The position numbers and the translations under genes are program-made. The notes under the pieces are model-generated. The model saw nothing but the letters and a program-made list of their open reading frames with translations. It had not been told where the DNA came from and did not search any database. A stretch of 64,000 bases of DNA, from the NCBI RefSeq assembly GCF_035818615.1, contig NZ_JAYKZY010000002.1, positions 1,986,501 to 2,050,500 of the forward strand, given 5' to 3'. Shown here piece by piece: positions 1-64,000 of this stretch (positions within the stretch are counted from its first letter, which is position 1; the number at the start of each line of letters is the position of its first letter). Source of the DNA: Sphingobium sp. CR2-8. Its GTDB lineage: Bacteria > Pseudomonadota > Alphaproteobacteria > Sphingomonadales > Sphingomonadaceae.

Positions 1-995
1 TCGATGGCAAGGCCGTCGATCGCATCGCCGGGGGTGAGCGCCATATAGGCCAGCGCCTTGGTCAGCTTTGCCTCGCCCGCCGGGACCATGGCGGTGACGG
101 GCAGGACCTGATCCGGGCTGGTGCCGAAGGTGACATGCGGCGCGATGCTGTCGGCAGCGATTATGACCTCGGCATCGAACGGCGCGTCCGGGTCGCTGGG
201 CAGCGTCCGCCAATAGGCGAGCGCCGCGTCCCAGTCCGCGCCGTGCGGCACGCGCGGGCGGCCTTTGAGATAGGCGAAGGTCGTGTCGTCCGGCGCGACC
301 AGGCCGGTGCGCGATCCGGCCTCGATCGCCATGTTGCACAAAGTCATGCGGCCTTCCATCGAGAGGCCCCGCACGGCCTCACCGGTGAACTCGATCGCGT
401 AGCCGACCGCCCCGGATGCGCCGATTTTGCCGATCAGGGCGAGCGCCATATCCTTGGCCGTGACGCCGGGTTGCAGCGCACCGGTGAAGGTGACGCGCAT
501 CCGCTGCGCCTTCGTCTGCCACAGCGCCTGGCAGGCCATGACGATGCCGCATTCGCTGGCCCCGATGCCGAAGGCGAGCGTGCCGAACGCGCCATGGGTC
601 GCGCTATGGCTGTCGCCGCAGACCAGGGTGATGCCGGGCAGCGTGAAGCCCTGTTCCGGGCCGATCACATGGACGATGCCCTGGCCCTGCCCCGTCAGCG
701 ACAGATATTCGATGCCGAACTGCGCGCAATTGCTTTCCAGCAGCGCGACCTGGGCGGCGGCCTGTGGATCGGCAATCGCCGCGTCCCGGTCATGCGTAGG
801 CACGCTATGGTCCGCCACCGCAAGCTGGGTCGCGGGCCGGTGGACGGTCAGGCCATCCTCACGCAGCAGTTCGAAGGATTGCGGCGTGCTGACTTCGTGG
901 AGCAGATGGTGGTCGACATAGAGCAATGTCTGGCCGTCCGCGCCCTGCGCCACGACATGGGCGTCCCACAATTTGTCATAGAGCGTGCGCGCCAT
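1..995 (-). CDS. LeuC-like aconitase-family dehydratase large subunit (partial, C-terminus outside window)
   Basis: Reverse-strand reading from ATG 995 stays open to base 1 and gives about 331 residues of a LeuC-type protein. It begins MARTLYDKLWDAHVV and contains the family motifs VDHHLLHEVST, GDSHSATHGAFG and TFAYLKGRP. Family members are near 470 residues, so roughly the last third, including the cluster cysteines, lies left of the window. The start overlaps the stop of the upstream deacetylase-fold gene (TGATG), so it is the last visible gene of a five-gene leftward operon. A second LeuC is at 5731-7155, and this operon has no leucine-biosynthesis partner. It is therefore more likely a hydro-lyase for another unsaturated diacid than isopropylmalate isomerase. 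The function is an inference; the family is clear. Confidence 0.85.
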   Translation of the reverse strand, partial: MARTLYDKLWDAHVVAQGADGQTLLYVDHHLLHEVSTPQSFELLREDGLTVHRPATQLAVADHSVPTHDRDAAIADPQAAAQVALLESNCAQFGIEYLSLTGQGQGIVHVIGPEQGFTLPGITLVCGDSHSATHGAFGTLAFGIGASECGIVMACQALWQTKAQRMRVTFTGALQPGVTAKDMALALIGKIGASGAVGYAIEFTGEAVRGLSMEGRMTLCNMAIEAGSRTGLVAPDDTTFAYLKGRPRVPHGADWDAALAYWRTLPSDPDAPFDAEVIIAADSIAPHVTFGTSPDQVLPVTAMVPAGEAKLTKALAYMALTPGDAIDGLAI

Positions 996-1909
996 CAGGA
1001 CACCTGCGCGACGATATCGTCGCCGCGGGCAAAGCCATGGCCGTCCTGCGCCGCCAGCCAGCCGAGCAGCCGCTCGAACGCGTCGATGCGGTAGGGCAGC
1101 CCTATGATATAGGGGGTGATGTTGAGCGGCAGCATGCGCCCGCCATGCGCTTTCGCCTCGCCATCCAGCCAGTGGAAGGCGTCGCGAATCTGCTCGCCAT
1201 AGCTGTCCACCGACTGCTGTTGCACGGTCAATATCTGGCGGTCGGACAGTTCGTGGTTGAGCGGCAGGTTGAGGATGCTGCCCGCCGCCGTTTGCATAGC
1301 ATAGGGCAGGTCGTCATTCACCCAGTCGCACATATAGGACAGGCCCGCTTGCGCCAGCAGCCGGGGCGTGTCGAAGCTTTGCGACCGGGCGATGGAGAGC
1401 CAGCCGGTCGGCCGTGCGCCCGCCGCCGCCTCGATCGCGTCGAGCGCCCCGGCGATCAGCGCACGCTCGGCATCCTCGCCGATACCGGTCGCGATCGTAC
1501 CGTTCATGTCGGTGCTATGCGCGATGATCTCATGCCCGCCCGCCACGATGTCGCGGATGAGTTGGGGATAGCGCTCTGCGATAGCGCCATTGGCGGCGAC
1601 GGAGATGCGCGCGCCGACCTTTTCGGCGGCGTCCAGCAAACGGTAGATGCCGACCCGGCTGCCATAATCGCGCGCGGTGTAATGGCGATAGTCGGGATAG
1701 GCGGTCTGCATATGGCCGGGGGCACGAAAGGGCTTGTCGGCGGGCGTGATCGGGAACCATTCGAGGTCCACGACGATCCAGGTCAGGACGCGCTTGCCGT
1801 CGGCCCACTGCACCGGCGGGCGGGTGAAGATGTTGGACCAGCGATAGAGGTCATGGTCCATCCCTTCCCTGCGATGCGGATAGTCCAGATAGGCGGGATC
1901 CAGGGTCAT
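995..1909 (-). CDS. polysaccharide-deacetylase-fold hydrolase (PuuE/cyclic-imide-hydrolase-like)
   Basis: The 304-residue protein has no signal peptide, so it is cytoplasmic. It carries the NodB-like barrel: an early strand WIVVDLEW, GHEIIAHSTDMNG in the metal-site position, and a C-terminal NITPYIIGLPYRI segment. Proteins of this shape resemble allantoinase PuuE and bacterial cyclic-imide hydrolases, which open ring amides, rather than secreted chitin deacetylases. Start ATG 1909 overlaps the stop of the upstream paralogue by 4 bases, and its stop overlaps the next leuC start, so translation is probably coupled. The neighbouring isochorismatase-fold amidase fits a ring-opening role. The substrate is not known from the sequence. 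Confidence 0.72.
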   Translation of the reverse strand: MTLDPAYLDYPHRREGMDHDLYRWSNIFTRPPVQWADGKRVLTWIVVDLEWFPITPADKPFRAPGHMQTAYPDYRHYTARDYGSRVGIYRLLDAAEKVGARISVAANGAIAERYPQLIRDIVAGGHEIIAHSTDMNGTIATGIGEDAERALIAGALDAIEAAAGARPTGWLSIARSQSFDTPRLLAQAGLSYMCDWVNDDLPYAMQTAAGSILNLPLNHELSDRQILTVQQQSVDSYGEQIRDAFHWLDGEAKAHGGRMLPLNITPYIIGLPYRIDAFERLLGWLAAQDGHGFARGDDIVAQVS

Positions 1910-2812
1910 GCGCTTTGCGCCTCCGCCGCGTCATAATAATGGGCCAGATAATGGTCGGCGATGTCGCCGCTGCGCGTGATCCAGGCGCGGCCGTCCGCCG
2001 CGATATGTTCCAGCACCCGTTCGAACGCGCCGATGCGATGGGGCTGGCCGATCAGATAGCTGTGCAACGGGATGCACATGACCGTGCCGGATTGTTCGCC
2101 TTCCTCGGCCAGCCGATCATATTGGCGGATCAGCGTTTCGGCATAGTCGCGTGGGCTCATATTGTAGATGAAGAAGCCATAATGGTCGTTCACCTCCAGG
2201 CTGTAGGGCATGGAGATGAGGCGCCCCTGCGCGACCGAGACCGGCCCCGGCTGGTCGTCATGATAGAGGTCGCACGTATAGGTCAGGCCATATTCGGCGA
2301 TCAGGTCCAGCGTGCGCGGCGTGTGCGTCAATGCAGGGGCGAGCCAGCCCTTGATCGTCTGACCGGTCGCTTCGCGCACGGTGCGGATCGAAATCCTCGA
2401 TGATCGCGCGTTCCTGCGCCTCATCCATGCCGTAGCTGTAGCGGGTGTTGTAGATGCCGTGGCTGAAAAACTCCCAGCCCAGCTGGTTGGCGCTTTCCAC
2501 CACCTGCGGCACATGTTGGCACAGGGCGACGGAGAGCGACACCGATCCCTTGAAGCCATGCTTCTCCATCATCTCCGCCATGCGCCAATGGCCGACGCGA
2601 TTGGCATAGTCGCGGTGGCTGTAGCCGACCACGTCGGGATGCGGCTTCGCCCAGCTCTTGCGATGCGGATTGACCGCCGGATCGAGTTCGTAAAATTCCA
2701 GGTTCGGCGAGATCCAGACGGCGACCGTCTTGCCGTCCGGCCATTCGATCTTGGGCCGTCCGCGATAGGGGCTGTAGGGATAGAGGCCGGGATCGGCGGC
2801 GCCTTCACGCAT
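1906..2812 (-). pseudogene. polysaccharide-deacetylase-fold hydrolase, interrupted by a one-base frameshift
   Basis: Two overlapping reverse frames together make one protein of about 301 residues, paralogous to the next gene. The N-terminal part (from ATG 2812) reads through PKIEWPDGKTVAVW, WEFFSHGIYNTRY and ERAIIED. The C-terminal part resumes at SIRTVREATGQTIKGW and ends PLHSYLIGQPHRI...DHYLAHYYDAAEAQSA. The frames join where the plus strand has AAA at 2391-2393; removing one A restores ED-SIRTVREATGQ. Start ATG 2812 overlaps the upstream amidase stop and the end overlaps the next start, so the operon architecture is intact. That favours a recent lesion or a base-calling error over an old pseudogene. 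The family suggests a cyclic amide or imide hydrolase. Confidence 0.72.
2391..2393. other. probable one-base insertion (frameshift point)
   Basis: The plus strand reads GAAATCC. Deleting one A gives GAATCC and rejoins the two halves of the deacetylase-fold gene. The repaired sequence creates GAATC, a GANTC site of the kind methylated by CcrM in Alphaproteobacteria. The same pattern occurs at 44215-44217. Confidence 0.6.
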
Positions 2813-3495
2813 CAGCGCGCCTCCAGCCAGTCGATCACGGTCTGCACCGGCTCCACATCGGCATATTTCAGCTGAAGGTCGGTCAGGTTCGCGAAATGAT
2901 AGCTTTCATGCTTGTCCGCGCAGGTTTCGATGGGGACGATCGTGCGGAAACCGTAGGACAAGGCGTCGACGGCGGTCGCACGGACGCAGCCGGATGTCGA
3001 TCCGCCGGTGACGACCACCGTATCGACCTGATGCCAGCGCAGATAGCTGTTCAGCGGCGTTTCGAAAAAGGCCGACGGCATGCGCTTGACGTAGATGGCG
3101 TCGACCGACGCATCGATCTGGCAGCGATCGTCGAAGGCGTGGCGGTCGCTGGGCACCTTAATGTTCTGGAGCGAGTCTGGCGTATTCGTGCGTGTGCCCC
3201 ACACGCCCGCATCGGCGGCATTGTCCATATAGCCGACATGCGTCCAGATGACCGGCATGTCCTTCTCGCGCGCCAGGCGAGAGATGGTGTTCGTGTGCTC
3301 GATCTGGCGCGGATCGGTTTCATAGGCGGTCTTGTAGGCGTCGATCCGGGTATAGGCGTTCTGGAAATCGACATTGACGATGGCCAGCTTCGATCCGAAC
3401 CCGAATTTCGTGCGGGCGGGGTTCGCCATCACATCTTCGAAGATCTGGCGGGCCGTCCGGCCGTCGCTGACCATATGGGTGCCGATAATCGTCAT
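2812..3495 (-). CDS. isochorismatase-family amidohydrolase
   Basis: The 227-residue cysteine hydrolase of the isochorismatase fold has the catalytic triad visible as Asp43 (NVDFQNAY), Lys137 (VKRMPSAFFE) and Cys170 (GGSTSGCVRATA). The TSGCVRAT elbow is typical of the N-carbamoylsarcosine amidase, maleamate amidase and nicotinamidase branches, which release ammonia from linear amides. Its stop overlaps the ATG of the deacetylase-fold gene downstream, and its start ATG 3495 overlaps the stop of the lyase gene upstream by 4 bases. In this operon it would fit as the half-amidase acting after ring opening. A second member (34905-35528) accompanies the hydantoinase genes. The substrate is inferred. 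Confidence 0.82.
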   Translation of the reverse strand: MTIIGTHMVSDGRTARQIFEDVMANPARTKFGFGSKLAIVNVDFQNAYTRIDAYKTAYETDPRQIEHTNTISRLAREKDMPVIWTHVGYMDNAADAGVWGTRTNTPDSLQNIKVPSDRHAFDDRCQIDASVDAIYVKRMPSAFFETPLNSYLRWHQVDTVVVTGGSTSGCVRATAVDALSYGFRTIVPIETCADKHESYHFANLTDLQLKYADVEPVQTVIDWLEAR

Positions 3496-4442
3496 GCCGC
3501 TACTCCTTCGCTGGGGGCGCTTGCCGGGTGGAAGCCAAGCGGCAGGCCCGCCTCCGGGGTGAAGCCGTAGAGCGGCTCGTCCTCAAGGGCGGCGGCCACC
3601 AGTCTCCGAACGGCGAACAGACCATTGAGGTCGATGCCGGTGCGCAGGCCCATCGCTTCGAACATGAAGACCAGATCCTCGGTCACGATATTACCGCTTG
3701 CGCCCGGCGCGAAGGGACAGCCGCCGAGGCCGCCGAGCGAACTGTCGAATGTCGTCAGCCCGGCATCCAGCGCGGCCAAAACATTGGCGAGACCCAGGCC
3801 GCGCGTGTTGTGCAGGTGGATGCCGGTCAGCGCTGCATCGCCCACCACGCCGCGCACAAGGCCGACGATCGCCCGCACAGCGCGGGGATCGGCATAGCCG
3901 GTCGTGTCGGCCAGCCCCACTTCGTCGCAGCCCGCCGCCATCAAGGCTTCGGCCAGGCGCGCGACCTGCGCATCGGGAATCGCGCCCTCCAGCGTGCAGC
4001 CGAAGACGGTCGACAGGCTACCCTCGAAATGGGGGCGGCGTTCGGGCGGCAGGCTGGCGATCAGGTCGCCGATCGCCTTCGCCTCCGCCAGTACCTGATC
4101 ATGCGTGCGGCGCAGATTGGCGAGACTGTGGGTTTCGCTGCACGACAGCGGCAGCGTGATCTTGTGCGCCCCCGCTTCGATCGCGGCCTGCGCACCCTTG
4201 AGGTTGGGGACGAGCGCGGCAACGGTCAGGCCGGGGATGGTCGCAGCGTAGGCCGTGACTTCCGCCGTGTCGGCTAGCTGCGGCAGCAGCTTGGCGGGTA
4301 CGAAGCTGCCCACTTCGACCTCCGTCACGCCTGCCGCGACCGCGCCGTCGATCCACGCCTTCTTGTCGGCGGTCGCCATGATCCGCTTGATGCTCTGCAA
4401 TCCGTCGCGCGGCCCGACCTCGCTAATCAGCACGTCCGTCAT
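3492..4442 (-). CDS. hydroxymethylglutaryl-CoA lyase-family protein
   Basis: The 316-residue DRE-TIM metallolyase starts MTDVLISEVGPRDGLQ. It keeps the catalytic Arg-Asp (PRDGLQ, 10-16), metal-binding His209 and His211 (GIHLHNTRG) and the lid cysteine Cys242 in GGLGGCPFAPGASGN. It should cleave a 3-hydroxyacyl-CoA of the HMG-CoA or citramalyl-CoA type into an acyl-CoA and an oxo-acid. It is the first gene of the leftward operon, divergent from a CoA-transferase that could make its thioester substrate. It could be true HMG-CoA lyase of leucine catabolism, but none of the usual partners (isovaleryl-CoA dehydrogenase, methylcrotonyl-CoA carboxylase) is present here. Confidence 0.85.
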   Translation of the reverse strand: MTDVLISEVGPRDGLQSIKRIMATADKKAWIDGAVAAGVTEVEVGSFVPAKLLPQLADTAEVTAYAATIPGLTVAALVPNLKGAQAAIEAGAHKITLPLSCSETHSLANLRRTHDQVLAEAKAIGDLIASLPPERRPHFEGSLSTVFGCTLEGAIPDAQVARLAEALMAAGCDEVGLADTTGYADPRAVRAIVGLVRGVVGDAALTGIHLHNTRGLGLANVLAALDAGLTTFDSSLGGLGGCPFAPGASGNIVTEDLVFMFEAMGLRTGIDLNGLFAVRRLVAAALEDEPLYGFTPEAGLPLGFHPASAPSEGVAA

Positions 4443-4468
4443 CGCGTCTTCGCTCCTGCTTGCTTCAT

Positions 4469-4488
4469 TTGATATATTGATATACCAA
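4469..4488. promoter_or_regulatory. candidate operator palindrome in the divergent promoter region
   Basis: The short AT-rich gap between the lyase (-) and CoA-transferase (+) genes holds an imperfect 20-bp inverted repeat, half-sites TTGATATAT and ATATACCAA around a central TG (8 of 10 pairs match). Position and symmetry suggest a repressor or activator controlling both operons. A GntR-type dimer is one possibility. No regulator gene is adjacent in the window. The binding protein is unknown. Confidence 0.45.
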
Positions 4489-4522
4489 TTATGCTATATC
4501 TGTCGAGACAAGGTTGGACGCT

Positions 4523-5734
4523 ATGATAACGAATGGGGAGCTGCCGCTGGCCGGTATCCGCGTGGTGGAATTCAGCCATATGGTGATGGGACCGTCCACC
4601 GGCGTGATCCTGGCCGATCTGGGGGCGGAGGTCATCAAGGTCGAACCGATCGGCGGTGACCAGACCCGGCGGCTGCTGGGATCGGGCGCGGGCTATTTCC
4701 CGATGTTCAACCGCAACAAACAGAGCATCTACATCGACCTGAAAACGCCAGAAGGTGTCCAACTCGCTGTTCGGCTGGTCGAATTGGCCGATGTGCTGGT
4801 GGAGAATTTCCGCCCGGGCGCGCTGGAAAAGATCGGCCTGGGCGTCGATCGCTTTCGGGAGAGCAATCCCGGCCTCATCTATTATTCGGCCAAGGGTTTC
4901 CTGTCCGGCCCCTATGAAAAGCGCACCGCGCTGGATGAAGTGACCCAGATGATGGGGGGGCTTGCCTATATGACCGGTCCGCCCGGACGGCCGCTGCGCG
5001 CGGGCGCGTCCGTGATCGACGTCGCTGGCGGCATGTTCGGCGTCATCGGCATATTGGCCGCGCTGGAGCGCCGCCATCGCACCGGCGTGGGCGGTGCGGT
5101 CAAATCCTCGCTCTATGAAACCACCGCTTTCCTGGTCGGGCAGCATATGGCGCAGATGGCCGTGACGGGCGTCGCGGCGCAGCCCATGCCGGTGCGCATT
5201 TCCGCCTGGGCGATCTACGACGTGTTCGAAACCGCCAATCTGGGCGAGCAACTGTTTGTGGGCGTAGTGAGCGACGGGCAATGGGCGTCGTTCGTCAAGG
5301 CGTTCGACCTGGGCGAGATCGGCCGCGATCCGGCCTATGCGAAGAATAACGACCGGGTGCGCGCCCGAGACATCATCCTTCCGGTGGTCCGCGCCTTGTT
5401 CGCGCGGCACACGCGCGAAACGCTGGTGCCCCGGCTGGAAGAATCCGGCGTGGCCTTCGCCCCGATCGCCCGGCCGGAGGATCTGTTCGACGACCCGCAC
5501 CTGAACCAGAGCGGTGGGCTGGTCGATGTGGAGCTGGAGAATGGCACGCGCACCCGCCTCCCTGCCCTGCCGCTGGAGATGGACGGCGCGCGACCGCATG
5601 GCACCCATGGCCTGCCGCGTGCGGGCGGCGACGCGGCGGCGATCCTGGCAGGCATCGGCATGGACGCGGCCGAGATCGACGCGCTGCGCGCCAGCGGCGT
5701 AATCGGCGCGGCGCAGGCGGATGCGACGGCATGA
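4523..5734 (+). CDS. CaiB/BaiF (family III) CoA-transferase
   Basis: This 403-residue family III CoA-transferase starts at ATG 4523, which has AAGG nine bases upstream; an in-frame TTG at 4514 lies against that motif and is less likely. Visible motifs are the N-terminal LAGIRVVEFSHMVMGP, the ADLGAEVIKVEP strand-turn, VLVENFRPGALEKIGL, and the catalytic Asp at about residue 138 (ALDEVTQMMGGLAYMTG). It moves CoA between carboxylic acids without ATP. The next gene overlaps by 4 bases (ATGA), and the operon continues with a LeuC/LeuD pair. It probably activates the hydroxy-diacid those enzymes produce, for cleavage by the divergently encoded lyase. Donor and acceptor are not deducible. Confidence 0.85.
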   Translation: MITNGELPLAGIRVVEFSHMVMGPSTGVILADLGAEVIKVEPIGGDQTRRLLGSGAGYFPMFNRNKQSIYIDLKTPEGVQLAVRLVELADVLVENFRPGALEKIGLGVDRFRESNPGLIYYSAKGFLSGPYEKRTALDEVTQMMGGLAYMTGPPGRPLRAGASVIDVAGGMFGVIGILAALERRHRTGVGGAVKSSLYETTAFLVGQHMAQMAVTGVAAQPMPVRISAWAIYDVFETANLGEQLFVGVVSDGQWASFVKAFDLGEIGRDPAYAKNNDRVRARDIILPVVRALFARHTRETLVPRLEESGVAFAPIARPEDLFDDPHLNQSGGLVDVELENGTRTRLPALPLEMDGARPHGTHGLPRAGGDAAAILAGIGMDAAEIDALRASGVIGAAQADATA

Positions 5735-7155
5735 CCTCCCCCGCGTCACCGCTGACCCTCGCCGAAAAGCTCTGGCGCGCGCATAGCGTCGCGCAGTTGG
5801 ACGGCGGCACCGACCTGTTGCTGATCGATCGCATCTTGCTCCACGAACGCACCGGCGGTGTCGCGCTCAAGAGCCTGGCGAATGCCGGGCGTAGCGTCAT
5901 GGCCCCGCAGCAGGTCTTCGCGACGATGGATCATATCGTCGACACCCTGCCCGGCCGGTCCGACAAGACGCTGATGCCCACCGGCACCGCGTTTCTGACG
6001 GCCACGCGCGAGGCCGCGCATGCGGCGGGCATTACCCTGTTCGATCTGCATGATCCGCGTCAGGGCATCGTGCATGTCGTATCGCCCGAACAGGGCATCG
6101 TGCTGCCCGGCCTGACGCTGGTCTGTCCCGACAGCCACACCTGCACGCAGGGCGCGTTCGGCGCGCTCGCCTGGGGCATCGGATCGACCGAGGCGGAACA
6201 TGCGCTGGCGACGATGACGCTGCGCGTCGCCCGCCCGCATGACATGCGTATTCGCGTCGACAATCGCCTGTCGCCGGGCGTCACGGCCAAGGATCTGGCG
6301 CTGCATATCGTTTCAGCGCTGGGGTCGGCGGGCGCGAAGGGTCATGTCGTGGAGTTCGCCGGGTCGGCGGTCGAGGCGCTCGACATGGAAGCGCGCATGA
6401 CATTGTGCAATCTGGCGACGGAACTGGCGGCCTTCGGCGCGGTGATCGCGCCCGACGACACGACCTTCGCCTATCTGAAGGGGCGAACCTACGCGCCTTT
6501 GGGCGCTGTATGGGAGCAGGCGGTCGCGCTCTGGTGCACCTTGCGCAGCGACGATGGCGCGGTCTTCGCGGTCGAGCATGTGATCGACGCGGCTGCGGTG
6601 ACGCCGATGGTGACATGGGGTACCAGCCCGCAACATGCCGTGCCGCTGGGCGCCTGCGTCCCCAACTTCGCCACGACCGGGCGCGACAGCCGGGACGCCT
6701 ATGACCGGGCCTTGTCCTATATGGCGCTGGAGGCGGGCACGCCTCTGGCAGATCTGGCCATCGACGCCGCGTTCATCGGTTCCTGTACCAACAGCCGGAT
6801 CAGCGACCTGCGCCGCGCCGCCGCGATCCTGAAAGGGCGCAAGGTCGCGCCGGGCATACGCGCGATCTGCGTGCCGGGGTCGACACAGGTCAAGCTGGCG
6901 GCGGAGGCCGAGGGGCTGGATCGCATCTTTACCGACGCGGGTTTCGAATGGCGGGAATCGGGCTGTTCGATGTGCTTTTTTGCCGGTGGCGAAAGCTTCG
7001 GGCCGCAGGACCGCGTCGTGAGTTCCACCAATCGCAATTTCGAGAGCCGCCAGGGGCCGAACACGCGCACCCACCTCGCCTCGCCCGAAACCGTCGCCGC
7101 GTCGGCGCTGGCCGGGCGCATAACCGATCCCCGCATGCTGGAGACGATAGCATGA
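5731..7155 (+). CDS. LeuC-like aconitase-family dehydratase large subunit
   Basis: The 474-residue protein of LeuC length keeps the 4Fe-4S ligands Cys352 (GSCTNSR), Cys412 and Cys415 (GCSMC). The segment after the cysteines reads FFAGGESFGPQDR rather than the LAMN of leucine-pathway enzymes. The second early motif (DSHTCTQGAFGALAWGIG) is also slightly divergent, as expected for changed substrate preference. It overlaps the CoA-transferase stop at the start and leuD at the end by 4 bases each. With LeuD it should add or remove water across a C=C of a dicarboxylate. Isopropylmalate, citramalate/mesaconate and dimethylmaleate-type hydratases all belong to this fold; context favours a catabolic one. 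Confidence 0.83.
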   Translation: MTSPASPLTLAEKLWRAHSVAQLDGGTDLLLIDRILLHERTGGVALKSLANAGRSVMAPQQVFATMDHIVDTLPGRSDKTLMPTGTAFLTATREAAHAAGITLFDLHDPRQGIVHVVSPEQGIVLPGLTLVCPDSHTCTQGAFGALAWGIGSTEAEHALATMTLRVARPHDMRIRVDNRLSPGVTAKDLALHIVSALGSAGAKGHVVEFAGSAVEALDMEARMTLCNLATELAAFGAVIAPDDTTFAYLKGRTYAPLGAVWEQAVALWCTLRSDDGAVFAVEHVIDAAAVTPMVTWGTSPQHAVPLGACVPNFATTGRDSRDAYDRALSYMALEAGTPLADLAIDAAFIGSCTNSRISDLRRAAAILKGRKVAPGIRAICVPGSTQVKLAAEAEGLDRIFTDAGFEWRESGCSMCFFAGGESFGPQDRVVSSTNRNFESRQGPNTRTHLASPETVAASALAGRITDPRMLETIA

Positions 7156-7757
7156 CACCGCTCGTCCGCCTGACCGCCATCGCCGCGCCACTGCTGCGGG
7201 AGAATATCGATACCGATGCGATCATCCCCTCGCGCGAAATGACGTCGGTGTCCAAGACGGGTCTGTCCGATGGGCTGTTCGCCGGTTGGCGCTACACCGC
7301 CGTCGGCGGGCGCGAACCGAACCCGGATTTCGTGCTGAACCAGCCGCGCTATCGTGACGCGCAAATCCTGCTGGCCGGTCCCAATTTCGGGTGCGGGTCC
7401 AGCCGCGAACATGCGGTGTGGGCGCTGGCCGAATATGGGTTTCGCGCGATCATCGCGCCGTCCTTCAACCCGATCTTCCAGGGCAATTGCATCCGCAACG
7501 GGGTGGCCCCGGTCGTTCTTCCGCCAGAGGCCATCGCGCGGATCGCCGCGCTCGACACCGATGTGACCGTGGACCTCGCCACCCTGCATGTCTTAGTCGG
7601 CGCAGCATCCTGGCCCTTCGCGCTGGGTGACGAGCCGCGCGAAATGCTGATGGAGGGCCTCGACGCCATCGAACTGACTCTCAAGCGACGCGGCGAGATC
7701 GAAGCGTTCCGCGCCGCCGACGCTGGCCGCCGCCCCTGGGTCTATCTGCCCGCCTGA
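7152..7757 (+). CDS. LeuD-like dehydratase small subunit
   Basis: This 201-residue small subunit of the isopropylmalate isomerase/hydratase family starts at ATG 7152 inside the leuC stop (ATGA). A longer upstream reading frame is only a shadow of leuC. Motifs: NIDTDAIIPSREM near residue 18, GPNFGCGSSREHAVWAL (76-92) and FNPIFQGNCIRNGVAPV. The substrate-loop segment (SREMTSVSKTGLSDGLFAGWRY) differs from the usual QFLKTIKRTG form, supporting an altered substrate. It pairs with the LeuC just upstream. Its end overlaps the convergent alpha/beta-hydrolase gene by 16 bases. Confidence 0.83.
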   Translation: MTPLVRLTAIAAPLLRENIDTDAIIPSREMTSVSKTGLSDGLFAGWRYTAVGGREPNPDFVLNQPRYRDAQILLAGPNFGCGSSREHAVWALAEYGFRAIIAPSFNPIFQGNCIRNGVAPVVLPPEAIARIAALDTDVTVDLATLHVLVGAASWPFALGDEPREMLMEGLDAIELTLKRRGEIEAFRAADAGRRPWVYLPA

Positions 7758-8740
7758 ACCGGCGCGGCAGGGCCGACGGTGCGGTCCAGAAACGCCTTCA
7801 CATCCCTGCTGAACCGTTCGGGCTGTTCCCACATCGGCCAGTGACCGACATCGGGATAGCGCACGACATCGACCTTCGTATTGGTGAAGCGGCGCGTCGT
7901 CGCTTCGGGTCCCTGCGATATCACCGTATCCAGTTCGCACCAGATCAACTGGGTCGGGGCCTTCACCGTTTCGGCGATCGCGCCGACATCGGTCGTTTTG
8001 AACAGCTTCACGTTGGACGCGATATAGGCCTTTTGCCGGGGAATGGCGCCTGGCAGGTTCGCCATGTCATAGGCCAGTTGAACGGCATCGTCGGGCACCT
8101 GCCAGCCGGGATGGGACGTGTCCTCCAATATCCAGCGATAATAGAATTTGGGGTGGTGATAGGGCAGCAGATTTTCGTGAAAGGCGAGCGCCCAGCGTAT
8201 CTTCCAGTCGATCTTGCGCGTCTGGCTTGGACGTTCCAGCGGCAGGATGGAAAAGGATAGGGCGGCGATGCGGTCGGGTCGATCGGCGTTGAGCTGCAAC
8301 GCGACATTCGCGCCGTTCGACGTGGAAATGACGGCAACCTTGTCGACCTTGAGCGCGTCCAGCACGCCGCCCACCAGTTGCGCGGCGCGGGCATTGCTAT
8401 AGTCGCCCTTGGGATCGGGACCGCTCAGGCCATAGGGCGACCAGTCGACCCGAATAATCCTGTAATGGCCGCGCAGGCGTTCCACCACCCGGTCCCATTG
8501 CTGCATATTCTGGTTGGAGCCATGCAGCATCAGAACGGGGAAGCCCCGCCCTTCCTCTCGCACATGCATCGGCACGCCATCGATGGTGATGAAGCGCGAT
8601 GGCGGCGCGGCATAGCGGGCGACCATTTCCGCCCGGTCGCTATCCAGCCAGCCCGCCTTCGCCGCGCCGAACCAGCCGAGGAACGCCACAAGCACGACGC
8701 CGAGTAACAGGCCGACAAAGCGCAACGCCCTGCGCATCAC
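7742..8740 (-). CDS. alpha/beta-hydrolase, membrane-anchored
   Basis: The 332-residue alpha/beta-hydrolase starts with one hydrophobic N-terminal segment (residues about 7-29, RFVGLLLGVVLVAFLGWF), giving an inner-membrane anchor or uncleaved signal with the catalytic domain outside. The oxyanion strand is VLMLHGSNQN. The elbow is S139-T-S141-N-G, so Ser141 is the likely nucleophile although the usual first Gly is Ser. The acid and His lie near CELDTV and DVGHWPMWEQPE. It overlaps the upstream paralogous hydrolase gene by 4 bases. Both lie downstream of the TATCCG palindrome at 9859 and probably belong to the IclR-linked regulon. The reaction (ester or C-C hydrolysis) cannot be told. Confidence 0.75.
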   Translation of the reverse strand: MMRRALRFVGLLLGVVLVAFLGWFGAAKAGWLDSDRAEMVARYAAPPSRFITIDGVPMHVREEGRGFPVLMLHGSNQNMQQWDRVVERLRGHYRIIRVDWSPYGLSGPDPKGDYSNARAAQLVGGVLDALKVDKVAVISTSNGANVALQLNADRPDRIAALSFSILPLERPSQTRKIDWKIRWALAFHENLLPYHHPKFYYRWILEDTSHPGWQVPDDAVQLAYDMANLPGAIPRQKAYIASNVKLFKTTDVGAIAETVKAPTQLIWCELDTVISQGPEATTRRFTNTKVDVVRYPDVGHWPMWEQPERFSRDVKAFLDRTVGPAAPVQAGR

Positions 8741-9735
8741 TTCGCCGCCTTGAACAGGTTCAAGCCATCGCGCAGATAAGTATCGATCAGATCGGCAATC
8801 CGCTCAGGCGATTCCATCGGCGGATAATGCCCCACATCGTCGAGGGCGACGAAGGAACGGCTCTTCGCACCGGTCAAATAACCGTAAAGCGCCTGCCCGT
8901 TTTCTGGCTTCAACACATGATCGCGCATCCCCCACAGGATCAGCGTGGGTGCCTTGACCGCCCGCAAATTGGCCATCGTCTTTTCATTATTGGCGGTCAG
9001 CGCCAGCAGGCTCAGTTGGTTCGGCTCCTTCTGGCGCAGATTGATGGTGTAATAATATTCGGCCAGCCCCGGCTTTACCCGGGCAGGCTCGCCATAGAGG
9101 CCGCGCAGATATTCGGTCCAGAAATCGATGCCCTCCACGCCGGTGCGCTTGAACTTGTCGACTGCGGCCTGAAGCGCAGGGGTCAACTCGACTTTCAGGT
9201 TCGGCACCGGATCGGACGGGGTGTTCGACAGCACCAGCGCGCTCACCCGTTCAGGATGGGCGGCCGCGAGATAATAGCCGAGCGTGCCGCCGCTCGACAC
9301 GCCGACGACGATCGCCTTGTCGACCCCCAACTTGTCGAGGATGCCCAGCGGCACATTCTCCGGCGCACCGATCGCCTTGAGCGCCGCATCGCTGACCGGG
9401 CCGGACAGGCCGGTCGGCGCGAAGTCATAGCGAATGATGCGGTAGCGGTCCTTGAGCCGCGCCGTCACGCCGTCCCAGGCATTGAGCGTGCTGCGCGATC
9501 CGTGGAGCAGCAGCAGTACCGGCCCCTTGCCCTCGTCGCGATAGCGCAGTTCCACGCCACCGACATCGATATAGCGGTCGCCCGGCTTCTGATAGCGTTT
9601 GCGCAGCTCAGCCAGCGAAAGCCGCTGCGGCACGGTTTCGGTAGCAGTCGCTCCCGCTGCCGACGCGCCTTGGGCATGGGCGGCAGGGGCGATGGCCAGC
9701 GCCATCAAAAGGGTCGAAATGGCGGATCTCATCAT
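8737..9735 (-). CDS. alpha/beta-hydrolase, exported
   Basis: The 332-residue hydrolase has a cleavable signal peptide (LLMALAIAPAAHA, cut after Ala21), so it is likely periplasmic. LLLLHGSRSTLNAW forms the oxyanion region, GVSSGG places nucleophile Ser147, and LILWGMRDHV and DDVGHYPPMESPE supply the acid and His. It is first in a two-gene leftward unit with the anchored paralogue at 7742. The 241-bp divergent region upstream carries the perfect palindrome at 9859-9875. Two extracytoplasmic hydrolases suggest processing of an ester or conjugate before uptake. The substrate is unknown. Confidence 0.78.
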   Translation of the reverse strand: MMRSAISTLLMALAIAPAAHAQGASAAGATATETVPQRLSLAELRKRYQKPGDRYIDVGGVELRYRDEGKGPVLLLLHGSRSTLNAWDGVTARLKDRYRIIRYDFAPTGLSGPVSDAALKAIGAPENVPLGILDKLGVDKAIVVGVSSGGTLGYYLAAAHPERVSALVLSNTPSDPVPNLKVELTPALQAAVDKFKRTGVEGIDFWTEYLRGLYGEPARVKPGLAEYYYTINLRQKEPNQLSLLALTANNEKTMANLRAVKAPTLILWGMRDHVLKPENGQALYGYLTGAKSRSFVALDDVGHYPPMESPERIADLIDTYLRDGLNLFKAAK

Positions 9736-9858
9736 TGGTCTTGGGCCTCCCGTGAAAGCGGATCGTGCTGCGCACGCAGAGCGACGGCATCGGCGGCCCC
9801 ATCATTATCCGCTGCGCGATCATCGTGGAAGTTGCAGCCTGGCGTCATCACGCACCGT

Positions 9859-9875
9859 TATCCGCCTGACGGATA
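9859..9875. promoter_or_regulatory. candidate IclR-regulon operator (perfect TATCCG-N5-CGGATA)
   Basis: TATCCG CCTGA CGGATA has six-base arms that match perfectly. It lies in the divergent gap between the exported hydrolase (start 9735, -) and the hydrolase-kinase-transporter operon (start 9977, +). The identical arms recur beside iclR at 29010 and upstream of the FAD hydroxylase at 38339. Confidence 0.65.
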
Positions 9876-9976
9876 GGGTGCGGTGCTCAATTGCCCGCTC
9901 CCGGTCTTGTCATAGGCTTTTAACAACGCGGTGGGACTTGTCCCGTTTTGGCCGCGCTCCAACGGAGCCTTGATCC

Positions 9977-10873
9977 ATGGCCCATGGCCTATCCGTCGGT
10001 ATGTCCGGCGTCCCCTTCGTCGTTCACGACACCCAGCGCGGCTATGTGCCGGGGCGTTATGGCCAGCTGCATTATCGCCTGTCCCGTCCAGCGCAGGACA
10101 GCGCGCTGCCGCCTTTGCTGCTGCTGCACCAGAACCCGTCGTCCAGCCTGGAATATCGCCATCTGATCGACGCGATGCGCAGCGACCGCACGGTGCTGGC
10201 GTTCGATACGCCGGGTTATGGCATGTCCGATGCGCCGCCCGCGCCGGTCGGCATGGCGGATTATGCGGCCTGCTTCGCTGATGCGATCGATGCCCTCGCC
10301 CCCCTGTTGCCCGGCCCGTTCGATCTCTACGGCTATCATACCGGCACTTTGCTGGCGCTGGAACTGGCGCTGGCGGCGCCGCATCAGATACGCCGCCTGG
10401 TCCTGTCGGGCATTCCCATGCGGCCGCCCGAGGAACAGGCCGAGCGCTATCGCGCCGCGCAGGATTTCGCACCGCTTGACGAGGACGGCACAGTCGCGAT
10501 CGACCTTGCAACCAAGCTTTGGGCTTATGTCGTGGCCGCGCGGCGGCCGGGCGTGACGCTCGACGAGGCGGCCGCCCTGTGGGTCGACAAGCTCAAACCC
10601 CTCGACCGTGCGGCCTGGGCCTATCTGGGCGTCTGGAGCTACGACTATCAGGCGCGCTTGCCGATGGTCGCCCATCCCGTCCTGCTGCTCCAGCCCGATG
10701 AGGAGATCGCCGCTGCATCAATCGCGGCGGCGGGCCTGATCCCGTCCGCACTGGTCGAGCGACTGGCCGGGTTCGACCGCGACATCTTCCACCTTCCCGA
10801 CAGCGTCGCCGCGATCGCCGTGGCGATGCGTCGTTATCTCGATCACCCTCTTTCATCAGGAGTCCAAGCATGA
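9977..10873 (+). CDS. alpha/beta-hydrolase-fold protein with His at the nucleophile position
   Basis: The 298-residue protein starts at ATG 9977 with GGAG nine bases upstream. The fold is clear: LLLLHQNPSSSLEY, VLAFDTPGYGMSDAP and a helix-rich lid. The nucleophile elbow reads G119-Y-H121-T-G123, so His replaces the usual Ser/Asp/Cys. The C-terminal His motif is also not canonical (DRDIFHLPDSV). The same GxHTG elbow occurs in the cytoplasmic protein at 14751. It may be a non-hydrolytic or cofactor-free enzyme, or use an alternative mechanism. It is first in an operon with an APH-like kinase (overlap 4 bases) and an MFS transporter, and the IclR-type palindrome lies about 100 bp upstream. Confidence 0.75.
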   Translation: MAHGLSVGMSGVPFVVHDTQRGYVPGRYGQLHYRLSRPAQDSALPPLLLLHQNPSSSLEYRHLIDAMRSDRTVLAFDTPGYGMSDAPPAPVGMADYAACFADAIDALAPLLPGPFDLYGYHTGTLLALELALAAPHQIRRLVLSGIPMRPPEEQAERYRAAQDFAPLDEDGTVAIDLATKLWAYVVAARRPGVTLDEAAALWVDKLKPLDRAAWAYLGVWSYDYQARLPMVAHPVLLLQPDEEIAAASIAAAGLIPSALVERLAGFDRDIFHLPDSVAAIAVAMRRYLDHPLSSGVQA

Positions 10874-11862
10874 CCACTACCTTAGTTCGGGCGGAGATCG
10901 CCCATTCCGTCGTCGACGCCAGCTTCCTGGCGCGCGAAGTCGCCGAACGCTATCCGATCAAGGGGCCGGTCACCGGCCTGCTGCTCTATCGCGGCATGAA
11001 CGACGTCTACATTATCCAGACCGCCGACACCCGCTACGCCCTGCGCGTATGGCGCAAGGATTATCGCGACGCGGACGAGGTCAGCTATGAACTGAACTTC
11101 CTCGACTATCTGCGGCAGCGCGGCTTCCCCGCCTCCACGCCGATCCACGCTCGCGACGGATCGCTCTATTTCAAGCTGGACGCGCCGGAGGGCGAGCGCG
11201 CGGTCGCCTTGTATGACTGGGCGGAAGGTACCAAGTTCGGCAACTGCCTGAACGTCGACACCGCGCATCGCATGGGCGCGCTGTTCGCCAAGATGCACCT
11301 GCTGGGCCTGGAATATGCCGGTCCCGACCATGTCTTCACCACGGACAATGCCGTGCGTTTCCAGGTGACCGTGCCCGCGCTGCTCGACTTCACCTATGAC
11401 CGGCCCGACGACCGGCGCGATTATGAGATCATCGGTCGCACCCTGGCTGAGCGACTGCGCGAGATTCAGGGCGACGACGTGCCGATGGGCATCTGTCATT
11501 GCGATTTCCACCCCAGCAACATCCATGTCGCCGAAGACGGCAGCATGACCTTCCTAGACTTCGATGGTCTGGGCGAGGATTATATGATGCAGGACGTGCA
11601 GAATTTCGTCTGGGGCAACCTGTTCTACGGCTTCTCCCCTTCCTATGGCGAAGCGTTCGAGGCGGGCTACGACACCGTCCGTCCGTTCAGCGCGCGCGAA
11701 AAGGAAAGCAAGGAACTGTTCCTGCTGGCCAAGGCATTCCGCCTGGTTGCGGGCATGGCCCATTCGTCCAACGCCGTCGGTCGGGGGACTTTGCGCTTCC
11801 AGGGAATGGACTGGCTGTCCGACTATATCAAGTCGCGCGCCCGTCCGCTGGGCCTGCTGTAA
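10870..11862 (+). CDS. APH/choline-kinase-family phosphotransferase
   Basis: This 330-residue kinase-like protein has an N-lobe nucleotide-binding region (GLLLYRGMNDVYIIQ, YALRVWRKDY). The catalytic loop is CHCDFHPSN with Asp212, and the metal site is FLDFDG (Asp230, Asp232). All phosphotransfer residues are present. Related proteins phosphorylate small alcohols and amino-alcohols (choline, homoserine, hydroxylysine) or antibiotics. Between a hydrolase-fold gene and an MFS transporter in a catabolic region, phosphorylation or trapping of an imported intermediate is more likely than drug resistance. It overlaps the upstream gene by 4 bases. Confidence 0.78.
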   Translation: MTTTLVRAEIAHSVVDASFLAREVAERYPIKGPVTGLLLYRGMNDVYIIQTADTRYALRVWRKDYRDADEVSYELNFLDYLRQRGFPASTPIHARDGSLYFKLDAPEGERAVALYDWAEGTKFGNCLNVDTAHRMGALFAKMHLLGLEYAGPDHVFTTDNAVRFQVTVPALLDFTYDRPDDRRDYEIIGRTLAERLREIQGDDVPMGICHCDFHPSNIHVAEDGSMTFLDFDGLGEDYMMQDVQNFVWGNLFYGFSPSYGEAFEAGYDTVRPFSAREKESKELFLLAKAFRLVAGMAHSSNAVGRGTLRFQGMDWLSDYIKSRARPLGLL

Positions 11863-11875
11863 GGGCATGAGCGGC

Positions 11876-13177
11876 ATGATGGATGCGACGACCGCCCATG
11901 GCGTGGAAGACTATCGCCCCGCCCGCGCCTGGTGGGCGGTCGCCCTGCTGTTCGTCGCGTCCATCCTGTCGGTGGTCGACCGTGGCATATTGTCGATCGT
12001 GGTCGATGCGGTGAAAGCCGACATCGGCCTGAGCGACGTGCAGATCAGCCTGTTGCAGGGGTTGGCGTTCGGCCTGTTCTATGCGGTCGTGGGCGTGTGG
12101 TTGGGCTTCATCGCCGACCGCATGTCGCGCCGCAACCTCGTCGCGGCGGGCATCGCTCTTTGGAGCGTCGCCACCGCCGCCAGCGGCTTCACCCATAGTT
12201 TCGGCGCGTTGTTCCTGTGCCGCATCCTTGTGGGCCTTGGCGAGGCGGCGCTGGCGCCGGCCGCCATTTCGCTGATCGCCGACCTGTTTCCTTCGGCCAA
12301 GCGCGGCAGGGCGATCGGCGTCTATCTGATGGGGCAGTCGATCGCGCAGGGCCTGTCCTTCCTGATCGCCGGCATGGTGCTGAAACATGCCGGTGCCGAC
12401 GGCTTTGCCGGGGTGCCCGTGCTGGACGGCCTTGCGCCCTGGCGCACCATGTTCGTGCTGTGCGGTCTGTCCGGCATTGTCGTGGTATTGGCTTGCCTGA
12501 CCGTCCGCGAACCCAGGCGCAAGGGCGTCGCCGTCGCCGCCGACACCAGCCAGTTGCGCGGGGTCGCGCGCCATTTCAATGCGCATCGCCTGTCGCTGGC
12601 GTCGCTATACGGCGGCTTCGCGCTCTTCTTCCTCGGCTCCTACGCCGCATTCGGCTGGCAGGTCGTGATGCTGTCGCGGCGGTTCGCGGTCGATGCCGCC
12701 AGCGTCGCCGTCATGCTCAGCCCAGTATCGCTCGCCTTCGGGATCGCCGGGCCGCTGGTCGGCGGCGCGCTGGTCGATGCCGCCGTCAAGCGGGATGGCA
12801 CGCGGGGCATATTGTCCCTGTTGCGCTTCGCCCCGCTGCTGGGCCTGCTTTTCTGCCTTTCGGTCGCCCTGCCATCGCTGTGGACCTGCGTCCTGCTGGT
12901 CGGCACGCTGGGCGGCGCGGCAGCGATCATGGGGACGATGACGCTGGCCTGGCTCCAGGCGACGATGCCCGCCGACATGCGTGGCGTCGCTGTATCCGCG
13001 ACGGGGCTGCTGAACACCATCATCGGCGCGGCTTTGGGACCATTGCTGGTGGCGCTGCTGACCGACCGGCTTTTCGCCGATCCCACGATGGTCGGTCCGG
13101 CCATCGTTTATGTCGCGGTGCCGGCCTTCATCGCTTCGGCGCTGCTCTATACGGTGTGCCACCGCGTTACGCGCTGA
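11876..13177 (+). CDS. MFS transporter
   Basis: The major facilitator of about 433 residues has roughly twelve hydrophobic segments. ATG 11876 is chosen because AAGGG at 11861-11865 sits ten bases upstream; ATG 11867 and 11879 are alternatives. The A-loop motif GFIADRMSRRNLVAAG follows segment 2, and LCRILVGLGEAALAPA is the segment-4 region typical of organic-acid/aromatic-acid MFS carriers in proteobacteria. It starts just after the kinase stop and closes the operon that begins at 9977. A strong bidirectional terminator follows. It probably imports a substrate or intermediate; the solute is unknown. Confidence 0.82.
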   Translation: MMDATTAHGVEDYRPARAWWAVALLFVASILSVVDRGILSIVVDAVKADIGLSDVQISLLQGLAFGLFYAVVGVWLGFIADRMSRRNLVAAGIALWSVATAASGFTHSFGALFLCRILVGLGEAALAPAAISLIADLFPSAKRGRAIGVYLMGQSIAQGLSFLIAGMVLKHAGADGFAGVPVLDGLAPWRTMFVLCGLSGIVVVLACLTVREPRRKGVAVAADTSQLRGVARHFNAHRLSLASLYGGFALFFLGSYAAFGWQVVMLSRRFAVDAASVAVMLSPVSLAFGIAGPLVGGALVDAAVKRDGTRGILSLLRFAPLLGLLFCLSVALPSLWTCVLLVGTLGGAAAIMGTMTLAWLQATMPADMRGVAVSATGLLNTIIGAALGPLLVALLTDRLFADPTMVGPAIVYVAVPAFIASALLYTVCHRVTR

Positions 13178-13189
13178 TGGCTATGGCAT

Positions 13190-13230
13190 AAAAAGACCCG
13201 CCCTCTCCTATCGAGAGGGCGGGTCTTTTT
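13190..13230. terminator. bidirectional rho-independent terminator
   Basis: A perfect hairpin, GACCCGCCCTCTC / GAGAGGGCGGGTC with a 5-base loop, is flanked by AAAAA on the left and TTTTT on the right. It ends the MFS operon (+) and the methyltransferase operon (-). Confidence 0.9.
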
Positions 13231-13247
13231 ACATCATACTGTGATCG

Positions 13248-14384
13248 TTACGCTCGGCCGGACGCGACGAACCAGCTGCGGAAGACGCCTTCACTGTCGG
13301 GACCGAAATGCAGGTTGGCGTCGCGCGCCGCGCCCATCGATGCGCGCTGGTAGCCGGTGCGAACCTCAGCGAAACCCGCCGTGCGCATCAGCGCCTCATA
13401 ATCCGCCGTCAGTGCACCGCGCCAATAGGGCTCATTATTATAATCCGCCTCCAGCTCCGCCGACAATTCGTCCCAGAGCGAGCCGATCGTCATCAGCAGC
13501 GGCACTTCCAGATGCACCGCGACGCCGCCGGGCCGCAGCAGGCGACGGCTTTCCTTGAGGATGTTGATGACCGCCGACTGCGACGTTTCGTGCAGCACCG
13601 CACAGGTGTAGACGAGGTCGAAGCTGCCATCGGGGAAATCGGTGCTTTCCGCATTCTGCTGCGAATAATGGACCGCCACGCCCAGCCGTTCGGACCGGGC
13701 ATGGGCATAGCGCAGCATCGACGCGCCGACGTCGACGCCATGCACCTCTGCGTCCGGGAAGCAGGCGGCGGCCGGCGCGGTGCTCGACCCCACGCCGCAG
13801 CCCAGTTCCACGATCCGCTTGGGATCGAGATCGGGATAGCAGGTCAGCACATGGGCCATCGCCGTCTGGCCGCGAAAGTCGTTGAGATAGCCGCCGTTGC
13901 GCCCCAACATGTAGATCGCGCCGCCACGGTCCATCAGCGCGCCCTGCGCCACCGATCCTTCACCGGGATCGGCTTCATAGCCGCCGGGCATCAGGTGAAC
14001 GTCGCCATCGACCAGATAGCCGGGCGCGCGAAAATCAGGGTTGGTGCGGACCGATCCTTTGGGTTCGGCGATGGCGGCGCGCTGGGCCAGTTCACCGGCG
14101 CGGCGATCGAGGCTGTCGCCCACCACGTCCCACAGCAACCGCTGCGATTCGCGCCGCAGGCCCAGCCATTGACGGAAGCTGGGCCGCTCCATCATTTCGC
14201 TGCGCAGATTGCCGACCGGATCGTTGGTGGCGCGGACATCGACGGCGTCGGCGACCTGCATCGCCATCTCGCGTTGGACCGGCTCAAGATCGCCCATGAC
14301 GAACAGCTTGAGGTCGCGCACGAACAGCTGTTCGGCCATTTCGTCGTGCGAAGGTTCGGGGATCATCGGGTGGGGTGCGTTCAT
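13248..14384 (-). CDS. class I SAM-dependent methyltransferase
   Basis: The 378-residue methyltransferase starts at ATG 14384, which has AGGAG six bases upstream; the longer open frame lacks a better start. Motif I is IVELGCGVGSSTA at about 192-203, the acidic loop VHGVDVG follows, then FDLVYTCAVLHET and LRPGGVAVHLEVP. The 150 N-terminal residues form a separate helical region of unknown role. It is the last gene of a leftward unit with a 99-residue protein and the GSHTG alpha/beta-fold protein. It presumably methylates a catabolic intermediate or product; the acceptor atom is unknown. Confidence 0.78.
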   Translation of the reverse strand: MNAPHPMIPEPSHDEMAEQLFVRDLKLFVMGDLEPVQREMAMQVADAVDVRATNDPVGNLRSEMMERPSFRQWLGLRRESQRLLWDVVGDSLDRRAGELAQRAAIAEPKGSVRTNPDFRAPGYLVDGDVHLMPGGYEADPGEGSVAQGALMDRGGAIYMLGRNGGYLNDFRGQTAMAHVLTCYPDLDPKRIVELGCGVGSSTAPAAACFPDAEVHGVDVGASMLRYAHARSERLGVAVHYSQQNAESTDFPDGSFDLVYTCAVLHETSQSAVINILKESRRLLRPGGVAVHLEVPLLMTIGSLWDELSAELEADYNNEPYWRGALTADYEALMRTAGFAEVRTGYQRASMGAARDANLHFGPDSEGVFRSWFVASGRA

Positions 14385-14409
14385 GGCTCGCTCCTGGAGA
14401 GGCAAAGGA

Positions 14410-14709
14410 TCAAACGGCTTGCTGGGCGGCAAGATCCGCCTCGCCCGCTTCGCGCAGCGCGCGAAACACGCGCGACAGGGTGCGGCGGCGTTGCGCCGCG
14501 CGCTCGACATCGGCTTCCGGCCCCGGGGTGAAAGCGTCGATGTCGGCCCGGCTGACGAGTCCCGCCGCTTCGGCGATACGCTCGAACGCGTCGAGTCTCG
14601 CCCGCAACACGGTGACTTCGCTGGTGAGCGCGACGATCATCGCCATCGTCTGTTCGTCGGCCTTGTCGAGGCCGGGGATCGGCATCAGCCTTTTGGTGGA
14701 GCGCGTCAT
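14410..14709 (-). CDS. small conserved-looking protein of unknown function
   Basis: The 99-residue protein starts MTRSTKRLMPIPGLDKADEQ. It is helical, with a heptad-like stretch (MIVALTSEVTVLRARLDAFERIAE, about 24-47) that could form a short coiled coil, and has an acidic middle and basic tail. No family is recognised. It sits 41 bp after the alpha/beta-fold gene and 25 bp before the methyltransferase, in the same direction, so it is probably a co-transcribed subunit or accessory protein. Its packed position supports it being real. Confidence 0.6.
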   Translation of the reverse strand: MTRSTKRLMPIPGLDKADEQTMAMIVALTSEVTVLRARLDAFERIAEAAGLVSRADIDAFTPGPEADVERAAQRRRTLSRVFRALREAGEADLAAQQAV

Positions 14710-14750
14710 AAAAATCCTGTTCGTCCTTTGCCATCGATCGTAGGCCGCAA

Positions 14751-15593
14751 TCAGTCGGCCGCATCGAAAAATTCGCGCATGGCGGCCGCTTTGGCCGCCG
14801 CGTCCGACTCAACGGGTACGCTGCGGCCGTTGCGCAGCGATTCCAGCGCGGTGGTGATCGCCTTGTTCAAAACCGCCAGTTCCTTGGCCGCCCGGAGCAA
14901 GAGCACGGGCCGCTCGATCGCCTTCATCCGCTCGAAGGCGGGGTAGGTAAAGGCCGCCAGATAGGGCTTGTGATAAGTGCCGAGCGCCTTGAGCACATCG
15001 ATCACCACATCGTTCAGCACGCTGGCCGGCGGAATGTCGCCGGGCAGCCGGTTTTCGGCACGACGGTCGAAATAGGGGAAATAGAGCGCCTGATCGCGCA
15101 CGAAGTTGAAGGCCCAGACCAGATGCTGGCCATAATCATCCGGCGCGACCGTGGGGGCATAATTGTCCAATATGCGCTGACGCACGTCCGAATCATATTC
15201 GGTAATGCCGTCAAACACCGCGCGCCGCACCCTGTCCGGATAGGCGGCGGCCAGTTCGCACGCGATGCGCGCGCCGGTATGGCTGCCATAGACGTCGAAG
15301 CGATCGATCCCCATGGCATCGGCCAGCCGGATCATGCTGTTCGCGAAATAGCCGATATCGGGCGCATCGCCCACCGGTGCTGGCGAGTCGCCATTGCCGA
15401 GCGTGTCGGGCGCGATCACCATGCGGCGGCTGTCGGCCAGCGCCTGCATCAGCGGCACCATGAAGCGCGACGAGGCGGGAGAGGCATGCAGCAGCAGCAC
15501 CGGCGGCTTGTCCGCGTCCGGCGCGTCGATGCGATGCAGATGCACCTGCCCTTCGGCAATGCGAACAAACGCCCTGTCCACCGGCTGGCTCAC
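14751..15593 (-). CDS. alpha/beta-hydrolase-fold protein with His at the nucleophile position
   Basis: A GTG start at 15593 is chosen because GGGAG lies ten bases upstream; the open frame continues to 15662 without a better signal. This gives 280 residues. The fold is seen in VLLLHASPASSRFM, MVIAPDTLGNGDSPAP and a VYGSHTGARIACELA elbow, where His105 sits at the nucleophile position. No canonical C-terminal Gly-His is visible. It is the second GxHTG protein of the region (other at 9977), though the two are otherwise diverged. It leads a three-gene unit with the small protein and the methyltransferase. A degenerate operator copy lies 77 bp upstream. Confidence 0.72.
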   Translation of the reverse strand: MSQPVDRAFVRIAEGQVHLHRIDAPDADKPPVLLLHASPASSRFMVPLMQALADSRRMVIAPDTLGNGDSPAPVGDAPDIGYFANSMIRLADAMGIDRFDVYGSHTGARIACELAAAYPDRVRRAVFDGITEYDSDVRQRILDNYAPTVAPDDYGQHLVWAFNFVRDQALYFPYFDRRAENRLPGDIPPASVLNDVVIDVLKALGTYHKPYLAAFTYPAFERMKAIERPVLLLRAAKELAVLNKAITTALESLRNGRSVPVESDAAAKAAAMREFFDAAD

Positions 15594-15669
15594 TGCAATG
15601 CTGCTCCCATTTCGTGCATGCTGACACAGTGCGACGCCGCAAAGCCTATCGCAGCCCTTCACACCCCGA

Positions 15670-15686
15670 TTCCCGACAGGCGGATA
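15670..15686. promoter_or_regulatory. degenerate copy of the TATCCG-N5-CGGATA operator
   Basis: TTCCCG ACAGG CGGATA has a perfect right arm and 4 of 6 matches in the left arm. It is in the divergent gap between the GSHTG gene (-) and the M24/LLM operon (+). It is the weakest of the copies counted and rests on position plus one intact arm. Confidence 0.35.
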
Positions 15687-15769
15687 GCGACGATGGCGCT
15701 TTCGGCGGGTCGGGCGATCAGGTCTATCCAGGACGGATCGGAAAAATGGCGAAGGAAACGGGACGCATC

Positions 15770-17077
15770 ATGGCTTCCATCAGCGCGATCGGCTATCCGG
15801 GCGACGAGGCTCTGCGCATGGCTTTGCGGCATGGCGGCCCGATCAATCTGGACCGCGCGCGGGACGTGATGGCCCGGCACGGGCTGGACGGCATCGTCGT
15901 GGGGGACGCCATCAACGTCTTCCACATATTGGGCTATTGGCCGCAGATCGCCAATACCAAGCTTGGTCATCCGCCTACGACTTTCGCCCTGCTGCCCCGC
16001 GATCCGGCGCGGCCGACCGCCATCGTAACGTCGGATTTCATCTATTATTACAGCTTTGCCGATGGCGCGCTGCAACCGGCGCTCCAGCCGTTCCTGTTCG
16101 CCGATACCGACAATGACGGGACGGCGGAGGTCAATCTCCAGCCGATGTGGGGCTTTACCGACCGGCGCGAGCAGGCCGGGGGCGACGTGGAACAGCGGCG
16201 ACGTGCCGGGATGGACGGCGTGGGCGCGACCCGCCGTTTCCGCAATGCGGGCGGCGCGCTGGCCGGAGCGATGCGCGAACTGGGCCTTTGGGACGGACGG
16301 ATCGCGATCGATCATGACGTGATCGCCGCGGTATGCGATCGGCATGGTCGGCCCGGCACTTACGGTCCGGCCGACACCATCCTGCGCGAGATACGGATCA
16401 TCAAGTCTCCGCTGGAGATCGCGCTGATGCGGCGCGCGGCCCAGGCCAATGCCGACGCCGTCGACGCGGTGATGGCCAGCGTGCGGGCGGGCGCTGGCTA
16501 TGGCGAGTTGCGTCGCCAGTTTGCGATCGAAAGCGCGCGGCGCGACAATCAGGCGGTATTCATGACCGTCGATCGGGTATCGACCGAATTGATCGACGGC
16601 GATCATGTTCGCGACGGCCAGACCCTGTTCTTGGACGGCGTGGGGCACTTCCAGCATTATCATGGCGACTATGCGCGCACCGTCTTCGTGGGCGAACCGC
16701 TGGCCAGTGCGCGGCGGGCGGCGGGAGCGGTGGAAACCGGTTGGCAGGCGATCCGCGAAGCCTTGCGGCCCGGCATGCGCTATTCAGAAATTGTGGCGAT
16801 CGGCGCTGACGCGGTGCGCAAGGCAGGCTTCGACCATCTGATCGGTTTCGGTCCGCATAGTGTGGGTCTGATGCATTCCGACGAGCCATCGCTCGACGGT
16901 GGCGGCTTCTACCGCAAGGACGATCTGGTGCTGCAACCCAATATGGTGCTGAGCGTCGATTGCCCCGTGGTCGAAACCGGACTGGGCGGATCGGCCCATG
17001 TCGAAGACCTGATGCTTATCACGGCCGATGGCGCCGAACCGATCCACAGCATTTCCGACCATCTGGTCACAGTCTGA
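15770..17077 (+). CDS. M24-family metallopeptidase-like hydrolase
   Basis: This 435-residue pita-bread-fold protein has an N-terminal creatinase/prolidase-like domain (about 1-200) and a catalytic domain. The expected metal ligands are Asp289 (LFLDGVG), Asp300 (HGDYARTV), His369 (VGLMHSDEP) and Glu412 (AHVED). The fourth ligand position carries Asp397 (SVDCPVV) instead of the usual Glu. Metal ligands argue against a creatinase, which is metal-free. ATG 15770 is preferred; ATG 15746 is a possible alternative start. It heads an operon with two LLM-family proteins, so it may cleave an amide or imide bond in an oxidised intermediate. The substrate is not known. Confidence 0.75.
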   Translation: MASISAIGYPGDEALRMALRHGGPINLDRARDVMARHGLDGIVVGDAINVFHILGYWPQIANTKLGHPPTTFALLPRDPARPTAIVTSDFIYYYSFADGALQPALQPFLFADTDNDGTAEVNLQPMWGFTDRREQAGGDVEQRRRAGMDGVGATRRFRNAGGALAGAMRELGLWDGRIAIDHDVIAAVCDRHGRPGTYGPADTILREIRIIKSPLEIALMRRAAQANADAVDAVMASVRAGAGYGELRRQFAIESARRDNQAVFMTVDRVSTELIDGDHVRDGQTLFLDGVGHFQHYHGDYARTVFVGEPLASARRAAGAVETGWQAIREALRPGMRYSEIVAIGADAVRKAGFDHLIGFGPHSVGLMHSDEPSLDGGGFYRKDDLVLQPNMVLSVDCPVVETGLGGSAHVEDLMLITADGAEPIHSISDHLVTV

Positions 17078-17091
17078 ACCGGGACACTGTT

Positions 17092-18027
17092 ATGATCCTA
17101 TCCACTTGCCTAGATTTGGCCGCCGACGTCGCCGGTCCCCAGTTGATGGCGCGCTTGCGCGCCGACCTTTCCGCCTGCAAGGCTGCGGGCGCCGATATGC
17201 TTTTGCTCGGGCGACAGGACGGCGCGCTGGTCGTGCCGGGTCGGCTGGACGCCCTGATCGGCGCGCCCAGCCTGGCGGGAGATGCGCAGGGTGTCGCGCT
17301 GGTCGCGGTGCTGCCGACGCTGTTCAGCCTGCCCTTCCATGTCGCGCGTGGTCTCTCCGCAGCCGATTTCCTGACGGGCGGCACGATGGGCTGGTTGCCC
17401 AGCGCGGTCACGACATCGCTGCGCACGACCGGCTTCGGCGCGGAATATGCGATCGACGCAAGCGACATCCCGGCCAAAGCCGCCGACATGGTGCGCGCGA
17501 CACAAGCCTTGTGGGACAGCTGGGACGGCGACGCTTTGGTGATCGACAAGGCAACGGGCCGTTACCTGGACACGAGCCGGGTGCGGCGCGTGGATTATCG
17601 CGGCACCCATTTCGATGTGATGGGACCGCTCAACGCCGCGCGCCCTCCGCAAGGCTATCCGGTACTGGTCGCTGATGAACAGGACGCCATCCTGCGCGCG
17701 CCGGACTATCGGCCCGACCTGTTGCTGGTCGGCGGCGACGATGCAGTCGGCACTTCTTCAGCGATCGCCGCCTGGCGCGAGCGGGGTTTTAGCGGGCGCA
17801 TCCTGGCGAAGGTGGCGAGCGCTGTCGTGGCAGGCGCCTGTCCCATCGATCAGGCCGGCGCCATCATCGGCGCCGACGGCTTCCATGTCATCGCCGCCGA
17901 CGCGCCATCCGCCCTTGCGGCGCTGCGTCCGTCCGGCACACCGCCGACCGGCGCGACCCTGCGAGAGCGCCTTTCGCTGGCCGTCCCGGCTACGCCCCAT
18001 AGCGCGAACAGGAGCATCGCAGCATGA
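17092..18027 (+). CDS. divergent luciferase-like (LLM, NtaA-type) protein
   Basis: The protein is 311 residues, against about 440 for typical NtaA/DmoA monooxygenases. The family signatures are recognisable but eroded: GTMGWLPSAVTTS where the active family has GRAGWNIVTS, and YRGTHFDVMGPLNAARPPQGYPVLVAD where it has the GPLNVPRPPQGRPV strand. Start ATG 17092 is 15 bp after the M24 stop. Its stop overlaps the start of a full-length LLM monooxygenase (ATGA). It may be a non-catalytic partner subunit, as in bacterial luciferase LuxB, or a specialised enzyme. I see no frameshift. Confidence 0.65.
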   Translation: MILSTCLDLAADVAGPQLMARLRADLSACKAAGADMLLLGRQDGALVVPGRLDALIGAPSLAGDAQGVALVAVLPTLFSLPFHVARGLSAADFLTGGTMGWLPSAVTTSLRTTGFGAEYAIDASDIPAKAADMVRATQALWDSWDGDALVIDKATGRYLDTSRVRRVDYRGTHFDVMGPLNAARPPQGYPVLVADEQDAILRAPDYRPDLLLVGGDDAVGTSSAIAAWRERGFSGRILAKVASAVVAGACPIDQAGAIIGADGFHVIAADAPSALAALRPSGTPPTGATLRERLSLAVPATPHSANRSIAA

Positions 18028-19304
18028 GCAAACCCGCGCGCGAATTGCATATCTGGGCTTTCTTACAAGGCATCGGTTTCTATCCCGGCGGCTGGCGCCA
18101 TCCACTGGCGCAGCCCCGCTCGGTATTCGACCGGGCCTATTATGAGGATGTCGCCCGCCTCGCCGAACGGGGCCGCTTCGACGCCATCGTCTTTGGCGAC
18201 CAGTTGCAGGGACGCGACGCGGCCGGGCGCACGCCCGAACGGCTGGCGATTCCGACGCTGGACCCCTTCACTCTTTTGTCGGCCATGGGCGCTGTGACGG
18301 AGCGGGTCGGGCTGGTTGCCACCGTTTCCACGACCTACAATGCGCCGATGGGCGTGGCCGAACGCTTCGCCAGCCTGGATCTGGCCAGCAGCGGCCGGGC
18401 GGGCTGGAACATCGTCACCACCGCCCATCCCAATGCGGCACCCAATTTCGGCGAACGCGACCTGATGGAAAAAGGTCTGCGCTATCGCCGCGCCGAAGAG
18501 TTCGTGAACGTCACGACGCAATTATGGGATGCCGTGGATGATCCGGCGCGTCCGATCGTTCGCCACAAAGGCGAATGGTTCGATGTCGAAGGGCAACTCG
18601 ACACACCCTATGTTCCGCAGGGCCGACCCGTGCTGGTGCAAGCCGGTCAGTCGGGCGACGGGCGCGATTTCGCCGCACGTACCGCAGAGGCGATCTTCTG
18701 CCCCGCCGCCACGTTGGAAGCGGGCCAGGCGTTCCGCGACGATATTCGCGAACGCGTGGCGCGCGCCGGACGTGATCCCGATGGCGTCAAGATCATGCCC
18801 GGCCTCGCCTTCGTCCTGGCGGACACCGAAGAGGCGGCGCAGCGCAAGGAGCGCGAACTGCTGGAAATGGCGGACGATGGCCTGTGCATCGAATATCTGA
18901 GCGAATCCATCGGCTACGACCTGACCCGTCACGCGGCGTCGGACCTGATCCCGATCGATACCATCGTCGCCGAATGCGAATTCCCGGCCGAGGACATTCG
19001 GCGGATGCTGACCCCAGGCGTCGAACGCGGCCAAACGATCGCCGATTATTGCCGTGGCTATGCGCGCCAGCCGCGCGGCCATGCCATCTTTGTCGGCACG
19101 GCCGAACAGTTGGCCGACCGCATGGGCCATTGGATCGATGAAGGCGGGTGCGACGGCTTCACCCTGCAACCTGGGTTCATGCCGGAGGAATTGCGCCTGT
19201 TCGTCGATCATACCGTGCCGCTGCTTCAGCAGCGCGGCCTGCTGCGCACCGACTATGAAGGGACCACGCTGCGTAATCATCTGGGCCTGTCGACCCGCAG
19301 ATAA
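18024..19304 (+). CDS. FMN-dependent monooxygenase, NtaA/SnaA/DmoA type (LLM class)
   Basis: This 426-residue luciferase-like monooxygenase has the family landmarks: N-terminal LHIWAFLQGIGFYPGGWRHP, AERGRFDAIVFGDQ, SSGRAGWNIVTTAHPNAAPNFG, and GQLDTPYVPQGRPVLVQAGQSGDGRDFAARTAEAIF. Relatives oxidise nitrilotriacetate, dimethyl sulfide, EDTA or heterocycles using FMNH2 from a separate reductase. No reductase is seen here. It overlaps the divergent LLM protein upstream by 4 bases and ends a three-gene operon with the M24 hydrolase. Oxidative opening of a nitrogen-containing ring or N-dealkylation is plausible; the substrate is an inference. Confidence 0.83.
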   Translation: MSKPARELHIWAFLQGIGFYPGGWRHPLAQPRSVFDRAYYEDVARLAERGRFDAIVFGDQLQGRDAAGRTPERLAIPTLDPFTLLSAMGAVTERVGLVATVSTTYNAPMGVAERFASLDLASSGRAGWNIVTTAHPNAAPNFGERDLMEKGLRYRRAEEFVNVTTQLWDAVDDPARPIVRHKGEWFDVEGQLDTPYVPQGRPVLVQAGQSGDGRDFAARTAEAIFCPAATLEAGQAFRDDIRERVARAGRDPDGVKIMPGLAFVLADTEEAAQRKERELLEMADDGLCIEYLSESIGYDLTRHAASDLIPIDTIVAECEFPAEDIRRMLTPGVERGQTIADYCRGYARQPRGHAIFVGTAEQLADRMGHWIDEGGCDGFTLQPGFMPEELRLFVDHTVPLLQQRGLLRTDYEGTTLRNHLGLSTRR

Positions 19305-19696
19305 TCGCGGCGATTCATACGCGCCTATCTTATATCCGGCCCCGTCATCAACCCGATGTCGGGGCCGGTTGCGTCATGGCAATGTTACGCGATCATGACG
19401 CGCTGTACGAGCCGATACCTGTGTCCGCGTGGCGGAGAATCAGGGGATGCAAATTGCCGCCAGCCTGCCTTTCCTAAAGTCTTGCCTCACGTCCAACGGA
19501 TATATGGGACAGGTCAAAAACCTGCATCTCATATGCGGGAACAGATGTGCAAAGACATGTCGGCCCGAGCAGGAATCATGGACGCGACGGGCGCGAAGCA
19601 ATGGCTAGCGCGATTAGGTATCGAATACGGCATCAGGACAAATTTGGTGCATTCATAATTTTCGATTTTCTATTCGTATTCCATAAGGGGAAGGCA
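19305..19696. other. 392-bp intergenic region before the TonB receptor
   Basis: It holds one strong GC hairpin (19336-19368) and a lone TATCCG half-site inside it (19333-19338), plus a CGGATA half-site at 19497-19502 without a partner. No credible gene or confident sigma-70 promoter is seen. The receptor frame extends upstream to 19547 but without signal-peptide character. Confidence 0.5.
19336..19368 (+). terminator. GC hairpin after the LLM operon
   Basis: A perfect 9-bp stem, CCGGCCCCG / CGGGGCCGG, with a 15-base loop lies about 30 bp after the monooxygenase stop. No T-run follows, so it may be a weak terminator or an mRNA-stabilising end. Confidence 0.5.
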
Positions 19697-22240
19697 ATGA
19701 TTGAGATGGGGAAGAAGTCGGTCATCCGAGCTACGATGTGCTCGGCCATGGCACTGATGTGCGCGACGACACCACTGCAGGCACAGGTGGCCGCTGACGC
19801 CCCCGAAGCCGGTGAGATTGTCGTTACCGCGCGCAAGCGGTCCGAAGACGTGCTGAAGACGCCTGTCGCCGTGTCGGTCGTGACCAGCGAGGACATTGCC
19901 AAGAAGGGCATCGCGTCGGTCGCCGATCTGGCCGCCAACACCCCCGGCATGAACGTCAACAACAATAGTTCGGGCCGGGCCGATCGCTCCTTCCAGCAGA
20001 TCATCGTCCGCGGCTTCACGCCCTCGACATCGCTGTCGACAACGGTATCGACCTTCATCGATGGCGCGCCGGTATCGTCGCCGACCGCCTTCAGCTCGAT
20101 CACCGACCCGGCGCGTATTGAAGTCCTCAAAGGCCCGCAGAGCGCCTATTTCGGCCGTAACACCTTTGCCGGCGCGGTCAATGTGGTGAACAAGGAACCG
20201 ACCGGCGAATGGCACGGGTCGATCCTGGCCATGGGCGGCACGCGCAGCAATTATCGTTTCCATGCCGACCTTGAAGGGCCGATCTTTGGCGAAGCCCTTA
20301 CCTTCCGCATCGGCGCCGACAAGTTCGCCAAGGACGGATCCTACACCAACAAATATAATGGCAGCCGGAACGGTCCGGTCAAGACCAACACGCTGGGCGA
20401 CCAATCCAGCAAGAGCATCAACGCCCTGATCGTCGCAAAGCCGGTCACCGGCCTGACCATCAAGGCATTCGGCCTCTATTCGGAGGATCATGACGGTCCA
20501 GCGGCACAGGGGCTGATCGCGGCCTATGGCCTGACCGACAAGAACGGCAGGACGGTCGTGACCAACCAATCCAACTGCACGATCAGCGGCGTGCAGTCCG
20601 GGACCGTCGGATCGGCGGGCGCCAGCATTCGGGTCAACCGTCCGTTCATCTGCGGCGTTACGCCCAAGCTGAGCGCCACCGGTCCGGCGATCAACAACGA
20701 ACTGACCCCCAACATCAAGAGCTGGCTCGCCAAATCGACCGGCCGCATCCTTGATGGCGATGAAGGCGTGCAGAATTTCGGCCTTTACCGCAAATTCTAC
20801 CATCTGCATCTGGCCGCCGACTATGAAATTGGCGACACCGGCCTGACGCTGTCGTCGATCACGTCGATGAACCGCGAACTCTACAGCACGCTGGTGGATC
20901 TGGACAATTGGGGTTCCGATCAGGTCAACTTCGCCACTCCGGCAGCGACGGCAACAGCGGCAGCGGCTGGCGTCAACTATTGGAACTTCCCGTTCCTGAT
21001 CGAACGCAAGAATAGCGACTTCTCGCAGGAAGGCCGTCTGTCCTTCGACAATGGCGGCCCGCTGCGCGCAACGATCGGCGCCAGCTATCTGAACAACTGG
21101 GTCACGAGCGACCTGGGCGGCAATGCCGGTGTGCTGACCAATGTCGTCGCCAGCACGGCAGGCAAGACCCAGTCGCGGACCAAGGGCGCCTTCTTTGCCC
21201 TGTCCTATAAATTCTTCGACAAGCTGACGATCAACGCCGAAGGCCGTTACCAGATCGACAAGCTCTATGCCTATGCCCAGCCGACCGGTCTGAATGTCAC
21301 CAACGCCGCGATCGCCCCTCCAGGCTTCTACGCTTTTGGCGACAAATTGCTGAGCGGCACCTACAAGAATTTCCTGCCCCGCCTCATCGCCCAATATGAC
21401 TTTGATCGAAACACGATGGTCTATGCTTCCTGGGCCAAGGGCGTGAACCCGGGCGGGTTCAATACCAGCTTCCTCACTGCGCCAACCGCAACGGTCAACG
21501 CGGCCATCGCCGCTGGCATCGGCGTTTCGGTCAAGCCTGAGAAGGTCACCAACTACGAGATCGGCATCAAGGGCAAGCTGCTCGACGGTCGAATTCGCTA
21601 CGCGCTGGACGGCTATTTCGCCAAATGGAAGGACCAGATCAACTCGATCGCCCTTGCTATTCTGGACCCCAACACGGGTACGCCCCAGCTGGTCCAGGGT
21701 ACGGCGAACACCGGCAGCGTGGACATGAAGGGCATCGAGTTCGAGGGCAGCTTCGCCGTCAACGACCTCATCACCCTGAATGGCGCAGGCTCGCTCAACG
21801 ACTCCAAGCTGAACGACTATGTCTCGCCGACGGTCAGCCAGTTGTCGGGCATTTTCGACTATAGCGGCAATGAGATGCCCAACACGTCGAAATGGTCGGC
21901 GAGCGCCGGCATCCAGTTTGGCGGCGACATTCGCGGTCAGGACGCCTCGACCTGGTTCGCCCGTGCGGACTATGTCTATAAGTCAGGCGTCTATTCCAAC
22001 GCGGCTAACATCGTTCGCACGCCCAAATTCTATAATGTGAACTTGCGGACCGGGGTGACCATCGGCGCATTCTCGCTGGAAGCGTTCGTCAACAACGCGC
22101 TCAACAACGATGCCTATACCTCGATCGGCGACCAGTTCCTGTTCACGCCGAGCTTCCAATATACCAGCACCTTCTCTGCGGTGATCGTGGGTCTGCGTGA
22201 AAAGCGGACTGCCGGTGTGCAGGCGAAGTTTAAGTTCTAA
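19697..22240 (+). CDS. TonB-dependent outer-membrane receptor
   Basis: The receptor of 847 residues starts at ATG 19697, preceded by a purine-rich AAGGGGAAGG and followed directly by a signal peptide (to about residue 30, LQAQ). A longer frame to 19547 lacks such a signal. The TonB box/plug start is GEIVVTARKRSEDVLKTPVAVSVV, then the plug strands IIVRGF, DGAPV, RIEVLKGPQSAYFGRNTFAGAVNVV. The barrel ends with ...GVQAKFKF, a terminal Phe suited to BAM. In sphingomonads such receptors often import organic substrates and sit with their catabolic genes. The position between LLM and GH3 genes fits uptake of the island's substrate. The ligand is unknown. Confidence 0.92.
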   Translation: MIEMGKKSVIRATMCSAMALMCATTPLQAQVAADAPEAGEIVVTARKRSEDVLKTPVAVSVVTSEDIAKKGIASVADLAANTPGMNVNNNSSGRADRSFQQIIVRGFTPSTSLSTTVSTFIDGAPVSSPTAFSSITDPARIEVLKGPQSAYFGRNTFAGAVNVVNKEPTGEWHGSILAMGGTRSNYRFHADLEGPIFGEALTFRIGADKFAKDGSYTNKYNGSRNGPVKTNTLGDQSSKSINALIVAKPVTGLTIKAFGLYSEDHDGPAAQGLIAAYGLTDKNGRTVVTNQSNCTISGVQSGTVGSAGASIRVNRPFICGVTPKLSATGPAINNELTPNIKSWLAKSTGRILDGDEGVQNFGLYRKFYHLHLAADYEIGDTGLTLSSITSMNRELYSTLVDLDNWGSDQVNFATPAATATAAAAGVNYWNFPFLIERKNSDFSQEGRLSFDNGGPLRATIGASYLNNWVTSDLGGNAGVLTNVVASTAGKTQSRTKGAFFALSYKFFDKLTINAEGRYQIDKLYAYAQPTGLNVTNAAIAPPGFYAFGDKLLSGTYKNFLPRLIAQYDFDRNTMVYASWAKGVNPGGFNTSFLTAPTATVNAAIAAGIGVSVKPEKVTNYEIGIKGKLLDGRIRYALDGYFAKWKDQINSIALAILDPNTGTPQLVQGTANTGSVDMKGIEFEGSFAVNDLITLNGAGSLNDSKLNDYVSPTVSQLSGIFDYSGNEMPNTSKWSASAGIQFGGDIRGQDASTWFARADYVYKSGVYSNAANIVRTPKFYNVNLRTGVTIGAFSLEAFVNNALNNDAYTSIGDQFLFTPSFQYTSTFSAVIVGLREKRTAGVQAKFKF

Positions 22241-22265
22241 GATATAAGCATAATCGCAGGAGGAC

Positions 22266-22303
22266 GGGCGCGGTTGCGAAAGCAGCCGCGCCCTTTCCTT
22301 TGT
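22266..22303 (+). terminator. rho-independent terminator of the TonB receptor gene
   Basis: The stem GGGCGCGGTTGC / GCAGCCGCGCCC (one G-U) closes with a GAAA tetraloop and is followed by TTTCCTTTGTTTG. It begins 26 bp after the receptor stop. Confidence 0.8.
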
Positions 22304-22368
22304 TTGTTGAAGCCTTGCCGGACGAGATGTCGCATCGTTTGGCGCGACCGGCCTGTTCCGGCGAGACG

Positions 22369-22407
22369 AAAAAGGGGAGAACCGGACCACCGGCTCTCCC
22401 CCTTTTT
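22369..22407. terminator. bidirectional terminator between TonB receptor and GH3 genes
   Basis: AAAAAGGGGAGA-ACCGG pairs with CCGG-CTCTCCCCCTTTTT with a small internal mismatch, so both strands have a stem with a T-run. It lies 27 bp beyond the GH3 stop on the reverse strand. Confidence 0.8.
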
Positions 22408-22433
22408 CATGCAGGCAAACGCCTTATCGAGGT

Positions 22434-24695
22434 TCAGGGTTTACGCGTGAATGCAGGGATTTTGATACTGCGATTAAGGACCATGCTCGTCGCGTCGCGC
22501 CCGATGCTAAACGTCACTGCTTGCCCACCGATCTTCCAGACCCGGGCGTCAGCATCGAAATGGCCGATCAGCCGGGGATCCACCACCACTGTCACCGTAC
22601 GGCGCTCGCCTGGATCGAGTTTCACCCGTTCGAAACCTACCAGTCGGCGGATCGACTTGCCATCAGCGTCGGCAACGGCGGCATAAGCCTGGGGCACGTC
22701 GATCCCGGCGCGCTTCCCGACATTCTGTACGGTGAAACGCAATGTCGGCTGCGCACCGCCCTTCACCGTCAGACCGGAATAGGTGAAGCGACTGTAGGAC
22801 AGTCCATGACCGAAGGCAAAAAGCGGCACTTCCCCCTTCTGCTCGAACCAGCGATAGCCCACATCCGCACCCTCGGCATAATCGACCGGGAAGCCCTCCA
22901 CCCCGCCGCTGATGTCGATGGTCGTCGCACCCTGCGTCGGCGGCTTGCTAGCTTCGGCTATCATCGCCGCCTTGACGTTCGCCAGACCCGGTATGTCCGG
23001 GCGCGGTTGCTGCCGGTCATGCGCAGGAAAGCTGAGCGGGAGGCGGCCTGAAGCATCGACTTCGCCCAGCAGCATACGGGCGATGGCTTCGCCGCCGCGA
23101 TCGCCGGGATACCAGGCTTCGACTACTGCCGCGACCTGGCCCAGCCACGGCATCAGCACCGCGCCCCCGGTTTGCAGGACGACGGTCGTGCGCGGGTTGG
23201 CGACGGCGACGGCCTTGATGAGCGCGTCCTGATTGCCGGGCAGCGCCAGCGTTTCGATGTCCAGCGCCTCGGTGCGCCATTGTTCGGCAAAGACCAGCAC
23301 AGCGTCGGCCCCCTGCGCGGCGGCAGCGGCAGCGGCGATGTCCTGGCCATCCAGATAGATCACATCGGCCTGCGGCAGGCGCGCGCGGATCGCGGCGAGC
23401 GGGGCGTTGCCCTGATAGGTCGTCTTGATGAAACTCAAATTCTTCGGCCCGTTAGGGATCGGCACGCGCAGTGGCGATCCGCTGACCGCCTGCACCTGCG
23501 ACGATCCGCCGCCCGACAGAACGCCGATATCGGCATGGCCGCCGATGACGACGATTTTCTTGGCGTTACGGGCGAGCGGGAGCGTATCGCGGTCGTTCTT
23601 CAGCAGCACGATCCCCGCTTCGGCCGCGCGCTGGGCTACGACGGCGTGGGCGGCATAGTCGATCGGTTGCGGCGTGGTAGGTGCCGGACGATCGACGATC
23701 CCGCTGGCGAACATCGTGCGCAGGATGCGGCGAACCTTCGTATCGATGGTCGGCAGCGAGATATCCCCCGCTTCGACGGCGGTCTTCAGCGCAGGGCCGA
23801 AATAGACGGCCTTGTCCAGCTCCTGTCCCGACTGCTGATCCAACCCGGCCTTGGCGGCCTTGACCGTCGAATGAACCGCGCCCCAATCCGACATGACGAA
23901 GCCTGGATAGTTCCAGTCGCGGCGCAGCACGTCAGTCAACAGAAACGGGTTCTCACAAGCCCAATCGCCATTCACCTTGTTATAGGCGCACATGACGGAA
24001 CCGGGTTGGCCGCGTTCGATCGCGATCTGGAAGGCGAGCAGGTCGCTTTCGCGTAGCGCGGCTTCGCCGATACGCGCGTCGAGAACATAGCGGCCGCTTT
24101 CCTGCGAATTGAGCGCGAAATGCTTCACCGTGGCGATGATGTTGTTGGACTGGATGCCGCGGATGCTTTCGCCACCCATGACGCCGCTGAGCAACACATC
24201 CTCGCCGAAATATTCGAAGTTGCGGCCGCCCCAGGCGTCGCGCGTCAGATTGACGCCACCGGCCAGCAGCACGTTGAAACCCTTCGCCCGCGCCTCTGCA
24301 CCGATCATCGCACCGCCCGCATGGGCGATGGCGGGATCGAAACTTGCGCCGATCGCCAGCGCCGACGGCAGGGCCGTGGCGACATCGCCCGGCCGCATCG
24401 ATCCGCCGTTGCCGACGCCCAGGCCACCATCACTTTCATATAATTCGGGTACGCCCAGACGCGCGACGCCCGGCACATAGCCCGCGCCGATGCGCTTTTC
24501 GTCCGGCCGCGTCTTGCGCAAGACCGACCCGAAATTGCCGTGCAGCATCGCGATCTTTTCATCGAGCGTCATCTGCTTCAGCGCCGCCTCGGCGCGCTGA
24601 TCGGGCGTCTGCCCCACCTCCTGCGCATGCGCGGACGCGAACAGCAGCGCGCCGAGCGCACAGGACGACACCAAGCGAGGGATCATGCCAGCCAT
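22434..24695 (-). CDS. glycoside hydrolase family 3 beta-glucosidase-like, exported
   Basis: The GH3 enzyme of 753 residues starts at ATG 24695, with GGAG seven bases upstream, and has a signal peptide ending AHA-Q near residue 24. Domain order: TIM barrel with KHFALNSQES and the nucleophile Asp270 in GFVMSDWGAVHS; the alpha/beta sandwich (IVLLKNDRDTLPL, VVIGGHADIGVLSGGG, VEAWYPGDRGGEAIARMLLGEVDASGRLP); and a C-terminal fibronectin-like domain (GHGLSYSRFTYS onward). It should release a terminal beta-linked sugar in the periplasm. A GPH-type sugar symporter and a DUF1838 protein lie just upstream on the same strand. The island's substrate may therefore arrive as a glycoside. Confidence 0.9.
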   Translation of the reverse strand: MAGMIPRLVSSCALGALLFASAHAQEVGQTPDQRAEAALKQMTLDEKIAMLHGNFGSVLRKTRPDEKRIGAGYVPGVARLGVPELYESDGGLGVGNGGSMRPGDVATALPSALAIGASFDPAIAHAGGAMIGAEARAKGFNVLLAGGVNLTRDAWGGRNFEYFGEDVLLSGVMGGESIRGIQSNNIIATVKHFALNSQESGRYVLDARIGEAALRESDLLAFQIAIERGQPGSVMCAYNKVNGDWACENPFLLTDVLRRDWNYPGFVMSDWGAVHSTVKAAKAGLDQQSGQELDKAVYFGPALKTAVEAGDISLPTIDTKVRRILRTMFASGIVDRPAPTTPQPIDYAAHAVVAQRAAEAGIVLLKNDRDTLPLARNAKKIVVIGGHADIGVLSGGGSSQVQAVSGSPLRVPIPNGPKNLSFIKTTYQGNAPLAAIRARLPQADVIYLDGQDIAAAAAAAQGADAVLVFAEQWRTEALDIETLALPGNQDALIKAVAVANPRTTVVLQTGGAVLMPWLGQVAAVVEAWYPGDRGGEAIARMLLGEVDASGRLPLSFPAHDRQQPRPDIPGLANVKAAMIAEASKPPTQGATTIDISGGVEGFPVDYAEGADVGYRWFEQKGEVPLFAFGHGLSYSRFTYSGLTVKGGAQPTLRFTVQNVGKRAGIDVPQAYAAVADADGKSIRRLVGFERVKLDPGERRTVTVVVDPRLIGHFDADARVWKIGGQAVTFSIGRDATSMVLNRSIKIPAFTRKP

Positions 24696-24733
24696 GGCCA
24701 GTCTCCGAAATATCAGGATGAAAGGAGCGCGCC

Positions 24734-26101
24734 TCAAACGGCGCGCGAAAGGCTCGAACGACCCATGATGATCGCACCGCTGAAATTGAGAAGAGCGGGC
24801 AGCAGGCCGAAGGCGATCATGACGCCCGTCAACGCGCTGGTCGATTGCGGCAGTCCGGCAACCGCGCGCGCCGCGTCGAAGCCGAAGCCCGACAGGATAA
24901 GCCCGGTCAACAGGGTGCCGCCCAGCGCGAACGCGATCTTGTCGGCCGCGATCCACACGGCGGAATAGAGACCGGCATGGCGCTCATCTTCCGCCGAAAT
25001 ATCCGCGACAAGCGAAAAGCCGAGCATCGCCCAGCCCGAATTGCCGATGGCGGACGCGAAGGAGAAGAACAGCGCCGCCGCCGCGCCCCAATGCGCGCCC
25101 AACGCCCATAGCCCGTAGAAAGCGCCATGGATGATCGCACCAGCGGCATAGCAGCGCGGCTTGCCGAAACGCGCCGCGGCTGCGACCCAGATCGGCTGGG
25201 CGACCACGATCCCGGCGCAAGCGGTCAGGACCAAGCCGCCGATCAGCGTCAGCGCATCCGTTCGCGCCATATTGTAGGACAGGAAATAGAGCATCGAGGC
25301 ATAGGACATGCCCTGCCCGATCAGTTGCAGCAGATTAGCCGAGAGCAGTACGGAGAAGCGCCGGTGCGACAGCACCGTCATCGCTTCCCGCACGGTCAAC
25401 CGAATGCGCGGCGCGGAAGGCGGGGCATTGCGTTGTATTCGAGCAGCGCGGCTAGCGCCGAAAAAGGCGCAAAGCAAGGCGACCGGACAGATCACGGCCA
25501 GCACCAGCGCCATGGATTCATAGGCCGCCTGCCCGCCGCCCCAATGCTGGACCAGCGCGGGCGCCAATCCGCCCGACACCATGACGCCAACGGCAGTGAA
25601 GACCAACCGCCACGCCATCAGGACGTTGCGTTCCCGTGGCGATGCGGTGAGTTCGCCCGCCAGCGCCAGATAGGGCACTGAAAAACTGGCGAAGACGATC
25701 ATGTAGAGGCTGAACGTGGCAGCGACATAGGCGATGCGCAGGCTGGTGGAGCCTTCGGGCACATGGAACAGCAGCAGCATGGCGACCGGGGCGCCCAGCG
25801 CGCCCGCCAGCAGCCACCAGCGTCGGTGGATGCGTCTTTGCCAGCGATCGGACAGGACACCCACGGCGATGTCGCTGCCGATGCCCCAGATCATCTTGGG
25901 CACGAAGATCGCCGCTCCGGCAACGGCGGGCTGGATACCCAGCACCGTCGTCATGAAAAATAACAGCAGGAGCGAAGGCAGATCGCGGAACACCTGCCCC
26001 GCAACCTGTCCTGCGCCATAGGCCAGCTGGCCGCCAAGGCCGAGCGCGTTTTCGCTTTTCCCGGCAGGTGTGATCCCCTCAATGGCGGCCGCGCCGGTCA
26101 T
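24734..26101 (-). CDS. GPH-family (glycoside-pentoside-hexuronide) MFS symporter
   Basis: The 455-residue transporter has about twelve membrane segments. Start ATG 26101 overlaps the stop of the DUF1838 gene by 4 bases; the frame is open further upstream but that sequence is Arg-rich shadow. GPH features include the N-terminal LAYGAGQVAGQVFRDLPSLLLLFFMT, KMIWGIGSDIAVGVLSDRWQRRIHRRWWLL, and the mid-loop FSVPYLALAGELTASPRERNVLMAWR. Such symporters carry glycosides or sugars with H+ or Na+. The operon order DUF1838 - GPH - GH3 suggests uptake of the sugar or glycoside handled by the glucosidase. Confidence 0.83.
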   Translation of the reverse strand: MTGAAAIEGITPAGKSENALGLGGQLAYGAGQVAGQVFRDLPSLLLLFFMTTVLGIQPAVAGAAIFVPKMIWGIGSDIAVGVLSDRWQRRIHRRWWLLAGALGAPVAMLLLFHVPEGSTSLRIAYVAATFSLYMIVFASFSVPYLALAGELTASPRERNVLMAWRLVFTAVGVMVSGGLAPALVQHWGGGQAAYESMALVLAVICPVALLCAFFGASRAARIQRNAPPSAPRIRLTVREAMTVLSHRRFSVLLSANLLQLIGQGMSYASMLYFLSYNMARTDALTLIGGLVLTACAGIVVAQPIWVAAAARFGKPRCYAAGAIIHGAFYGLWALGAHWGAAAALFFSFASAIGNSGWAMLGFSLVADISAEDERHAGLYSAVWIAADKIAFALGGTLLTGLILSGFGFDAARAVAGLPQSTSALTGVMIAFGLLPALLNFSGAIIMGRSSLSRAV

Positions 26102-27114
26102 CGTGCGCCCGGACCGGCTGTAGGTGCGGCGGGTGGCTGCGGCGGCGACCAGCCGGCGGGCACGGGCGCGGGCTTTTGTTCGCGCGCGTAGTTTTCGAGG
26201 CTGGACAGGGACGGGCCGTAATCGGTCGTGGGCGCGGACAGCCATTTGGGGTCCATTGCCCGCGCTGTGGCCACCAGATCGGCGGGCAGCGATTCGATGG
26301 ACGGCATGGTGCCGAAGCTGGTCAGGTAGCTGATATGGCCCGGCGCCTGGCCCATCAGCATCCATGGCAGCCAGGGGGTAATGCGTTGCCATGCGCCGAC
26401 ATGCGGCAGATGCGTCAAACGGGGGTTGAGCACGTCGGCGCGCTTGACCGAATAGATGAACTGTTCCGACACGCGGTTCATGACGCCCGAGCTTTCGCGC
26501 GGCCATTTGTCCGGCTGGAGCGCGTTGGGATACATCATGTCGATGCCGGTCTGGCACACCAGCGTATCGTCCGGTCCGGTGCTCCAGTCGAGCAGGAACG
26601 GCTTGCGGACAGGCGCGCCCTTCTGCAACCCGCCATAAGATGGCGGTTCTGGCACGAATTCGCTGATGGTGAAGTTGAACGGATCGTTGGCGATCGGAAC
26701 GACCCGAACGTCTTCATTGGTGTAGGGATTGCGCCAGGTCTTCAGAATTTCGCCGCTTTCCAGATCGCGATAGAAGACGATCTCGCGCAGCATCCGTCGC
26801 CATCCGCCGTCTTCCAGCTTCTTGACGCGCACGACGCTGAACCCTTCGACGCCGAACAGCGGCCGGACCTTTTCATTGTCGCGCACGCCCCATGCCTTGC
26901 CCTTGAGCCAGCCGATCTTCTCCTTCGACGGATCGAGATCGCCGTCCAGGCGGGCATAGGTGTCGCGATTCCAGATGGGATCCTTGAAATCGATTTTCGT
27001 CACGAACGAAGGCACTGAGTTTGCCGCGGCAGCGACGCGCGGTGCGGCGATTGCACCGGCAGCGACAGCCGCCAGACCTAAGCCTTGGCGGCGCGTGATT
27101 CCATCCATTGTCAT
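26098..27114 (-). CDS. DUF1838 family protein, Tat-exported
   Basis: This 338-residue protein starts MTMDGITRRQGLGLAAVAAGA, a twin-arginine signal with cleavage near AAA (about 30). The mature part, rich in Trp and Tyr (WRNPYTNEDVRVVPI, WPRESSGVMNRVSEQFIYSV, WQRITPWLPWMLMGQAPGHISYLTS), matches DUF1838 as I remember it; the biochemical role of the family is not established. It is first in a leftward operon with the GPH symporter and GH3 enzyme. The C-terminus ends in a Pro-rich tail. Confidence 0.75.
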   Translation of the reverse strand: MTMDGITRRQGLGLAAVAAGAIAAPRVAAAANSVPSFVTKIDFKDPIWNRDTYARLDGDLDPSKEKIGWLKGKAWGVRDNEKVRPLFGVEGFSVVRVKKLEDGGWRRMLREIVFYRDLESGEILKTWRNPYTNEDVRVVPIANDPFNFTISEFVPEPPSYGGLQKGAPVRKPFLLDWSTGPDDTLVCQTGIDMMYPNALQPDKWPRESSGVMNRVSEQFIYSVKRADVLNPRLTHLPHVGAWQRITPWLPWMLMGQAPGHISYLTSFGTMPSIESLPADLVATARAMDPKWLSAPTTDYGPSLSSLENYAREQKPAPVPAGWSPPQPPAAPTAGPGAR

Positions 27115-27162
27115 GGTCTATATTCCCCTACTCACATGAAACGATCCGGGCAGAAAAGCCCG

Positions 27163-28056
27163 CTATTTGCGACTGATTTCAATGCCATCGCGCCGCCCGA
27201 TCCGCGCATCCAGCTTGCGTCGGGCGGGCTGCAACCGGTTGCCGAACGCCTGCATGAACAAAGCGGACAGTTGGGCGGCATCCGCTATTTCACGAAATTT
27301 GGGCGGGCCGGGACGATCGGGTTCGCAGATCGCACCGCCGAAATAATGGTCGACCCCGTCTAGAACCATCGCATAGCGATTCCCGCCCGGCGCCGCTGCA
27401 TCATAAGCCGCCAGATGTCCGCGCCATCCCTCGCCGGTCTGATCCATACCCGGCAGGAAGTCGGCGGTCCCGCTCTGGACTAGCGCGGGCACCGCCAAGG
27501 CCCCATAGCCTGCCGCCGTGATCAGAACCGGAATGGGCGCGGGCGGCGAGAAGGCGACGACCGCCATGACCGAAGGATCACGCAAGGGCGCTTTTACGCC
27601 ATCCGGCACCACCGCTTCCGCGCCGCCCAAGGTAAGAGCGGTCAGCCCGCCATAGCTGTGGCCCGCCGCGATATAGGGTCCACCGATATGACGCGACACC
27701 GCGCGCATATCCTCGATCCGCGCTTTCCAACTCGCCAGTCCCTTGAATTCGGCGGTGCGGGGATGGTTGGTTAAATCCACATGAAGCGGCGCGAACACTG
27801 CATAGCCTGCCTCGACCCACGGGCCGATCAACCGATCATATTTCCAAGGCGCGGATGCAGCGCCATGGGAAAAGGCGATCGTGCCGATCGGCCGACCGCG
27901 CGGCGTCCAGTGCCAAAGCGGGATCGCCCTGCCATCCGGGCCATCCAGCGTCAACTGTCTGGCCGTAGCGGTCGACGCCGCAATCGCGGGATGCGCATAA
28001 GCGAGACTGGCGATGGTTGCCGCCAAAATCTCGCGCCGGGAACGGTCGAAGCTCAT
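27163..28056 (-). CDS. alpha/beta-hydrolase (dienelactone-hydrolase-like), Tat-exported
   Basis: The hydrolase of 297 residues starts at ATG 28056. The N-terminus SFDRSRREILAATIASLAYAHPAIA is a Tat-type signal. The catalytic set is complete: nucleophile Ser in AAGHSYGGLTAL, acid in QSGTADFLPG, and His in DGVDHYFGGAI. The motif order resembles chlorophyllase/PAF-acetylhydrolase-like and dienelactone-hydrolase-like enzymes. It lies 48 bp upstream of the DUF1838 operon in the same direction and may be co-transcribed. It probably acts on an ester or lactone outside the cytoplasm. Confidence 0.75.
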   Translation of the reverse strand: MSFDRSRREILAATIASLAYAHPAIAASTATARQLTLDGPDGRAIPLWHWTPRGRPIGTIAFSHGAASAPWKYDRLIGPWVEAGYAVFAPLHVDLTNHPRTAEFKGLASWKARIEDMRAVSRHIGGPYIAAGHSYGGLTALTLGGAEAVVPDGVKAPLRDPSVMAVVAFSPPAPIPVLITAAGYGALAVPALVQSGTADFLPGMDQTGEGWRGHLAAYDAAAPGGNRYAMVLDGVDHYFGGAICEPDRPGPPKFREIADAAQLSALFMQAFGNRLQPARRKLDARIGRRDGIEISRK

Positions 28057-28141
28057 GATCGGCAACCTATCCGGGCGACGCACCGGCCATAGTGGCAAGC
28101 GGCGCTTGTCCGGCAGGCGACCACTGCTTGCGGCCGCGCCC

Positions 28142-28930
28142 TTAAGCCAGCCCTGTCGGTTCGCTCAGGTCGCGGCTGATGGCCGCCGCGTAGGATGTCA
28201 GCACCGGCAGATACTTCTCCAGCGCGGCATCGATTTTCATGGCGGTCACGAAAAACACCATCGTCATCGCCGCTTCGAACACGCCGTCGCAGAAAATCGG
28301 CACGGCGATGGAACTGGTCTTGCCAGGCGTGCGGTTGAAATGATTGCGACCCTGGACGGCAAAGCCATTCTGCCGGATTTTCGCCACGTCCAGACTAGCC
28401 TCTGCCGTGCTCAGATAATCAAGGTCGATATCCTGCGACACGCGCATCCAGTTGAGGATCATTTCGCGGTCCTCATCCGGTGCGAAGGCGAGCGACAATT
28501 TGCCAGACGCACTGTCCAGGATCGGCAAGGTGAAGCCGGGATAGTAATTTTCGAACGTGAGCGACGTGTTCGCGTGGGTGCTGTCGCGCAGCATCATGCG
28601 GCGGCCCACGCGAATGGCGATCGAAATCGGCCAGCCCACCTCCTGCGTCAGCGCCAAGATATGCGGGCGGGCGATGTTGACGAGATGGTCGCCATGCTGG
28701 AAACCCTGCGCCAATGTCTGGACCATGGCGGTGGCGCGATAGCGTTTACGCGATGGCTCCTGTTCGATCAGACCTTCATATAATAAGGTCTGCACGATCC
28801 GGCATGCGGTGGGATAAGGCACTTTGGATGCGCGAGAAATTTCCATCATGGAAAGCGAGCCATGCTGATTGATGGCCCGCAACGCTGAAATGGACCGGCT
28901 GATAGACCGGATAGGGACACCCTTTTCCAT
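28142..28930 (-). CDS. IclR-family transcriptional regulator
   Basis: The regulator is 262 residues from ATG 28930, which has GGGAG eight bases upstream; the open frame to 29005 has no comparable signal. The N-terminal winged helix (about 5-65) reads ISRSISALRAINQHGSLSMMEISRASKVPYPTACRIVQTLLYEGLIEQ. The C-terminal effector domain runs from about 80 to 255 (VGWPISIAIRVGRRMML...GKLSLAFAPDEDREMIL...GFAVQGRNHFNRTPGKTSSIAVPIF). A perfect TATCCG-N5-CGGATA lies 80 bp upstream in the gap shared with an aldehyde dehydrogenase gene, which suggests autoregulation. The same site recurs across the catabolic region, making this the best candidate regulator of it. Confidence 0.88.
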   Translation of the reverse strand: MEKGVPIRSISRSISALRAINQHGSLSMMEISRASKVPYPTACRIVQTLLYEGLIEQEPSRKRYRATAMVQTLAQGFQHGDHLVNIARPHILALTQEVGWPISIAIRVGRRMMLRDSTHANTSLTFENYYPGFTLPILDSASGKLSLAFAPDEDREMILNWMRVSQDIDLDYLSTAEASLDVAKIRQNGFAVQGRNHFNRTPGKTSSIAVPIFCDGVFEAAMTMVFFVTAMKIDAALEKYLPVLTSYAAAISRDLSEPTGLA

Positions 28931-29009
28931 ATATGCGACTCCCGTATGACATTTCCGTTGCAGATAAGGGATCATGAAATTCTCATAGATCGGATAGTGC
29001 GGCAACGTT

Positions 29010-29026
29010 TATCCGCCTGTCGGATA
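29010..29026. promoter_or_regulatory. candidate IclR operator (perfect TATCCG-N5-CGGATA)
   Basis: TATCCG CCTGT CGGATA has perfect six-base arms. It is between iclR (start 28930, -) and the aldehyde dehydrogenase gene (start 29173, +). A further CGGATA half-site is at 28991-28996. Placement next to an IclR gene is the main reason for linking this motif to that family. Confidence 0.7.
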
Positions 29027-29172
29027 GATTGTCTCTTTGTCGCCGCCTTATGGAACCAACAGCGTTGTTCGCCTGCCGAAGCTCTGCAACGCATGGCGTG
29101 AGGGTGGCGGGCTGTCCGTCTAGCTGTTGCAGTCTCCACCGCGATCTCCGCCCCATCTGCAAGGACATGATC

Positions 29173-30681
29173 ATGCTGCACATTTCCCGCCCGGCCCTAC
29201 GCCCCGATACAGAGGCCTTCCTTGCGCGACGCGGTGCGGGCAGCGGCTTGCTGATCGACGGCAGCTGGCGGGACGCCCAAGGGAGCGGCACGCTCGCTAC
29301 GCTGGACCCCGCAACCGGCAAGGAACTGGCGCGAATCAGCGATGCGTCGACCGCCGACGTCGATGAAGCCGTGTCGGCCGCGCGCAAGGCGCTGCCGGGG
29401 TGGCGGGCCACCACGCCCGTCGCGCGCGCACGCATCCTCTGGGCCATCGCCGACCTGATCGAAGCGCATATCGACGAACTGGCGGAACTGGAGACGCTGG
29501 ATCAGGGCAAACCCCTGTTCGTAGGCCGTTGGGCGGAGATCCCCGGCGCCGTGAACCAGTTTCGCTTCTTTGCAGGACAGGCGATGGCGATCGAGGGGCA
29601 GACGCTCAACAGTTCGATCGACTATCAGCCGCAGGGCAAGCAGGTGTCGACCTGGACCGTGCGCGAGTTGGTGGGCGTGGTCGCCGCCATCGTGCCATGG
29701 AACTCCCCGCTGGTGCTGACCGCGATGAAACTGGCCCCGGCGCTGGCCGCAGGCTGTACCCTTGTGCTCAAGCCTGCGGAAGACACGTCGCTGACCGCGC
29801 TGCGGCTGGGCGAACTGATGATGGAGGCGGGCCTGCCTGCGGGCGTGCTCAACATCGTCACCGGCCTTGGCGCCACCACCGGCGCGGCGCTGTCCACCTA
29901 CAGGGGCGTCGACAAAATCGCCTTCACGGGTTCCACCGCCACGGGCCGCGCGATCCTCGACGCGGCCAAGATCGATTTCAAGCGCGTGACGCTGGAACTG
30001 GGCGGCAAATCCCCCACCATCGTCATGCCCGACGCCGACCTCAGCCTCGCCATTCCCGGGGTCGCCAACGCGATCTTCTTCAATGGCGGCCAGGTGTGCA
30101 TCGCCGGATCGCGCCTTTACGTGCATAGCAGCATCCGGGATCAGGTGATCGAGGGTGTCGCCGCCTATGCAAAAGGCCTGGCGTTGGGCCATGGCCTGGA
30201 TGCGGCGACGCAGATGGGGCCGCTGGTGTCGGCCCGCCATGCCGAACGGGTGGCGGGCTTCATCGACGGCGCCCGCGCGGACGGGGCGAGCATCGTGACG
30301 GGCGGCGAGCGCTTGGGCGACGCAGGTACATTCATCACCCCCACCCTCGTTACCGATGTCCGCCCCGACATGGCGATCGTGCAGGAAGAAGTGTTCGGCC
30401 CCGTGCTGGTCGCCCAAAGCTTCGACGACACGGACGAAGTGATCGCGGCGGCCAACGACAGCCAATATGGCCTGGCCGCCAGCGTGTGGACCGAATTGCT
30501 CTCGACGGCACACCGTATGAGCAGCGCGATCCATGCCGGGACCGTCTGGATCAACTGCCACGCCATGTATGACGCCACCTTGCCGATCGGCGGCATCAAG
30601 CAATCCGGTTGGGGACGCGACAGCGGACGGCAAGCGCTCGACAGCTATCTGGAGTGGAAGACCGTCTGCGCCGTCATCTGA
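29173..30681 (+). CDS. aldehyde dehydrogenase (NAD(P)+)
   Basis: The dehydrogenase of 502 residues starts at ATG 29173, seven bases after AAGGA; ATG 29167 is too close to that motif. Family landmarks are VVAAIVPWNSPL, FTGSTATGRAI, general-base Glu275 (TLELGGKSP) and catalytic Cys309 (FFNGGQVCIAGSR). It oxidises an aldehyde to the acid. It is divergent from iclR over a perfect operator copy, so it is likely an IclR target. A paralogue lies at 35604, and the two may act on successive or alternative aldehydes. Confidence 0.9.
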   Translation: MLHISRPALRPDTEAFLARRGAGSGLLIDGSWRDAQGSGTLATLDPATGKELARISDASTADVDEAVSAARKALPGWRATTPVARARILWAIADLIEAHIDELAELETLDQGKPLFVGRWAEIPGAVNQFRFFAGQAMAIEGQTLNSSIDYQPQGKQVSTWTVRELVGVVAAIVPWNSPLVLTAMKLAPALAAGCTLVLKPAEDTSLTALRLGELMMEAGLPAGVLNIVTGLGATTGAALSTYRGVDKIAFTGSTATGRAILDAAKIDFKRVTLELGGKSPTIVMPDADLSLAIPGVANAIFFNGGQVCIAGSRLYVHSSIRDQVIEGVAAYAKGLALGHGLDAATQMGPLVSARHAERVAGFIDGARADGASIVTGGERLGDAGTFITPTLVTDVRPDMAIVQEEVFGPVLVAQSFDDTDEVIAAANDSQYGLAASVWTELLSTAHRMSSAIHAGTVWINCHAMYDATLPIGGIKQSGWGRDSGRQALDSYLEWKTVCAVI

Positions 30682-30706
30682 ACCCCGGCGACTAGAGTCC
30701 CATCTT

Positions 30707-30739
30707 CGGCCCGCGCACCTCCTACAGGGGCGCGGGCCG
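30707..30739 (+). terminator. GC hairpin after the aldehyde dehydrogenase gene
   Basis: A perfect 10-bp stem, CGGCCCGCGC / GCGCGGGCCG, with a 13-base loop lies 26 bp after the stop, followed by TTGCGTTCTTG. It is probably a terminator. The rest of the 267-bp gap before hyuA shows only a lone TATCCG half-site at 30919-30924. Confidence 0.6.
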
Positions 30740-30948
30740 TTGCGTTCTTGCGTCAAATCGCCCCGCCTGCTCGCATGGCGGTCAAATATCGCCGGACACT
30801 GGCTCCGCCCCTGACAATGCAGTCGGTTGTGCTCAGGCGATGGTCCCACGGGACCGCGACGATTTCGGTAATCCGGCCTCACGGTATAGCGCTGCATCCT
30901 TGTCATGGATGACGCCCCTATCCGGTGGCCGCTTGATATGGGGTGCTT

Positions 30949-33006
30949 ATGGCCTATCGGTTGGGCGTTGACGTGGGCGGGACATTCACGGACCTGCTGC
31001 TGTTCGAAGAGGAAAGCGGCGCGTTCTGGCGGCACAAGACGCCATCGACCCCGCATGACAGTTCCGAAGGCATCCTCAATGGCGTCACCGCCATTTGCGG
31101 AAAGGCGGACATCACGCCAGCCGACATCGAGATCTTCCTGCACGGCACCACCGTCGCGACGAACGCCATCCTGGAAGGCAAAGGCGCGCGCGTCGGCCTG
31201 ATCGTGACGGAAGGCTATCGCCAGATCATGCAGATCGCACGCAGCTTCGTCCCCGGCGGCCTGGCGGGCTGGATCGTATGGCCCAAGCCCGTCCCTCTCG
31301 CCGCGCTGGAGGACACGTTCGAGATCAAGGGGCGCATGGACGCGAAGGGCAACGAACTGCGCCCGATCGACGATGCCGACATTCGCGCCGTGTTGGAAGC
31401 GCTGAAGGCGCGCGGCGTCGAAGCGCTGACCGTCAGCCTGGTCAACGGCTATATCAACGGCGCGCATGAAAAGCGGGTGGGCGAACTGGCGGCCGAAATC
31501 CTGCCCGATATTCCGATCTCGCTCAGCCATATCGTCCTGCCGGAAATGCAGGAATATGAGCGGACCCTGACCACGGTCGCCAACGCATCGGTGCGTCCGG
31601 TCGTCAGCCGCTATGTCCGCAACCTGCGCGACCGCCTGCGTGACTCCGGCATGGCGGGTCAGTTGTCGCTGCTGCGGTCCGACGGCGGCCTCATGTCGTC
31701 GGAAAGCTCGGAAGAACAACCGGTTGCGCTGCTCATGTCCGGCCCGGCAGGCGGCGTCACCGGCGCGCTTTGGGTCGGCAAGAATGCGGGCATCCGCAAT
31801 ATTCTGACCCTAGACGTCGGCGGCACATCGACCGACGTGGCGCTGATCGAAAATCTGGAAGCGCGCCGCGTTCGCACGACGGAGGTGGGCCATCTGTCGG
31901 TCCGCGCCTCCGCCCTGGACGTCAAGACCGTGGGCGCGGGCGGCGGGTCGATCGCCTATGTGCCCGAACTGACCAAGGCGCTGCGTGTCGGTCCGCAATC
32001 GGCGGGCGCGGTGCCCGGTCCCGTCGCCTATGGCAAGGGCGGCACGCTGCCCACCGTGACCGACGCCAACGTCGTGCTGGGCTATCTGCCCGAAGCGCTG
32101 CTGGGTGGCACGTTCAAGCTGGACAAGGCCGGTTCGGAAAAGGCGGTACAGACCATCGCCGACGCGCTGGGCATCGGCCTTTACGAAGCCGCGCGCGGCA
32201 TCATCGACATCGTGAACGAGAATATGTTCGGCGCGCTGCGCATGATCTCGGTGCAGCAAGGCTATGACCCCCGCGATTTCGCGCTCATGGGCTTTGGTGG
32301 GGCCGGTCCGATCCACGTTAACGCGGTCGCCCGCCTGATGGGCAGCTGGCCCGCCGTATCGCCGGTATCACCCGGCGTGCTGTGTGCGCTGGGCGACGCC
32401 ACGACCCAGATGCGCGCGGAAACCGCCCGCTCCTTCTCCCGCCGGTTCAGCGAGACGCAGGAATCCGAAGTCCGCACCATCCTGGACGAGATGGCAGCGC
32501 AGACCCGCGAAGCCCTGATCGCGGACGGCGTGCCGGAATCGGAAATCAGCAGCCTGTTCGAAATCGACGTGCGTTATGAAGGCCAGGCCTTCGAAGTGCC
32601 ACTGTCGATCGATCCGGAAACGCTGGCGAAGGACGGCTTGGCTGGCATCACCGCACGGTTCGACGCGGAGCATAAGCGGCTGTTCACCTTCAACATGGAC
32701 TCCGCGCACGAACTGGTGAACCTGCGCGCCGTGGCGTTGGGTCAGGCGCTCGACCTGCCGGCCGCCGAACTGCCGGTCGGCAATGGCGACCCGATCGACG
32801 CTAAGATTCGCGATCACCAGCTCTGGATCGACGGGGAAATCCGGCCTGCCGTTATCTACGATCGCGCCAAGCTGCGCCAGGGCGACATCATCCCCGGCCC
32901 GGCCATCGTCACCGAGATGGACTCCACCACGCTGATCGAGGCGGATTGCACCGCCACCGTCGACCGCGTCGGCAACATCCTCATCAACCCGACCACCCAG
33001 GCCTGA
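30949..33006 (+). CDS. hyuA: hydantoinase/oxoprolinase subunit A (HyuA-like)
   Basis: The 685-residue subunit starts at ATG 30949, with GGGG five bases upstream; an in-frame GTG at 30943 overlaps that motif. The hydantoinase A signatures are an N-terminal ASKHA-type phosphate loop (RLGVDVGGTFTDLLLF), LHGTTVATNAILEGKG, MSGPAGGVTGALWVGK and LDVGGTSTDVALI. Relatives use ATP to open hydantoin, N-methylhydantoin, 5-oxoproline or related cyclic amides, or carboxylate ketones. HyuB follows 11 bp later, then an N-carbamoyl-amidase-like gene, which favours a hydantoin-type substrate here. The product must be named loosely, because family members differ widely. Confidence 0.85.
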   Translation: MAYRLGVDVGGTFTDLLLFEEESGAFWRHKTPSTPHDSSEGILNGVTAICGKADITPADIEIFLHGTTVATNAILEGKGARVGLIVTEGYRQIMQIARSFVPGGLAGWIVWPKPVPLAALEDTFEIKGRMDAKGNELRPIDDADIRAVLEALKARGVEALTVSLVNGYINGAHEKRVGELAAEILPDIPISLSHIVLPEMQEYERTLTTVANASVRPVVSRYVRNLRDRLRDSGMAGQLSLLRSDGGLMSSESSEEQPVALLMSGPAGGVTGALWVGKNAGIRNILTLDVGGTSTDVALIENLEARRVRTTEVGHLSVRASALDVKTVGAGGGSIAYVPELTKALRVGPQSAGAVPGPVAYGKGGTLPTVTDANVVLGYLPEALLGGTFKLDKAGSEKAVQTIADALGIGLYEAARGIIDIVNENMFGALRMISVQQGYDPRDFALMGFGGAGPIHVNAVARLMGSWPAVSPVSPGVLCALGDATTQMRAETARSFSRRFSETQESEVRTILDEMAAQTREALIADGVPESEISSLFEIDVRYEGQAFEVPLSIDPETLAKDGLAGITARFDAEHKRLFTFNMDSAHELVNLRAVALGQALDLPAAELPVGNGDPIDAKIRDHQLWIDGEIRPAVIYDRAKLRQGDIIPGPAIVTEMDSTTLIEADCTATVDRVGNILINPTTQA

Positions 33007-33017
33007 AGGATTTAGCG

Positions 33018-34901
33018 ATGCCTGCAACCATCATTCAGAGCAACGACGCCCCCTTCAACCCGGGTCGCATCGACCCGGTCACGCTGGAGGTGATCGAGAA
33101 CGCCCTGCGCAACGCCCGCGTCGAAATGGACGCCACATTGGTGCGGACCGCCATGTCGCCGGGTATCCGCGAACAGGGCGACGCCTTCCCCCTGATCGCC
33201 GATCACAAGGGGCGCATGATCGTGGGCCAGTTCGGCTCCTATATCGGCCCGTTCCTGGAAGGGTTCGAAGGCACGATCGAGGATGGCGACATGATCATGC
33301 TGTCCGATCCCTATTCGGTCGGCGGCGCGATCAGCCATTGCAACGACTGGCTCGTCCTGCTGCCCGTTTTCAAGGATGGGCGCCTGATCGCCTATACCTC
33401 CATGTTCGGGCATCAGTCCGACATCGGCGGCAAGGTGGCCGGTTCCATGCCGATCGACGCCACCTCGATCTTCCAGGAAGGCGTGCGCATTCCGCCGATC
33501 AAAATCTATCGGCGCGGCGAATATAATGCCGATCTGATCAAGCTGATCATGACCCAGGTCCGCACCCCCGAATGGTGCTCGGCGGATTTGAACGCGCTGA
33601 TCGCTTCCTGCCGCGTGGCTGCGCGCCGGGTGGTGGAAATGGCCGAACGCTTCGGCGACGATGTGTTCGTATCGGCGACCGACGAACTGCTCGCCCGCAA
33701 CTATCGCGCGATGAAGCATCTGATCGCCACGTCGGTGGGTGAGGAACCGGTCAGCTTCCAGGATTATATCTGCGACGACGGCATGGGTTACGGCCCCTAC
33801 CGCATCCGCTGCACCATGCGGCGCGAAGGCGAGCGGGTGATCCTGGATTTCGACGGCACCGATCCGCAAAGCCCGGCATCCATCAACTTCTTCCTCAACG
33901 AAAACATGCTCAAGATGTTCTTCGGCATCTACATGATCATGGTGTTCGATCCGCAGATCCTGTTCAACGACGGGTTCTACGAACTGATCGACGTCCGTAT
34001 TCCCCAAGGGTCGCTGCTCAAGCCCGATTTCCCCGCCGCCCTGTCGGGCCGCACCCATGCGCTGGGCCGCATCTTCGACATTTTGGGCGGACTGCTGGGT
34101 CAGAAGACGCCGGAATTCCTGAACGCCGCCGGCTTCTCGTCCTCGCCGCATCTCTTCTATTCGGGCACGGACAGGAACGGCAAATATTTCCAGCTGTTCC
34201 AGATCGGCTTCGGCGGCATTCCGGGCCGACCGCTGGGTGACGGGCCGGACGGCCATTCGCTCTGGCCGGGCTTCACCAATGTGCCCAACGAGTTTCTGGA
34301 GCGTTACTTTCCGCTGGTCATCGAAAATTACGAGACCGTCGCGGATTCGGGCGGCGCCGGGCTGCATCGGGGCGGAAACGGCATCAAAATGTCCTACCGC
34401 TTCCTGGAACCCGGCGCGATCGCCATCCATGACGACCGCTGGTTCGTGCCGCCATGGGGCGTCAATGGCGGCCATCCGGGCGCCCGCGCGCGCAAGATCC
34501 TGGAAAAGCCCGATGGCACCCAGACGATCTTGGGCAACAAGCTGGAGGATTTCGAGGTCGAGGCAGGCGATATCCTCCATTTCATCACCTGGGGCGGCGG
34601 CGGCTGGGGCGATCCGCTCAAGCGCGACCCGGCACTGGTGGCGAAGGAAGTCCGCCAGGGCCTGGTGACGGTGCAGGGCGCGCGCGTCTACGGCGTCGTC
34701 ATCGTCGATGGCGAGGTGGACGAAGGGGCAACCGCTGCCCTGCGTTCCAGCATGGTCGCGTCCAACCTGCGCGATCCCGACATGCTGTTCGACTTCGGAC
34801 CGGACATCGAAAAGCTGCGCGCCAACTGCGAAGCGGAAACCGGCCTCCCCGCGCCGCGCCAGCGCCTGTGGGCCGTTCCCGAAGCCATCGCGGCGGAGTG
34901 A
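33018..34901 (+). CDS. hyuB: hydantoinase/oxoprolinase subunit B (HyuB-like)
   Basis: The 627-residue subunit starts at ATG 33018, with AAGGA eight bases upstream; the frame's earlier extension overlaps hyuA. It carries HyuB features: DPVTLEVIENALRNARVEMDATLVRTAMSP, SDPYSVGGAISHCNDW, FGHQSDIGGKVAGSMP, a central DFDGTDPQSPASINFFLNE and a C-terminal HDDRWFVPPWGVNGGHPG followed by FITWGGGGWGDP. It forms the metal-binding partner of HyuA in ATP-dependent cyclic-amide hydrolysis. It is followed within 3 bp by the isochorismatase-family gene, forming a tight three-gene operon. Confidence 0.87.
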   Translation: MPATIIQSNDAPFNPGRIDPVTLEVIENALRNARVEMDATLVRTAMSPGIREQGDAFPLIADHKGRMIVGQFGSYIGPFLEGFEGTIEDGDMIMLSDPYSVGGAISHCNDWLVLLPVFKDGRLIAYTSMFGHQSDIGGKVAGSMPIDATSIFQEGVRIPPIKIYRRGEYNADLIKLIMTQVRTPEWCSADLNALIASCRVAARRVVEMAERFGDDVFVSATDELLARNYRAMKHLIATSVGEEPVSFQDYICDDGMGYGPYRIRCTMRREGERVILDFDGTDPQSPASINFFLNENMLKMFFGIYMIMVFDPQILFNDGFYELIDVRIPQGSLLKPDFPAALSGRTHALGRIFDILGGLLGQKTPEFLNAAGFSSSPHLFYSGTDRNGKYFQLFQIGFGGIPGRPLGDGPDGHSLWPGFTNVPNEFLERYFPLVIENYETVADSGGAGLHRGGNGIKMSYRFLEPGAIAIHDDRWFVPPWGVNGGHPGARARKILEKPDGTQTILGNKLEDFEVEAGDILHFITWGGGGWGDPLKRDPALVAKEVRQGLVTVQGARVYGVVIVDGEVDEGATAALRSSMVASNLRDPDMLFDFGPDIEKLRANCEAETGLPAPRQRLWAVPEAIAAE

Positions 34902-34904
34902 TCC

Positions 34905-35528
34905 ATGGCCGATGATCTCAATGAAAACTACCGGGGCGCGTTTGACGGCGCGCTCCGCTTCGGCAGCAAGCCCGCGCTGCTGATCGTCGATGTGGTCGTC
35001 GCCTATCTGACGCCCGGATCGCCGCTCTACGACCCGGCGTTCCAGGTGGCGCTGGAATCCAACGAACGGCTGGTCGCGGCAGCGCGGGCGGCGGGCATGC
35101 CGGTGATCTTCACCAATGTCGTCTATCAACCCGGCGGCGCGGACGGCGGGCTGTTCTACCGCAAGGTGCCCGCCCTGTCCGCCTTCCAGCGCGGGTCGGC
35201 GATGGGCGCATTTCCTGATACGTTGCAACCGGCCGATGCGGATACGATCGTGTCGAAACAATATGCGTCGGCCTTCTTCGGCACGTCGCTCGCCTCTACC
35301 CTGGCGGCGCAGGGGATCGACACGCTGTTGATTACCGGCTTCTCCACATCCGGCTGCGTCCGCGCGACGGCTCTGGATGCGCTTCAGCACGGGTTCGTGC
35401 CCTTCGTGGTGCGCGAAGCCTGTGGCGACCGTCACCCCGCCCCGCATGAGGCCAATCTGTTCGACCTTCAGGCCAAATATGCCGAAGTGGTGAGCGAAGC
35501 GAAAGCAATCGAACTGATCGGAGGCTGA
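34905..35528 (+). CDS. isochorismatase-family amidohydrolase (N-carbamoylsarcosine-amidase-like)
   Basis: The 207-residue protein has the complete triad Asp29 (LLIVDVVVAY), Lys118 (IVSKQYASAFFGT) and Cys151 (GFSTSGCVRATALDAL). Start ATG 34905 is 3 bp after the hyuB stop. N-methylhydantoin pathways combine an ATP-dependent HyuAB amidohydrolase with an N-carbamoylsarcosine amidase of exactly this fold, so the operon may convert a hydantoin-like ring to an amino acid plus CO2 and ammonia. The alternative is a half-amidase for another ring-opened amide. It is similar to but distinct from the protein at 2812. Confidence 0.83.
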   Translation: MADDLNENYRGAFDGALRFGSKPALLIVDVVVAYLTPGSPLYDPAFQVALESNERLVAAARAAGMPVIFTNVVYQPGGADGGLFYRKVPALSAFQRGSAMGAFPDTLQPADADTIVSKQYASAFFGTSLASTLAAQGIDTLLITGFSTSGCVRATALDALQHGFVPFVVREACGDRHPAPHEANLFDLQAKYAEVVSEAKAIELIGG

Positions 35529-35543
35529 GGTCTTCCTTCGCCA

Positions 35544-35588
35544 AACGAAAAGAGCCTGCATTCGCGTCGGATGCAGGCTCTTTTCGTT
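35544..35588. terminator. bidirectional rho-independent terminator
   Basis: A perfect 18-bp stem (AACGAAAAGAGCCTGCAT and its complement) around a 9-base loop has A- and T-runs inside the lower stem on both strands. It separates the convergent hyu operon (+) and aldehyde dehydrogenase gene (-). Confidence 0.9.
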
Positions 35589-35603
35589 GAGGTTGCAGCA
35601 GGT

Positions 35604-37115
35604 CTAAAGCCGAGCGGTAACGGCTTTCGTTTCCAGATAAGCGTCCAGCCCTTCCTTGCCGAACTCCCGGCCCCAGCCAGACTGGCCATAGCCGCCGAAC
35701 GGGATATTGGTGCCGACAGCACCATGGCAGTTGATCGACACATGGCCGGAGCGGATGCGCGCGACCAGCCGGTGGGCAGTCGACAGGTCGCGGGTCCATA
35801 CGCTGCCCGACAGGCCGAAGGGCGTATCGTTGGCGAGCGCCGCAATGGCGTCCAGATCGGTGGTGGCGAAGCGCTGCACCGCCATGACCGGGCCGAAAAT
35901 CTCCTCACGCACCACCGCCATGTCGGGGGTCGTGTCGGTGAAGATCGTCGGCTGAATGAAGTTGCCCGGCCGGTCGAGCCGCTTGCCCCCCGCGACCAGC
36001 CTTGCGCCCGCGGCGACTGCCCCTTCGATATAGCCCATCACCTTGGCGGTATGCGCGTCGGAGATCATCGGCCCCTGCTGCGTCGACAGCGCCAGGCCGT
36101 GGCCCAGCGCCATGGACCCGGCAAAGGCAGCCAGTCCCTCGATCAGTTGATCATGTATCAATTCGTGCACGAAGATGCGCGTACCCGCCATGCAGTTCTG
36201 GCCCTGCAGGAAGAAGGTAGCGAGCGCGACGCCGGGGATGGCCAGCGCCAGGTCGGCATCGGGCATGACGACCACCGGCGACTTGCCACCCAGTTCAAGC
36301 GATACCTTCTTGAGATTGCCAAGGGCCGCCTGCACGATCCGCTTGCCGGTGGCGGTTGATCCGGTGAAGCTGATCTTGTCCACGTCGGGATGTTCGGCCA
36401 GCCGCGCGCCCGCCGTGGCGCCCAGGCCATTGACGATATTGACCACGCCGTCGGGGAAGCCGGCTTCCCCGATCATCGCGCCCAGCGCAAGGATCGACAG
36501 CGGTGTTTCCTCCGACGGCTTGATCACCACGGTGCATCCGGCCGCCAGGGCAGGCGCAAGCTTCAGGATAGCGGTAGACAGCGGGACGTTCCACGGCACG
36601 ATCTGTCCTGCCACCCCCACCGGTTCGCGCAGCGTATAGGTCAGCGCCTCCGTCTCGGCCGCGACATGGCGCGGTGGGGCGATGGTCGTCCCTTCGATCC
36701 GCATGATCGCACCGGCATAATAATCGACCATTTCGACGCAGTTGGCGACCGTCAGCCCCGCGATGAACATCGGCATGCCATTGTCGAGCACGTCGAGTTC
36801 TGCGAGCAGTTGGCTGTTGCTTTCCATCACCCGCGCCAGGCGAAACAGCAGAGCCGTTCGCTGTGCCACGGTCATGCGGCGCCACGGCCCGTCGAACGCG
36901 CGCCGTGCCGCCGCGACGGCGCGATCGATGTCGGACGCGTCCCCTAATTGTACCGTCGCCAATGGCATGCCGGTCGCGGGGTCGGTGGTTACGCGCGTGC
37001 CGCCCTGCCCGTCCACCCATTGCCCGTCGATCAGCAGTTGGTGTGGCCCTTTCAAAAACGCTGTCGTTTCCGGCGCGATCGCGTGGCCGTCGAACGCTTT
37101 CACGCGGTCATTCAT
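35604..37115 (-). CDS. aldehyde dehydrogenase (NAD(P)+)
   Basis: The dehydrogenase of 503 residues starts at ATG 37115, which overlaps the stop of the upstream FAD hydroxylase by 4 bases; a TTG further upstream is unnecessary. It has AGQIVPWNVPL, FTGSTATGKRI, Glu274 (SLELGGKSP) and catalytic Cys308 (FFLQGQNCMAGTR). The QNCMAG form differs from the more common GQVC and resembles enzymes acting on bulky or aromatic aldehydes, though substrate calls from this are weak. Co-transcription with the hydroxylase, behind two operator copies, ties it to the IclR-type regulon. Confidence 0.88.
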   Translation of the reverse strand: MNDRVKAFDGHAIAPETTAFLKGPHQLLIDGQWVDGQGGTRVTTDPATGMPLATVQLGDASDIDRAVAAARRAFDGPWRRMTVAQRTALLFRLARVMESNSQLLAELDVLDNGMPMFIAGLTVANCVEMVDYYAGAIMRIEGTTIAPPRHVAAETEALTYTLREPVGVAGQIVPWNVPLSTAILKLAPALAAGCTVVIKPSEETPLSILALGAMIGEAGFPDGVVNIVNGLGATAGARLAEHPDVDKISFTGSTATGKRIVQAALGNLKKVSLELGGKSPVVVMPDADLALAIPGVALATFFLQGQNCMAGTRIFVHELIHDQLIEGLAAFAGSMALGHGLALSTQQGPMISDAHTAKVMGYIEGAVAAGARLVAGGKRLDRPGNFIQPTIFTDTTPDMAVVREEIFGPVMAVQRFATTDLDAIAALANDTPFGLSGSVWTRDLSTAHRLVARIRSGHVSINCHGAVGTNIPFGGYGQSGWGREFGKEGLDAYLETKAVTARL

Positions 37116-38263
37116 ACCGGCACCGTCCTGCAATCATAATCGAACAACCCGAGAGACTCCTCATCACGCATCTCACCCAGGCCGAAATTTTTGGTTTCCT
37201 GACCCTGCATCCGGTCAGCATTGGCATTGGATTCGGCCTGGATGAAGCTTGCCCTGTCATGGCGCGCCGCGACGTAACGGCGCAAGCCCTCCTCGACCGT
37301 TCCGCCCGCCGCCAGCGCGCGCGCCAGAACGACGGCGTCCTCGATCGCGCAGGCCGCGCCGTGCCCCAGAAACGGCGTCATGGCATGCGCGGCGTCGCCC
37401 AGCAGCGTCACATTGCCGTCGACTATCCAGTCGGGCAACGCCGCTCTTGCATTGATCGCCCATTTGAACAGCGGCACCTGCGACGCCGCCCCGATCAACG
37501 CCTGCACGTCTTCGCACCAACCGGCAAAGACCGCCCCCAGATCGGCGGGATTTGCCGGGATGGTCCAGCCCTCATCGGTCCAGCCCGATTGCCGCGCGAA
37601 AAAGACGATGTTGAGCAACTTGCCTCCGCGCACCGGGTAGCGGGTGACCATCCGCCCAGGCCCGATATGGATCCCTGGATAGTCCGCCAGCGGCTTCACG
37701 GCGCCTTCCGCCGGGACGAGCGCCCGCCACGCCACATGGCCGGTAAAGTGGGCAGGCCTGGTTTCGAACCTTTCGCGCACGACCGACTTCACGCCATCCG
37801 CGCCCACGATCACGTCCCCGGTGATCCGCGTTCCGTCCTTCAGGATGACGCTGGCCCCCTCCGTGGATACGGCCGCCGCGTCGTTGCGCAACGTGACGCC
37901 AGCATCACGCGCCGCCTTGAGCAACAGCGCGTGCAGGTCGGCCCGGTGCACGGTGACATAGGGTGCGCCGTATTTTCCCCGCTGGCTTTCCCGATTGATC
38001 GGGATGAGTGTGCGGCCATCCTCCCAATGCTGGATGCGTTGGCGCGTCGGTTCGACCCCCGCCGCAGCGACGTCTTCGCAAATGCCGATATGGTCCAGCC
38101 CCTTCATCGCATTGGGCGACAAGGTGACGCCCGCCCCTATGTCCCCGAATTGGGGCGCTGCTTCCAGCAGGGTGACGGGAAACCCGGCCCTGGCGATCGC
38201 GGTCGCAGCGGTCATCCCGCCGATCCCGCCGCCAACGATCACGATATGTTCAGAAGCAGCCAT
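37112..38263 (-). CDS. FAD-dependent aromatic-ring hydroxylase (salicylate/6-hydroxynicotinate hydroxylase-like)
   Basis: This 383-residue group A flavoprotein monooxygenase has the dinucleotide fold VIVGGGIGGMTAA (8-20), the DG motif GADGVKS (154-160) and the FAD-ribityl GD motif LLGDAAHAMTPFLGHGA (287-303). It uses NAD(P)H and O2 to hydroxylate, sometimes with decarboxylation, an aromatic or N-heteroaromatic ring. The single-component architecture matches salicylate 1-hydroxylase and 6-hydroxynicotinate 3-monooxygenase types, which sequence alone cannot separate. It is first in an operon with an aldehyde dehydrogenase; a perfect operator copy lies about 75 bp upstream. Confidence 0.87.
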   Translation of the reverse strand: MAASEHIVIVGGGIGGMTAATAIARAGFPVTLLEAAPQFGDIGAGVTLSPNAMKGLDHIGICEDVAAAGVEPTRQRIQHWEDGRTLIPINRESQRGKYGAPYVTVHRADLHALLLKAARDAGVTLRNDAAAVSTEGASVILKDGTRITGDVIVGADGVKSVVRERFETRPAHFTGHVAWRALVPAEGAVKPLADYPGIHIGPGRMVTRYPVRGGKLLNIVFFARQSGWTDEGWTIPANPADLGAVFAGWCEDVQALIGAASQVPLFKWAINARAALPDWIVDGNVTLLGDAAHAMTPFLGHGAACAIEDAVVLARALAAGGTVEEGLRRYVAARHDRASFIQAESNANADRMQGQETKNFGLGEMRDEESLGLFDYDCRTVPV

Positions 38264-38338
38264 TTTTCACCATTATATCACAGGGACATCCTGGCATTTG
38301 AACGGCGTTTTGGCACCCCACGATGTCGGGTAAGATAC

Positions 38339-38355
38339 TATCCGGCATGCGGATA
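38339..38355. promoter_or_regulatory. candidate IclR-regulon operator (perfect TATCCG-N5-CGGATA)
   Basis: TATCCG GCATG CGGATA has perfect arms and the same 5-bp spacer as at 9859 and 29010. It lies 76 bp upstream of the FAD hydroxylase start on the reverse strand. Confidence 0.65.
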
Positions 38356-38449
38356 ACGCCCCCTTCGCCATCAAGGCGTCACGGATTGCATGTTGGGACG
38401 CGTTCCTGCCTTCAATACCTATCGGCAAATGCATCCCACCCCCATCGAA

Positions 38450-38466
38450 TATCCGACAGTCGGATG
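38450..38466. promoter_or_regulatory. near-perfect second operator copy
   Basis: TATCCG ACAGT CGGATG matches 11 of 12 arm positions. Centre-to-centre distance to the site at 38339 is 111 bp, near a whole number of helical turns (10.6). It lies 87 bp upstream of a small membrane-peptide gene (+). Confidence 0.6.
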
Positions 38467-38552
38467 GAATAGAACTTTCCTGGCCGGGTCAGTGCGAATC
38501 CTATCTGCTCGTGACCTGCGGAAAACCGCTCTTTTGGGGAAGGAGAACTGGC

Positions 38553-38642
38553 ATGTCTCGCGTCGATCTATTGGGTGACCGTATTTGTTCTGTAACCTGC
38601 CTGCTTATAGTCGGCTGGTTCTTATACAGCGTGGCGTTTTAA
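38553..38642 (+). CDS. 29-residue putative single-pass membrane peptide
   Basis: ATG 38553 has a strong AAGGAG at 38540-38545, seven bases upstream. The frame reads 29 codons to TAA at 38640-38642. The N-terminus MSRVDLLGDR is polar. Residues about 11-29 (ICSVTCLLIVGWFLYSVAF) form one hydrophobic segment reaching the C-terminus, with two cysteines. It is too short for usual gene callers. Support comes from the consensus ribosome-binding site, the membrane-like composition and an operator-like palindrome upstream. It could be a transporter- or sensor-associated peptide. No family is recognised, and it could be chance. Confidence 0.45.
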   Translation: MSRVDLLGDRICSVTCLLIVGWFLYSVAF

Positions 38643-38768
38643 GCTGCGCTTCGAAATGAACGTATGCAATCGCGTTGGCGTTTCCGGAGCGTCGGCAAGG
38701 GCAATGTCGAAACGGTCACAATCGTGATCCGAGCACGATGATCCGCACGATAGCATGGATGGTGGTTT

Positions 38769-38845
38769 TGGTGGGCCCGGCAGGACTTGAACCCGCAACC
38801 TATCCGTTATGAGCGGACAGCTCTAACCAGTTGAGCTACAGGCCC
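38769..38845 (-). tRNA. tRNA with CAU anticodon (elongator Met or Ile2)
   Basis: The reverse strand gives a 77-nt cloverleaf: acceptor GGGCCTG/CGGGCCC with one G-U pair, D-loop GCTCAACTGGTTAGAGC, anticodon loop CTCATAA (anticodon CAU), T-arm GCGGGTTCAAGTCCTGC, and a genome-encoded CCA at 38769-38771. A CAU anticodon can be elongator methionine or the lysidine-modified isoleucine tRNA; identity elements visible here do not settle it. It is not initiator Met, which has a mismatched first pair. Confidence 0.93.
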
Positions 38846-38869
38846 CACCTGCGCTGCCGATAGGCAGCA

Positions 38870-39907
38870 TTAAGCCGCTTTGCAAGCCTCTACGCGCGTT
38901 GGAACGGCGGTTATCAATTGATCCAGCGTGGCGGCATACACGCCGCGATGGGCCAAATGAGTCAATACCCCATCCCACCAATGATAGAACGCCGTTCGAT
39001 CACTCTCATCCCGCACATAGGGCGTGTGCCCCGGCTCCAATGTGGGCGAATGAAAGCTGAAATTGAGCACCGGTACGCCCTCAGCAATCAGGGCATCGAT
39101 GGCGATGATAGCCTCCGCCAAAGTGACGCCTTCCGGCGTGAGCGGTATGCGGCTGAGCAGCCTGGCCCGCGACAGGGCGCCGGCCAATGGCCCCATGGCC
39201 TGGGCGGCGCGATACAGCCGCTCGCCGCCGCCCCGCAACAATCCGGCAAAGGCCGTGGACAGTGGCAATTCGATGAGCGATCGCGTCGGCCCCGCCCAGT
39301 AGGGATGTTGCGGCAAGCCCTGGAAATTCGGCCCGTGTTGATGGCTGTAGTCGAACCGGCTGCGCACCGAACTGTCGAGGCGGAAGCCCGATTCTTCCAG
39401 CAAGCGCGCGCTGTTGGGGCCAACCCCGTAACGCCCCGCACGATAGGCGATCGGCCTGCGTCCGAACCGCGCCTCGATCCGCGCGCACAAGGCTTCCATC
39501 TTGGCGCGTTCGACCTCCTCCGGCAGAAATCCGACATAGCTGTTGGCGGCATTGACCGCTTCGACATGTGGCGGATTGACCCATGGGTGAAGATGCGCGC
39601 CGATGTCCGCCGCGCCATCGGCGGCCCATTGTCCCATCATTGCGGCGGCGGCATCGCTGTCGATCACCGGATAGTCGGTGACATATATGGGCTTGACCCC
39701 TGCGGCCGCAAAATAGGCCTGGCCCCGCGCCATGCCCGCCAGGGCGGTTACCCCATGGTCGGACCGACTGAAAGGCGCGTCCCAGTCGAACTCTTCCTCC
39801 GTATCCACGAACAGCATGAATCGCGTGCCGAAGGACGCGTCGAGAACGATCCTGTCCTGCGGCAGTGGTGGCAGGAGCAGATTGCCATCATGATGAGATG
39901 CGGTCAT
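38870..39907 (-). CDS. polysaccharide deacetylase-family protein
   Basis: This 345-residue NodB-fold protein has no signal peptide. It has the metal-site Asp in MLFVDTEEEFDWD (Asp35) and His105/His107 in IGAHLHPWV, followed by YRAGRYGVG and a late LNFSFHSPTLEPG. Related cytoplasmic proteins occur in polysaccharide-export loci, where they deacetylate a lipid-linked precursor, but no glycosyltransferase cluster is next to it. It is only distantly like the deacetylase-fold pair at 995-2812. It is 46 bp downstream of the histidine kinase gene on the same strand. Confidence 0.75.
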   Translation of the reverse strand: MTASHHDGNLLLPPLPQDRIVLDASFGTRFMLFVDTEEEFDWDAPFSRSDHGVTALAGMARGQAYFAAAGVKPIYVTDYPVIDSDAAAAMMGQWAADGAADIGAHLHPWVNPPHVEAVNAANSYVGFLPEEVERAKMEALCARIEARFGRRPIAYRAGRYGVGPNSARLLEESGFRLDSSVRSRFDYSHQHGPNFQGLPQHPYWAGPTRSLIELPLSTAFAGLLRGGGERLYRAAQAMGPLAGALSRARLLSRIPLTPEGVTLAEAIIAIDALIAEGVPVLNFSFHSPTLEPGHTPYVRDESDRTAFYHWWDGVLTHLAHRGVYAATLDQLITAVPTRVEACKAA

Positions 39908-39953
39908 GCCTCGTCCCTATCGCGCAATGGTTGCGATAGGGTTTCCCTGCCTG

Positions 39954-41672
39954 TCAGGCCTGATCGGCGATATCGCCAACCGCCGCAACCGCCGGAATGG
40001 TGAGCAGGAGGCGGTTAGGCTCGATAGCCAGTCCACCGCCGCAGGTCGCCGCCAATCCCCGGATGAGCCGCAGGGAAAAGCCAAGGCCCAGCAGCGGCCC
40101 ATCGACCCAGTCGCCGCTGGCGTCATAACCCGGATCGAGCAATTGCGCCTCGTCCATCCCGGACAGGGCGGATGGGCGATCGATCGCGAACGCCACGCGC
40201 CCGGCCGCGCCATCCGGCTGGAACCAGCAGGCCCCGGTCACGATGTCGCTCGGCGGCGTAACGGAAATGGCGGTTCGCAGCAGATGCTGGACCATTCGTT
40301 CGCCCTGGACCGGGTCTATCCGCACCTGCGGCAACCCCGGTGCGACAGCGATGTCGACACCTATATCGCCCTGCTCGGCAAAGCGCGTGGCGACCTGCGT
40401 GACCAGAAGGGCCGGGTCGATCAGTTGCGGCACGGTCGCGCCGTCGCCGCGCGATACCCTTGCCGCCAGGTCCAGATCATCGAAGGCCGCGAGCAGGTGG
40501 CGCGCGTCGACGGCGATCTTTCCCGCCATGTCGCGATAGGCGACGCCCGCCGCACCGAACAATTCCTGTTCGATGATTTCCGCAAAGCCCAATATGGCGT
40601 TCAGCGGCGTCCGCAGTTCATGCACCAGTTGGCGCAGCGAATCTGCCGACAGACCCGCAATGGCCATGGATGAGGGCCGGGGTTCGCTGGCGACTTCATG
40701 CAGGAAGGGACGACGGGCCTGCCCGCGATAGCCTTGGAACCGGCCCGAGCGGCTATCGAAATAGGGGGTTGCCGATAACCGCCATTCGCCCGCCATCGCG
40801 CCGCCTACGATGGTATAGCGACCGTTCTGGAAAGCACTGCGGCGCGCGAAGGCGCCTGTGACATGGGCGTCCGGCCCACTGCCGCCTTCCAGCGCGACAT
40901 CGCCCAGGGACAGGCCTATCAAAGCGGCGCGCGGCCCTTGGTCGATCCAGAGGATGACGCCTTCGGCATCGGTCTCGAACGCAAATTCTCGTGGCGCTGG
41001 CGGGGTGTCCGTGTCGGAGTTCGCCGCTTCCAGCGGCTTGCGATTGCTCGTGAAGCGCGCGATCCGATCGACCAGATTGCGGATCTGCCCTTCGTCCGCC
41101 GGTTGCGTGCGGAGCAGTGTGACCGTCGCGGACGCAGCCGCCTCGACCGGTCCCGTGTCGGCGTCCGCTCGCATGTCCGGGGTCAGGATCATGTCGTCGT
41201 CGCCGACCATGTCGCGCCGCACGGTGGACAGGACCAGGTCGTGCGCGCCGAATGCCTCCAGCGCCTTGCGCGTGGCCGGGCCGACATCGCGCCGCCCGCG
41301 CAATACGCCGCGCGCGGTCGGCGTCAGATGCGGGAGCAGGTCGACCCAGGCCGCGTCGGGCAGTTGCGCGCGCGCCGTCGCGGCCGCAGCGATGGCAGGG
41401 CGATCATTGGCGAAGAAAGCGACCAGCCCGGGCGAACGCAAACGGCCACCCAATTCCACGACGGTCGCGATTCGCTGCGTCTCGCTCAACTGCGGTCGCA
41501 GTTGCGACAAGCGGTCGAGCAGAGCGCCCCGCTCCGAAACGGTCATGATCGTCTGGTCGAACCTGTCCCGCTGCGCCATCAGGTCGACGCATTGCCGCCA
41601 CAACGTCACCGCGCCCAGCCCGCTGCGGTCATCGGCCGCCAGCACTGTCTGCAAGAGATCGTTGAAACGCAC
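39954..41672 (-). CDS. PAS-domain sensor histidine kinase with degenerate ATP-binding domain
   Basis: The start is GTG 41672 (GGGGA five bases upstream), giving 572 residues without membrane segments. Order: a helical N-terminal region (1-215); a PAS-like domain (about 228-320, FAFETDAEGVILWIDQGP); HisKA with phospho-acceptor His351 (LVHELRTPLNAILGFAEII); and an ATPase region. In the ATPase region the N-box reads MVQHLLRTAISV, lacking the Mg-binding Asn, and the G1 box DxGxG is replaced by DRPSALSG (498-505), while a G2-like GLGFSLRLI remains. It may have weak or no kinase activity, or act as a phosphatase or scaffold. No response regulator is adjacent. A divergent Lrp gene lies upstream. Confidence 0.8.
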   Translation of the reverse strand: MRFNDLLQTVLAADDRSGLGAVTLWRQCVDLMAQRDRFDQTIMTVSERGALLDRLSQLRPQLSETQRIATVVELGGRLRSPGLVAFFANDRPAIAAAATARAQLPDAAWVDLLPHLTPTARGVLRGRRDVGPATRKALEAFGAHDLVLSTVRRDMVGDDDMILTPDMRADADTGPVEAAASATVTLLRTQPADEGQIRNLVDRIARFTSNRKPLEAANSDTDTPPAPREFAFETDAEGVILWIDQGPRAALIGLSLGDVALEGGSGPDAHVTGAFARRSAFQNGRYTIVGGAMAGEWRLSATPYFDSRSGRFQGYRGQARRPFLHEVASEPRPSSMAIAGLSADSLRQLVHELRTPLNAILGFAEIIEQELFGAAGVAYRDMAGKIAVDARHLLAAFDDLDLAARVSRGDGATVPQLIDPALLVTQVATRFAEQGDIGVDIAVAPGLPQVRIDPVQGERMVQHLLRTAISVTPPSDIVTGACWFQPDGAAGRVAFAIDRPSALSGMDEAQLLDPGYDASGDWVDGPLLGLGFSLRLIRGLAATCGGGLAIEPNRLLLTIPAVAAVGDIADQA

Positions 41673-41874
41673 GAAAATCCCCAATTTATGCGGGTTGAAA
41701 GCTGGTGATCGACACGATGTCGAAGCCGTCGGGATCATCGATAGGCGCTTGGCGCCGAAAGGAAAAGGCCCCCATCCCGCGAACGAAAGCAATCGTCGCA
41801 TAGTGGGACAATTGCAATGCTCTGAAACATTATTATGATGACCCGTACAAACAAGACAGGAAATAAGCGAAATA

Positions 41875-42348
41875 ATGGCCGGTCCCAACATCGACGATAT
41901 CGACATGCATATCCTGGGCGAACTGCAGCAGGACGGCAGGATGACCAATGTGGAATTGGCGCGCAAAGTGGGACTGACCGCACCGCCATGCCTGCGCCGC
42001 GTTCGCGCGCTGGAAGAAGCGGGGGCGATCAAATCCTACCACGCCGTCGTGGACCCGGCGATGCTGGGCTATACGATCACGGTGTTCGCGATGGTCAGCC
42101 TGAAGAGCCAGGCGGAAGCGGACCTCAAGGCGTTCCAGGACCATGTCGCGTCCCTGCCCGAAGTGCGCGAATGCCATATGCTGAACGGTGAAATCGACTT
42201 CATCCTGAAGGTGGTCGCCCCTGACCTCCAAAGCTTCCAGCAATTTCTGACATCGCACCTGACGCCTGCGCCCAATGTCGTGAGCGTCAAGACATCGCTG
42301 ACCATTCGCACGTCGAAAAATCTGCCCGGCGTTCCCCTGCCCGTCTGA
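41875..42348 (+). CDS. Lrp/AsnC-family transcriptional regulator
   Basis: The 157-residue regulator has an N-terminal helix-turn-helix (about 5-55, IDDIDMHILGELQQDGRMTNVELARKVGLTAPPCLRRVRALEEAGAI) and a C-terminal RAM/ligand domain (about 70-150, TVFAMVSLKSQAEADL...GEIDFILKVVAPD). Members bind amino acids and form octamers that wrap DNA. The 202-bp gap shared with the histidine kinase probably holds both promoters; I see no clear operator. Its targets cannot be read from the window. Confidence 0.88.
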   Translation: MAGPNIDDIDMHILGELQQDGRMTNVELARKVGLTAPPCLRRVRALEEAGAIKSYHAVVDPAMLGYTITVFAMVSLKSQAEADLKAFQDHVASLPEVRECHMLNGEIDFILKVVAPDLQSFQQFLTSHLTPAPNVVSVKTSLTIRTSKNLPGVPLPV

Positions 42349-42373
42349 CACATACAGGCAGGGTCTTCCCGGT

Positions 42374-43621
42374 TCAGCCTGCCTTGCGGTCCTGATGATT
42401 GGCCCACAGGGTCCAGAAGCCGGCAATCGCCGTCCAGTTGCCGGTCACCTGCGCCAAGGCGGCCTGCGCATTGGTCAGGTCACCGGACCGCGCCAGCGCC
42501 ACGCCCAGCCGGGCATTGGCGCGGCCCGTGTCGATCCCGCCCTTGGCCAGCGCCAAACGATATTGTTCGGCCGCCTGTGGAAATTGGCTGAGCGAGAAAT
42601 AGCTGTCCGCTACGGCCAGCGCGTCCTTGCCATTGCTGGACGTGGCCGCCTTCTTGGCCTGCGCGGGCAAGGCGGCGATTTCCTTGGTCGCCTTGGGCGT
42701 AACGCTCTTGAGCAACTGGCTCGTCACGCTTTGCGTCGGCGTCAGCTTGCCGGCGCTCCGCCCCGCTTCGATGATCGCCTTCGCCTCCGCATAATAGCCC
42801 GACTTCTCAGCCGCCTGCGCATAATTCTGATAGTCGCGTTCGCTGGCCATCGCCCCGTTCGCCGCCTGGAGGCGATAGAGATCGAGTTGCAGCTGCGGCT
42901 CCAATTCGGCGGCCGACTGGTAATTCACCAGCGCCGATCGCCATTGTTCCTTGCCATTCTGTTGATTTAGCCGTTCCCGATACAGCTGCCCGACCTCGGT
43001 CCAGTCGCCAGCCTGATAAGCCATGGAAATGGCGCGATCGGTCCAGGCGAGCGGCACGGGCTGTCCGGCCGCCTTCTGCTGCGCGATCGCCGCCTGGACG
43101 AAGGGACGCGCTTCCTTGGGCTTGTTGCGGCGCAGGGCGATGTCGGCGCGCAGCATCGTGGCGTCCACGCCGTCATAGCCGAGCGTCTTGGCGTAATCGA
43201 GCTGCGCCGTCGCATCTTGGTAATTGCCGACCGTGTAGGACAGATAGGCCGCGATGAAACGCAGCCTGGGCGCTTCGCCCTTCGGCAGCGCGGATGTCTT
43301 GAACAAGTCGGTCAGCGCGACCCGTTCCGCCTGTACGTCGCGACGTTGCGCCGCGAGTTGGAACCGCAGGCCAGCGGCGATATAGGATTCGAAATCTGTC
43401 GTGGGATTGAGGGCGGCGATACGACCGCTGGCGGTGGCCGTGTCACGCGCCTTGAGCGCTGCCTCGGCCGCCTGGACGTCCGCCCGGAAACCATCCGCCA
43501 ACGCAATCGGCGGGCCTACGACTATGGGCTTTTTCTTGGCGGAAACCGGCGCGGCGATCATGGCGACCGCAACCACCAGCGCCGCCAACGGCAAACGAGA
43601 AACAATCATATTGATACGCAT
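42374..43621 (-). CDS. TPR-like secreted protein
   Basis: The protein of 415 residues starts at ATG 43621 with a signal peptide (IVSRLPLAALVVAVAMIAAPVSA). The mature part is Ala-rich and helical, with repeated 30-40-residue helix pairs such as ADSYFSLSQFPQAAEQYRLALAKGG and ANARLGVALARSGDLTNAQAALAQV that look like tetratricopeptide repeats. It is paralogous to the frameshifted neighbour at 43713, and the two share C-terminal architecture. Both are probably periplasmic scaffold proteins. The specific role is unknown. Confidence 0.75.
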   Translation of the reverse strand: MRINMIVSRLPLAALVVAVAMIAAPVSAKKKPIVVGPPIALADGFRADVQAAEAALKARDTATASGRIAALNPTTDFESYIAAGLRFQLAAQRRDVQAERVALTDLFKTSALPKGEAPRLRFIAAYLSYTVGNYQDATAQLDYAKTLGYDGVDATMLRADIALRRNKPKEARPFVQAAIAQQKAAGQPVPLAWTDRAISMAYQAGDWTEVGQLYRERLNQQNGKEQWRSALVNYQSAAELEPQLQLDLYRLQAANGAMASERDYQNYAQAAEKSGYYAEAKAIIEAGRSAGKLTPTQSVTSQLLKSVTPKATKEIAALPAQAKKAATSSNGKDALAVADSYFSLSQFPQAAEQYRLALAKGGIDTGRANARLGVALARSGDLTNAQAALAQVTGNWTAIAGFWTLWANHQDRKAG

Positions 43622-43653
43622 GGCCGCCCCGGCCTCCCCCAAAACAAATCTTC

Positions 43654-43694
43654 AAAAAAAATAGGCGGAAGCCCCCGACATCAGGGGCTTCCGC
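43654..43694 (-). terminator. rho-independent terminator of the upstream TPR-like gene
   Basis: On the reverse strand an 11-bp stem (GCGGAAGCCCC / GGGGCTTCCGC) with an 8-base loop is followed by TA and then a T-run. It lies 19 bp after the stop at 43713. Confidence 0.85.
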
Positions 43695-43712
43695 GCCAAC
43701 AGGTTCAGGCGA

Positions 43713-44988
43713 TCAGGCGCCCTTGGTGCTGAGATAGGCGAGCCACAGGCCAGCGACCTGCTTGCGCGATCCGCCCTGCACTGCTTCGAACGCAGCCTTC
43801 GCACCGGCATTGTCGCCAGCCAGCGTCTTGGCGATGCCCAGGCGGCTATTGACTTCGTCGGCGTCGACGCCGCCCTTCTGCTTGGCCAGTTCGAACATGG
43901 CGACAGCCTTGGCATAATCGCCATAGCCCAGATAAGCGTCGGCGGTGGCCGCCGCGATCTTGCCATTGGCAGCCTTCTTCGCGTCGGCTTCGGCCGCACC
44001 CAGCGTGCTCTTGTCGCCCGCGATCTTAGCTACCGCAGGCTGATATATGTCGCCACCGGCGCTCGCGTTCAGCACGCCCTTCGACCGGCCCTTGTCGATC
44101 ACCGACTTCACTTCGCCATAGATGCCGGTCTTCGACGCCATCTCAGCATATTCGGTATAGTCGGCCGCGATCACCAGACCGTCGGAGGCACCCAGAAGGC
44201 GCAGCACGTCAAGATTTCTCGCGGTTGGAAATGGTGGGGTTCGCGCGCTGGAACAGGCGCACGAGCGTACGGAGATTCTGCCCGCTCGGTTCCGCCTGAT
44301 AGGCCCATTTTGCCCATTCGGTGACTTCGGGCAATTTGGCGGCTTCCGCGCGGCTGACGCCGATGGCATACCATTGGGCCGGCGGCTGCTGGCCCGCCGC
44401 CTTCATGGCGTCCGCGCCCGCTTTCAACGCGGCCAGACCCTTCTGGTTGAAGCCACGAGCCGGTTCCGCCGATCCGTTGGCAGTGCCCGCCTTGCCGAAA
44501 TAGGCCTGGGCCAAAGTCGGCTGCACCGATTCCGCCTTGTAGCCAGCAGCCAGGGCCGCTTCGGCACGCTGGATGGCGACGTCGTAATTCTTGGCGGCCA
44601 TCGCCTGGTCGGCGGCGATCGCGTTGAACTGACCAGCCTGTTCGGGCGGCGTCAGGCCGCTATCCAGCATCTGGTTCAGCGCTTCGCCTTGCAGCGCGGT
44701 GTCCTTCGATGCGATCGAGGTGTTCAGCTTGATCGCGCCGATCTGATATTTGTCGTCGTTGGACGTCGCCTTGCTGTCCGCTTCCGCCAGGGCGGCCTTG
44801 GCGCCGGCGAAATCCTGCGCTTCTGCGGCCTTCTGCGCAGTCTGCAATGCCTTGATGACGTCGGGCGAGACGTTGAGTTTCGGTCCGGCCTTCTTCTCTT
44901 CCTTCTTCGCGGCAAAGGCGGGGGCGCAAACGGCGCCGCTCGTCATCGCCAGAGCCAAAGCGAGCGCCACCGGGGTAACAAAACGCAT
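43713..44988 (-). pseudogene. TPR-like secreted protein, interrupted by a one-base frameshift
   Basis: Start ATG 44988 (AAGGAG nine bases upstream) opens a protein with signal peptide VALALALAMTSGAVCAPAFA. It reads cleanly through TPR-like helices to LFQRANPTISNRE and then meets TGA at 44209. The continuation LDVLRLLGASDGLVIAADYTEYAEMASKTG is in another frame and runs to 43713 (...GLWLAYLSTKGA). Dropping one T from TTT at 44215-44217 (plus strand) fuses them as NRENLDVL, giving a protein of about 424 residues, paralogous to the gene at 42374. Codon usage on both sides is normal, so this is a very recent mutation or a sequencing error. Confidence 0.75.
44215..44217. other. probable one-base insertion (frameshift point)
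   Basis: The coding strand reads GAGAAATCTTGAC; removing one A gives GAGAATCTTGAC and restores the frame. The repaired form contains GAATC (GANTC), as at 2391-2393. Confidence 0.6.
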
Positions 44989-45265
44989 GATCCTTATCTC
45001 CTTTGCGCGCCTGCTGGGCAACAACAGGCGTCGTTTCGCGGTTGTGCGCCGATTAGGGGGCGGCGCGTGAACGGGCATTGAACAGCCTAAATCGTCGGAA
45101 TTTGCAACCCTCATGCGCCCGGTTCGTTCCGTTCGCGAACTTATCCCGGCGGCATAACCCCTGCGCTGCACGTGCGGGCCCGTGTGCCTGCGCGAGGGGT
45201 GACAGATTTGTTTCGCTCGGCTAGGGGTTGAGCAACAGAAATCCATCCTGAAAAAGAGAATCGCA

Positions 45266-47944
45266 TTGACCGACGAGACTGTCCTCGCCGACCCTTCGGA
45301 CATCAGCCCCATCTCCATCGTCGACGAGATGAAGGCCAGCTATCTCGACTATGCCATGTCCGTCATCGTGGCCCGCGCCCTGCCGGACGTGCGCGACGGG
45401 TTGAAGCCGGTCCATCGCCGCATTCTCTTCTCCGCCCAGGAATCGGGCTTCGTTTACAACCGCCCCTATCGCAAGTCCGCCCGACTGGTCGGTGAGGTCA
45501 TGGGTAAATATCACCCCCATGGCGACAGCTCGATCTACGACGCCTTGGCCCGCATGACGCAGGACTGGTCGATGCGCGTGCCGCTGATCGACGGTCAGGG
45601 TAACTTCGGTTCCATGGACCCCGATCCGCCAGCGGCCATGCGTTACACAGAAGCGCGCCTGGCGAAGGTCGCGACCGCGCTGCTAGACGACCTGGACAAG
45701 GACACGGTCGACTTCACGCCCAACTATGACGCGTCGGAGAGCGAGCCGCAGGTATTGCCCGCGCGTTTCCCCAACCTGCTGGTCAATGGCGCTGGCGGCA
45801 TCGCGGTGGGCATGGCGACCAACATCCCGCCGCATAACCTTGGCGAAGTGTTGCGCGCCTGCCTCGCCTATATCGACAATCCCGGCATCACGACGGACGA
45901 ACTGATCGCCATCGTCCCCGGCCCCGATTTCCCCACCGCGCCGCTGATCCTGGGCCAGTCGGGCGCACGCAGCGCCTATCACACCGGACGCGGCTCCATC
46001 ATGATGCGTTCGCGCCATGTGGTCGAAAGCGGACGCGGTGACCGTGAATCCATCGTCCTGACCGCCATTCCCTATCAGGTCGGCAAGAACGGCCTCGTTG
46101 AAAAGATCGCCGAAGCCGCCAAGGACAAGCGGATCGAGGGCATCAGCGACATTCGCGACGAATCCAGCCGCGAAGGCGTGCGGATCGTCATGGACCTGAA
46201 GCGCGACGCGACGCCGGAAGTCGTCCTCAACCAGCTCTGGCGCAACACGCCTGCCCAATCGAGCTTCCCCGCCAACATGCTCGCCATCCGTGGCGGCCGC
46301 CCCGAACTGCTGGGCCTGCGCGAGATCATCGAGGCCTTCGTCAAGTTCCGGGAAGAGGTCATTACCCGCCGTACCAAGTTCGAACTGAACAAGGCGCGCG
46401 ACCGGGCGCATATCTTGCTGGGTCTGGTCGTCGCCGTCAGCAATCTGGACGAGATGGTCAAGATCATCCGGGGGTCGTCCAGCCCCGCCGAAGCGCGCGA
46501 AAAGCTGCTGGCCCGCGAATGGCCGATCGGTGAAATCGCCCCCTATCTGCGTCTGGTCGAAGCGATCGAGACGGATGTCCATGGCGACGTCTACAAGCTG
46601 TCGGACATTCAGGTTCGCGCAATCCTGGACCTGCGTCTGCATCGCCTGACCGCGCTGGGCCGCGACGAGATCGGCAAGGAACTGGCCGAACTGGCCGAGG
46701 CGATCGCCGAATATCTCGCCATCCTGGGCGACCGGGTGAAGCTCTATGCGGTGATGCGCGAAGAGCTGGAGGCGATCGAAAAGGAATTTGCGACGCCGCG
46801 CCTGTCGGAGATCACCGCCGCCGCCGACGGGATCGAGGACGAGGATCTGATCGAACGCGAAGACATGGTCGTCACCGTCACGGTGCAGGGCTATATCAAG
46901 CGCACCCCGCTCGAAAGCTTCCGCGCCCAGGCGCGCGGCGGCAAGGGGCGGTCGGGCATGGCGACCAAGGATGAGGACGCCGTCACCGAAATGTTCGTGA
47001 CGTCGACCCATACGCCGGTGCTGTTCTTCTCCACCGCCGGCAAGGTTTACCGCATGAAGGTGTGGCGCCTGCCCGAAGGTGGTCCTGCGACGCGCGGTCG
47101 GCCGATGGTCAACCTGCTGCCGCTGGGTCCGGGCGAAACCATCCGCACCGTCCTGCCGCTGCCCGAGGATGAGGATAGCTGGAAAGACCTGCACGTCATG
47201 TTTGCGACAGCGAACGGGACAGTGCGTCGCAACAGCATGGACGCCTTTGCCAATGTGCCGAGCAACGGCAAGCTGGCGATGCGCTTCGACGAAGGCAGCG
47301 ACGATCGCCTGATCGGCGTCGCGCTATTGACCGAAGAGGACGACGTGCTGCTCGCCACGCGGCAGGGCAAGGCGATCCGCTTCGCCGCCACCGACGTGCG
47401 CGAGTTCCAGAGCCGCACGTCGACCGGCGTGCGCGGCATGACGCTCAAGGACGACGACGAAGTGATTTCGCTGTCGATCCTCAAGGGCTTCGACGCCACC
47501 CCGGACGAGCGCGAAGCCTATCTGCGCGCCGCGCCGTGGAAGGATAATGACGCGGAATCGACCCTGCCTGCCGAACGGGCCGCGCAATTTGCGGCGGCGG
47601 AGCAGTTCATCCTGACCGTCTGCACCAACGGCTATGGCAAGCTGTCCTCCGCCTATGACTATCGCCGCACCGGGCGTGGTGGTCAGGGCATCACAAACAT
47701 CGACAATATCGCCCGCAACGGTAAAGTCGTCGCCAGCTTCTCCGCGACGCAGGCCAATCAGCTGATGCTGGTCACCGACCAGGCGAAGCTGATCCGGATG
47801 GGCCTCGACAGCCTGCGCGTCATCAGCCGCAATTCGGCGGGCGTCCGCCTGTTCGACGTCGCCAAGGACGAGCATGTCGTCAGCGCCGCCCGGATCGACG
47901 AAAGCGAAAACGCGCCCGATGCAGAAACCCCGCCCGAGGCATGA
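45266..47944 (+). CDS. gyrA: DNA gyrase subunit A
   Basis: The 892-residue subunit starts at TTG 45266 and reads [45 protein letters not shown], the expected GyrA N-terminus; no ATG fits. The breakage-reunion domain has catalytic Tyr127 ([10 protein letters not shown]). The quinolone-resistance region [11 protein letters not shown] keeps Ser88 and Asp92, equivalent to E. coli Ser83 and Asp87, so no classical resistance change is present. The C-terminal beta-pinwheel carries QARGGKG in place of the QRRGGKG gyrase box and an acidic tail. With GyrB (not in the window) it introduces negative supercoils. DUF952 overlaps its end by 4 bases. Confidence 0.95.
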
Positions 47945-48288
47945 GCGATCTATTCGCCTACAAGGTGCTGACGGCAGCGCAATATGACCAGTTCAAGGCC
48001 GACGGCGTGTTCCAGGGCGCGCCGATCGACCTGAGCGACGGCTATATCCATATGTCGACCCGCGATCAGGCGGCCGAAACGGTCGCCAAGCATTTCGCGG
48101 GACAGGACCGGCTGGTCATGCTGATGATCGATCTCGCCCCCTTTGGCGATGCGGTGAAATGGGAAGAGTCGCGCGGCGGTGCGCTCTTCCCGCACCTCTA
48201 TGGCGATCTGCCGATGCGTGCGGTGGCCGGGAAGGTCGTGCTGCGTATCGGCGACGATGGTCGGCATCTATTCCCGGCGGGTTTTTGA
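47941..48288 (+). CDS. DUF952 family protein
   Basis: The 115-residue protein starts at ATG 47941 inside the gyrA stop. It contains FAYKVLTAAQYDQFKADGVFQGAPIDLSDGYIHMSTRDQAAETVAKHFAGQ and a late GALFPHLYGDLP, both characteristic of DUF952, a small fold of unknown biochemical function related to the ART-like DUF family. The overlap suggests translational coupling with gyrA. No function is proposed. Confidence 0.85.
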   Translation: MSDLFAYKVLTAAQYDQFKADGVFQGAPIDLSDGYIHMSTRDQAAETVAKHFAGQDRLVMLMIDLAPFGDAVKWEESRGGALFPHLYGDLPMRAVAGKVVLRIGDDGRHLFPAGF

Positions 48289-48474
48289 CCGAAAGCTCGC
48301 TCTGCGGTGCCTGTCCTACTGGCGGGAAGCAGGATAGACCCTGACAGTCTCGTTATACACGCAGCGACTCGTTAGAAAATTTCCTACTTTTGTTTCGAAA
48401 TTTCAAAATGTGCGGGAAATGTGTGAAGTTAAGCGTCACCGCCGGGCGTCTGCCAAAGATCAAACCGGCGTCAT

Positions 48475-49596
48475 CTACAGGCGGCATCGCGCCATATTCA
48501 CCACCCTGCCACGCCTGACCCGATAGTCCCATCCGCCCCATCGGATGCGGTTCGATGTCGCCGCCATCAGTTGCACCGCCAGATGCGCCCATGTCACCGC
48601 GAACGGCGCGACGATATCCCAGCTTAGCGATCGCCCTGCGCGTTCGGCCTGCTCCGACTCCAGCACCGAAGCAACGATCCGCCGCCGCACCAGCGCCCGG
48701 CTCCACGCCGCGCCATAGCCGATCGCGATGCCGCCCCAGCCACCCCAGCCCAGCGCCCAGAGCCACGCCCCCGCCTGCACCGCCACCACAACCGTCGCCA
48801 GCGCCCACATGCCGACACTGTTGGTGACGATGTGCCGATATTGGCGGACACCGAAGCCCAACAGATCGCCCGTCGATCCTGCCAGCGGGCTGGCGACCAG
48901 CAGGTCGCGCACGGGACGCAGACGCAGCTTCGCCCGCCATCCGGCCAGGCCGATCGTCATATCGTCGGACAATCGACCCGCCAGCGCCTCGTCCAGGTCC
49001 AGCCGCTCCGCCACGTCGCGGGTCAGCGCCATCGCGCCACCCCAGGGCATCGTCGCGCTGGCGGACCGCGGAAGCGTCGCCAACTGCATCTCCACCGCGC
49101 CGACCAGCGCCGCCATAACGCCCGGCCCCGGCAGCAACAGCCGATAGCCTGTCGCTATATCCGCTTTCCCGCGCACCAGCGGGAAGAGCAGGCGTCCAAC
49201 CAGTCGTACGGGCGGCTCAATGTCCGCGTCGATGAACAGCAGATAGCGATCGTCCGGCCGCAAGGCGCGCAGTGCAGCGCGCAGCTTATGCACCTTCTGC
49301 CCTTCATCCTGCGCCACGCCCGCCGCGACGCGTTGCACCCAGTCCCCCTCTCCCCCCGCCAGCGCATCCGCCGCCGGGCAGGCCCCCGATGTCGCGATCA
49401 GCAGGCGAAAGGGCACGCTTTGGGCCTTCAATCGGGCGATCAGGGCCGCGCCGCCATCCCAATCATCGCGAACGCTCAGGATCACGACCACGCCATCGGG
49501 CGCTTCCTGTCTGCGATCGGCCGGCAGGTTGCGCCAATAGTTGACGACACCCAGCACGGTCAGCGCCTGCAACCCGAACCAGACCCAAAGCATCAT
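48475..49596 (-). CDS. family 2/21-like glycosyltransferase, membrane-bound
   Basis: The protein of 373 residues starts at ATG 49596. It has an N-terminal membrane segment (LWVWFGLQALTVLGVVNYW), a catalytic domain with YLLFIDADIEPP (DxD at 123-125), an acidic pair in RLSDDMTIGL, and RQYRHI in the position of the QxxRW motif. It ends with two or three C-terminal membrane segments. This arrangement resembles ceramide glucosyltransferases (GT21) and hopanoid HpnI, fitting the glycosphingolipid envelope of sphingomonads. It lies head-to-head with an LpxL-type acyltransferase, 56 bp apart. The acceptor is an inference. Confidence 0.75.
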   Translation of the reverse strand: MMLWVWFGLQALTVLGVVNYWRNLPADRRQEAPDGVVVILSVRDDWDGGAALIARLKAQSVPFRLLIATSGACPAADALAGGEGDWVQRVAAGVAQDEGQKVHKLRAALRALRPDDRYLLFIDADIEPPVRLVGRLLFPLVRGKADIATGYRLLLPGPGVMAALVGAVEMQLATLPRSASATMPWGGAMALTRDVAERLDLDEALAGRLSDDMTIGLAGWRAKLRLRPVRDLLVASPLAGSTGDLLGFGVRQYRHIVTNSVGMWALATVVVAVQAGAWLWALGWGGWGGIAIGYGAAWSRALVRRRIVASVLESEQAERAGRSLSWDIVAPFAVTWAHLAVQLMAATSNRIRWGGWDYRVRRGRVVNMARCRL

Positions 49597-49652
49597 CACA
49601 AGCGCGCGCACCCTCTTTACCGTCTCGGCCGCTGCTGTATGACGCTTGGCCG

Positions 49653-50516
49653 ATGCTCTCCAACCCCTTTCTCTTCTTCCTGATGCGCGTCCTTCCCGCG
49701 CCGGTCGCATCCTGGACCGGCGGCGTGCTGTCGGCCCATGTCGCGCGACGGAACATGAAACTGCGCGACGCCCGCGCGCGCGCCAATCTCGCCCTGCTGC
49801 GCCCCGACCTGCCGGAGGCGGAACGGGAAGCCCTATTGACCCGACGCTGGATCAATATCGGCCGCACCATGGGCGAACTTGCCAATATCGACCGGCTGGT
49901 GAACGACGCCCATGTGACGGTGATCGATCAGCCGGGCTATAAGGCCGTGCTGGACGGCCCGGGTCCGATGGTCGCCTTCACCTGCCATCTGGGCAATTGG
50001 GATCTGCTGGCCGCCTATATCAAATGGTCGACCGACCGGCCCGGCCTTGGCGTCTATGAAGATCCCGACGATCCCAAGATCGCCGCGCAACTCAAGAAAG
50101 CGCGATCCAGCTATATGGGCGAAGCGATCGGCGGCGGCGGCGCGGCGCGCGGCGTGCTCAAGCATCTGACGCAAAAGGATCGGGCGACGCTCTATATCCT
50201 GGCGGACGAACGGCGCGAGCGACAGGTGTGGTTCCCGACCTTCGGGCGCACGATCGAGCCGTCGGGCAACCTGTCCATCGCCCTGCGCCTGGCGCGCAAG
50301 GTCGGGGCGAAGTTCCTGCCCTTCTACCTCCTGCGCACCAGCGGCCCGCATTTCGAACTGCACTGGCATCCTCCGCTCGATCCCGCGACGATGCGTGACG
50401 AAGAGATCGTCGCCGTCCTCGACCGCTTCCTCGGGGACGCCTGCATCGCCCATGCCGACCAATGGCTGGGCCTGCATGACATGGACCTGACCGATCCCGT
50501 GTCCGGCCGGGTGTGA
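49653..50516 (+). CDS. LpxL/HtrB-family lipid acyltransferase
   Basis: This 287-residue protein of the lysophospholipid acyltransferase superfamily has the HX4D motif TCHLGNWDL (His112, Asp117), then GGGGAARGVLKHLTQKDRATLYILADERR and IALRLARKVGAKFLPFYLLR. The N-terminus has only a short hydrophobic stretch. In most bacteria the family adds secondary acyl chains to lipid A. In sphingomonads, several of which lack lipopolysaccharide, it may acylate another envelope lipid. Its divergent glycosyltransferase neighbour supports an envelope-lipid role. Confidence 0.82.
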   Translation: MLSNPFLFFLMRVLPAPVASWTGGVLSAHVARRNMKLRDARARANLALLRPDLPEAEREALLTRRWINIGRTMGELANIDRLVNDAHVTVIDQPGYKAVLDGPGPMVAFTCHLGNWDLLAAYIKWSTDRPGLGVYEDPDDPKIAAQLKKARSSYMGEAIGGGGAARGVLKHLTQKDRATLYILADERRERQVWFPTFGRTIEPSGNLSIALRLARKVGAKFLPFYLLRTSGPHFELHWHPPLDPATMRDEEIVAVLDRFLGDACIAHADQWLGLHDMDLTDPVSGRV

Positions 50517-50548
50517 CTTGGCCCATCGAACGGTCTAAAGGCTCGGCC

Positions 50549-51193
50549 ATGTCACGACTCGGTATCAAGATTTGCGGTCTGTCGACCCCCGATACGATCG
50601 GCGCCGCCATCATGGGCGGCGCGACCCATCTGGGCCTCAACCATTTCCCCAAAAGTCCCCGCTATGTCGAAGTGGGCAAACTGAAAGCGCTGGCCGCGCT
50701 GGTGCCATCCCATGTCGAGCGGGTTGCGATCCTGGTCGATCCGGCGGACGAGATGCTGAGCGAACTTGTCGCGACCGGTGCGCTCACCGCCTTGCAATTG
50801 CATGGCAAGGAAACGCCCGAACGCGTCGCCACCGTACGTGCGCGGTTCAAACTGCCCGTCTGGAAAGCGATATCGGTCAAGACCCGCGCCGATATCGATG
50901 CGGCCAATGCCTATGCCGGGGCCGCCGACTTCCTTCTGTTCGACGCCAAGACGCCCGACGGCGCGGCGCTGCCCGGCGGCATGGGCCTGCGGTTCGATTG
51001 GACGTTGCTGCAAGGCGTGTCGATCGCCGCGCCCTGGGGTCTGTCTGGCGGGCTGGGCGTCGATAATGTGGCCGAGGCGATCCGCGTCACCGGCGCGCCA
51101 CTGGTCGATGTTTCGTCAGGTGTGGAGGACGCGCCCGGCATCAAGAGTGTGGACAAGATCATGGCCTTCTGCAAAGCGGTTCAGCCATGTTGA
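50549..51193 (+). CDS. trpF: phosphoribosylanthranilate isomerase
   Basis: The TrpF protein of 214 residues starts at ATG 50549, 33 bp after the acyltransferase stop. The (beta/alpha)8 barrel shows the catalytic Cys in [10 protein letters not shown] near the N-terminus, [10 protein letters not shown] at mid-sequence, Asp in LLFDAKTP, and the phosphate site [16 protein letters not shown] and [15 protein letters not shown]. It converts N-(5-phosphoribosyl)anthranilate to the ribulose form in tryptophan synthesis. trpB and trpA follow in the same direction. Confidence 0.93.
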
Positions 51194-51299
51194 CGCAGAC
51201 GTTCCAGCCCCGTCCCATGCGCATCGGACAACGATGGCGCTGATCGCTTCTCCCCTTGTCGAAGCGAACGCCCCACTTTGTCCTGGAAAGACCGACATC

Positions 51300-52541
51300 A
51301 TGACCGATACCCCTACCTTGCCCAACAGCCTGCGCAGCCAGCCCGACGCCAACGGCCATTTCGGCGCGTTCGGTGGCCGCTACGTCGCCGAAACGCTGAT
51401 GCCGCTGATCCTGGAACTGGAGCGGGTCTATAAGGAAGCGAAGGCCGATCCCGCCTTCGACGCCGAATTTGCCGAATTGCTGCGCAGCTATGTCGGCCGC
51501 CCCAATCCGCTTTATTATGCGGAGCGGCTGACCGAAGCGCTGCGCGCCAAGGCGCAGCCGGGCAAGGGTGCCAAAATCTACCTGAAGCGCGAAGAATTGA
51601 ACCATACCGGCGCGCACAAGATCAACAATTGCATCGGCCAGGCGCTGCTCGCCCGCCGCATGGGCAAGAAGAAGGTCATCGCCGAAACCGGGGCGGGCCA
51701 GCATGGCGTCGCCACCGCGACCGTCGCCGCCCTGTTCGGCATGGAATGCAAGATCTTCATGGGCGCGAAGGATGTCGAGCGGCAGAAGCCCAACGTCTTC
51801 CGCATGAAGCTGTTGGGTGCCGAGGTCATCCCTGTCCATTCCGGGTCTTCCACGCTCAAGGATTCGATGAATGACGCGCTGCGTTATTGGGTGTCGAACG
51901 TGCATGACACCTTCTACATCATTGGCACGGCGGCCGGGCCGCACCCCTATCCCGAACTGGTGCGCGATTTCCAGTCGATCATCGGCAAGGAAACCCGCGC
52001 GCAGATGCTGGAAGCGGAGGGTCGCCTGCCCGACCTGCTGATCGCGCCGGTCGGTGGCGGGTCCAACGCCATCGGCATGTTCCACCCCTTCCTGGACGAC
52101 CCAGAGGTCGCGATGATCGGCGTCGAGGCGGCGGGCGAAGGCCTGGACAGGAAGCATGCCGCATCGCTGGCAGGGGGCGCATCGGGCATCCTCCACGGCA
52201 ACCGTACCTATCTGCTCCAGGACGAGGATGGTCAGATCACCGAAGCGCACAGCATTTCCGCTGGCCTCGACTATCCCGGGATCGGGCCGGAACATAGCTG
52301 GCTGCACGAAATCGGCCGGGTCCAATATATGCCGATCAAGGATGACGAGGCGCTGACCAGCTTCCAGACGCTCAGCAAGCTGGAGGGTATCATCCCGGCG
52401 CTGGAATCCGCCCATGCGGTCGCGGCCGCCGAGCAGGTCGCGCCGACGCTGGACGCGGACAAGATCATCGTCGTCAACCTGTCCGGCCGGGGAGACAAGG
52501 ATATCTTCACCGTCGCCGACGCGCTGGGAGTGGAGATGTGA
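51300..52541 (+). CDS. trpB: tryptophan synthase beta subunit
   Basis: The TrpB protein of 413 residues starts at ATG 51300; longer frames upstream run through trpF out of phase. It contains [17 protein letters not shown], the PLP lysine Lys107 ([10 protein letters not shown]), [18 protein letters not shown], the phosphate-binding [10 protein letters not shown], and the C-terminal [11 protein letters not shown]. It condenses indole with serine. A 106-bp gap separates it from trpF, and trpA follows immediately. Confidence 0.96.
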
Positions 52542-52543
52542 GT

Positions 52544-53353
52544 ATGGATCGCCTTTCCACTCGCTTCGCCGCCTGCAAGGCGCAGGGCCGCGCCGCGCTC
52601 ATCACCTTCGTGACTGCGGGTGATCCCGATGTCGCCGCGACGCCCGCTATCCTCGACGCGCTGGTCGCGGGCGGCGCGGACATCATCGAATTGGGCATGC
52701 CCTTTACCGATCCGATGGCCGATGGTCCGGCGATCGAACTGGCGAACCTGCGCAGCCTGGGTTCGGGCACGAAGACGAAGGACATCTTCGCGCTCGCCGC
52801 CGACTTCCGGGCGCGCCACCCTGACACGCCGCTGGTGCTGATGGGTTATGCCAACCCGATGCTGATCCGCGGCGGCGACTGGTTCGCCGCGCAGTGCAAG
52901 GCGTCCGGTGTCGACGGCGTGATCTGCGTCGATATTCCGCCGGAGGAAGATGCCGAGGTCGGTCCGGCCCTGCGCGCGGTCGGCGTGCATCTCGTTCGCC
53001 TCGCCACCCCGACCACCGATGCGGGGCGCCTGTCTGCGGTACTGAACGGGGCCAGCGGTTTCCTCTACTATGTTTCGGTCGCAGGCGTCACCGGCAAGCA
53101 ACAGGCGGCCCAGACGTCGATCGACATGGCGGTCGAGAAACTCAAGGCCGCCACCGACCTGCCGGTCGCCGTGGGCTTTGGCGTGCGTGGCCCCGAACAG
53201 GCCGCAGCCATCGGCCGGATCGCCGACGGCGTGGTCGTCGGCTCCGCCATCGTCGATATCATCGGGTCGCATGGCGACGCCTCCGCCCCCTTCGTCCAGG
53301 ATTTCGTCGCCACCCTGCGCGACGCCCTTTCTATTCGGGAGACCGCCGCATGA
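52544..53353 (+). CDS. trpA: tryptophan synthase alpha subunit
   Basis: The TrpA protein of 269 residues starts at ATG 52544, with GGAG eight bases upstream; GTG 52538 overlapping the trpB stop is an alternative. Motifs: [11 protein letters not shown], catalytic Glu in [16 protein letters not shown], catalytic Asp in [12 protein letters not shown], and phosphate loops [28 protein letters not shown] and [10 protein letters not shown]. It cleaves indole-glycerol phosphate and passes indole to TrpB. It overlaps accD by 4 bases. Confidence 0.94.
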
Positions 53354-54198
53354 GCTGGATCAACCGCGTTCGTAACGCCCTGCCCTTCACCAAGAAGGAA
53401 ACCACCGCCGAAACGCTGTGGCACAAATGCCCGTCCTGCACGGAGATGATCTTCATCAAGGAGTGGGAGGAAAACCTCTCCGTCTGCCCACGCTGCGACC
53501 ATCATGGTCGGATCGGCCCGTCCGAACGGTTCGAACAGATACTCGACGCCGGGTTCATCCTGCTGCCCACGCCGCAGGTGCAGGAAGACCCGCTCAAATT
53601 CCGCGACAGCAAACGCTATCCCGACCGGATCAAGGCCGCCCGCGCCGCGACCGGCGACCAGGATGCGCTGATCAACGCGCGCGGCGCGATCGACGATGTG
53701 CCGCTGGTCATGGGCGTGCAGAATTTCGCCTTCATGGGCGGGTCCATGGGCATGGTTGTGGGCGCGGCCTTCATCCAGGGCGTCAATGATGCGATCGCCC
53801 ACAAATGCCCCTATGTCATCTTCACCGCTGCTGGCGGCGCGCGCATGCAGGAAGGCATATTGTCGCTGATGCAGATGCCGCGCGCGACCGTCGCGATCCA
53901 GAAGCTGCATGCGGCCGGCCTGCCCTATATCGTCGTGCTGACCGATCCGACCACGGGCGGCGTGACGGCCAGCTACGCCATGTTGGGCGATATCCAGATT
54001 TCCGAGCCGAACGCCCTGATCGGTTTCGCCGGACAGCGCGTGATCGAAAGCACGATCCGCGAAAAGCTGCCCGAAGGGTTCCAGCGCGCCGAATATCTGC
54101 TGGATCATGGCATGATCGACATGGTGGTCCATCGCAACGCATTGCGCGATACGCTGGCGCGGGTGATCGGCTATCTGACGCCGCGCGCGGCGGACTGA
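53350..54198 (+). CDS. accD: acetyl-CoA carboxylase carboxyltransferase subunit beta
   Basis: The AccD protein of 282 residues starts at ATG 53350 in the trpA stop. The N-terminal zinc finger uses Cys27, Cys30, Cys46 and Cys49 (CPSC, CPRC). The crotonase-like core has [33 protein letters not shown] and [19 protein letters not shown]. With AccA it transfers carboxyl from biotin to acetyl-CoA for fatty-acid synthesis. The trpA-accD-folC arrangement is common in Alphaproteobacteria. Confidence 0.96.
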
Positions 54199-54236
54199 CC
54201 CAGATATAGTCGCGCGGCAGGGGGAGAAAGCGCGCC

Positions 54237-55571
54237 ATGGCCGACCACGCCGTTTCGGATGATCCGCAAGTCCAGGCGCAACTCGACCGGCTCTGGTCGT
54301 TGTCGCCCGGCGCGGACATATTGGGGCTGGAGCGCATCACCAGCCTGCTGGAGCGGCTGGGCGATCCGCATCGCGCCCTGCCCCCGGTCTTTCACGTGGC
54401 GGGAACCAATGGCAAGGGATCGACCTGCGCCTTCCTGCGTGCGGCTATGGAGGCGGACGGCAAGAGCGTGCATGTCTTCACCTCGCCCCATCTGGTGCGC
54501 TTCAACGAGCGCATCCGGATCGCGGGACAATTGGTGTCCGACACGCAACTCGCCCGCTATCTGGAACGGGTGCTGGACATTGCGGAGGGCGTGAACGCCA
54601 GCTTCTTCGAAGTGACGACGGCCGCCGCTTTCCTTGCCTTTGCCGAGCATGAAGCCGATGCCTGCATCATCGAGGTTGGTTTGGGCGGGCGGTTGGATGC
54701 AACCAATGTGATCGCCAATCCGGCGGTGTGCGGCATCGCGCAACTCGGCATCGATCATCAGGCCTTCCTGGGCGACACGTTGGCGCAGATCGCGGCGGAA
54801 AAGGCGGGCATCGCCAAGGCGGGTGCGGCGCTGGTGACGCAGCGTTACGCCGAATCGCTCTTCCCCGTCATCATGGACGCCGTTGCGCGCGCACCGACGC
54901 GCTGGATCGGCCAGGGCGACGCGTGGGACGCGGCGGTCTATCGCGACCGGCTGCATTATCGCGACGATCTGGGCCGGCTGGAAACTCCGCTACCGCGACT
55001 GGCCGGGGCGCATCAGGTGCAGAATGCCGCGCTAGCCTTTGCCATGTTGCGGCATCAGGACGCCGTGCCCTTGTCCGAAGCGGCGCTGAAAGCCGCGCCG
55101 CTATGGGCGCACTGGCCCGCCCGCCTGCAACGGCTGGACCATGGTCCGCTGCTGGCGCCCTTGCCGCACGACACCACGGCCTGGCTCGACGGCGGGCATA
55201 ATGCAGGGGCTGGCGAAGCGATCGGCGCCTATTTTTCAGCCGACCGGCTGGAAGGGCATAGGCTCCAGCTGGTCATCGGCATGCTGGCGAACAAGGAAGT
55301 GGACGCCTTCCTCGCCCCCTTCGCGGGCAAGATCGCCCATATCCATGCGCTGCCGGTGCCAGGCCACGAGCATCATCCCGCCGAGCGTTTCGCCGCCATA
55401 GCGGCAAAATGGGGCATCGGCTGCACCGCCCATGACGACGTCAACGGCGCGATCGCGGCCATAGCGGCACGATGCGCCGCGATCGACGACACCGCGCCCA
55501 AGCTGCTGATCGGCGGCTCGCTCTATCTGGCAGGCGAAATTTTGCGACTGAACGATCAATTACCGGACTGA
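54237..55571 (+). CDS. folC: folylpolyglutamate synthase/dihydrofolate synthase
   Basis: This 444-residue Mur-ligase-family enzyme has the P-loop VAGTNGKGSTCAF (55-67), TSPHLVRFNERI, the Mg-site Glu in IIEVGLGGRLDATNV, GIDHQAFLGDTLAQIAAEKAGI, and a C-terminal WLDGGHNAGAG. It adds glutamate to dihydropteroate and to folates. Start ATG 54237 is 38 bp after accD, so it is probably in the same operon. Confidence 0.94.
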   Translation: MADHAVSDDPQVQAQLDRLWSLSPGADILGLERITSLLERLGDPHRALPPVFHVAGTNGKGSTCAFLRAAMEADGKSVHVFTSPHLVRFNERIRIAGQLVSDTQLARYLERVLDIAEGVNASFFEVTTAAAFLAFAEHEADACIIEVGLGGRLDATNVIANPAVCGIAQLGIDHQAFLGDTLAQIAAEKAGIAKAGAALVTQRYAESLFPVIMDAVARAPTRWIGQGDAWDAAVYRDRLHYRDDLGRLETPLPRLAGAHQVQNAALAFAMLRHQDAVPLSEAALKAAPLWAHWPARLQRLDHGPLLAPLPHDTTAWLDGGHNAGAGEAIGAYFSADRLEGHRLQLVIGMLANKEVDAFLAPFAGKIAHIHALPVPGHEHHPAERFAAIAAKWGIGCTAHDDVNGAIAAIAARCAAIDDTAPKLLIGGSLYLAGEILRLNDQLPD

Positions 55572-55577
55572 TTTAAC

Positions 55578-55594
55578 TTGCGACTGACTCGCAA
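55578..55594. promoter_or_regulatory. Fur-like palindrome upstream of the cysteine-cluster gene
   Basis: TTGCGA CTGAC TCGCAA is a perfect inverted repeat with a 5-bp spacer, 44 bp before the start at 55639 and just after folC. Alphaproteobacterial Fur-family sites often have TGCGA/TCGCA-type arms, so iron control is plausible but unproven. Confidence 0.5.
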
Positions 55595-55638
55595 TAGCGT
55601 ACCATGGCGCCTCGAACCACCGCAGAAGGCGCGAATCT

Positions 55639-56079
55639 ATGGCATATGGAGAGACCTCCCCCCTCGACCTGCCCCGGCCCATTCCGGGCGGATATGGCAA
55701 CCGCCTGTTCCTGTTCGTCATGCGCCGCATGGCGACGGCAGGGGTGAACGACGCTCATGCCGCCAATGCGATGCTGGGCGCGTTCGGGCGCAGCTATCGC
55801 CGCCCGCTGGTGCTGATGCGCGCGATGATGCTGGAACTGGCGCGCGCGTCGAGCCGCAAGATACTGGTTGCCCCCTGCTGCTGCGCGCGCATGACCGCCG
55901 ACGAGGCGCTGATGATGCAGGCGACCGGCGAGGCGCTGCGCGATCCCAATGCCGCCTATGATCAGGTGAGCGAACTGCTGGGCAACGATCATGCGCTGGG
56001 CGCGCTCACCTGTTTGCAGGCGGTGGCGCAGGCGCATAGCGACCTGGGCCGTCCGCTGGACCTCTACGCGGGGGGCTGA
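55639..56079 (+). CDS. conserved hypothetical protein with a CCC cluster (possibly DUF6628)
   Basis: The 146-residue soluble protein has RRPLVLMRAMMLELARASSRKILVAPCCCARMTADEALMM in its centre, with three adjacent cysteines at about 79-81. The rest is helical and Met-rich. I believe this matches a sphingomonad family labelled DUF6628, from memory only. The cysteine cluster and the Fur-like palindrome upstream suggest a link to iron or another metal. Its end overlaps the convergent AmpG-type gene by 16 bases. Confidence 0.68.
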   Translation: MAYGETSPLDLPRPIPGGYGNRLFLFVMRRMATAGVNDAHAANAMLGAFGRSYRRPLVLMRAMMLELARASSRKILVAPCCCARMTADEALMMQATGEALRDPNAAYDQVSELLGNDHALGALTCLQAVAQAHSDLGRPLDLYAGG

Positions 56080-57389
56080 TCGCCGGGGTCGGTTGCGGCC
56101 GACCCCACGCTGGCGTCGATCAGGCCCGCGCGCATCATCAGCCAGAAGAGCAGGATGCCCGGCACCGCCAATGCGGTCGTGAGCAGGTAGAAATCGACAT
56201 AGCCGAACCGTTCGATCAGGCTACCCGCTGTCGTGCCGGTCAGGAAGCGCCCGACGATGCTGGCGGCGGCCGAGATCAGCGCATATTGGGCGGCGGTAAA
56301 GCGCAGGTCGCACAGGGCGGAAAAGTAAGCGACAACCGTGACGCCGCCGATGCCGCTGGCGAAATTCTCAAACCCGATCGCGCCTGCCATGCCCCAATTA
56401 CTCTTTCCCAAGGCAGCGAGTGCGGCGAAGCTGAAATTGGACACGCCCATCAGGACGAGACTGAGCAGCACGGATCGCTTCATGCCCATGCGGGCGTAGA
56501 GGATGCCGCCAACAAAGATGCCGACCAGATAGGCCCAGAAGCCCATGCCGACATCATAGATGACGATTTCGTCATTCGTGTACCCCATGTCATCGAACAG
56601 CAGGCGGAAAGTCAGGTTCGCCAGCGTGTCGCCGATCTTGTGCAGCAGGATGAACAAAAGGACGAGAAAGGCGCCCTTGCGCCGGAAGAACTCGACCAGC
56701 GGCCCGGTGATCGACGCCATCACCTCCCCCACACCACGCCGCACGATGGGATCGCGATGCCGTTCCGGTTCGCCGAGGATGAGGCCGGTGAGCATCGCCG
56801 GGAGCGCAAAGACCGCGCAGGCGAGATAGGCGCCCTGCCAGCCGATCCGGGCCGCCAGGATGAGCGCCAGGGAACCGGCCGCCACCGATCCGATACGCCA
56901 GCCATATTGGGACATGCCCGATCCGACGCCCAGTTGTTCGGGCTTCAATGTTTCGATGCGATAGGCATCGATCACGATATCATAGGTCGCCCCGGCCGCG
57001 CCGACGAGGATGGCGGCATAGGCCGTCTGCAATAGGCTGGATGTCGGATCGACCAGCGCCAGATTGGCGACCGCCGCCATGACGAGAATGCCCGCCAGCA
57101 GCAGCCAGGATACGCGCTGCCCCAGACGTCCGATGATCGGCAGGCGGACGCCGTCCACGACCCAGGCCCAGAGCCATTTGAGATTATAGACGAGGAAAGC
57201 CAGAGTGAATGCGGTCACGGCCTTCTTGTCGATGCCGTCCTGCGCGAGCCGCGTCGTCAGCGTCGCGCCGATCATCGCATAGGGAAAGCCGGACGAAACC
57301 CCCAGGAAGAAGGCGGCAAGAGGCCCTTTTTGTCCATAAGGCTTCATGGCGTCCAGCCATTTGCGGCTGCCCTGAATGGCATCGGTCAT
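56064..57389 (-). CDS. AmpG-type MFS permease
   Basis: The 441-residue transporter has about twelve membrane segments. AmpG-like features are LAAFFLGVSSGFPYAMIGATLTTRLAQDG, LKWLWAWVVDGVRLP, GATYDIVIDAYRIETL and LLHKIGDTLANLTFRLLFDDMGYTNDEI. AmpG imports anhydro-muropeptides for cell-wall recycling and influences beta-lactamase induction; other members carry different solutes. No recycling genes are adjacent. Start ATG 57389. Confidence 0.8.
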   Translation of the reverse strand: MTDAIQGSRKWLDAMKPYGQKGPLAAFFLGVSSGFPYAMIGATLTTRLAQDGIDKKAVTAFTLAFLVYNLKWLWAWVVDGVRLPIIGRLGQRVSWLLLAGILVMAAVANLALVDPTSSLLQTAYAAILVGAAGATYDIVIDAYRIETLKPEQLGVGSGMSQYGWRIGSVAAGSLALILAARIGWQGAYLACAVFALPAMLTGLILGEPERHRDPIVRRGVGEVMASITGPLVEFFRRKGAFLVLLFILLHKIGDTLANLTFRLLFDDMGYTNDEIVIYDVGMGFWAYLVGIFVGGILYARMGMKRSVLLSLVLMGVSNFSFAALAALGKSNWGMAGAIGFENFASGIGGVTVVAYFSALCDLRFTAAQYALISAAASIVGRFLTGTTAGSLIERFGYVDFYLLTTALAVPGILLFWLMMRAGLIDASVGSAATDPGDQPPA

Positions 57390-57472
57390 AAGTGCGCGCG
57401 TCCCCCGGGTGGCGTCGAATAGCGCGCCACCATATGGCCAGATGGGCGCGGCGCAAGTCTGCTATGGGGCAA

Positions 57473-57931
57473 TCAGCCTTCTGGCACGAACAGGCTGAGG
57501 CCGGGCGGCGATTTGGGTCGGCGGGCGCCGCGCAGCACGGCGTCCACCACGCCGATCGCGGCGACCAGATCGCGCGGGGCATAGGGTTTGGCGAGGCATC
57601 CCACTGCCAATGTCCGCGCTTCGACAGGGCAGTGGCCGGTTACGAACAGGACTGGCAACCCGCACGAGGCAGCGTGGCGGGCGACGTCGATTCCGGTCTT
57701 GTCGCCATGCAGCGCGACATCAGCGATCACCAGGTCTACGCCGCCATAGTCCATGACGCGCACCGCATGGGCGTGATCGTCGACCGTGGCGGCGATGCGA
57801 TAGCCGGCCTGGACCAGGGCATGTTCATTGTCGAAGGCGACAAGCGGCTCATCCTCCACCACCAGCACGGTGCGGATCGCCTTGCGGCGCGTGGTACGCG
57901 CGTCTGCCTCTTTCACCAGCCCGAAAAACAT
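57473..57931 (-). CDS. single-domain response regulator
   Basis: The receiver protein of 152 residues starts at ATG 57931 (a longer frame begins at 57961). It has the acidic pair in VLVVEDEPLV (Asp27/Glu28 region), phospho-acceptor Asp71 (LVIADVALHG), Thr98 (LFVTGH) and Lys115 (CLAKPYAP). There is no output domain; about 20 Pro/Arg-rich residues follow. It resembles the stand-alone receivers that modulate HWE or HisKA kinases. No kinase is adjacent. Confidence 0.85.
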   Translation of the reverse strand: MFFGLVKEADARTTRRKAIRTVLVVEDEPLVAFDNEHALVQAGYRIAATVDDHAHAVRVMDYGGVDLVIADVALHGDKTGIDVARHAASCGLPVLFVTGHCPVEARTLAVGCLAKPYAPRDLVAAIGVVDAVLRGARRPKSPPGLSLFVPEG

Positions 57932-58081
57932 TTGCCGATCCGCCCTGATTCCGCCATGCACCCGATGAAACGCCGCGCCCCCGCACCGGGTTGCCCGATG
58001 GACGATCAGTCCACCTCGCCCAAGCGCCGGAGCGGCACATTTCAGCCTGTTGCTGGCTTTTATCTCATATGGGAATAGCCG

Positions 58082-59350
58082 GTGCCCACGAAAAGGAACG
58101 GACCGTTGGAACCGCCGAAAAAATCAGGACCGCCCCGCCGGGCAGGACCAGGCGGTCCAAAACGCCCCGGTGGCCCGGGAAAGCGTCCGGGCGCGCCTGC
58201 TGGACGGGGCGTGTCGCCGCGATCTGGGGACGGCGACGGCAAACCCCGGTTCGACAAGGGCGAGCCGGGCAGAACGAGCCGCGCGCGGGACGATCGAGGC
58301 AGGACCGAGGGCAGTGCACCGGGTGCGCGCCCGGCCCGCGGCGCGGGGTCGCGGGATGCCACAGCCAAACCACATAATCCCCGCAGCGCAGGCGAACGCA
58401 CCGACCGCGTCCGCGCCGAGCGTCCCAAAAGCGAGCGCGCCGGTAGCGATGGCTTTCGCCCGAACGGCGCACGGCCGGAGCGGAGCCGGACCGTCCGCCC
58501 GCGTGATAACGAGGCCAAAATCTATCCGCCGCGTCGGCCGCGCGGGAAAGGGCCGACCCCGACCACCAATCCGCATCCGGCGCACGCCACGGCGAGCGAC
58601 GGCAAGGGCGAGCCGCAACGCATCGCCAAGCTGCTGGCGCGCGCAGGCGTGGCGTCCCGCCGCGAGATCGAGCGGATGATCGAGGATGGCCGCATCGCCA
58701 AGGATGGCGTGGTGATCGATACGCCGGCCACGCTGCTGACGTCGCTCCATGGCGTGACGGTGGATGACGTCGCTGTGGCAGCACCCGCGCCCACGCGCCT
58801 GTTCCTGTTTCACAAGCCCGCCGGCTTCCTGACGACCGAGCGCGATCCGGCCGGGCGACCGACCATCTACGACCGGCTGCCCGCGGACCTGCCGCGCGTC
58901 ATGCCGATCGGGCGGCTGGACATGAATACCGAAGGGCTGCTGCTGCTGACCACCGATGGCGAGTTCAAGCGCGCGATGGAATTGCCCGCGACCGGCGTGC
59001 CGCGCACCTATCGCGCCCGCGCCTTTGGCGAGGTGAGCCAGCAGCAACTGGAGGATCTGTTCGACGGACTGGAGATCGATGGCATCCGCTATGGCGCGAT
59101 CGAGGCGAATCTGGAACGGCGCACCGGGCGCAACCAGTGGATCGAGATGACGCTGACCGAAGGCAAGAACCGCGAAGTGCGGCGGGTGCTCGAACATCTG
59201 GACCTGAAGGTCAACCGGCTGATCCGGACCAGCTATGGACCTTTCCTTCTGGGCGAACTGCCGGTCGGCGCGGTCGAGGAGGTGCGCGAGCATGACCTGG
59301 CCTATTTCCGGAAGAGCTTGAAGGACGCAGGAAAGAACAAGGACGCATGA
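58082..59350 (+). CDS. RsuA/RluB-family rRNA pseudouridine synthase with long basic N-terminal extension
   Basis: The start is GTG 58082, with GGGA about eight bases upstream; no ATG serves. The 422-residue protein has about 175 disordered residues rich in Arg, Pro, Gly and Lys, then an S4 RNA-binding domain (about 178-215, QRIAKLLARAGVASRREIERMIEDG) and the catalytic domain with Asp280 in IGRLDMNTEGLLLLT. It isomerises a uridine in ribosomal RNA; RluB (23S) is the closest guess. rsmD overlaps by 4 bases, giving a two-gene rRNA-modification unit. Confidence 0.87.
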   Translation: MPTKRNGPLEPPKKSGPPRRAGPGGPKRPGGPGKRPGAPAGRGVSPRSGDGDGKPRFDKGEPGRTSRARDDRGRTEGSAPGARPARGAGSRDATAKPHNPRSAGERTDRVRAERPKSERAGSDGFRPNGARPERSRTVRPRDNEAKIYPPRRPRGKGPTPTTNPHPAHATASDGKGEPQRIAKLLARAGVASRREIERMIEDGRIAKDGVVIDTPATLLTSLHGVTVDDVAVAAPAPTRLFLFHKPAGFLTTERDPAGRPTIYDRLPADLPRVMPIGRLDMNTEGLLLLTTDGEFKRAMELPATGVPRTYRARAFGEVSQQQLEDLFDGLEIDGIRYGAIEANLERRTGRNQWIEMTLTEGKNREVRRVLEHLDLKVNRLIRTSYGPFLLGELPVGAVEEVREHDLAYFRKSLKDAGKNKDA

Positions 59351-59907
59351 GGATCATTTCTGGCCAATGGCGCGGGCGGCCGCTGACCGCACCCAAGGGC
59401 GACGCGACGCGACCGACCGGCGACCGGACCCGCGAGACGCTGTTTTCCATGTTGGTGAGCCGGATCGGATCGTTCGAGGGGTTGAGCGTGGCCGACTTCT
59501 TCGCCGGGTCAGGGGCGCTGGGGTTCGAGGCGCTGTCCCGGGGCGCGGCGTCCTGCCTGTTCGTGGAGCAGGACAAGGCGGCGCTGGACGCGATCCGCGC
59601 CAATGGCGATCGGCTGGGCATCCGGCCGGACGTGCGCGCGTCCAGCGTCCTGTCGCTGGGGTCCGCGCCCAAGCCGCTGGACCTCATCTTCATGGACCCG
59701 CCCTATGGAACAGGCGCGGGACAAGTGGCGCTCGACAAGCTGGGGCGGCTGGGTTGGACCGGTAGCGCGACCTGGATCAGCATCGAGACAGACCGACGCG
59801 AGGATGTGGCGGTAAAGGGTTTTGCCGTCGACGCGGTGCGGGATGTCGGCAAGGCGCGGATCACGCTGCTGCGGGCGGAAGACCAGGCATTCTCGGCCGG
59901 ACAATGA
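59347..59907 (+). CDS. rsmD: 16S rRNA (guanine(966)-N2)-methyltransferase
   Basis: This 186-residue RsmD-type methyltransferase has the N-terminal MRIISGQWRGRPL and RPTGDRTRETLFSML, the SAM site VADFFAGSGALGFEALSRG, and the N6/N2-methylase motif FMDPPYGTG (Asp117-Pro-Pro-Tyr120). It methylates G966 of 16S rRNA during 30S assembly. The start overlaps the pseudouridine synthase stop. Confidence 0.92.
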   Translation: MRIISGQWRGRPLTAPKGDATRPTGDRTRETLFSMLVSRIGSFEGLSVADFFAGSGALGFEALSRGAASCLFVEQDKAALDAIRANGDRLGIRPDVRASSVLSLGSAPKPLDLIFMDPPYGTGAGQVALDKLGRLGWTGSATWISIETDRREDVAVKGFAVDAVRDVGKARITLLRAEDQAFSAGQ

Positions 59908-60032
59908 GACAGCGAAGTAGACAGTTGTAAGGCGTTTTTGCGTATCGCGTTTGATTTTATATATATTTTTCAAATACTTAGATATTTTCTAGAGTGGCGC
60001 TGTATCGCATTTCTGCGTAAAATGATGCGCAG

Positions 60033-60076
60033 ACATGCCCGGCGGCCGACGCTAAGCGCCGCGCCGCCGGGCATGT
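60033..60076. terminator. strong hairpin between rsmD and the Pro-rich gene
   Basis: A 14-bp perfect stem (ACATGCCCGGCGGC and its complement) encloses a 16-base loop. It sits 8 bp past the stop of the reverse-strand Pro-rich gene and 126 bp past rsmD. T-runs are weak on both sides. Confidence 0.6.
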
Positions 60077-60083
60077 AGGATAT

Positions 60084-60527
60084 TCAGCGCTTGCGCTTTT
60101 TCGGCGCTTCGCTGCGATTGATGCAGCTATCCTGCACCGTGCGCGTGCAGATGGGGTAATCCTTCGCTTCGGTCGGCGGAGGCGTCATGTTGCCACCCAT
60201 GGTGACGGGATTGGCGGACGATCCCATAGGCGCGGCCGGATCCTTGGGCACGCCTGCGGGGGCGGGTGCCATGCCCGGATCGGCCGGCACCGCGCCGGTC
60301 GGCTGTCCGGCATTGGGGTCGGTTTCCGGTGCGGCGGGGGCGGCCGGGGGCACGGGCGCAGCAGGCGGCGTCGCCGCCGGATCAGCGGGCGGGGCTGGCT
60401 CCGTGGGCGGGGTCATGGCGCCACCGGGCGGCTGGCTGCCGGGCGCGGGCATATCCTGCGCCACGGCCATGCCGCTGATGGTGGTGAAGCTGAGCAATGC
60501 AGCGCCTGCAAGCATGATGGATTTCAT
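60084..60527 (-). CDS. secreted Pro/Ala-rich protein of unknown function
   Basis: The protein of 147 residues starts at ATG 60527 (AAGGA six bases upstream) with signal peptide SIMLAGAALLSFTTISGMAVAQ. The mature part is low-complexity (APPADPAATPPAAPVPPAAP and similar) followed by a conserved-looking tail DYPICTRTVQDSCINRSEAPKKRKR, with two Cys that could form a disulfide and a basic end. The Pro-rich part may span the periplasm. No function is assigned. Confidence 0.7.
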   Translation of the reverse strand: MKSIMLAGAALLSFTTISGMAVAQDMPAPGSQPPGGAMTPPTEPAPPADPAATPPAAPVPPAAPAAPETDPNAGQPTGAVPADPGMAPAPAGVPKDPAAPMGSSANPVTMGGNMTPPPTEAKDYPICTRTVQDSCINRSEAPKKRKR

Positions 60528-60669
60528 GGGACATCCTTTCCACTGTTCTTCGACCGTTCGGTCGCCCATTTCTCAGATGGGCGCGGGAAAAACCGGACTG
60601 ATGACGCCCCCGTTCCGTCACGAAGACGAGGCGTGGCGATAGCGCGGCCAGCCGAGTGCTGGCTAGCGC

Positions 60670-61068
60670 CTATGGCCCCTCGGGATAGCGGGCGAATGTG
60701 GGGAGTGCATGCGTATCGGCGATCCATGGCAGCGCATCGTCCATCTGAATCTGCGCCTGCGGCGGGAAGGCGGCAGGATCGTCCAACGTGGCAGTCTGGA
60801 TGTCGATCATGCCGGGGAAACTGACCGAGTTGGTGTAGAAAAGACCCGTTCCGCACGTGCCGCAAAAATGGCGCGTGGCGTTTTGCGACGACTGGTAGCG
60901 CGCCGCCTCCCCCACTATCGTCACCGCATCCTCCGGAAAAAGCGCCCAGCCGACCATTGGCGCGCCCGCGCTGGCGCGGCAGTCCTTGCAATGGCAGACG
61001 GCGCTATAGGCCGGATCGCCGGTCGTTTCGTAACGGATTGCACCACATTGGCATCGGCCTGTCGCCAT
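60670..61068 (-). CDS. GFA/CENP-V family zinc protein
   Basis: This 132-residue member of the glutathione-dependent-formaldehyde-activating family starts at ATG 61068. It contains CQC (Cys6, Cys8), VCHCKDC (Cys25, Cys27, Cys30) and FCGTCG (Cys69, Cys72), the zinc ligands of the fold. Few family members act on formaldehyde; S-glutathione adduct chemistry is the general guess. It stands alone, 107 bp divergent from the helicase gene. Confidence 0.87.
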   Translation of the reverse strand: MATGRCQCGAIRYETTGDPAYSAVCHCKDCRASAGAPMVGWALFPEDAVTIVGEAARYQSSQNATRHFCGTCGTGLFYTNSVSFPGMIDIQTATLDDPAAFPPQAQIQMDDALPWIADTHALPTFARYPEGP

Positions 61069-61175
61069 CACCCTTGCTCCCTTGCATGATTCGCCTTTTG
61101 TTCTCATAGAAGGGCCATCGCTGCAAGAGGGTGCGCCCCTTGCCCCCGAACCACCCCATGCCTAGTTGTCCAGCC

Positions 61176-63452
61176 ATGACCATATCCGTGCCCACCCCCA
61201 ACGACCCGCCCTATCTCGACGGCCTGAACCCGCCCCAGCGGGAGGCGGTGTTGACGACCGAGGGGCCGGTGCTGGTGTTGGCGGGCGCAGGAACGGGCAA
61301 GACGGCGGCGCTGACCGCGCGGCTGGCGCATCTGATCGCGACGCGCCGGGCCTGGCCGTCGGAAATCCTGGCGGTCACCTTCACCAACAAGGCGGCGCGG
61401 GAAATGCGCGCGCGCGTCGGGCGGATGATCGGCGACGCGGTGGAGGGCATGCCCTGGCTCGGCACGTTCCATGCGATCGCCGCCAAGATGCTGCGCCGCC
61501 ATGCCGAACTGGTCGGGCTGCAATCCAATTTCACCATCCTCGACACCGACGACCAGTTGCGACTGCTCAAGCAACTGGTGCAGGCGGAGGGCGTGGACGA
61601 GAAGCGCTGGCCGGTGCGCCAGCTGGCGGGCCTGATCGACCAGTGGAAGAATAAGGGATGGACGCCCGACGATGTCGGTGCGGGTGAGGCCGAGGGCTAT
61701 GCCCATGGCAAGGGGCAGACGCTCTATGCCGCCTATCAGGCGCGTTTGCGGGAAGTGAATGGCTGCGATTTCGGGGACTTGCTGCTACATGTTCTGACGA
61801 TATTGAAGAAGCATCGTGACGTGCTGGAGCAATATCAGCAGCGGTTCCGCTATATTATGGTGGACGAATATCAGGACACCAATAGCAGCCAATATCTGTG
61901 GCTGCGGCTGTTGGCGCAGACACGCAAGAATATCTGCTGCGTGGGCGACGACGACCAGTCCATCTATTCATGGCGCGGCGCAGAGGTCGCCAATATCCTG
62001 CGGTTCGAAAAGGATTTTCCTGGCGCTAGGATCATCAAGCTGGAGCAGAATTACCGATCCACGCCGCATATATTGGGGGCGGCGTCGGGGGTCATTGCCG
62101 AAAATGGCAATCGGCTGGGCAAGACGTTGTGGACCGACATAGACGTGGGCGACAAGGTGCAGGTCGTCGGAGTTTGGGATGGACCGGAAGAGGCGCGACG
62201 GATCGGCGACGATATCGAGGCCGTCCAGCGCAATGGCGGGTCGATCGATGAAGTCGCGATCCTGGTCCGCGCCCAGCACCAGACCCGCGAGTTCGAGGAC
62301 CGCTTCATCCAGATCGGCCTGCCCTATCGGATCGTGGGCGGCTTTCGCTTCTACGAGCGCGCGGAAATCCGCGATGCACTGGCTTATCTGCGGCTGGTCA
62401 ACCAACCGGCCGACGACCTGGCGTTCGAGCGGATCGTCAATGTGCCCAAGCGGGGTCTGGGCGACAAGGCGGTGGAGAAGCTGCATCGGCTGGCCCGGGC
62501 GGAAGGCATACCGCTGGCGATGGCGGCGGCGCGCATATTGGACACCGACGAACTGACGCCGCAGGCGCGGCGATCGCTGGGTAATTTCATCGGCGATCTG
62601 GCGCGCTGGCGCGATCGGGCGACGCAATTGCCCCATGCCGAACTGGCGCGGCAGATATTGGACGAAAGCGGCTATACCGCGACGTTGCAGGCGGAACGCA
62701 CGACCGAAAGCGCCGGGCGGCTGGAGAACCTGTCCGAACTGGCGCGCGCGATGGAGGAATATGAGACGCTGGGCGCGTTCCTGGAGCATGTCAGCCTTGT
62801 CATGGACAATGAGGCGCAGGCGGAAACCGCCAAGGTGACGATCATGACCATCCACGCGGCCAAGGGGCTGGAGTTCGACACCGTGTTTCTGGCGGGCTGG
62901 GAGGAAGGCATCTTCCCGTCGCAACGCGCGCTGGACGAAGGCGGCCTCAACAGTCTGGAGGAAGAGCGGCGGCTGGCCTATGTCGCGATCACGCGGGCGC
63001 GCAAGCGGTGCACCATCGTGCATGCCGCCAATCGCCGCATCTATGGACAGTGGACCAGCAGCATCCCGTCGCGCTTCGTCGGCGAATTGCCGCCCGAGCA
63101 TGTCGAATCGGAAAGCAGCATGAGCGGCGGCGCGTCGCTATGGCGGGCCAACTGGTCGGAGCGCGACGATCCCTTCGCCGATGTCGCGCGTGGCACGGGC
63201 CGTGGGCCGGGCTGGCAGCGGGCGCAGTCCACCGGCCAGTTCAACCGCGAACCGGTGCGGATCGTGGAAGCGCGGGCGTCGGCCGTGTCGCTGGGCAATA
63301 AGGGGCGCAGCGACATGCACGTCGGCCTGCGCGTGTTCCACCAGAAATTCGGCTATGGCGCGGTGGCGGAGATCGAGGGCAACAAGCTGGAAATCGATTT
63401 CGAGACGGCCGGGCGCAAGCGGGTGATGGACAGCTTCGTTCAGCCGGCCTGA
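61176..63452 (+). CDS. UvrD/PcrA/Rep-type ATP-dependent DNA helicase
   Basis: The SF1A helicase of about 758 residues starts at ATG 61176; ATG 61158 and a GTG at 61131 are alternatives and no start has a clear Shine-Dalgarno. Motifs: Q-motif LNPPQREAV, I GAGTGKTAA (37-45), Ia TFTNKAAREMR, II MVDEYQDTN, III GDDDQSIYSWRGA, IV LEQNYRS, V TIHAAKGLEFDTVF and VI RRLAYVAITRARKR. The C-terminal FGYGAVAEIEGNKLEIDF is the Tudor-like RNA-polymerase-interaction end seen in UvrD/PcrA. It acts in repair and replication restart. Its end overlaps the convergent GAF gene by 13 bases. Confidence 0.93.
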   Translation: MTISVPTPNDPPYLDGLNPPQREAVLTTEGPVLVLAGAGTGKTAALTARLAHLIATRRAWPSEILAVTFTNKAAREMRARVGRMIGDAVEGMPWLGTFHAIAAKMLRRHAELVGLQSNFTILDTDDQLRLLKQLVQAEGVDEKRWPVRQLAGLIDQWKNKGWTPDDVGAGEAEGYAHGKGQTLYAAYQARLREVNGCDFGDLLLHVLTILKKHRDVLEQYQQRFRYIMVDEYQDTNSSQYLWLRLLAQTRKNICCVGDDDQSIYSWRGAEVANILRFEKDFPGARIIKLEQNYRSTPHILGAASGVIAENGNRLGKTLWTDIDVGDKVQVVGVWDGPEEARRIGDDIEAVQRNGGSIDEVAILVRAQHQTREFEDRFIQIGLPYRIVGGFRFYERAEIRDALAYLRLVNQPADDLAFERIVNVPKRGLGDKAVEKLHRLARAEGIPLAMAAARILDTDELTPQARRSLGNFIGDLARWRDRATQLPHAELARQILDESGYTATLQAERTTESAGRLENLSELARAMEEYETLGAFLEHVSLVMDNEAQAETAKVTIMTIHAAKGLEFDTVFLAGWEEGIFPSQRALDEGGLNSLEEERRLAYVAITRARKRCTIVHAANRRIYGQWTSSIPSRFVGELPPEHVESESSMSGGASLWRANWSERDDPFADVARGTGRGPGWQRAQSTGQFNREPVRIVEARASAVSLGNKGRSDMHVGLRVFHQKFGYGAVAEIEGNKLEIDFETAGRKRVMDSFVQPA

Positions 63453-63967
63453 TGGTGTTGCGATGCTGCATTCAACCCGGCGATCGACGCCGGGTGCGCG
63501 AGAATGCGGGCGGAGAGAAGCGCGCCGATATCGTGTGCGTAGCTTTCGATCAGGGCGATCGTTTCGGCGTTGTCGATCAGGCGGGGCGCAGGATCAATGG
63601 CGCAAAGCGTGCCATAAAAGCTGCCGTCCGCGAGTATCACCGGGAAAGACACGTAGCTTTTGAAGCCATAGAAGATCGGAACCGGGTGCTTTTGCCACCC
63701 GATGTCGGCGTCGACATGATCGATGACCACATAGTCGCCGGTCTGGCGGATTTCGTTGCAGATCGTCATCTGCACCTCAAGCTCCGCGCCGGGCTCGAGG
63801 CCGAAGGCGATCTTGTCCAGCACCTGGCAGGCGATCCAGCGATCCTCCGTCACGCGCGCGACCGCCGCGAAACCCATCTGGGTAACGGCGCATAGCTGGG
63901 CCAGAATGGCGCGGATCGCGTCGTCATCGCCCTCATCAGCGGCCTGGGCGGCCAATTCGTCCTTCAT
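63440..63967 (-). CDS. GAF-domain protein
   Basis: The 175-residue soluble protein is essentially one GAF domain (about 15-160): ILAQLCAVTQMGFAAVARVTEDRWIACQVLDKIAFGLEPGAEL, VIDHVDADIGWQKHPVPIFYGFKSYVSFPVILADGSFYGTLCAIDP. No output domain follows; the stop is at 63440. The form resembles the sensory part of bacteriophytochrome-like or HWE kinases, and a kinase may lie upstream, beyond the window edge. The ligand is unknown. Confidence 0.8.
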   Translation of the reverse strand: MKDELAAQAADEGDDDAIRAILAQLCAVTQMGFAAVARVTEDRWIACQVLDKIAFGLEPGAELEVQMTICNEIRQTGDYVVIDHVDADIGWQKHPVPIFYGFKSYVSFPVILADGSFYGTLCAIDPAPRLIDNAETIALIESYAHDIGALLSARILAHPASIAGLNAASQHHQAG

Positions 63968-64000
63968 GCCGTTCTCATGGCAGGAAATGATGGTTTTGGC

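Follow-up and report, generated by a model that had tools for sequence, protein, structure and literature searches.

A 17-bp palindrome, TATCCGnCWGnCGGATA, very probably serves as operator for an IclR-family protein whose gene occupies 28142-28930 of the window (the whole 64,000-nucleotide stretch of DNA analysed here), with the protein predicted to bind at its own promoter, at that of an FAD-monooxygenase operon, upstream of a pair of M24 and luciferase-like monooxygenase (LLM) genes, and at the promoter region around 9859. The palindrome would point to the genes that work jointly within a large and poorly named catabolic region, and provides a testable candidate operator for a regulator with relatives at 36 loci, nearly all of them in named sphingomonads.

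The palindrome and its setting in the window

A preliminary description of this DNA had listed three exact copies of TATCCG-N5-CGGATA, one 11/12 copy, and one degenerate copy, and all five are present, the last two carrying one and two mismatches respectively. The copies, with scores from the position matrix described below, and the genes around them are as follows.

9859..9875: operator copy 1, exact, score 27.5; between leftward hydrolases (start 9735) and a rightward hydrolase/kinase/MFS operon (start 9977)
15670..15686: operator copy 2, two mismatches, score 15.5, left half degenerate, right half and spacer ACAGG of consensus type; flanked by a hydrolase gene and the M24/LLM genes
29010..29026: operator copy 3, exact, score 30.3, with a footprint in relatives; between leftward iclR and rightward aldehyde dehydrogenase 1, beginning 96 bp ahead of the iclR ATG
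38339..38355: operator copy 4, exact, score 20.6; ahead of the operon for FAD monooxygenase and aldehyde dehydrogenase 2
38450..38466: operator copy 5, one mismatch, score 24.5; 111 bp from copy 4, preceding a 29-residue ORF
7742..9735, minus strand: two alpha/beta hydrolases, the one from 9735 beginning with a signal-peptide-like stretch
9977..13177, plus strand: alpha/beta hydrolase, APH-family kinase, and MFS transporter; regulon membership without orthologue support
15746..19304, plus strand: M24 metallopeptidase-family gene, an ORF, and a luciferase-like monooxygenase
28142..28930, minus strand: IclR-family regulator, 262 aa from ATG 28930
29167..30681, plus strand: aldehyde dehydrogenase 1 (PF00171), start ATG 29167 or 29173 by inspection
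30943..34901, plus strand: hydantoinase/oxoprolinase A and B subunits; nearest NCBIfam models caprolactamase, below cut-off
34905..35528, plus strand: isochorismatase-fold amidohydrolase; best solved matches: N-carbamoylsarcosine amidohydrolase, 3ot4
35604..38263, minus strand: FAD monooxygenase and aldehyde dehydrogenase 2, read leftward from 38263
38553..38642, plus strand: 29-residue ORF MSRVDLLGDRICSVTCLLIVGWFLYSVAF, with a 74% identical paralogue elsewhere in the genome

Open reading frames were called by a GC3 heuristic rather than a trained gene finder. The copies had been described as intergenic, and the likely starts (9735/9977, 28930, 29167/29173, 38263, and 38553) do place the four strong sites between genes, with the 15670 copy lying inside the longest-ORF version of the M24 gene yet upstream of its likely ATG at 15746 or 15770.

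The exact pattern occurs three times in the 4,514,557-base (4.51 Mb) genome, with all three copies intergenic and inside the window, compared with 0.16 copies predicted genome-wide from base composition and none for a reversed-pattern control. The chance of three random copies falling within 28.5 kb is about 1e-4, in agreement with the earlier view that such recurrence is very unlikely by chance. It is thus extremely improbable that the palindrome is a chance occurrence or a repeated mobile element; whilst the motif is short, and 54 of 298 family genomes hold at least one exact copy, all three exact genomic copies lie inside 28.5 kb, their flanks are unrelated (by inspection), and a footprint is found before iclR relatives. 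Of the spacer lengths from 0 to 30, a spacer of 5 joins four copies of at most one mismatch, spacers of 7 and 18 join one each, and the remaining 28 lengths have none.

Allowing up to one mismatch yields seven copies genome-wide, four of them in the window; two of the three beyond it, C2:3284197 and C2:1965308, were rejected on matrix scores of 1.3 and 9.2. At up to two mismatches the palindrome is rarer genome-wide than its reversed control (143 compared with 215), which leaves mismatch counts unable to support the 15670 copy, and at up to three mismatches the window holds 31 matches against 25.7 expected, a count reached by 19 of 100 shuffles, so weak matches are uninformative. Mismatch counting was therefore dropped as evidence for weak copies. 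A looser extended pattern with up to two mismatches was too loose for use, giving 281 forward matches in the same genome compared with 58 for its control.

Support for the 15670 copy comes instead from a position matrix built from the sites of other species only, excluding the window and omitting the four of 36 loci with more than one mismatch. This matrix ranks the five listed copies as the top five sites of the window, the next best scoring 11.3, with 0.06-0.11 sites at the 15.5 of the 15670 copy expected per 64 kb.

Footprint upstream of iclR and the probable link to the IclR protein

The palindrome recurs with at most one mismatch upstream of iclR in 32 of 36 related loci, as the preliminary description would have it for orthologous genes. 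Within 130 bp upstream there are 28 exact, four one-mismatch, and one two-mismatch copies, with no copy within two mismatches upstream of iclR in the remaining three relatives (L043, L046, and L053); one mismatch or fewer was reached in 13 of 1800 random 130-bp draws from these loci. Each orthologue site was taken as the best match to the 12 fixed bases within those 130 bp, so these positions are partly selected; no such selection bears on the spacer, on how far the site lies from the start codon, or on how window sites rank. In 28 of the 36 loci the best site starts 91-96 bp ahead of the start codon, and the spacer centre is conserved across the 32 sites (position 8, C in 32/32; position 9, A or T in 32/32; position 10, G in 27/32); the full operator consensus is TATCCGnCWGnCGGATA. 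Close kinship among the genomes and among several of the 36 loci (e.g. L031/L035/L036 and L050/L051/L052) means that Fisher tests and counts overstate independence. Other sites scoring at least 18 in these loci lie at promoter positions in 12 of 13 cases, which, with the intergenic setting of all three exact copies, fits the earlier expectation that the motif is not equally frequent in coding DNA. Locus L027, from Novosphingobium rosa NBRC 15208, has four exact sites. One of three annotation records of plasmid relatives, that of Novosphingobium capsulatum, was informative.

The same sites bear on whether the palindrome acts as RNA, as a leader-transcript hairpin of the terminator or attenuator kind. 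A 6-bp stem with a 5-nt loop is possible, and the 29010 copy, with T-rich DNA after it, is flagged by a simple terminator scan; however, the bases are conserved and not the pairing alone, with no compensatory double changes among the 32 orthologous sites (by inspection) and four single changes, two leaving a wobble and two breaking the pair. Symmetry and conservation extend to the bases that would form the loop, and an RNA role is very improbable.

The IclR protein contains both domains of its family (N-terminal helix-turn-helix PF09339, 33.9 bits, cut-off 22; C-terminal effector domain PF01614, 38 bits, cut-off 24). The longest iclR ORF, to TTG 29005, overstates the gene, with the orthologues compared mostly beginning MEKGVPIRSI. 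Thirty of the 36 relatives share the putative recognition helix, VPYPTACRIVQTL, without change, and the remaining six show a single-residue difference. Homologues below about 50% identity keep much the same putative helix and mostly have no exact or one-mismatch copy, so the helix alone does not predict the site. The protein falls far below the cut-off of the PcaR/PcaU/PobR model TIGR02431 (76.6 bits compared with 284.75), and its best NCBIfam model, PRK09834, which we take to be the MhpR family, gives 152.5 bits, below the cut-off of 299.

The link between palindrome and protein, first drawn from position, gains strong comparative support from the footprint upstream of related iclR genes; the binding, effector, and sign (activator or repressor) of the regulator are predictions. 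An IclR dimer would read the two half-sites, and a second weak site 20-21 bp away in some relatives would fit a tetramer. In a search for second palindromes over 98 offsets, -20 and +21 rank in the top four, with an average of only 4.8-4.9 of 12 bases matched; at 18-22 nt, 8 or 9 of 12 bases match in nine of 32 loci (eight upstream, one downstream), and the best in the window matches 6 of 12. The switch would be a pathway compound binding to the C-terminal domain of the protein. The window sites begin 76-157 bp before the likely start codons and do not cover them, and among named models the nearest is MhpR-type, presumably an activator family; on these grounds we lean slightly towards an activator rather than a repressor.

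The distribution of the palindrome across the family bears on whether it is instead the operator of another regulator, with iclR merely one target. Of the 298 family genomes, 26 are IclR-positive (an IclR match at E 1e-60), with exact copies present in 19 of these and in 35 of the 272 IclR-negative genomes, including two in the same-genus genome G076, which has no IclR match. However, copies in IclR-negative genomes mostly lack the CWG centre, with eight of the nine CWG copies among the family's 61 exact copies found in IclR-positive genomes (the CWG form occurring in seven genomes, six of them IclR-positive). Twelve of the 19 IclR-positive genomes have a copy within 160 bp upstream of the IclR match. 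Furthermore, the motif tracks the IclR protein through rearranged gene orders and, less often, down to about 50% identity, and the palindrome matches the published 17-bp IclR operator geometry (PMC8222616). Control by another regulator is therefore improbable, and the IclR protein is the preferred candidate.

Predicted targets of the IclR protein

The preliminary description had proposed one regulon covering every gene group beside the copies, a proposal that holds to differing degrees. At 29010, the IclR protein would bind its own divergent promoter, resulting in autoregulation and control of aldehyde dehydrogenase 1, and here the sequence support is strong. It would also bind the promoter of the FAD-monooxygenase/aldehyde-dehydrogenase operon, for which the sites at 38339 and 38450 are strong by sequence in the window, but none of 18 relatives' loci has a site scoring 13 or more directly upstream of the FAD monooxygenase, the gene apparently being internal to longer operons in these relatives. 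Of the 19 genomes hosting FAD monooxygenase orthologues, 18 are IclR-positive. Binding upstream of the M24/LLM genes would likewise be expected, with copies better than that at 15670 before two of the three closest M24 orthologues (L166 and L167), and no site of 13 or more upstream of the third (L165).

The regulator would bind at least one side of the 9859 promoter. Control of the exported hydrolases is plausible, with one of the three one-mismatch copies beyond the window preceding an exported hydrolase of the same kind, but the claim for the GxHTG/kinase/MFS operon on the other side lacks support from orthologues, as no site scoring 13 or more lies upstream of the orthologous kinase operon in any of three relatives. 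The 29-residue peptide is an uncertain target, preceded by a well-scoring site at 38450 but with a paralogue in the same genome that has no site nearby. A serious possibility, though not the favoured one, is that the operator and the IclR link are real and the regulon smaller, comprising iclR/aldehyde dehydrogenase 1, the FAD monooxygenase, and M24/LLM, with 9859 and 38450 playing no role for the kinase operon or the peptide. The missing sites before the kinase operons and the peptide paralogue are consistent with this, whilst the exactness and score of the 9859 copy and the score of the 38450 copy argue for the wider regulon, and the edges of regulons often vary between species.

Relation to known operators and the catabolic region

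The operator is similar to those of IclR group 1, pairing a PobR-like half-site with an MhpR-like centre. In PMC8222616 the group 1 consensus is GKTYCRYW3-4RYGRAMC, the core of which has its counterpart in TCCG-N5-CGGA, near-invariant in 32 sites that were picked for closeness to it; the outer bases, however, are TA/TA rather than GK/MC (or TG/CA, GT/AC, WT/AW), and the central triplet is C-W-G rather than A/T. The group 1 operator of Acinetobacter PobR, given there as TTGTCCGATSATCGGACAR, shares the 17-bp palindrome, the TCCG-N5-CGGA core, and an IclR-family regulator of catabolic genes, but has G rather than A as the second base of each half and A/T in place of the C-W-G centre. The E. coli MhpR operator from the same source, GGTGCACCTGGTGCACA, has a CCTGG centre similar to the CWG centre here, but its outer half-sites differ and the targets here are not mhp genes. 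PheR of Sphingobium sp. SHPJ-2 is also a sphingomonad IclR regulator of a catabolic operon; however, its minimal site is GCAACG, within a 44-bp footprint from which the present palindrome is absent (PMC13273656). Our search of open-licence literature found no publication on the operator, the gene set, or the comparative genomics of IclR proteins in sphingomonads, and in the accessible part of the LdtR paper the motif letters occur only in primers; the circuit is newly recognised, and of a familiar type.

The conserved gene set includes 6-hydroxynicotinate monooxygenase-like, maleamate-amidase-like, and maleate-isomerase-like enzymes, presumably a likeness to the nic (nicotinate) pathway, but differs from that pathway in adding LeuCD-like hydratase, PEP-mutase/dimethylmalate-lyase-like, hydantoinase AB, and allantoinase-fold genes. 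Very tentatively, the IclR protein may control an undescribed sphingomonad pathway in which a substituted N-heteroaromatic ring would open through a cyclic imide or maleamate-type intermediate, to be deaminated to an alkylated maleate, hydrated by the LeuCD-like enzyme, and finally cleaved by an enzyme of the PEP-mutase family (dimethylmalate-lyase-like) or one resembling HMG-CoA lyase. The TonB receptor and exported hydrolases suggest that the substrate is large or conjugated, with TATCCGnCWGnCGGATA offering a sequence handle for the rest of the pathway and, from there, the substrate.

At the tRNA side of the region, nine relatives' flanks show no match left of the tRNA breakpoint, and the window plus 20 kb to its left holds no 16-mer duplicate of the tRNA end (att). 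Among 20 same-genus relatives, 19 have a tRNA-containing alignment that begins at 38767-38769, the query reaching about 128 bases further left; in one of these, G342, the alignment covers little beyond the tRNA. In the remaining relative, G332, the alignment is split, with its tRNA piece beginning at the same point. Such a synteny break at the tRNA 3' end is of the kind expected for a tRNA-associated genomic island.

Palindrome copies in the window and genome

Pattern scans of the window recovered all five copies of the palindrome TATCCG-N5-CGGATA reported in the preliminary description, and the observation was confirmed at both window and genome scale. The copies are listed with their scores in a position matrix built from 32 relatives' sites with at most one mismatch, the window being left out.

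Copies of the palindrome in the window (start, match, position, matrix score)
9859: exact; between a hydrolase gene (8737-9735, left) and the hydrolase/kinase/MFS operon (from 9977, right); 27.5
15670: two mismatches; ahead of the M24 gene; 15.5
29010: exact; between iclR (28142-28930, minus strand) and the rightward aldehyde dehydrogenase gene ALDH1; 30.3
38339: exact; 20.6
38450: one mismatch; 24.5

Varying the spacer from 0 to 30 with at most one mismatch gave four window copies with a spacer of 5, and one each with spacers of 7 and 18. Across the three contigs of the organism's own genome (4,514,557 bases), the only exact copies are the three inside the window, with ~0.16 expected from composition, none found for a reversed-pattern control, and a chance of ~1e-4 for three random copies falling within 28.5 kb. 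Allowing one mismatch yields seven copies genome-wide, four of these in the window. At up to two mismatches the palindrome has fewer matches than its reversed control (143 vs 215), so that the degenerate copy at 15670 needed a separate test.

The matrix sites carry C at position 8 (32/32), A or T at position 9 (32/32), and G at position 10 (27/32), giving the consensus TATCCGnCWGnCGGATA, the CWG centre of which played no part in their selection. No other place in the 64-kb window scores as high as any of the five copies, the sixth-best reaching 11.3. Simulated DNA (3 Mb) with matching dinucleotide content has, per 64 kb, 0.11 places scoring at least 14 and 0.06 scoring at least 16.

The IclR protein and its candidate operator

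A profile search placed both family domains of the IclR gene product above cut-off, with the best NCBIfam model, PRK09834 (which we take to be MhpR), far below its own. Scanning the species collection gave 36 loci encoding relatives, from Sphingomonas, Sphingobium, Novosphingobium, Blastomonas, Sphingorhabdus, Sandaracinobacteroides, and some MAGs. The 130 bp ahead of the region matched by the scan hold an exact copy in 28/36 loci, a one-mismatch copy in 4/36, and a two-mismatch copy in 1/36, with nothing better than three mismatches in L043, L046, and L053. Of 1800 segments of 130 bp drawn at random from these loci, 13 hold a copy with at most one mismatch, some draws possibly overlapping the true site. 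The link between regulator and palindrome, originally proposed from position, is backed by these copies (at most one mismatch in 32/36) and is well supported by sequence comparison, with TATCCG-N5-CGGATA very probably the operator of the IclR protein.

With start codons set by alignment to the likely window ATG at 28930, the first base of the best site lies 91–96 bp ahead of the start codon in 28/36 loci, including L043 (three-mismatch copy) and L047 (two-mismatch copy), and 73–114 bp ahead in a further six; in L046 and L053 the best upstream site has four mismatches. The window distance is 96 bp. A TTG-started iclR ORF would begin only 4 bases from the palindrome, which, together with the distances in relatives, indicates that this ORF is too long. 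Many Novosphingobium loci (among them L026, L029, L033, and L039) also show, ~5–21 bp past the operator and before iclR, a TTGA-like element together with a CGGtcA-like block, possibly a −35 element and an extra half-site.

With a length of 17 bp and the core TCCG-N5-CGGA, the palindrome has the anatomy of an IclR-family operator. For group 1 operators, Suvorova and Gelfand (2021, PMC8222616) give GKTYCRYW3-4RYGRAMC, and they quote TTGTCCGATSATCGGACAR for PobR and GGTGCACCTGGTGCACA for MhpR. Spacer aside, the present palindrome differs from the PobR operator quoted there by one base per half, and shares a CCTGG-like centre with that of MhpR. The same paper describes tandem IclR sites 18–22 nt apart in 94 groups; here, a second weak site (8 or 9 of 12 bases) lies 18–22 nt away in 9/32 loci. 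At one locus, L091, two one-mismatch copies at 2347 and 2367 lie 20 bp apart before the iclR homologue, as would be predicted for tetramer binding. The regulon and operator would be new ones of a known kind; family and operator type are familiar, the pathway behind them less so.

Across 298 genomes of the family, a sample partly the same as the genomes of the 36-locus scan, 54 have an exact palindrome and 26 match the IclR protein at E 1e-60 or better, with 19 having both; 12 of these 19 have an exact copy no more than 160 bp upstream of an IclR match. Exact copies also occur in 35/272 IclR-negative genomes. The CWG spacer is present in 9/61 exact copies, spread over seven genomes, six of them IclR-positive. 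Allowing one mismatch, the CWG pattern occurs in 30/30 genomes (those of 30 of the 36 loci) at one to five copies each; its reversed control occurs zero to three times each, exceeding the pattern in genomes G300 and G302 and equalling it in several others. Some homologues of 47–57% identity are also preceded by the palindrome (L096, L097, L099, L101, L102, and L112); most homologues below 50% have only two-mismatch copies or none upstream. The putative recognition helix VPYPTACRIVQTL is unchanged in 30/36 relatives and differs at one residue in the remaining six, consistent with the link to the operator; this is not proof, since distant homologues lacking an exact or one-mismatch site (e.g. 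L098 and L108) keep the helix, or nearly so.

Candidate targets

Orthologues of the M24 gene occur in 5/298 genomes, own genome included, four of them IclR-positive. Control of the M24-LLM operon through 15670 gains partial support, with good sites upstream of two of the three closest orthologues (TATCCAACAGTCGGATA in L166, score 24.6; TGTCCAACTGGCGGATA in L167, score 18.7), but none in L165; two more distant homologues also lack an upstream site. The proposed FAD hydroxylase operon has the exact copy at 38339, but no site scoring at least 13 lies within 1500 bp upstream of the FAD monooxygenase in 18 relatives' loci, three of which are cut by contig ends. This gene (orthologues in 19/298 genomes, 18 IclR-positive) usually sits inside a longer row of genes in the 36 loci, which may explain the missing site. 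In the window, a distance of 111 bp separates 38339 from 38450, and both could act on its promoter.

The GxHTG/kinase/MFS operon had also been assigned to the regulon. Its kinase occurs in 4/298 genomes, all IclR-positive, and the fetched loci of the three relatives contain no site scoring above 1.9, which is evidence against conserved control of the operon and leaves its membership unsupported by orthologues. On the other side of 9859, the hydrolases would make a plausible target instead. One of the three one-mismatch copies outside the window, at C2:2979440 of the own genome (L006; L152:11440), scores 18.3 and begins 88 bp ahead of the likely start codon (ATG) of a gene with a broken frame that encodes an exported alpha/beta hydrolase, the product being 34% identical to that of 8737-9735 over part of its length. 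A genome would be expected to contain ~1.5 places of this score, a figure that rests on one event in 3 Mb of simulated sequence.

The 29-residue ORF at 38553-38642, a possible member of the regulon, is probably real, its peptide probably spanning the membrane, with a 74% identical paralogue in the own genome (C2:1305708-1305788) and weak matches in 2/98 other genomes searched; the paralogue locus holds no palindrome copy better than three mismatches.

Excluding the site upstream of iclR, 13 further sites in the 36 loci score at least 18; 12 of them are intergenic or close to a start, and one is deep inside a called ORF. Their neighbours include methyltransferase/FAD-oxidase and allantoinase-fold/amine-oxidase pairs, a PEP-mutase gene, and a DUF1838 gene, with TonB receptors and the ALDH1/hydantoinase promoter added at a threshold of 13.

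Gene content and genomic setting

Genes travelling with IclR encode two aldehyde dehydrogenases, hydantoinase A/B, an FAD monooxygenase (with tropone 2-monooxygenase and 6-hydroxynicotinate 3-monooxygenase among its solved relatives), and an isochorismatase-fold amidohydrolase with 3ot4, presumably maleamate amidohydrolase, as second-best solved match. Relatives also hold LeuCD-like subunits, an allantoinase-fold protein, a PEP-mutase-family protein (solved relatives include 2,3-dimethylmalate lyase), and a protein with maleate cis-trans isomerase as best solved match. A compact version on an annotated Novosphingobium capsulatum plasmid comprises, in one row, arylmalonate decarboxylase, FAD monooxygenase, isocitrate lyase/PEP mutase, regulator, hypothetical protein, and isochorismatase-family protein. 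Window 1-7757 contains LeuC/LeuD-like, HMG-CoA-lyase-like, CoA-transferase, polysaccharide-deacetylase-type, and second isochorismatase-fold genes; this group has no operator-like site above 10.2 and probably belongs to the IclR-linked pathway. From this gene content we infer breakdown of a substituted nitrogen ring via maleamate- and maleate-like steps.

A tRNA-Met(CAT) gene lies at 38769-38845. In 19/20 same-genus relatives the alignment containing it starts at 38767-38769, the tRNA 3' end, the query having begun ~128 bases further left; among the 19, that of G342 covers little beyond the tRNA, and in G332 the alignment is split, with the tRNA piece starting at the same position. Left of the tRNA, the fetched flanks of nine relatives match neither the window nor the 20 kb preceding it, and the window plus 20 kb contains no att duplicate of the tRNA. 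As same-genus alignments stop at the tRNA, and 0/5 same-genus genomes of the family sample hold the IclR gene at E 1e-60, the catabolic region looks acquired or highly variable, the part left of the tRNA resembling a tRNA-associated variable island. Seven Novosphingobium plasmid records of 0.6–1.8 Mb also hold IclR relatives (53–79% identity), and two of these plasmids are predicted to be conjugative.
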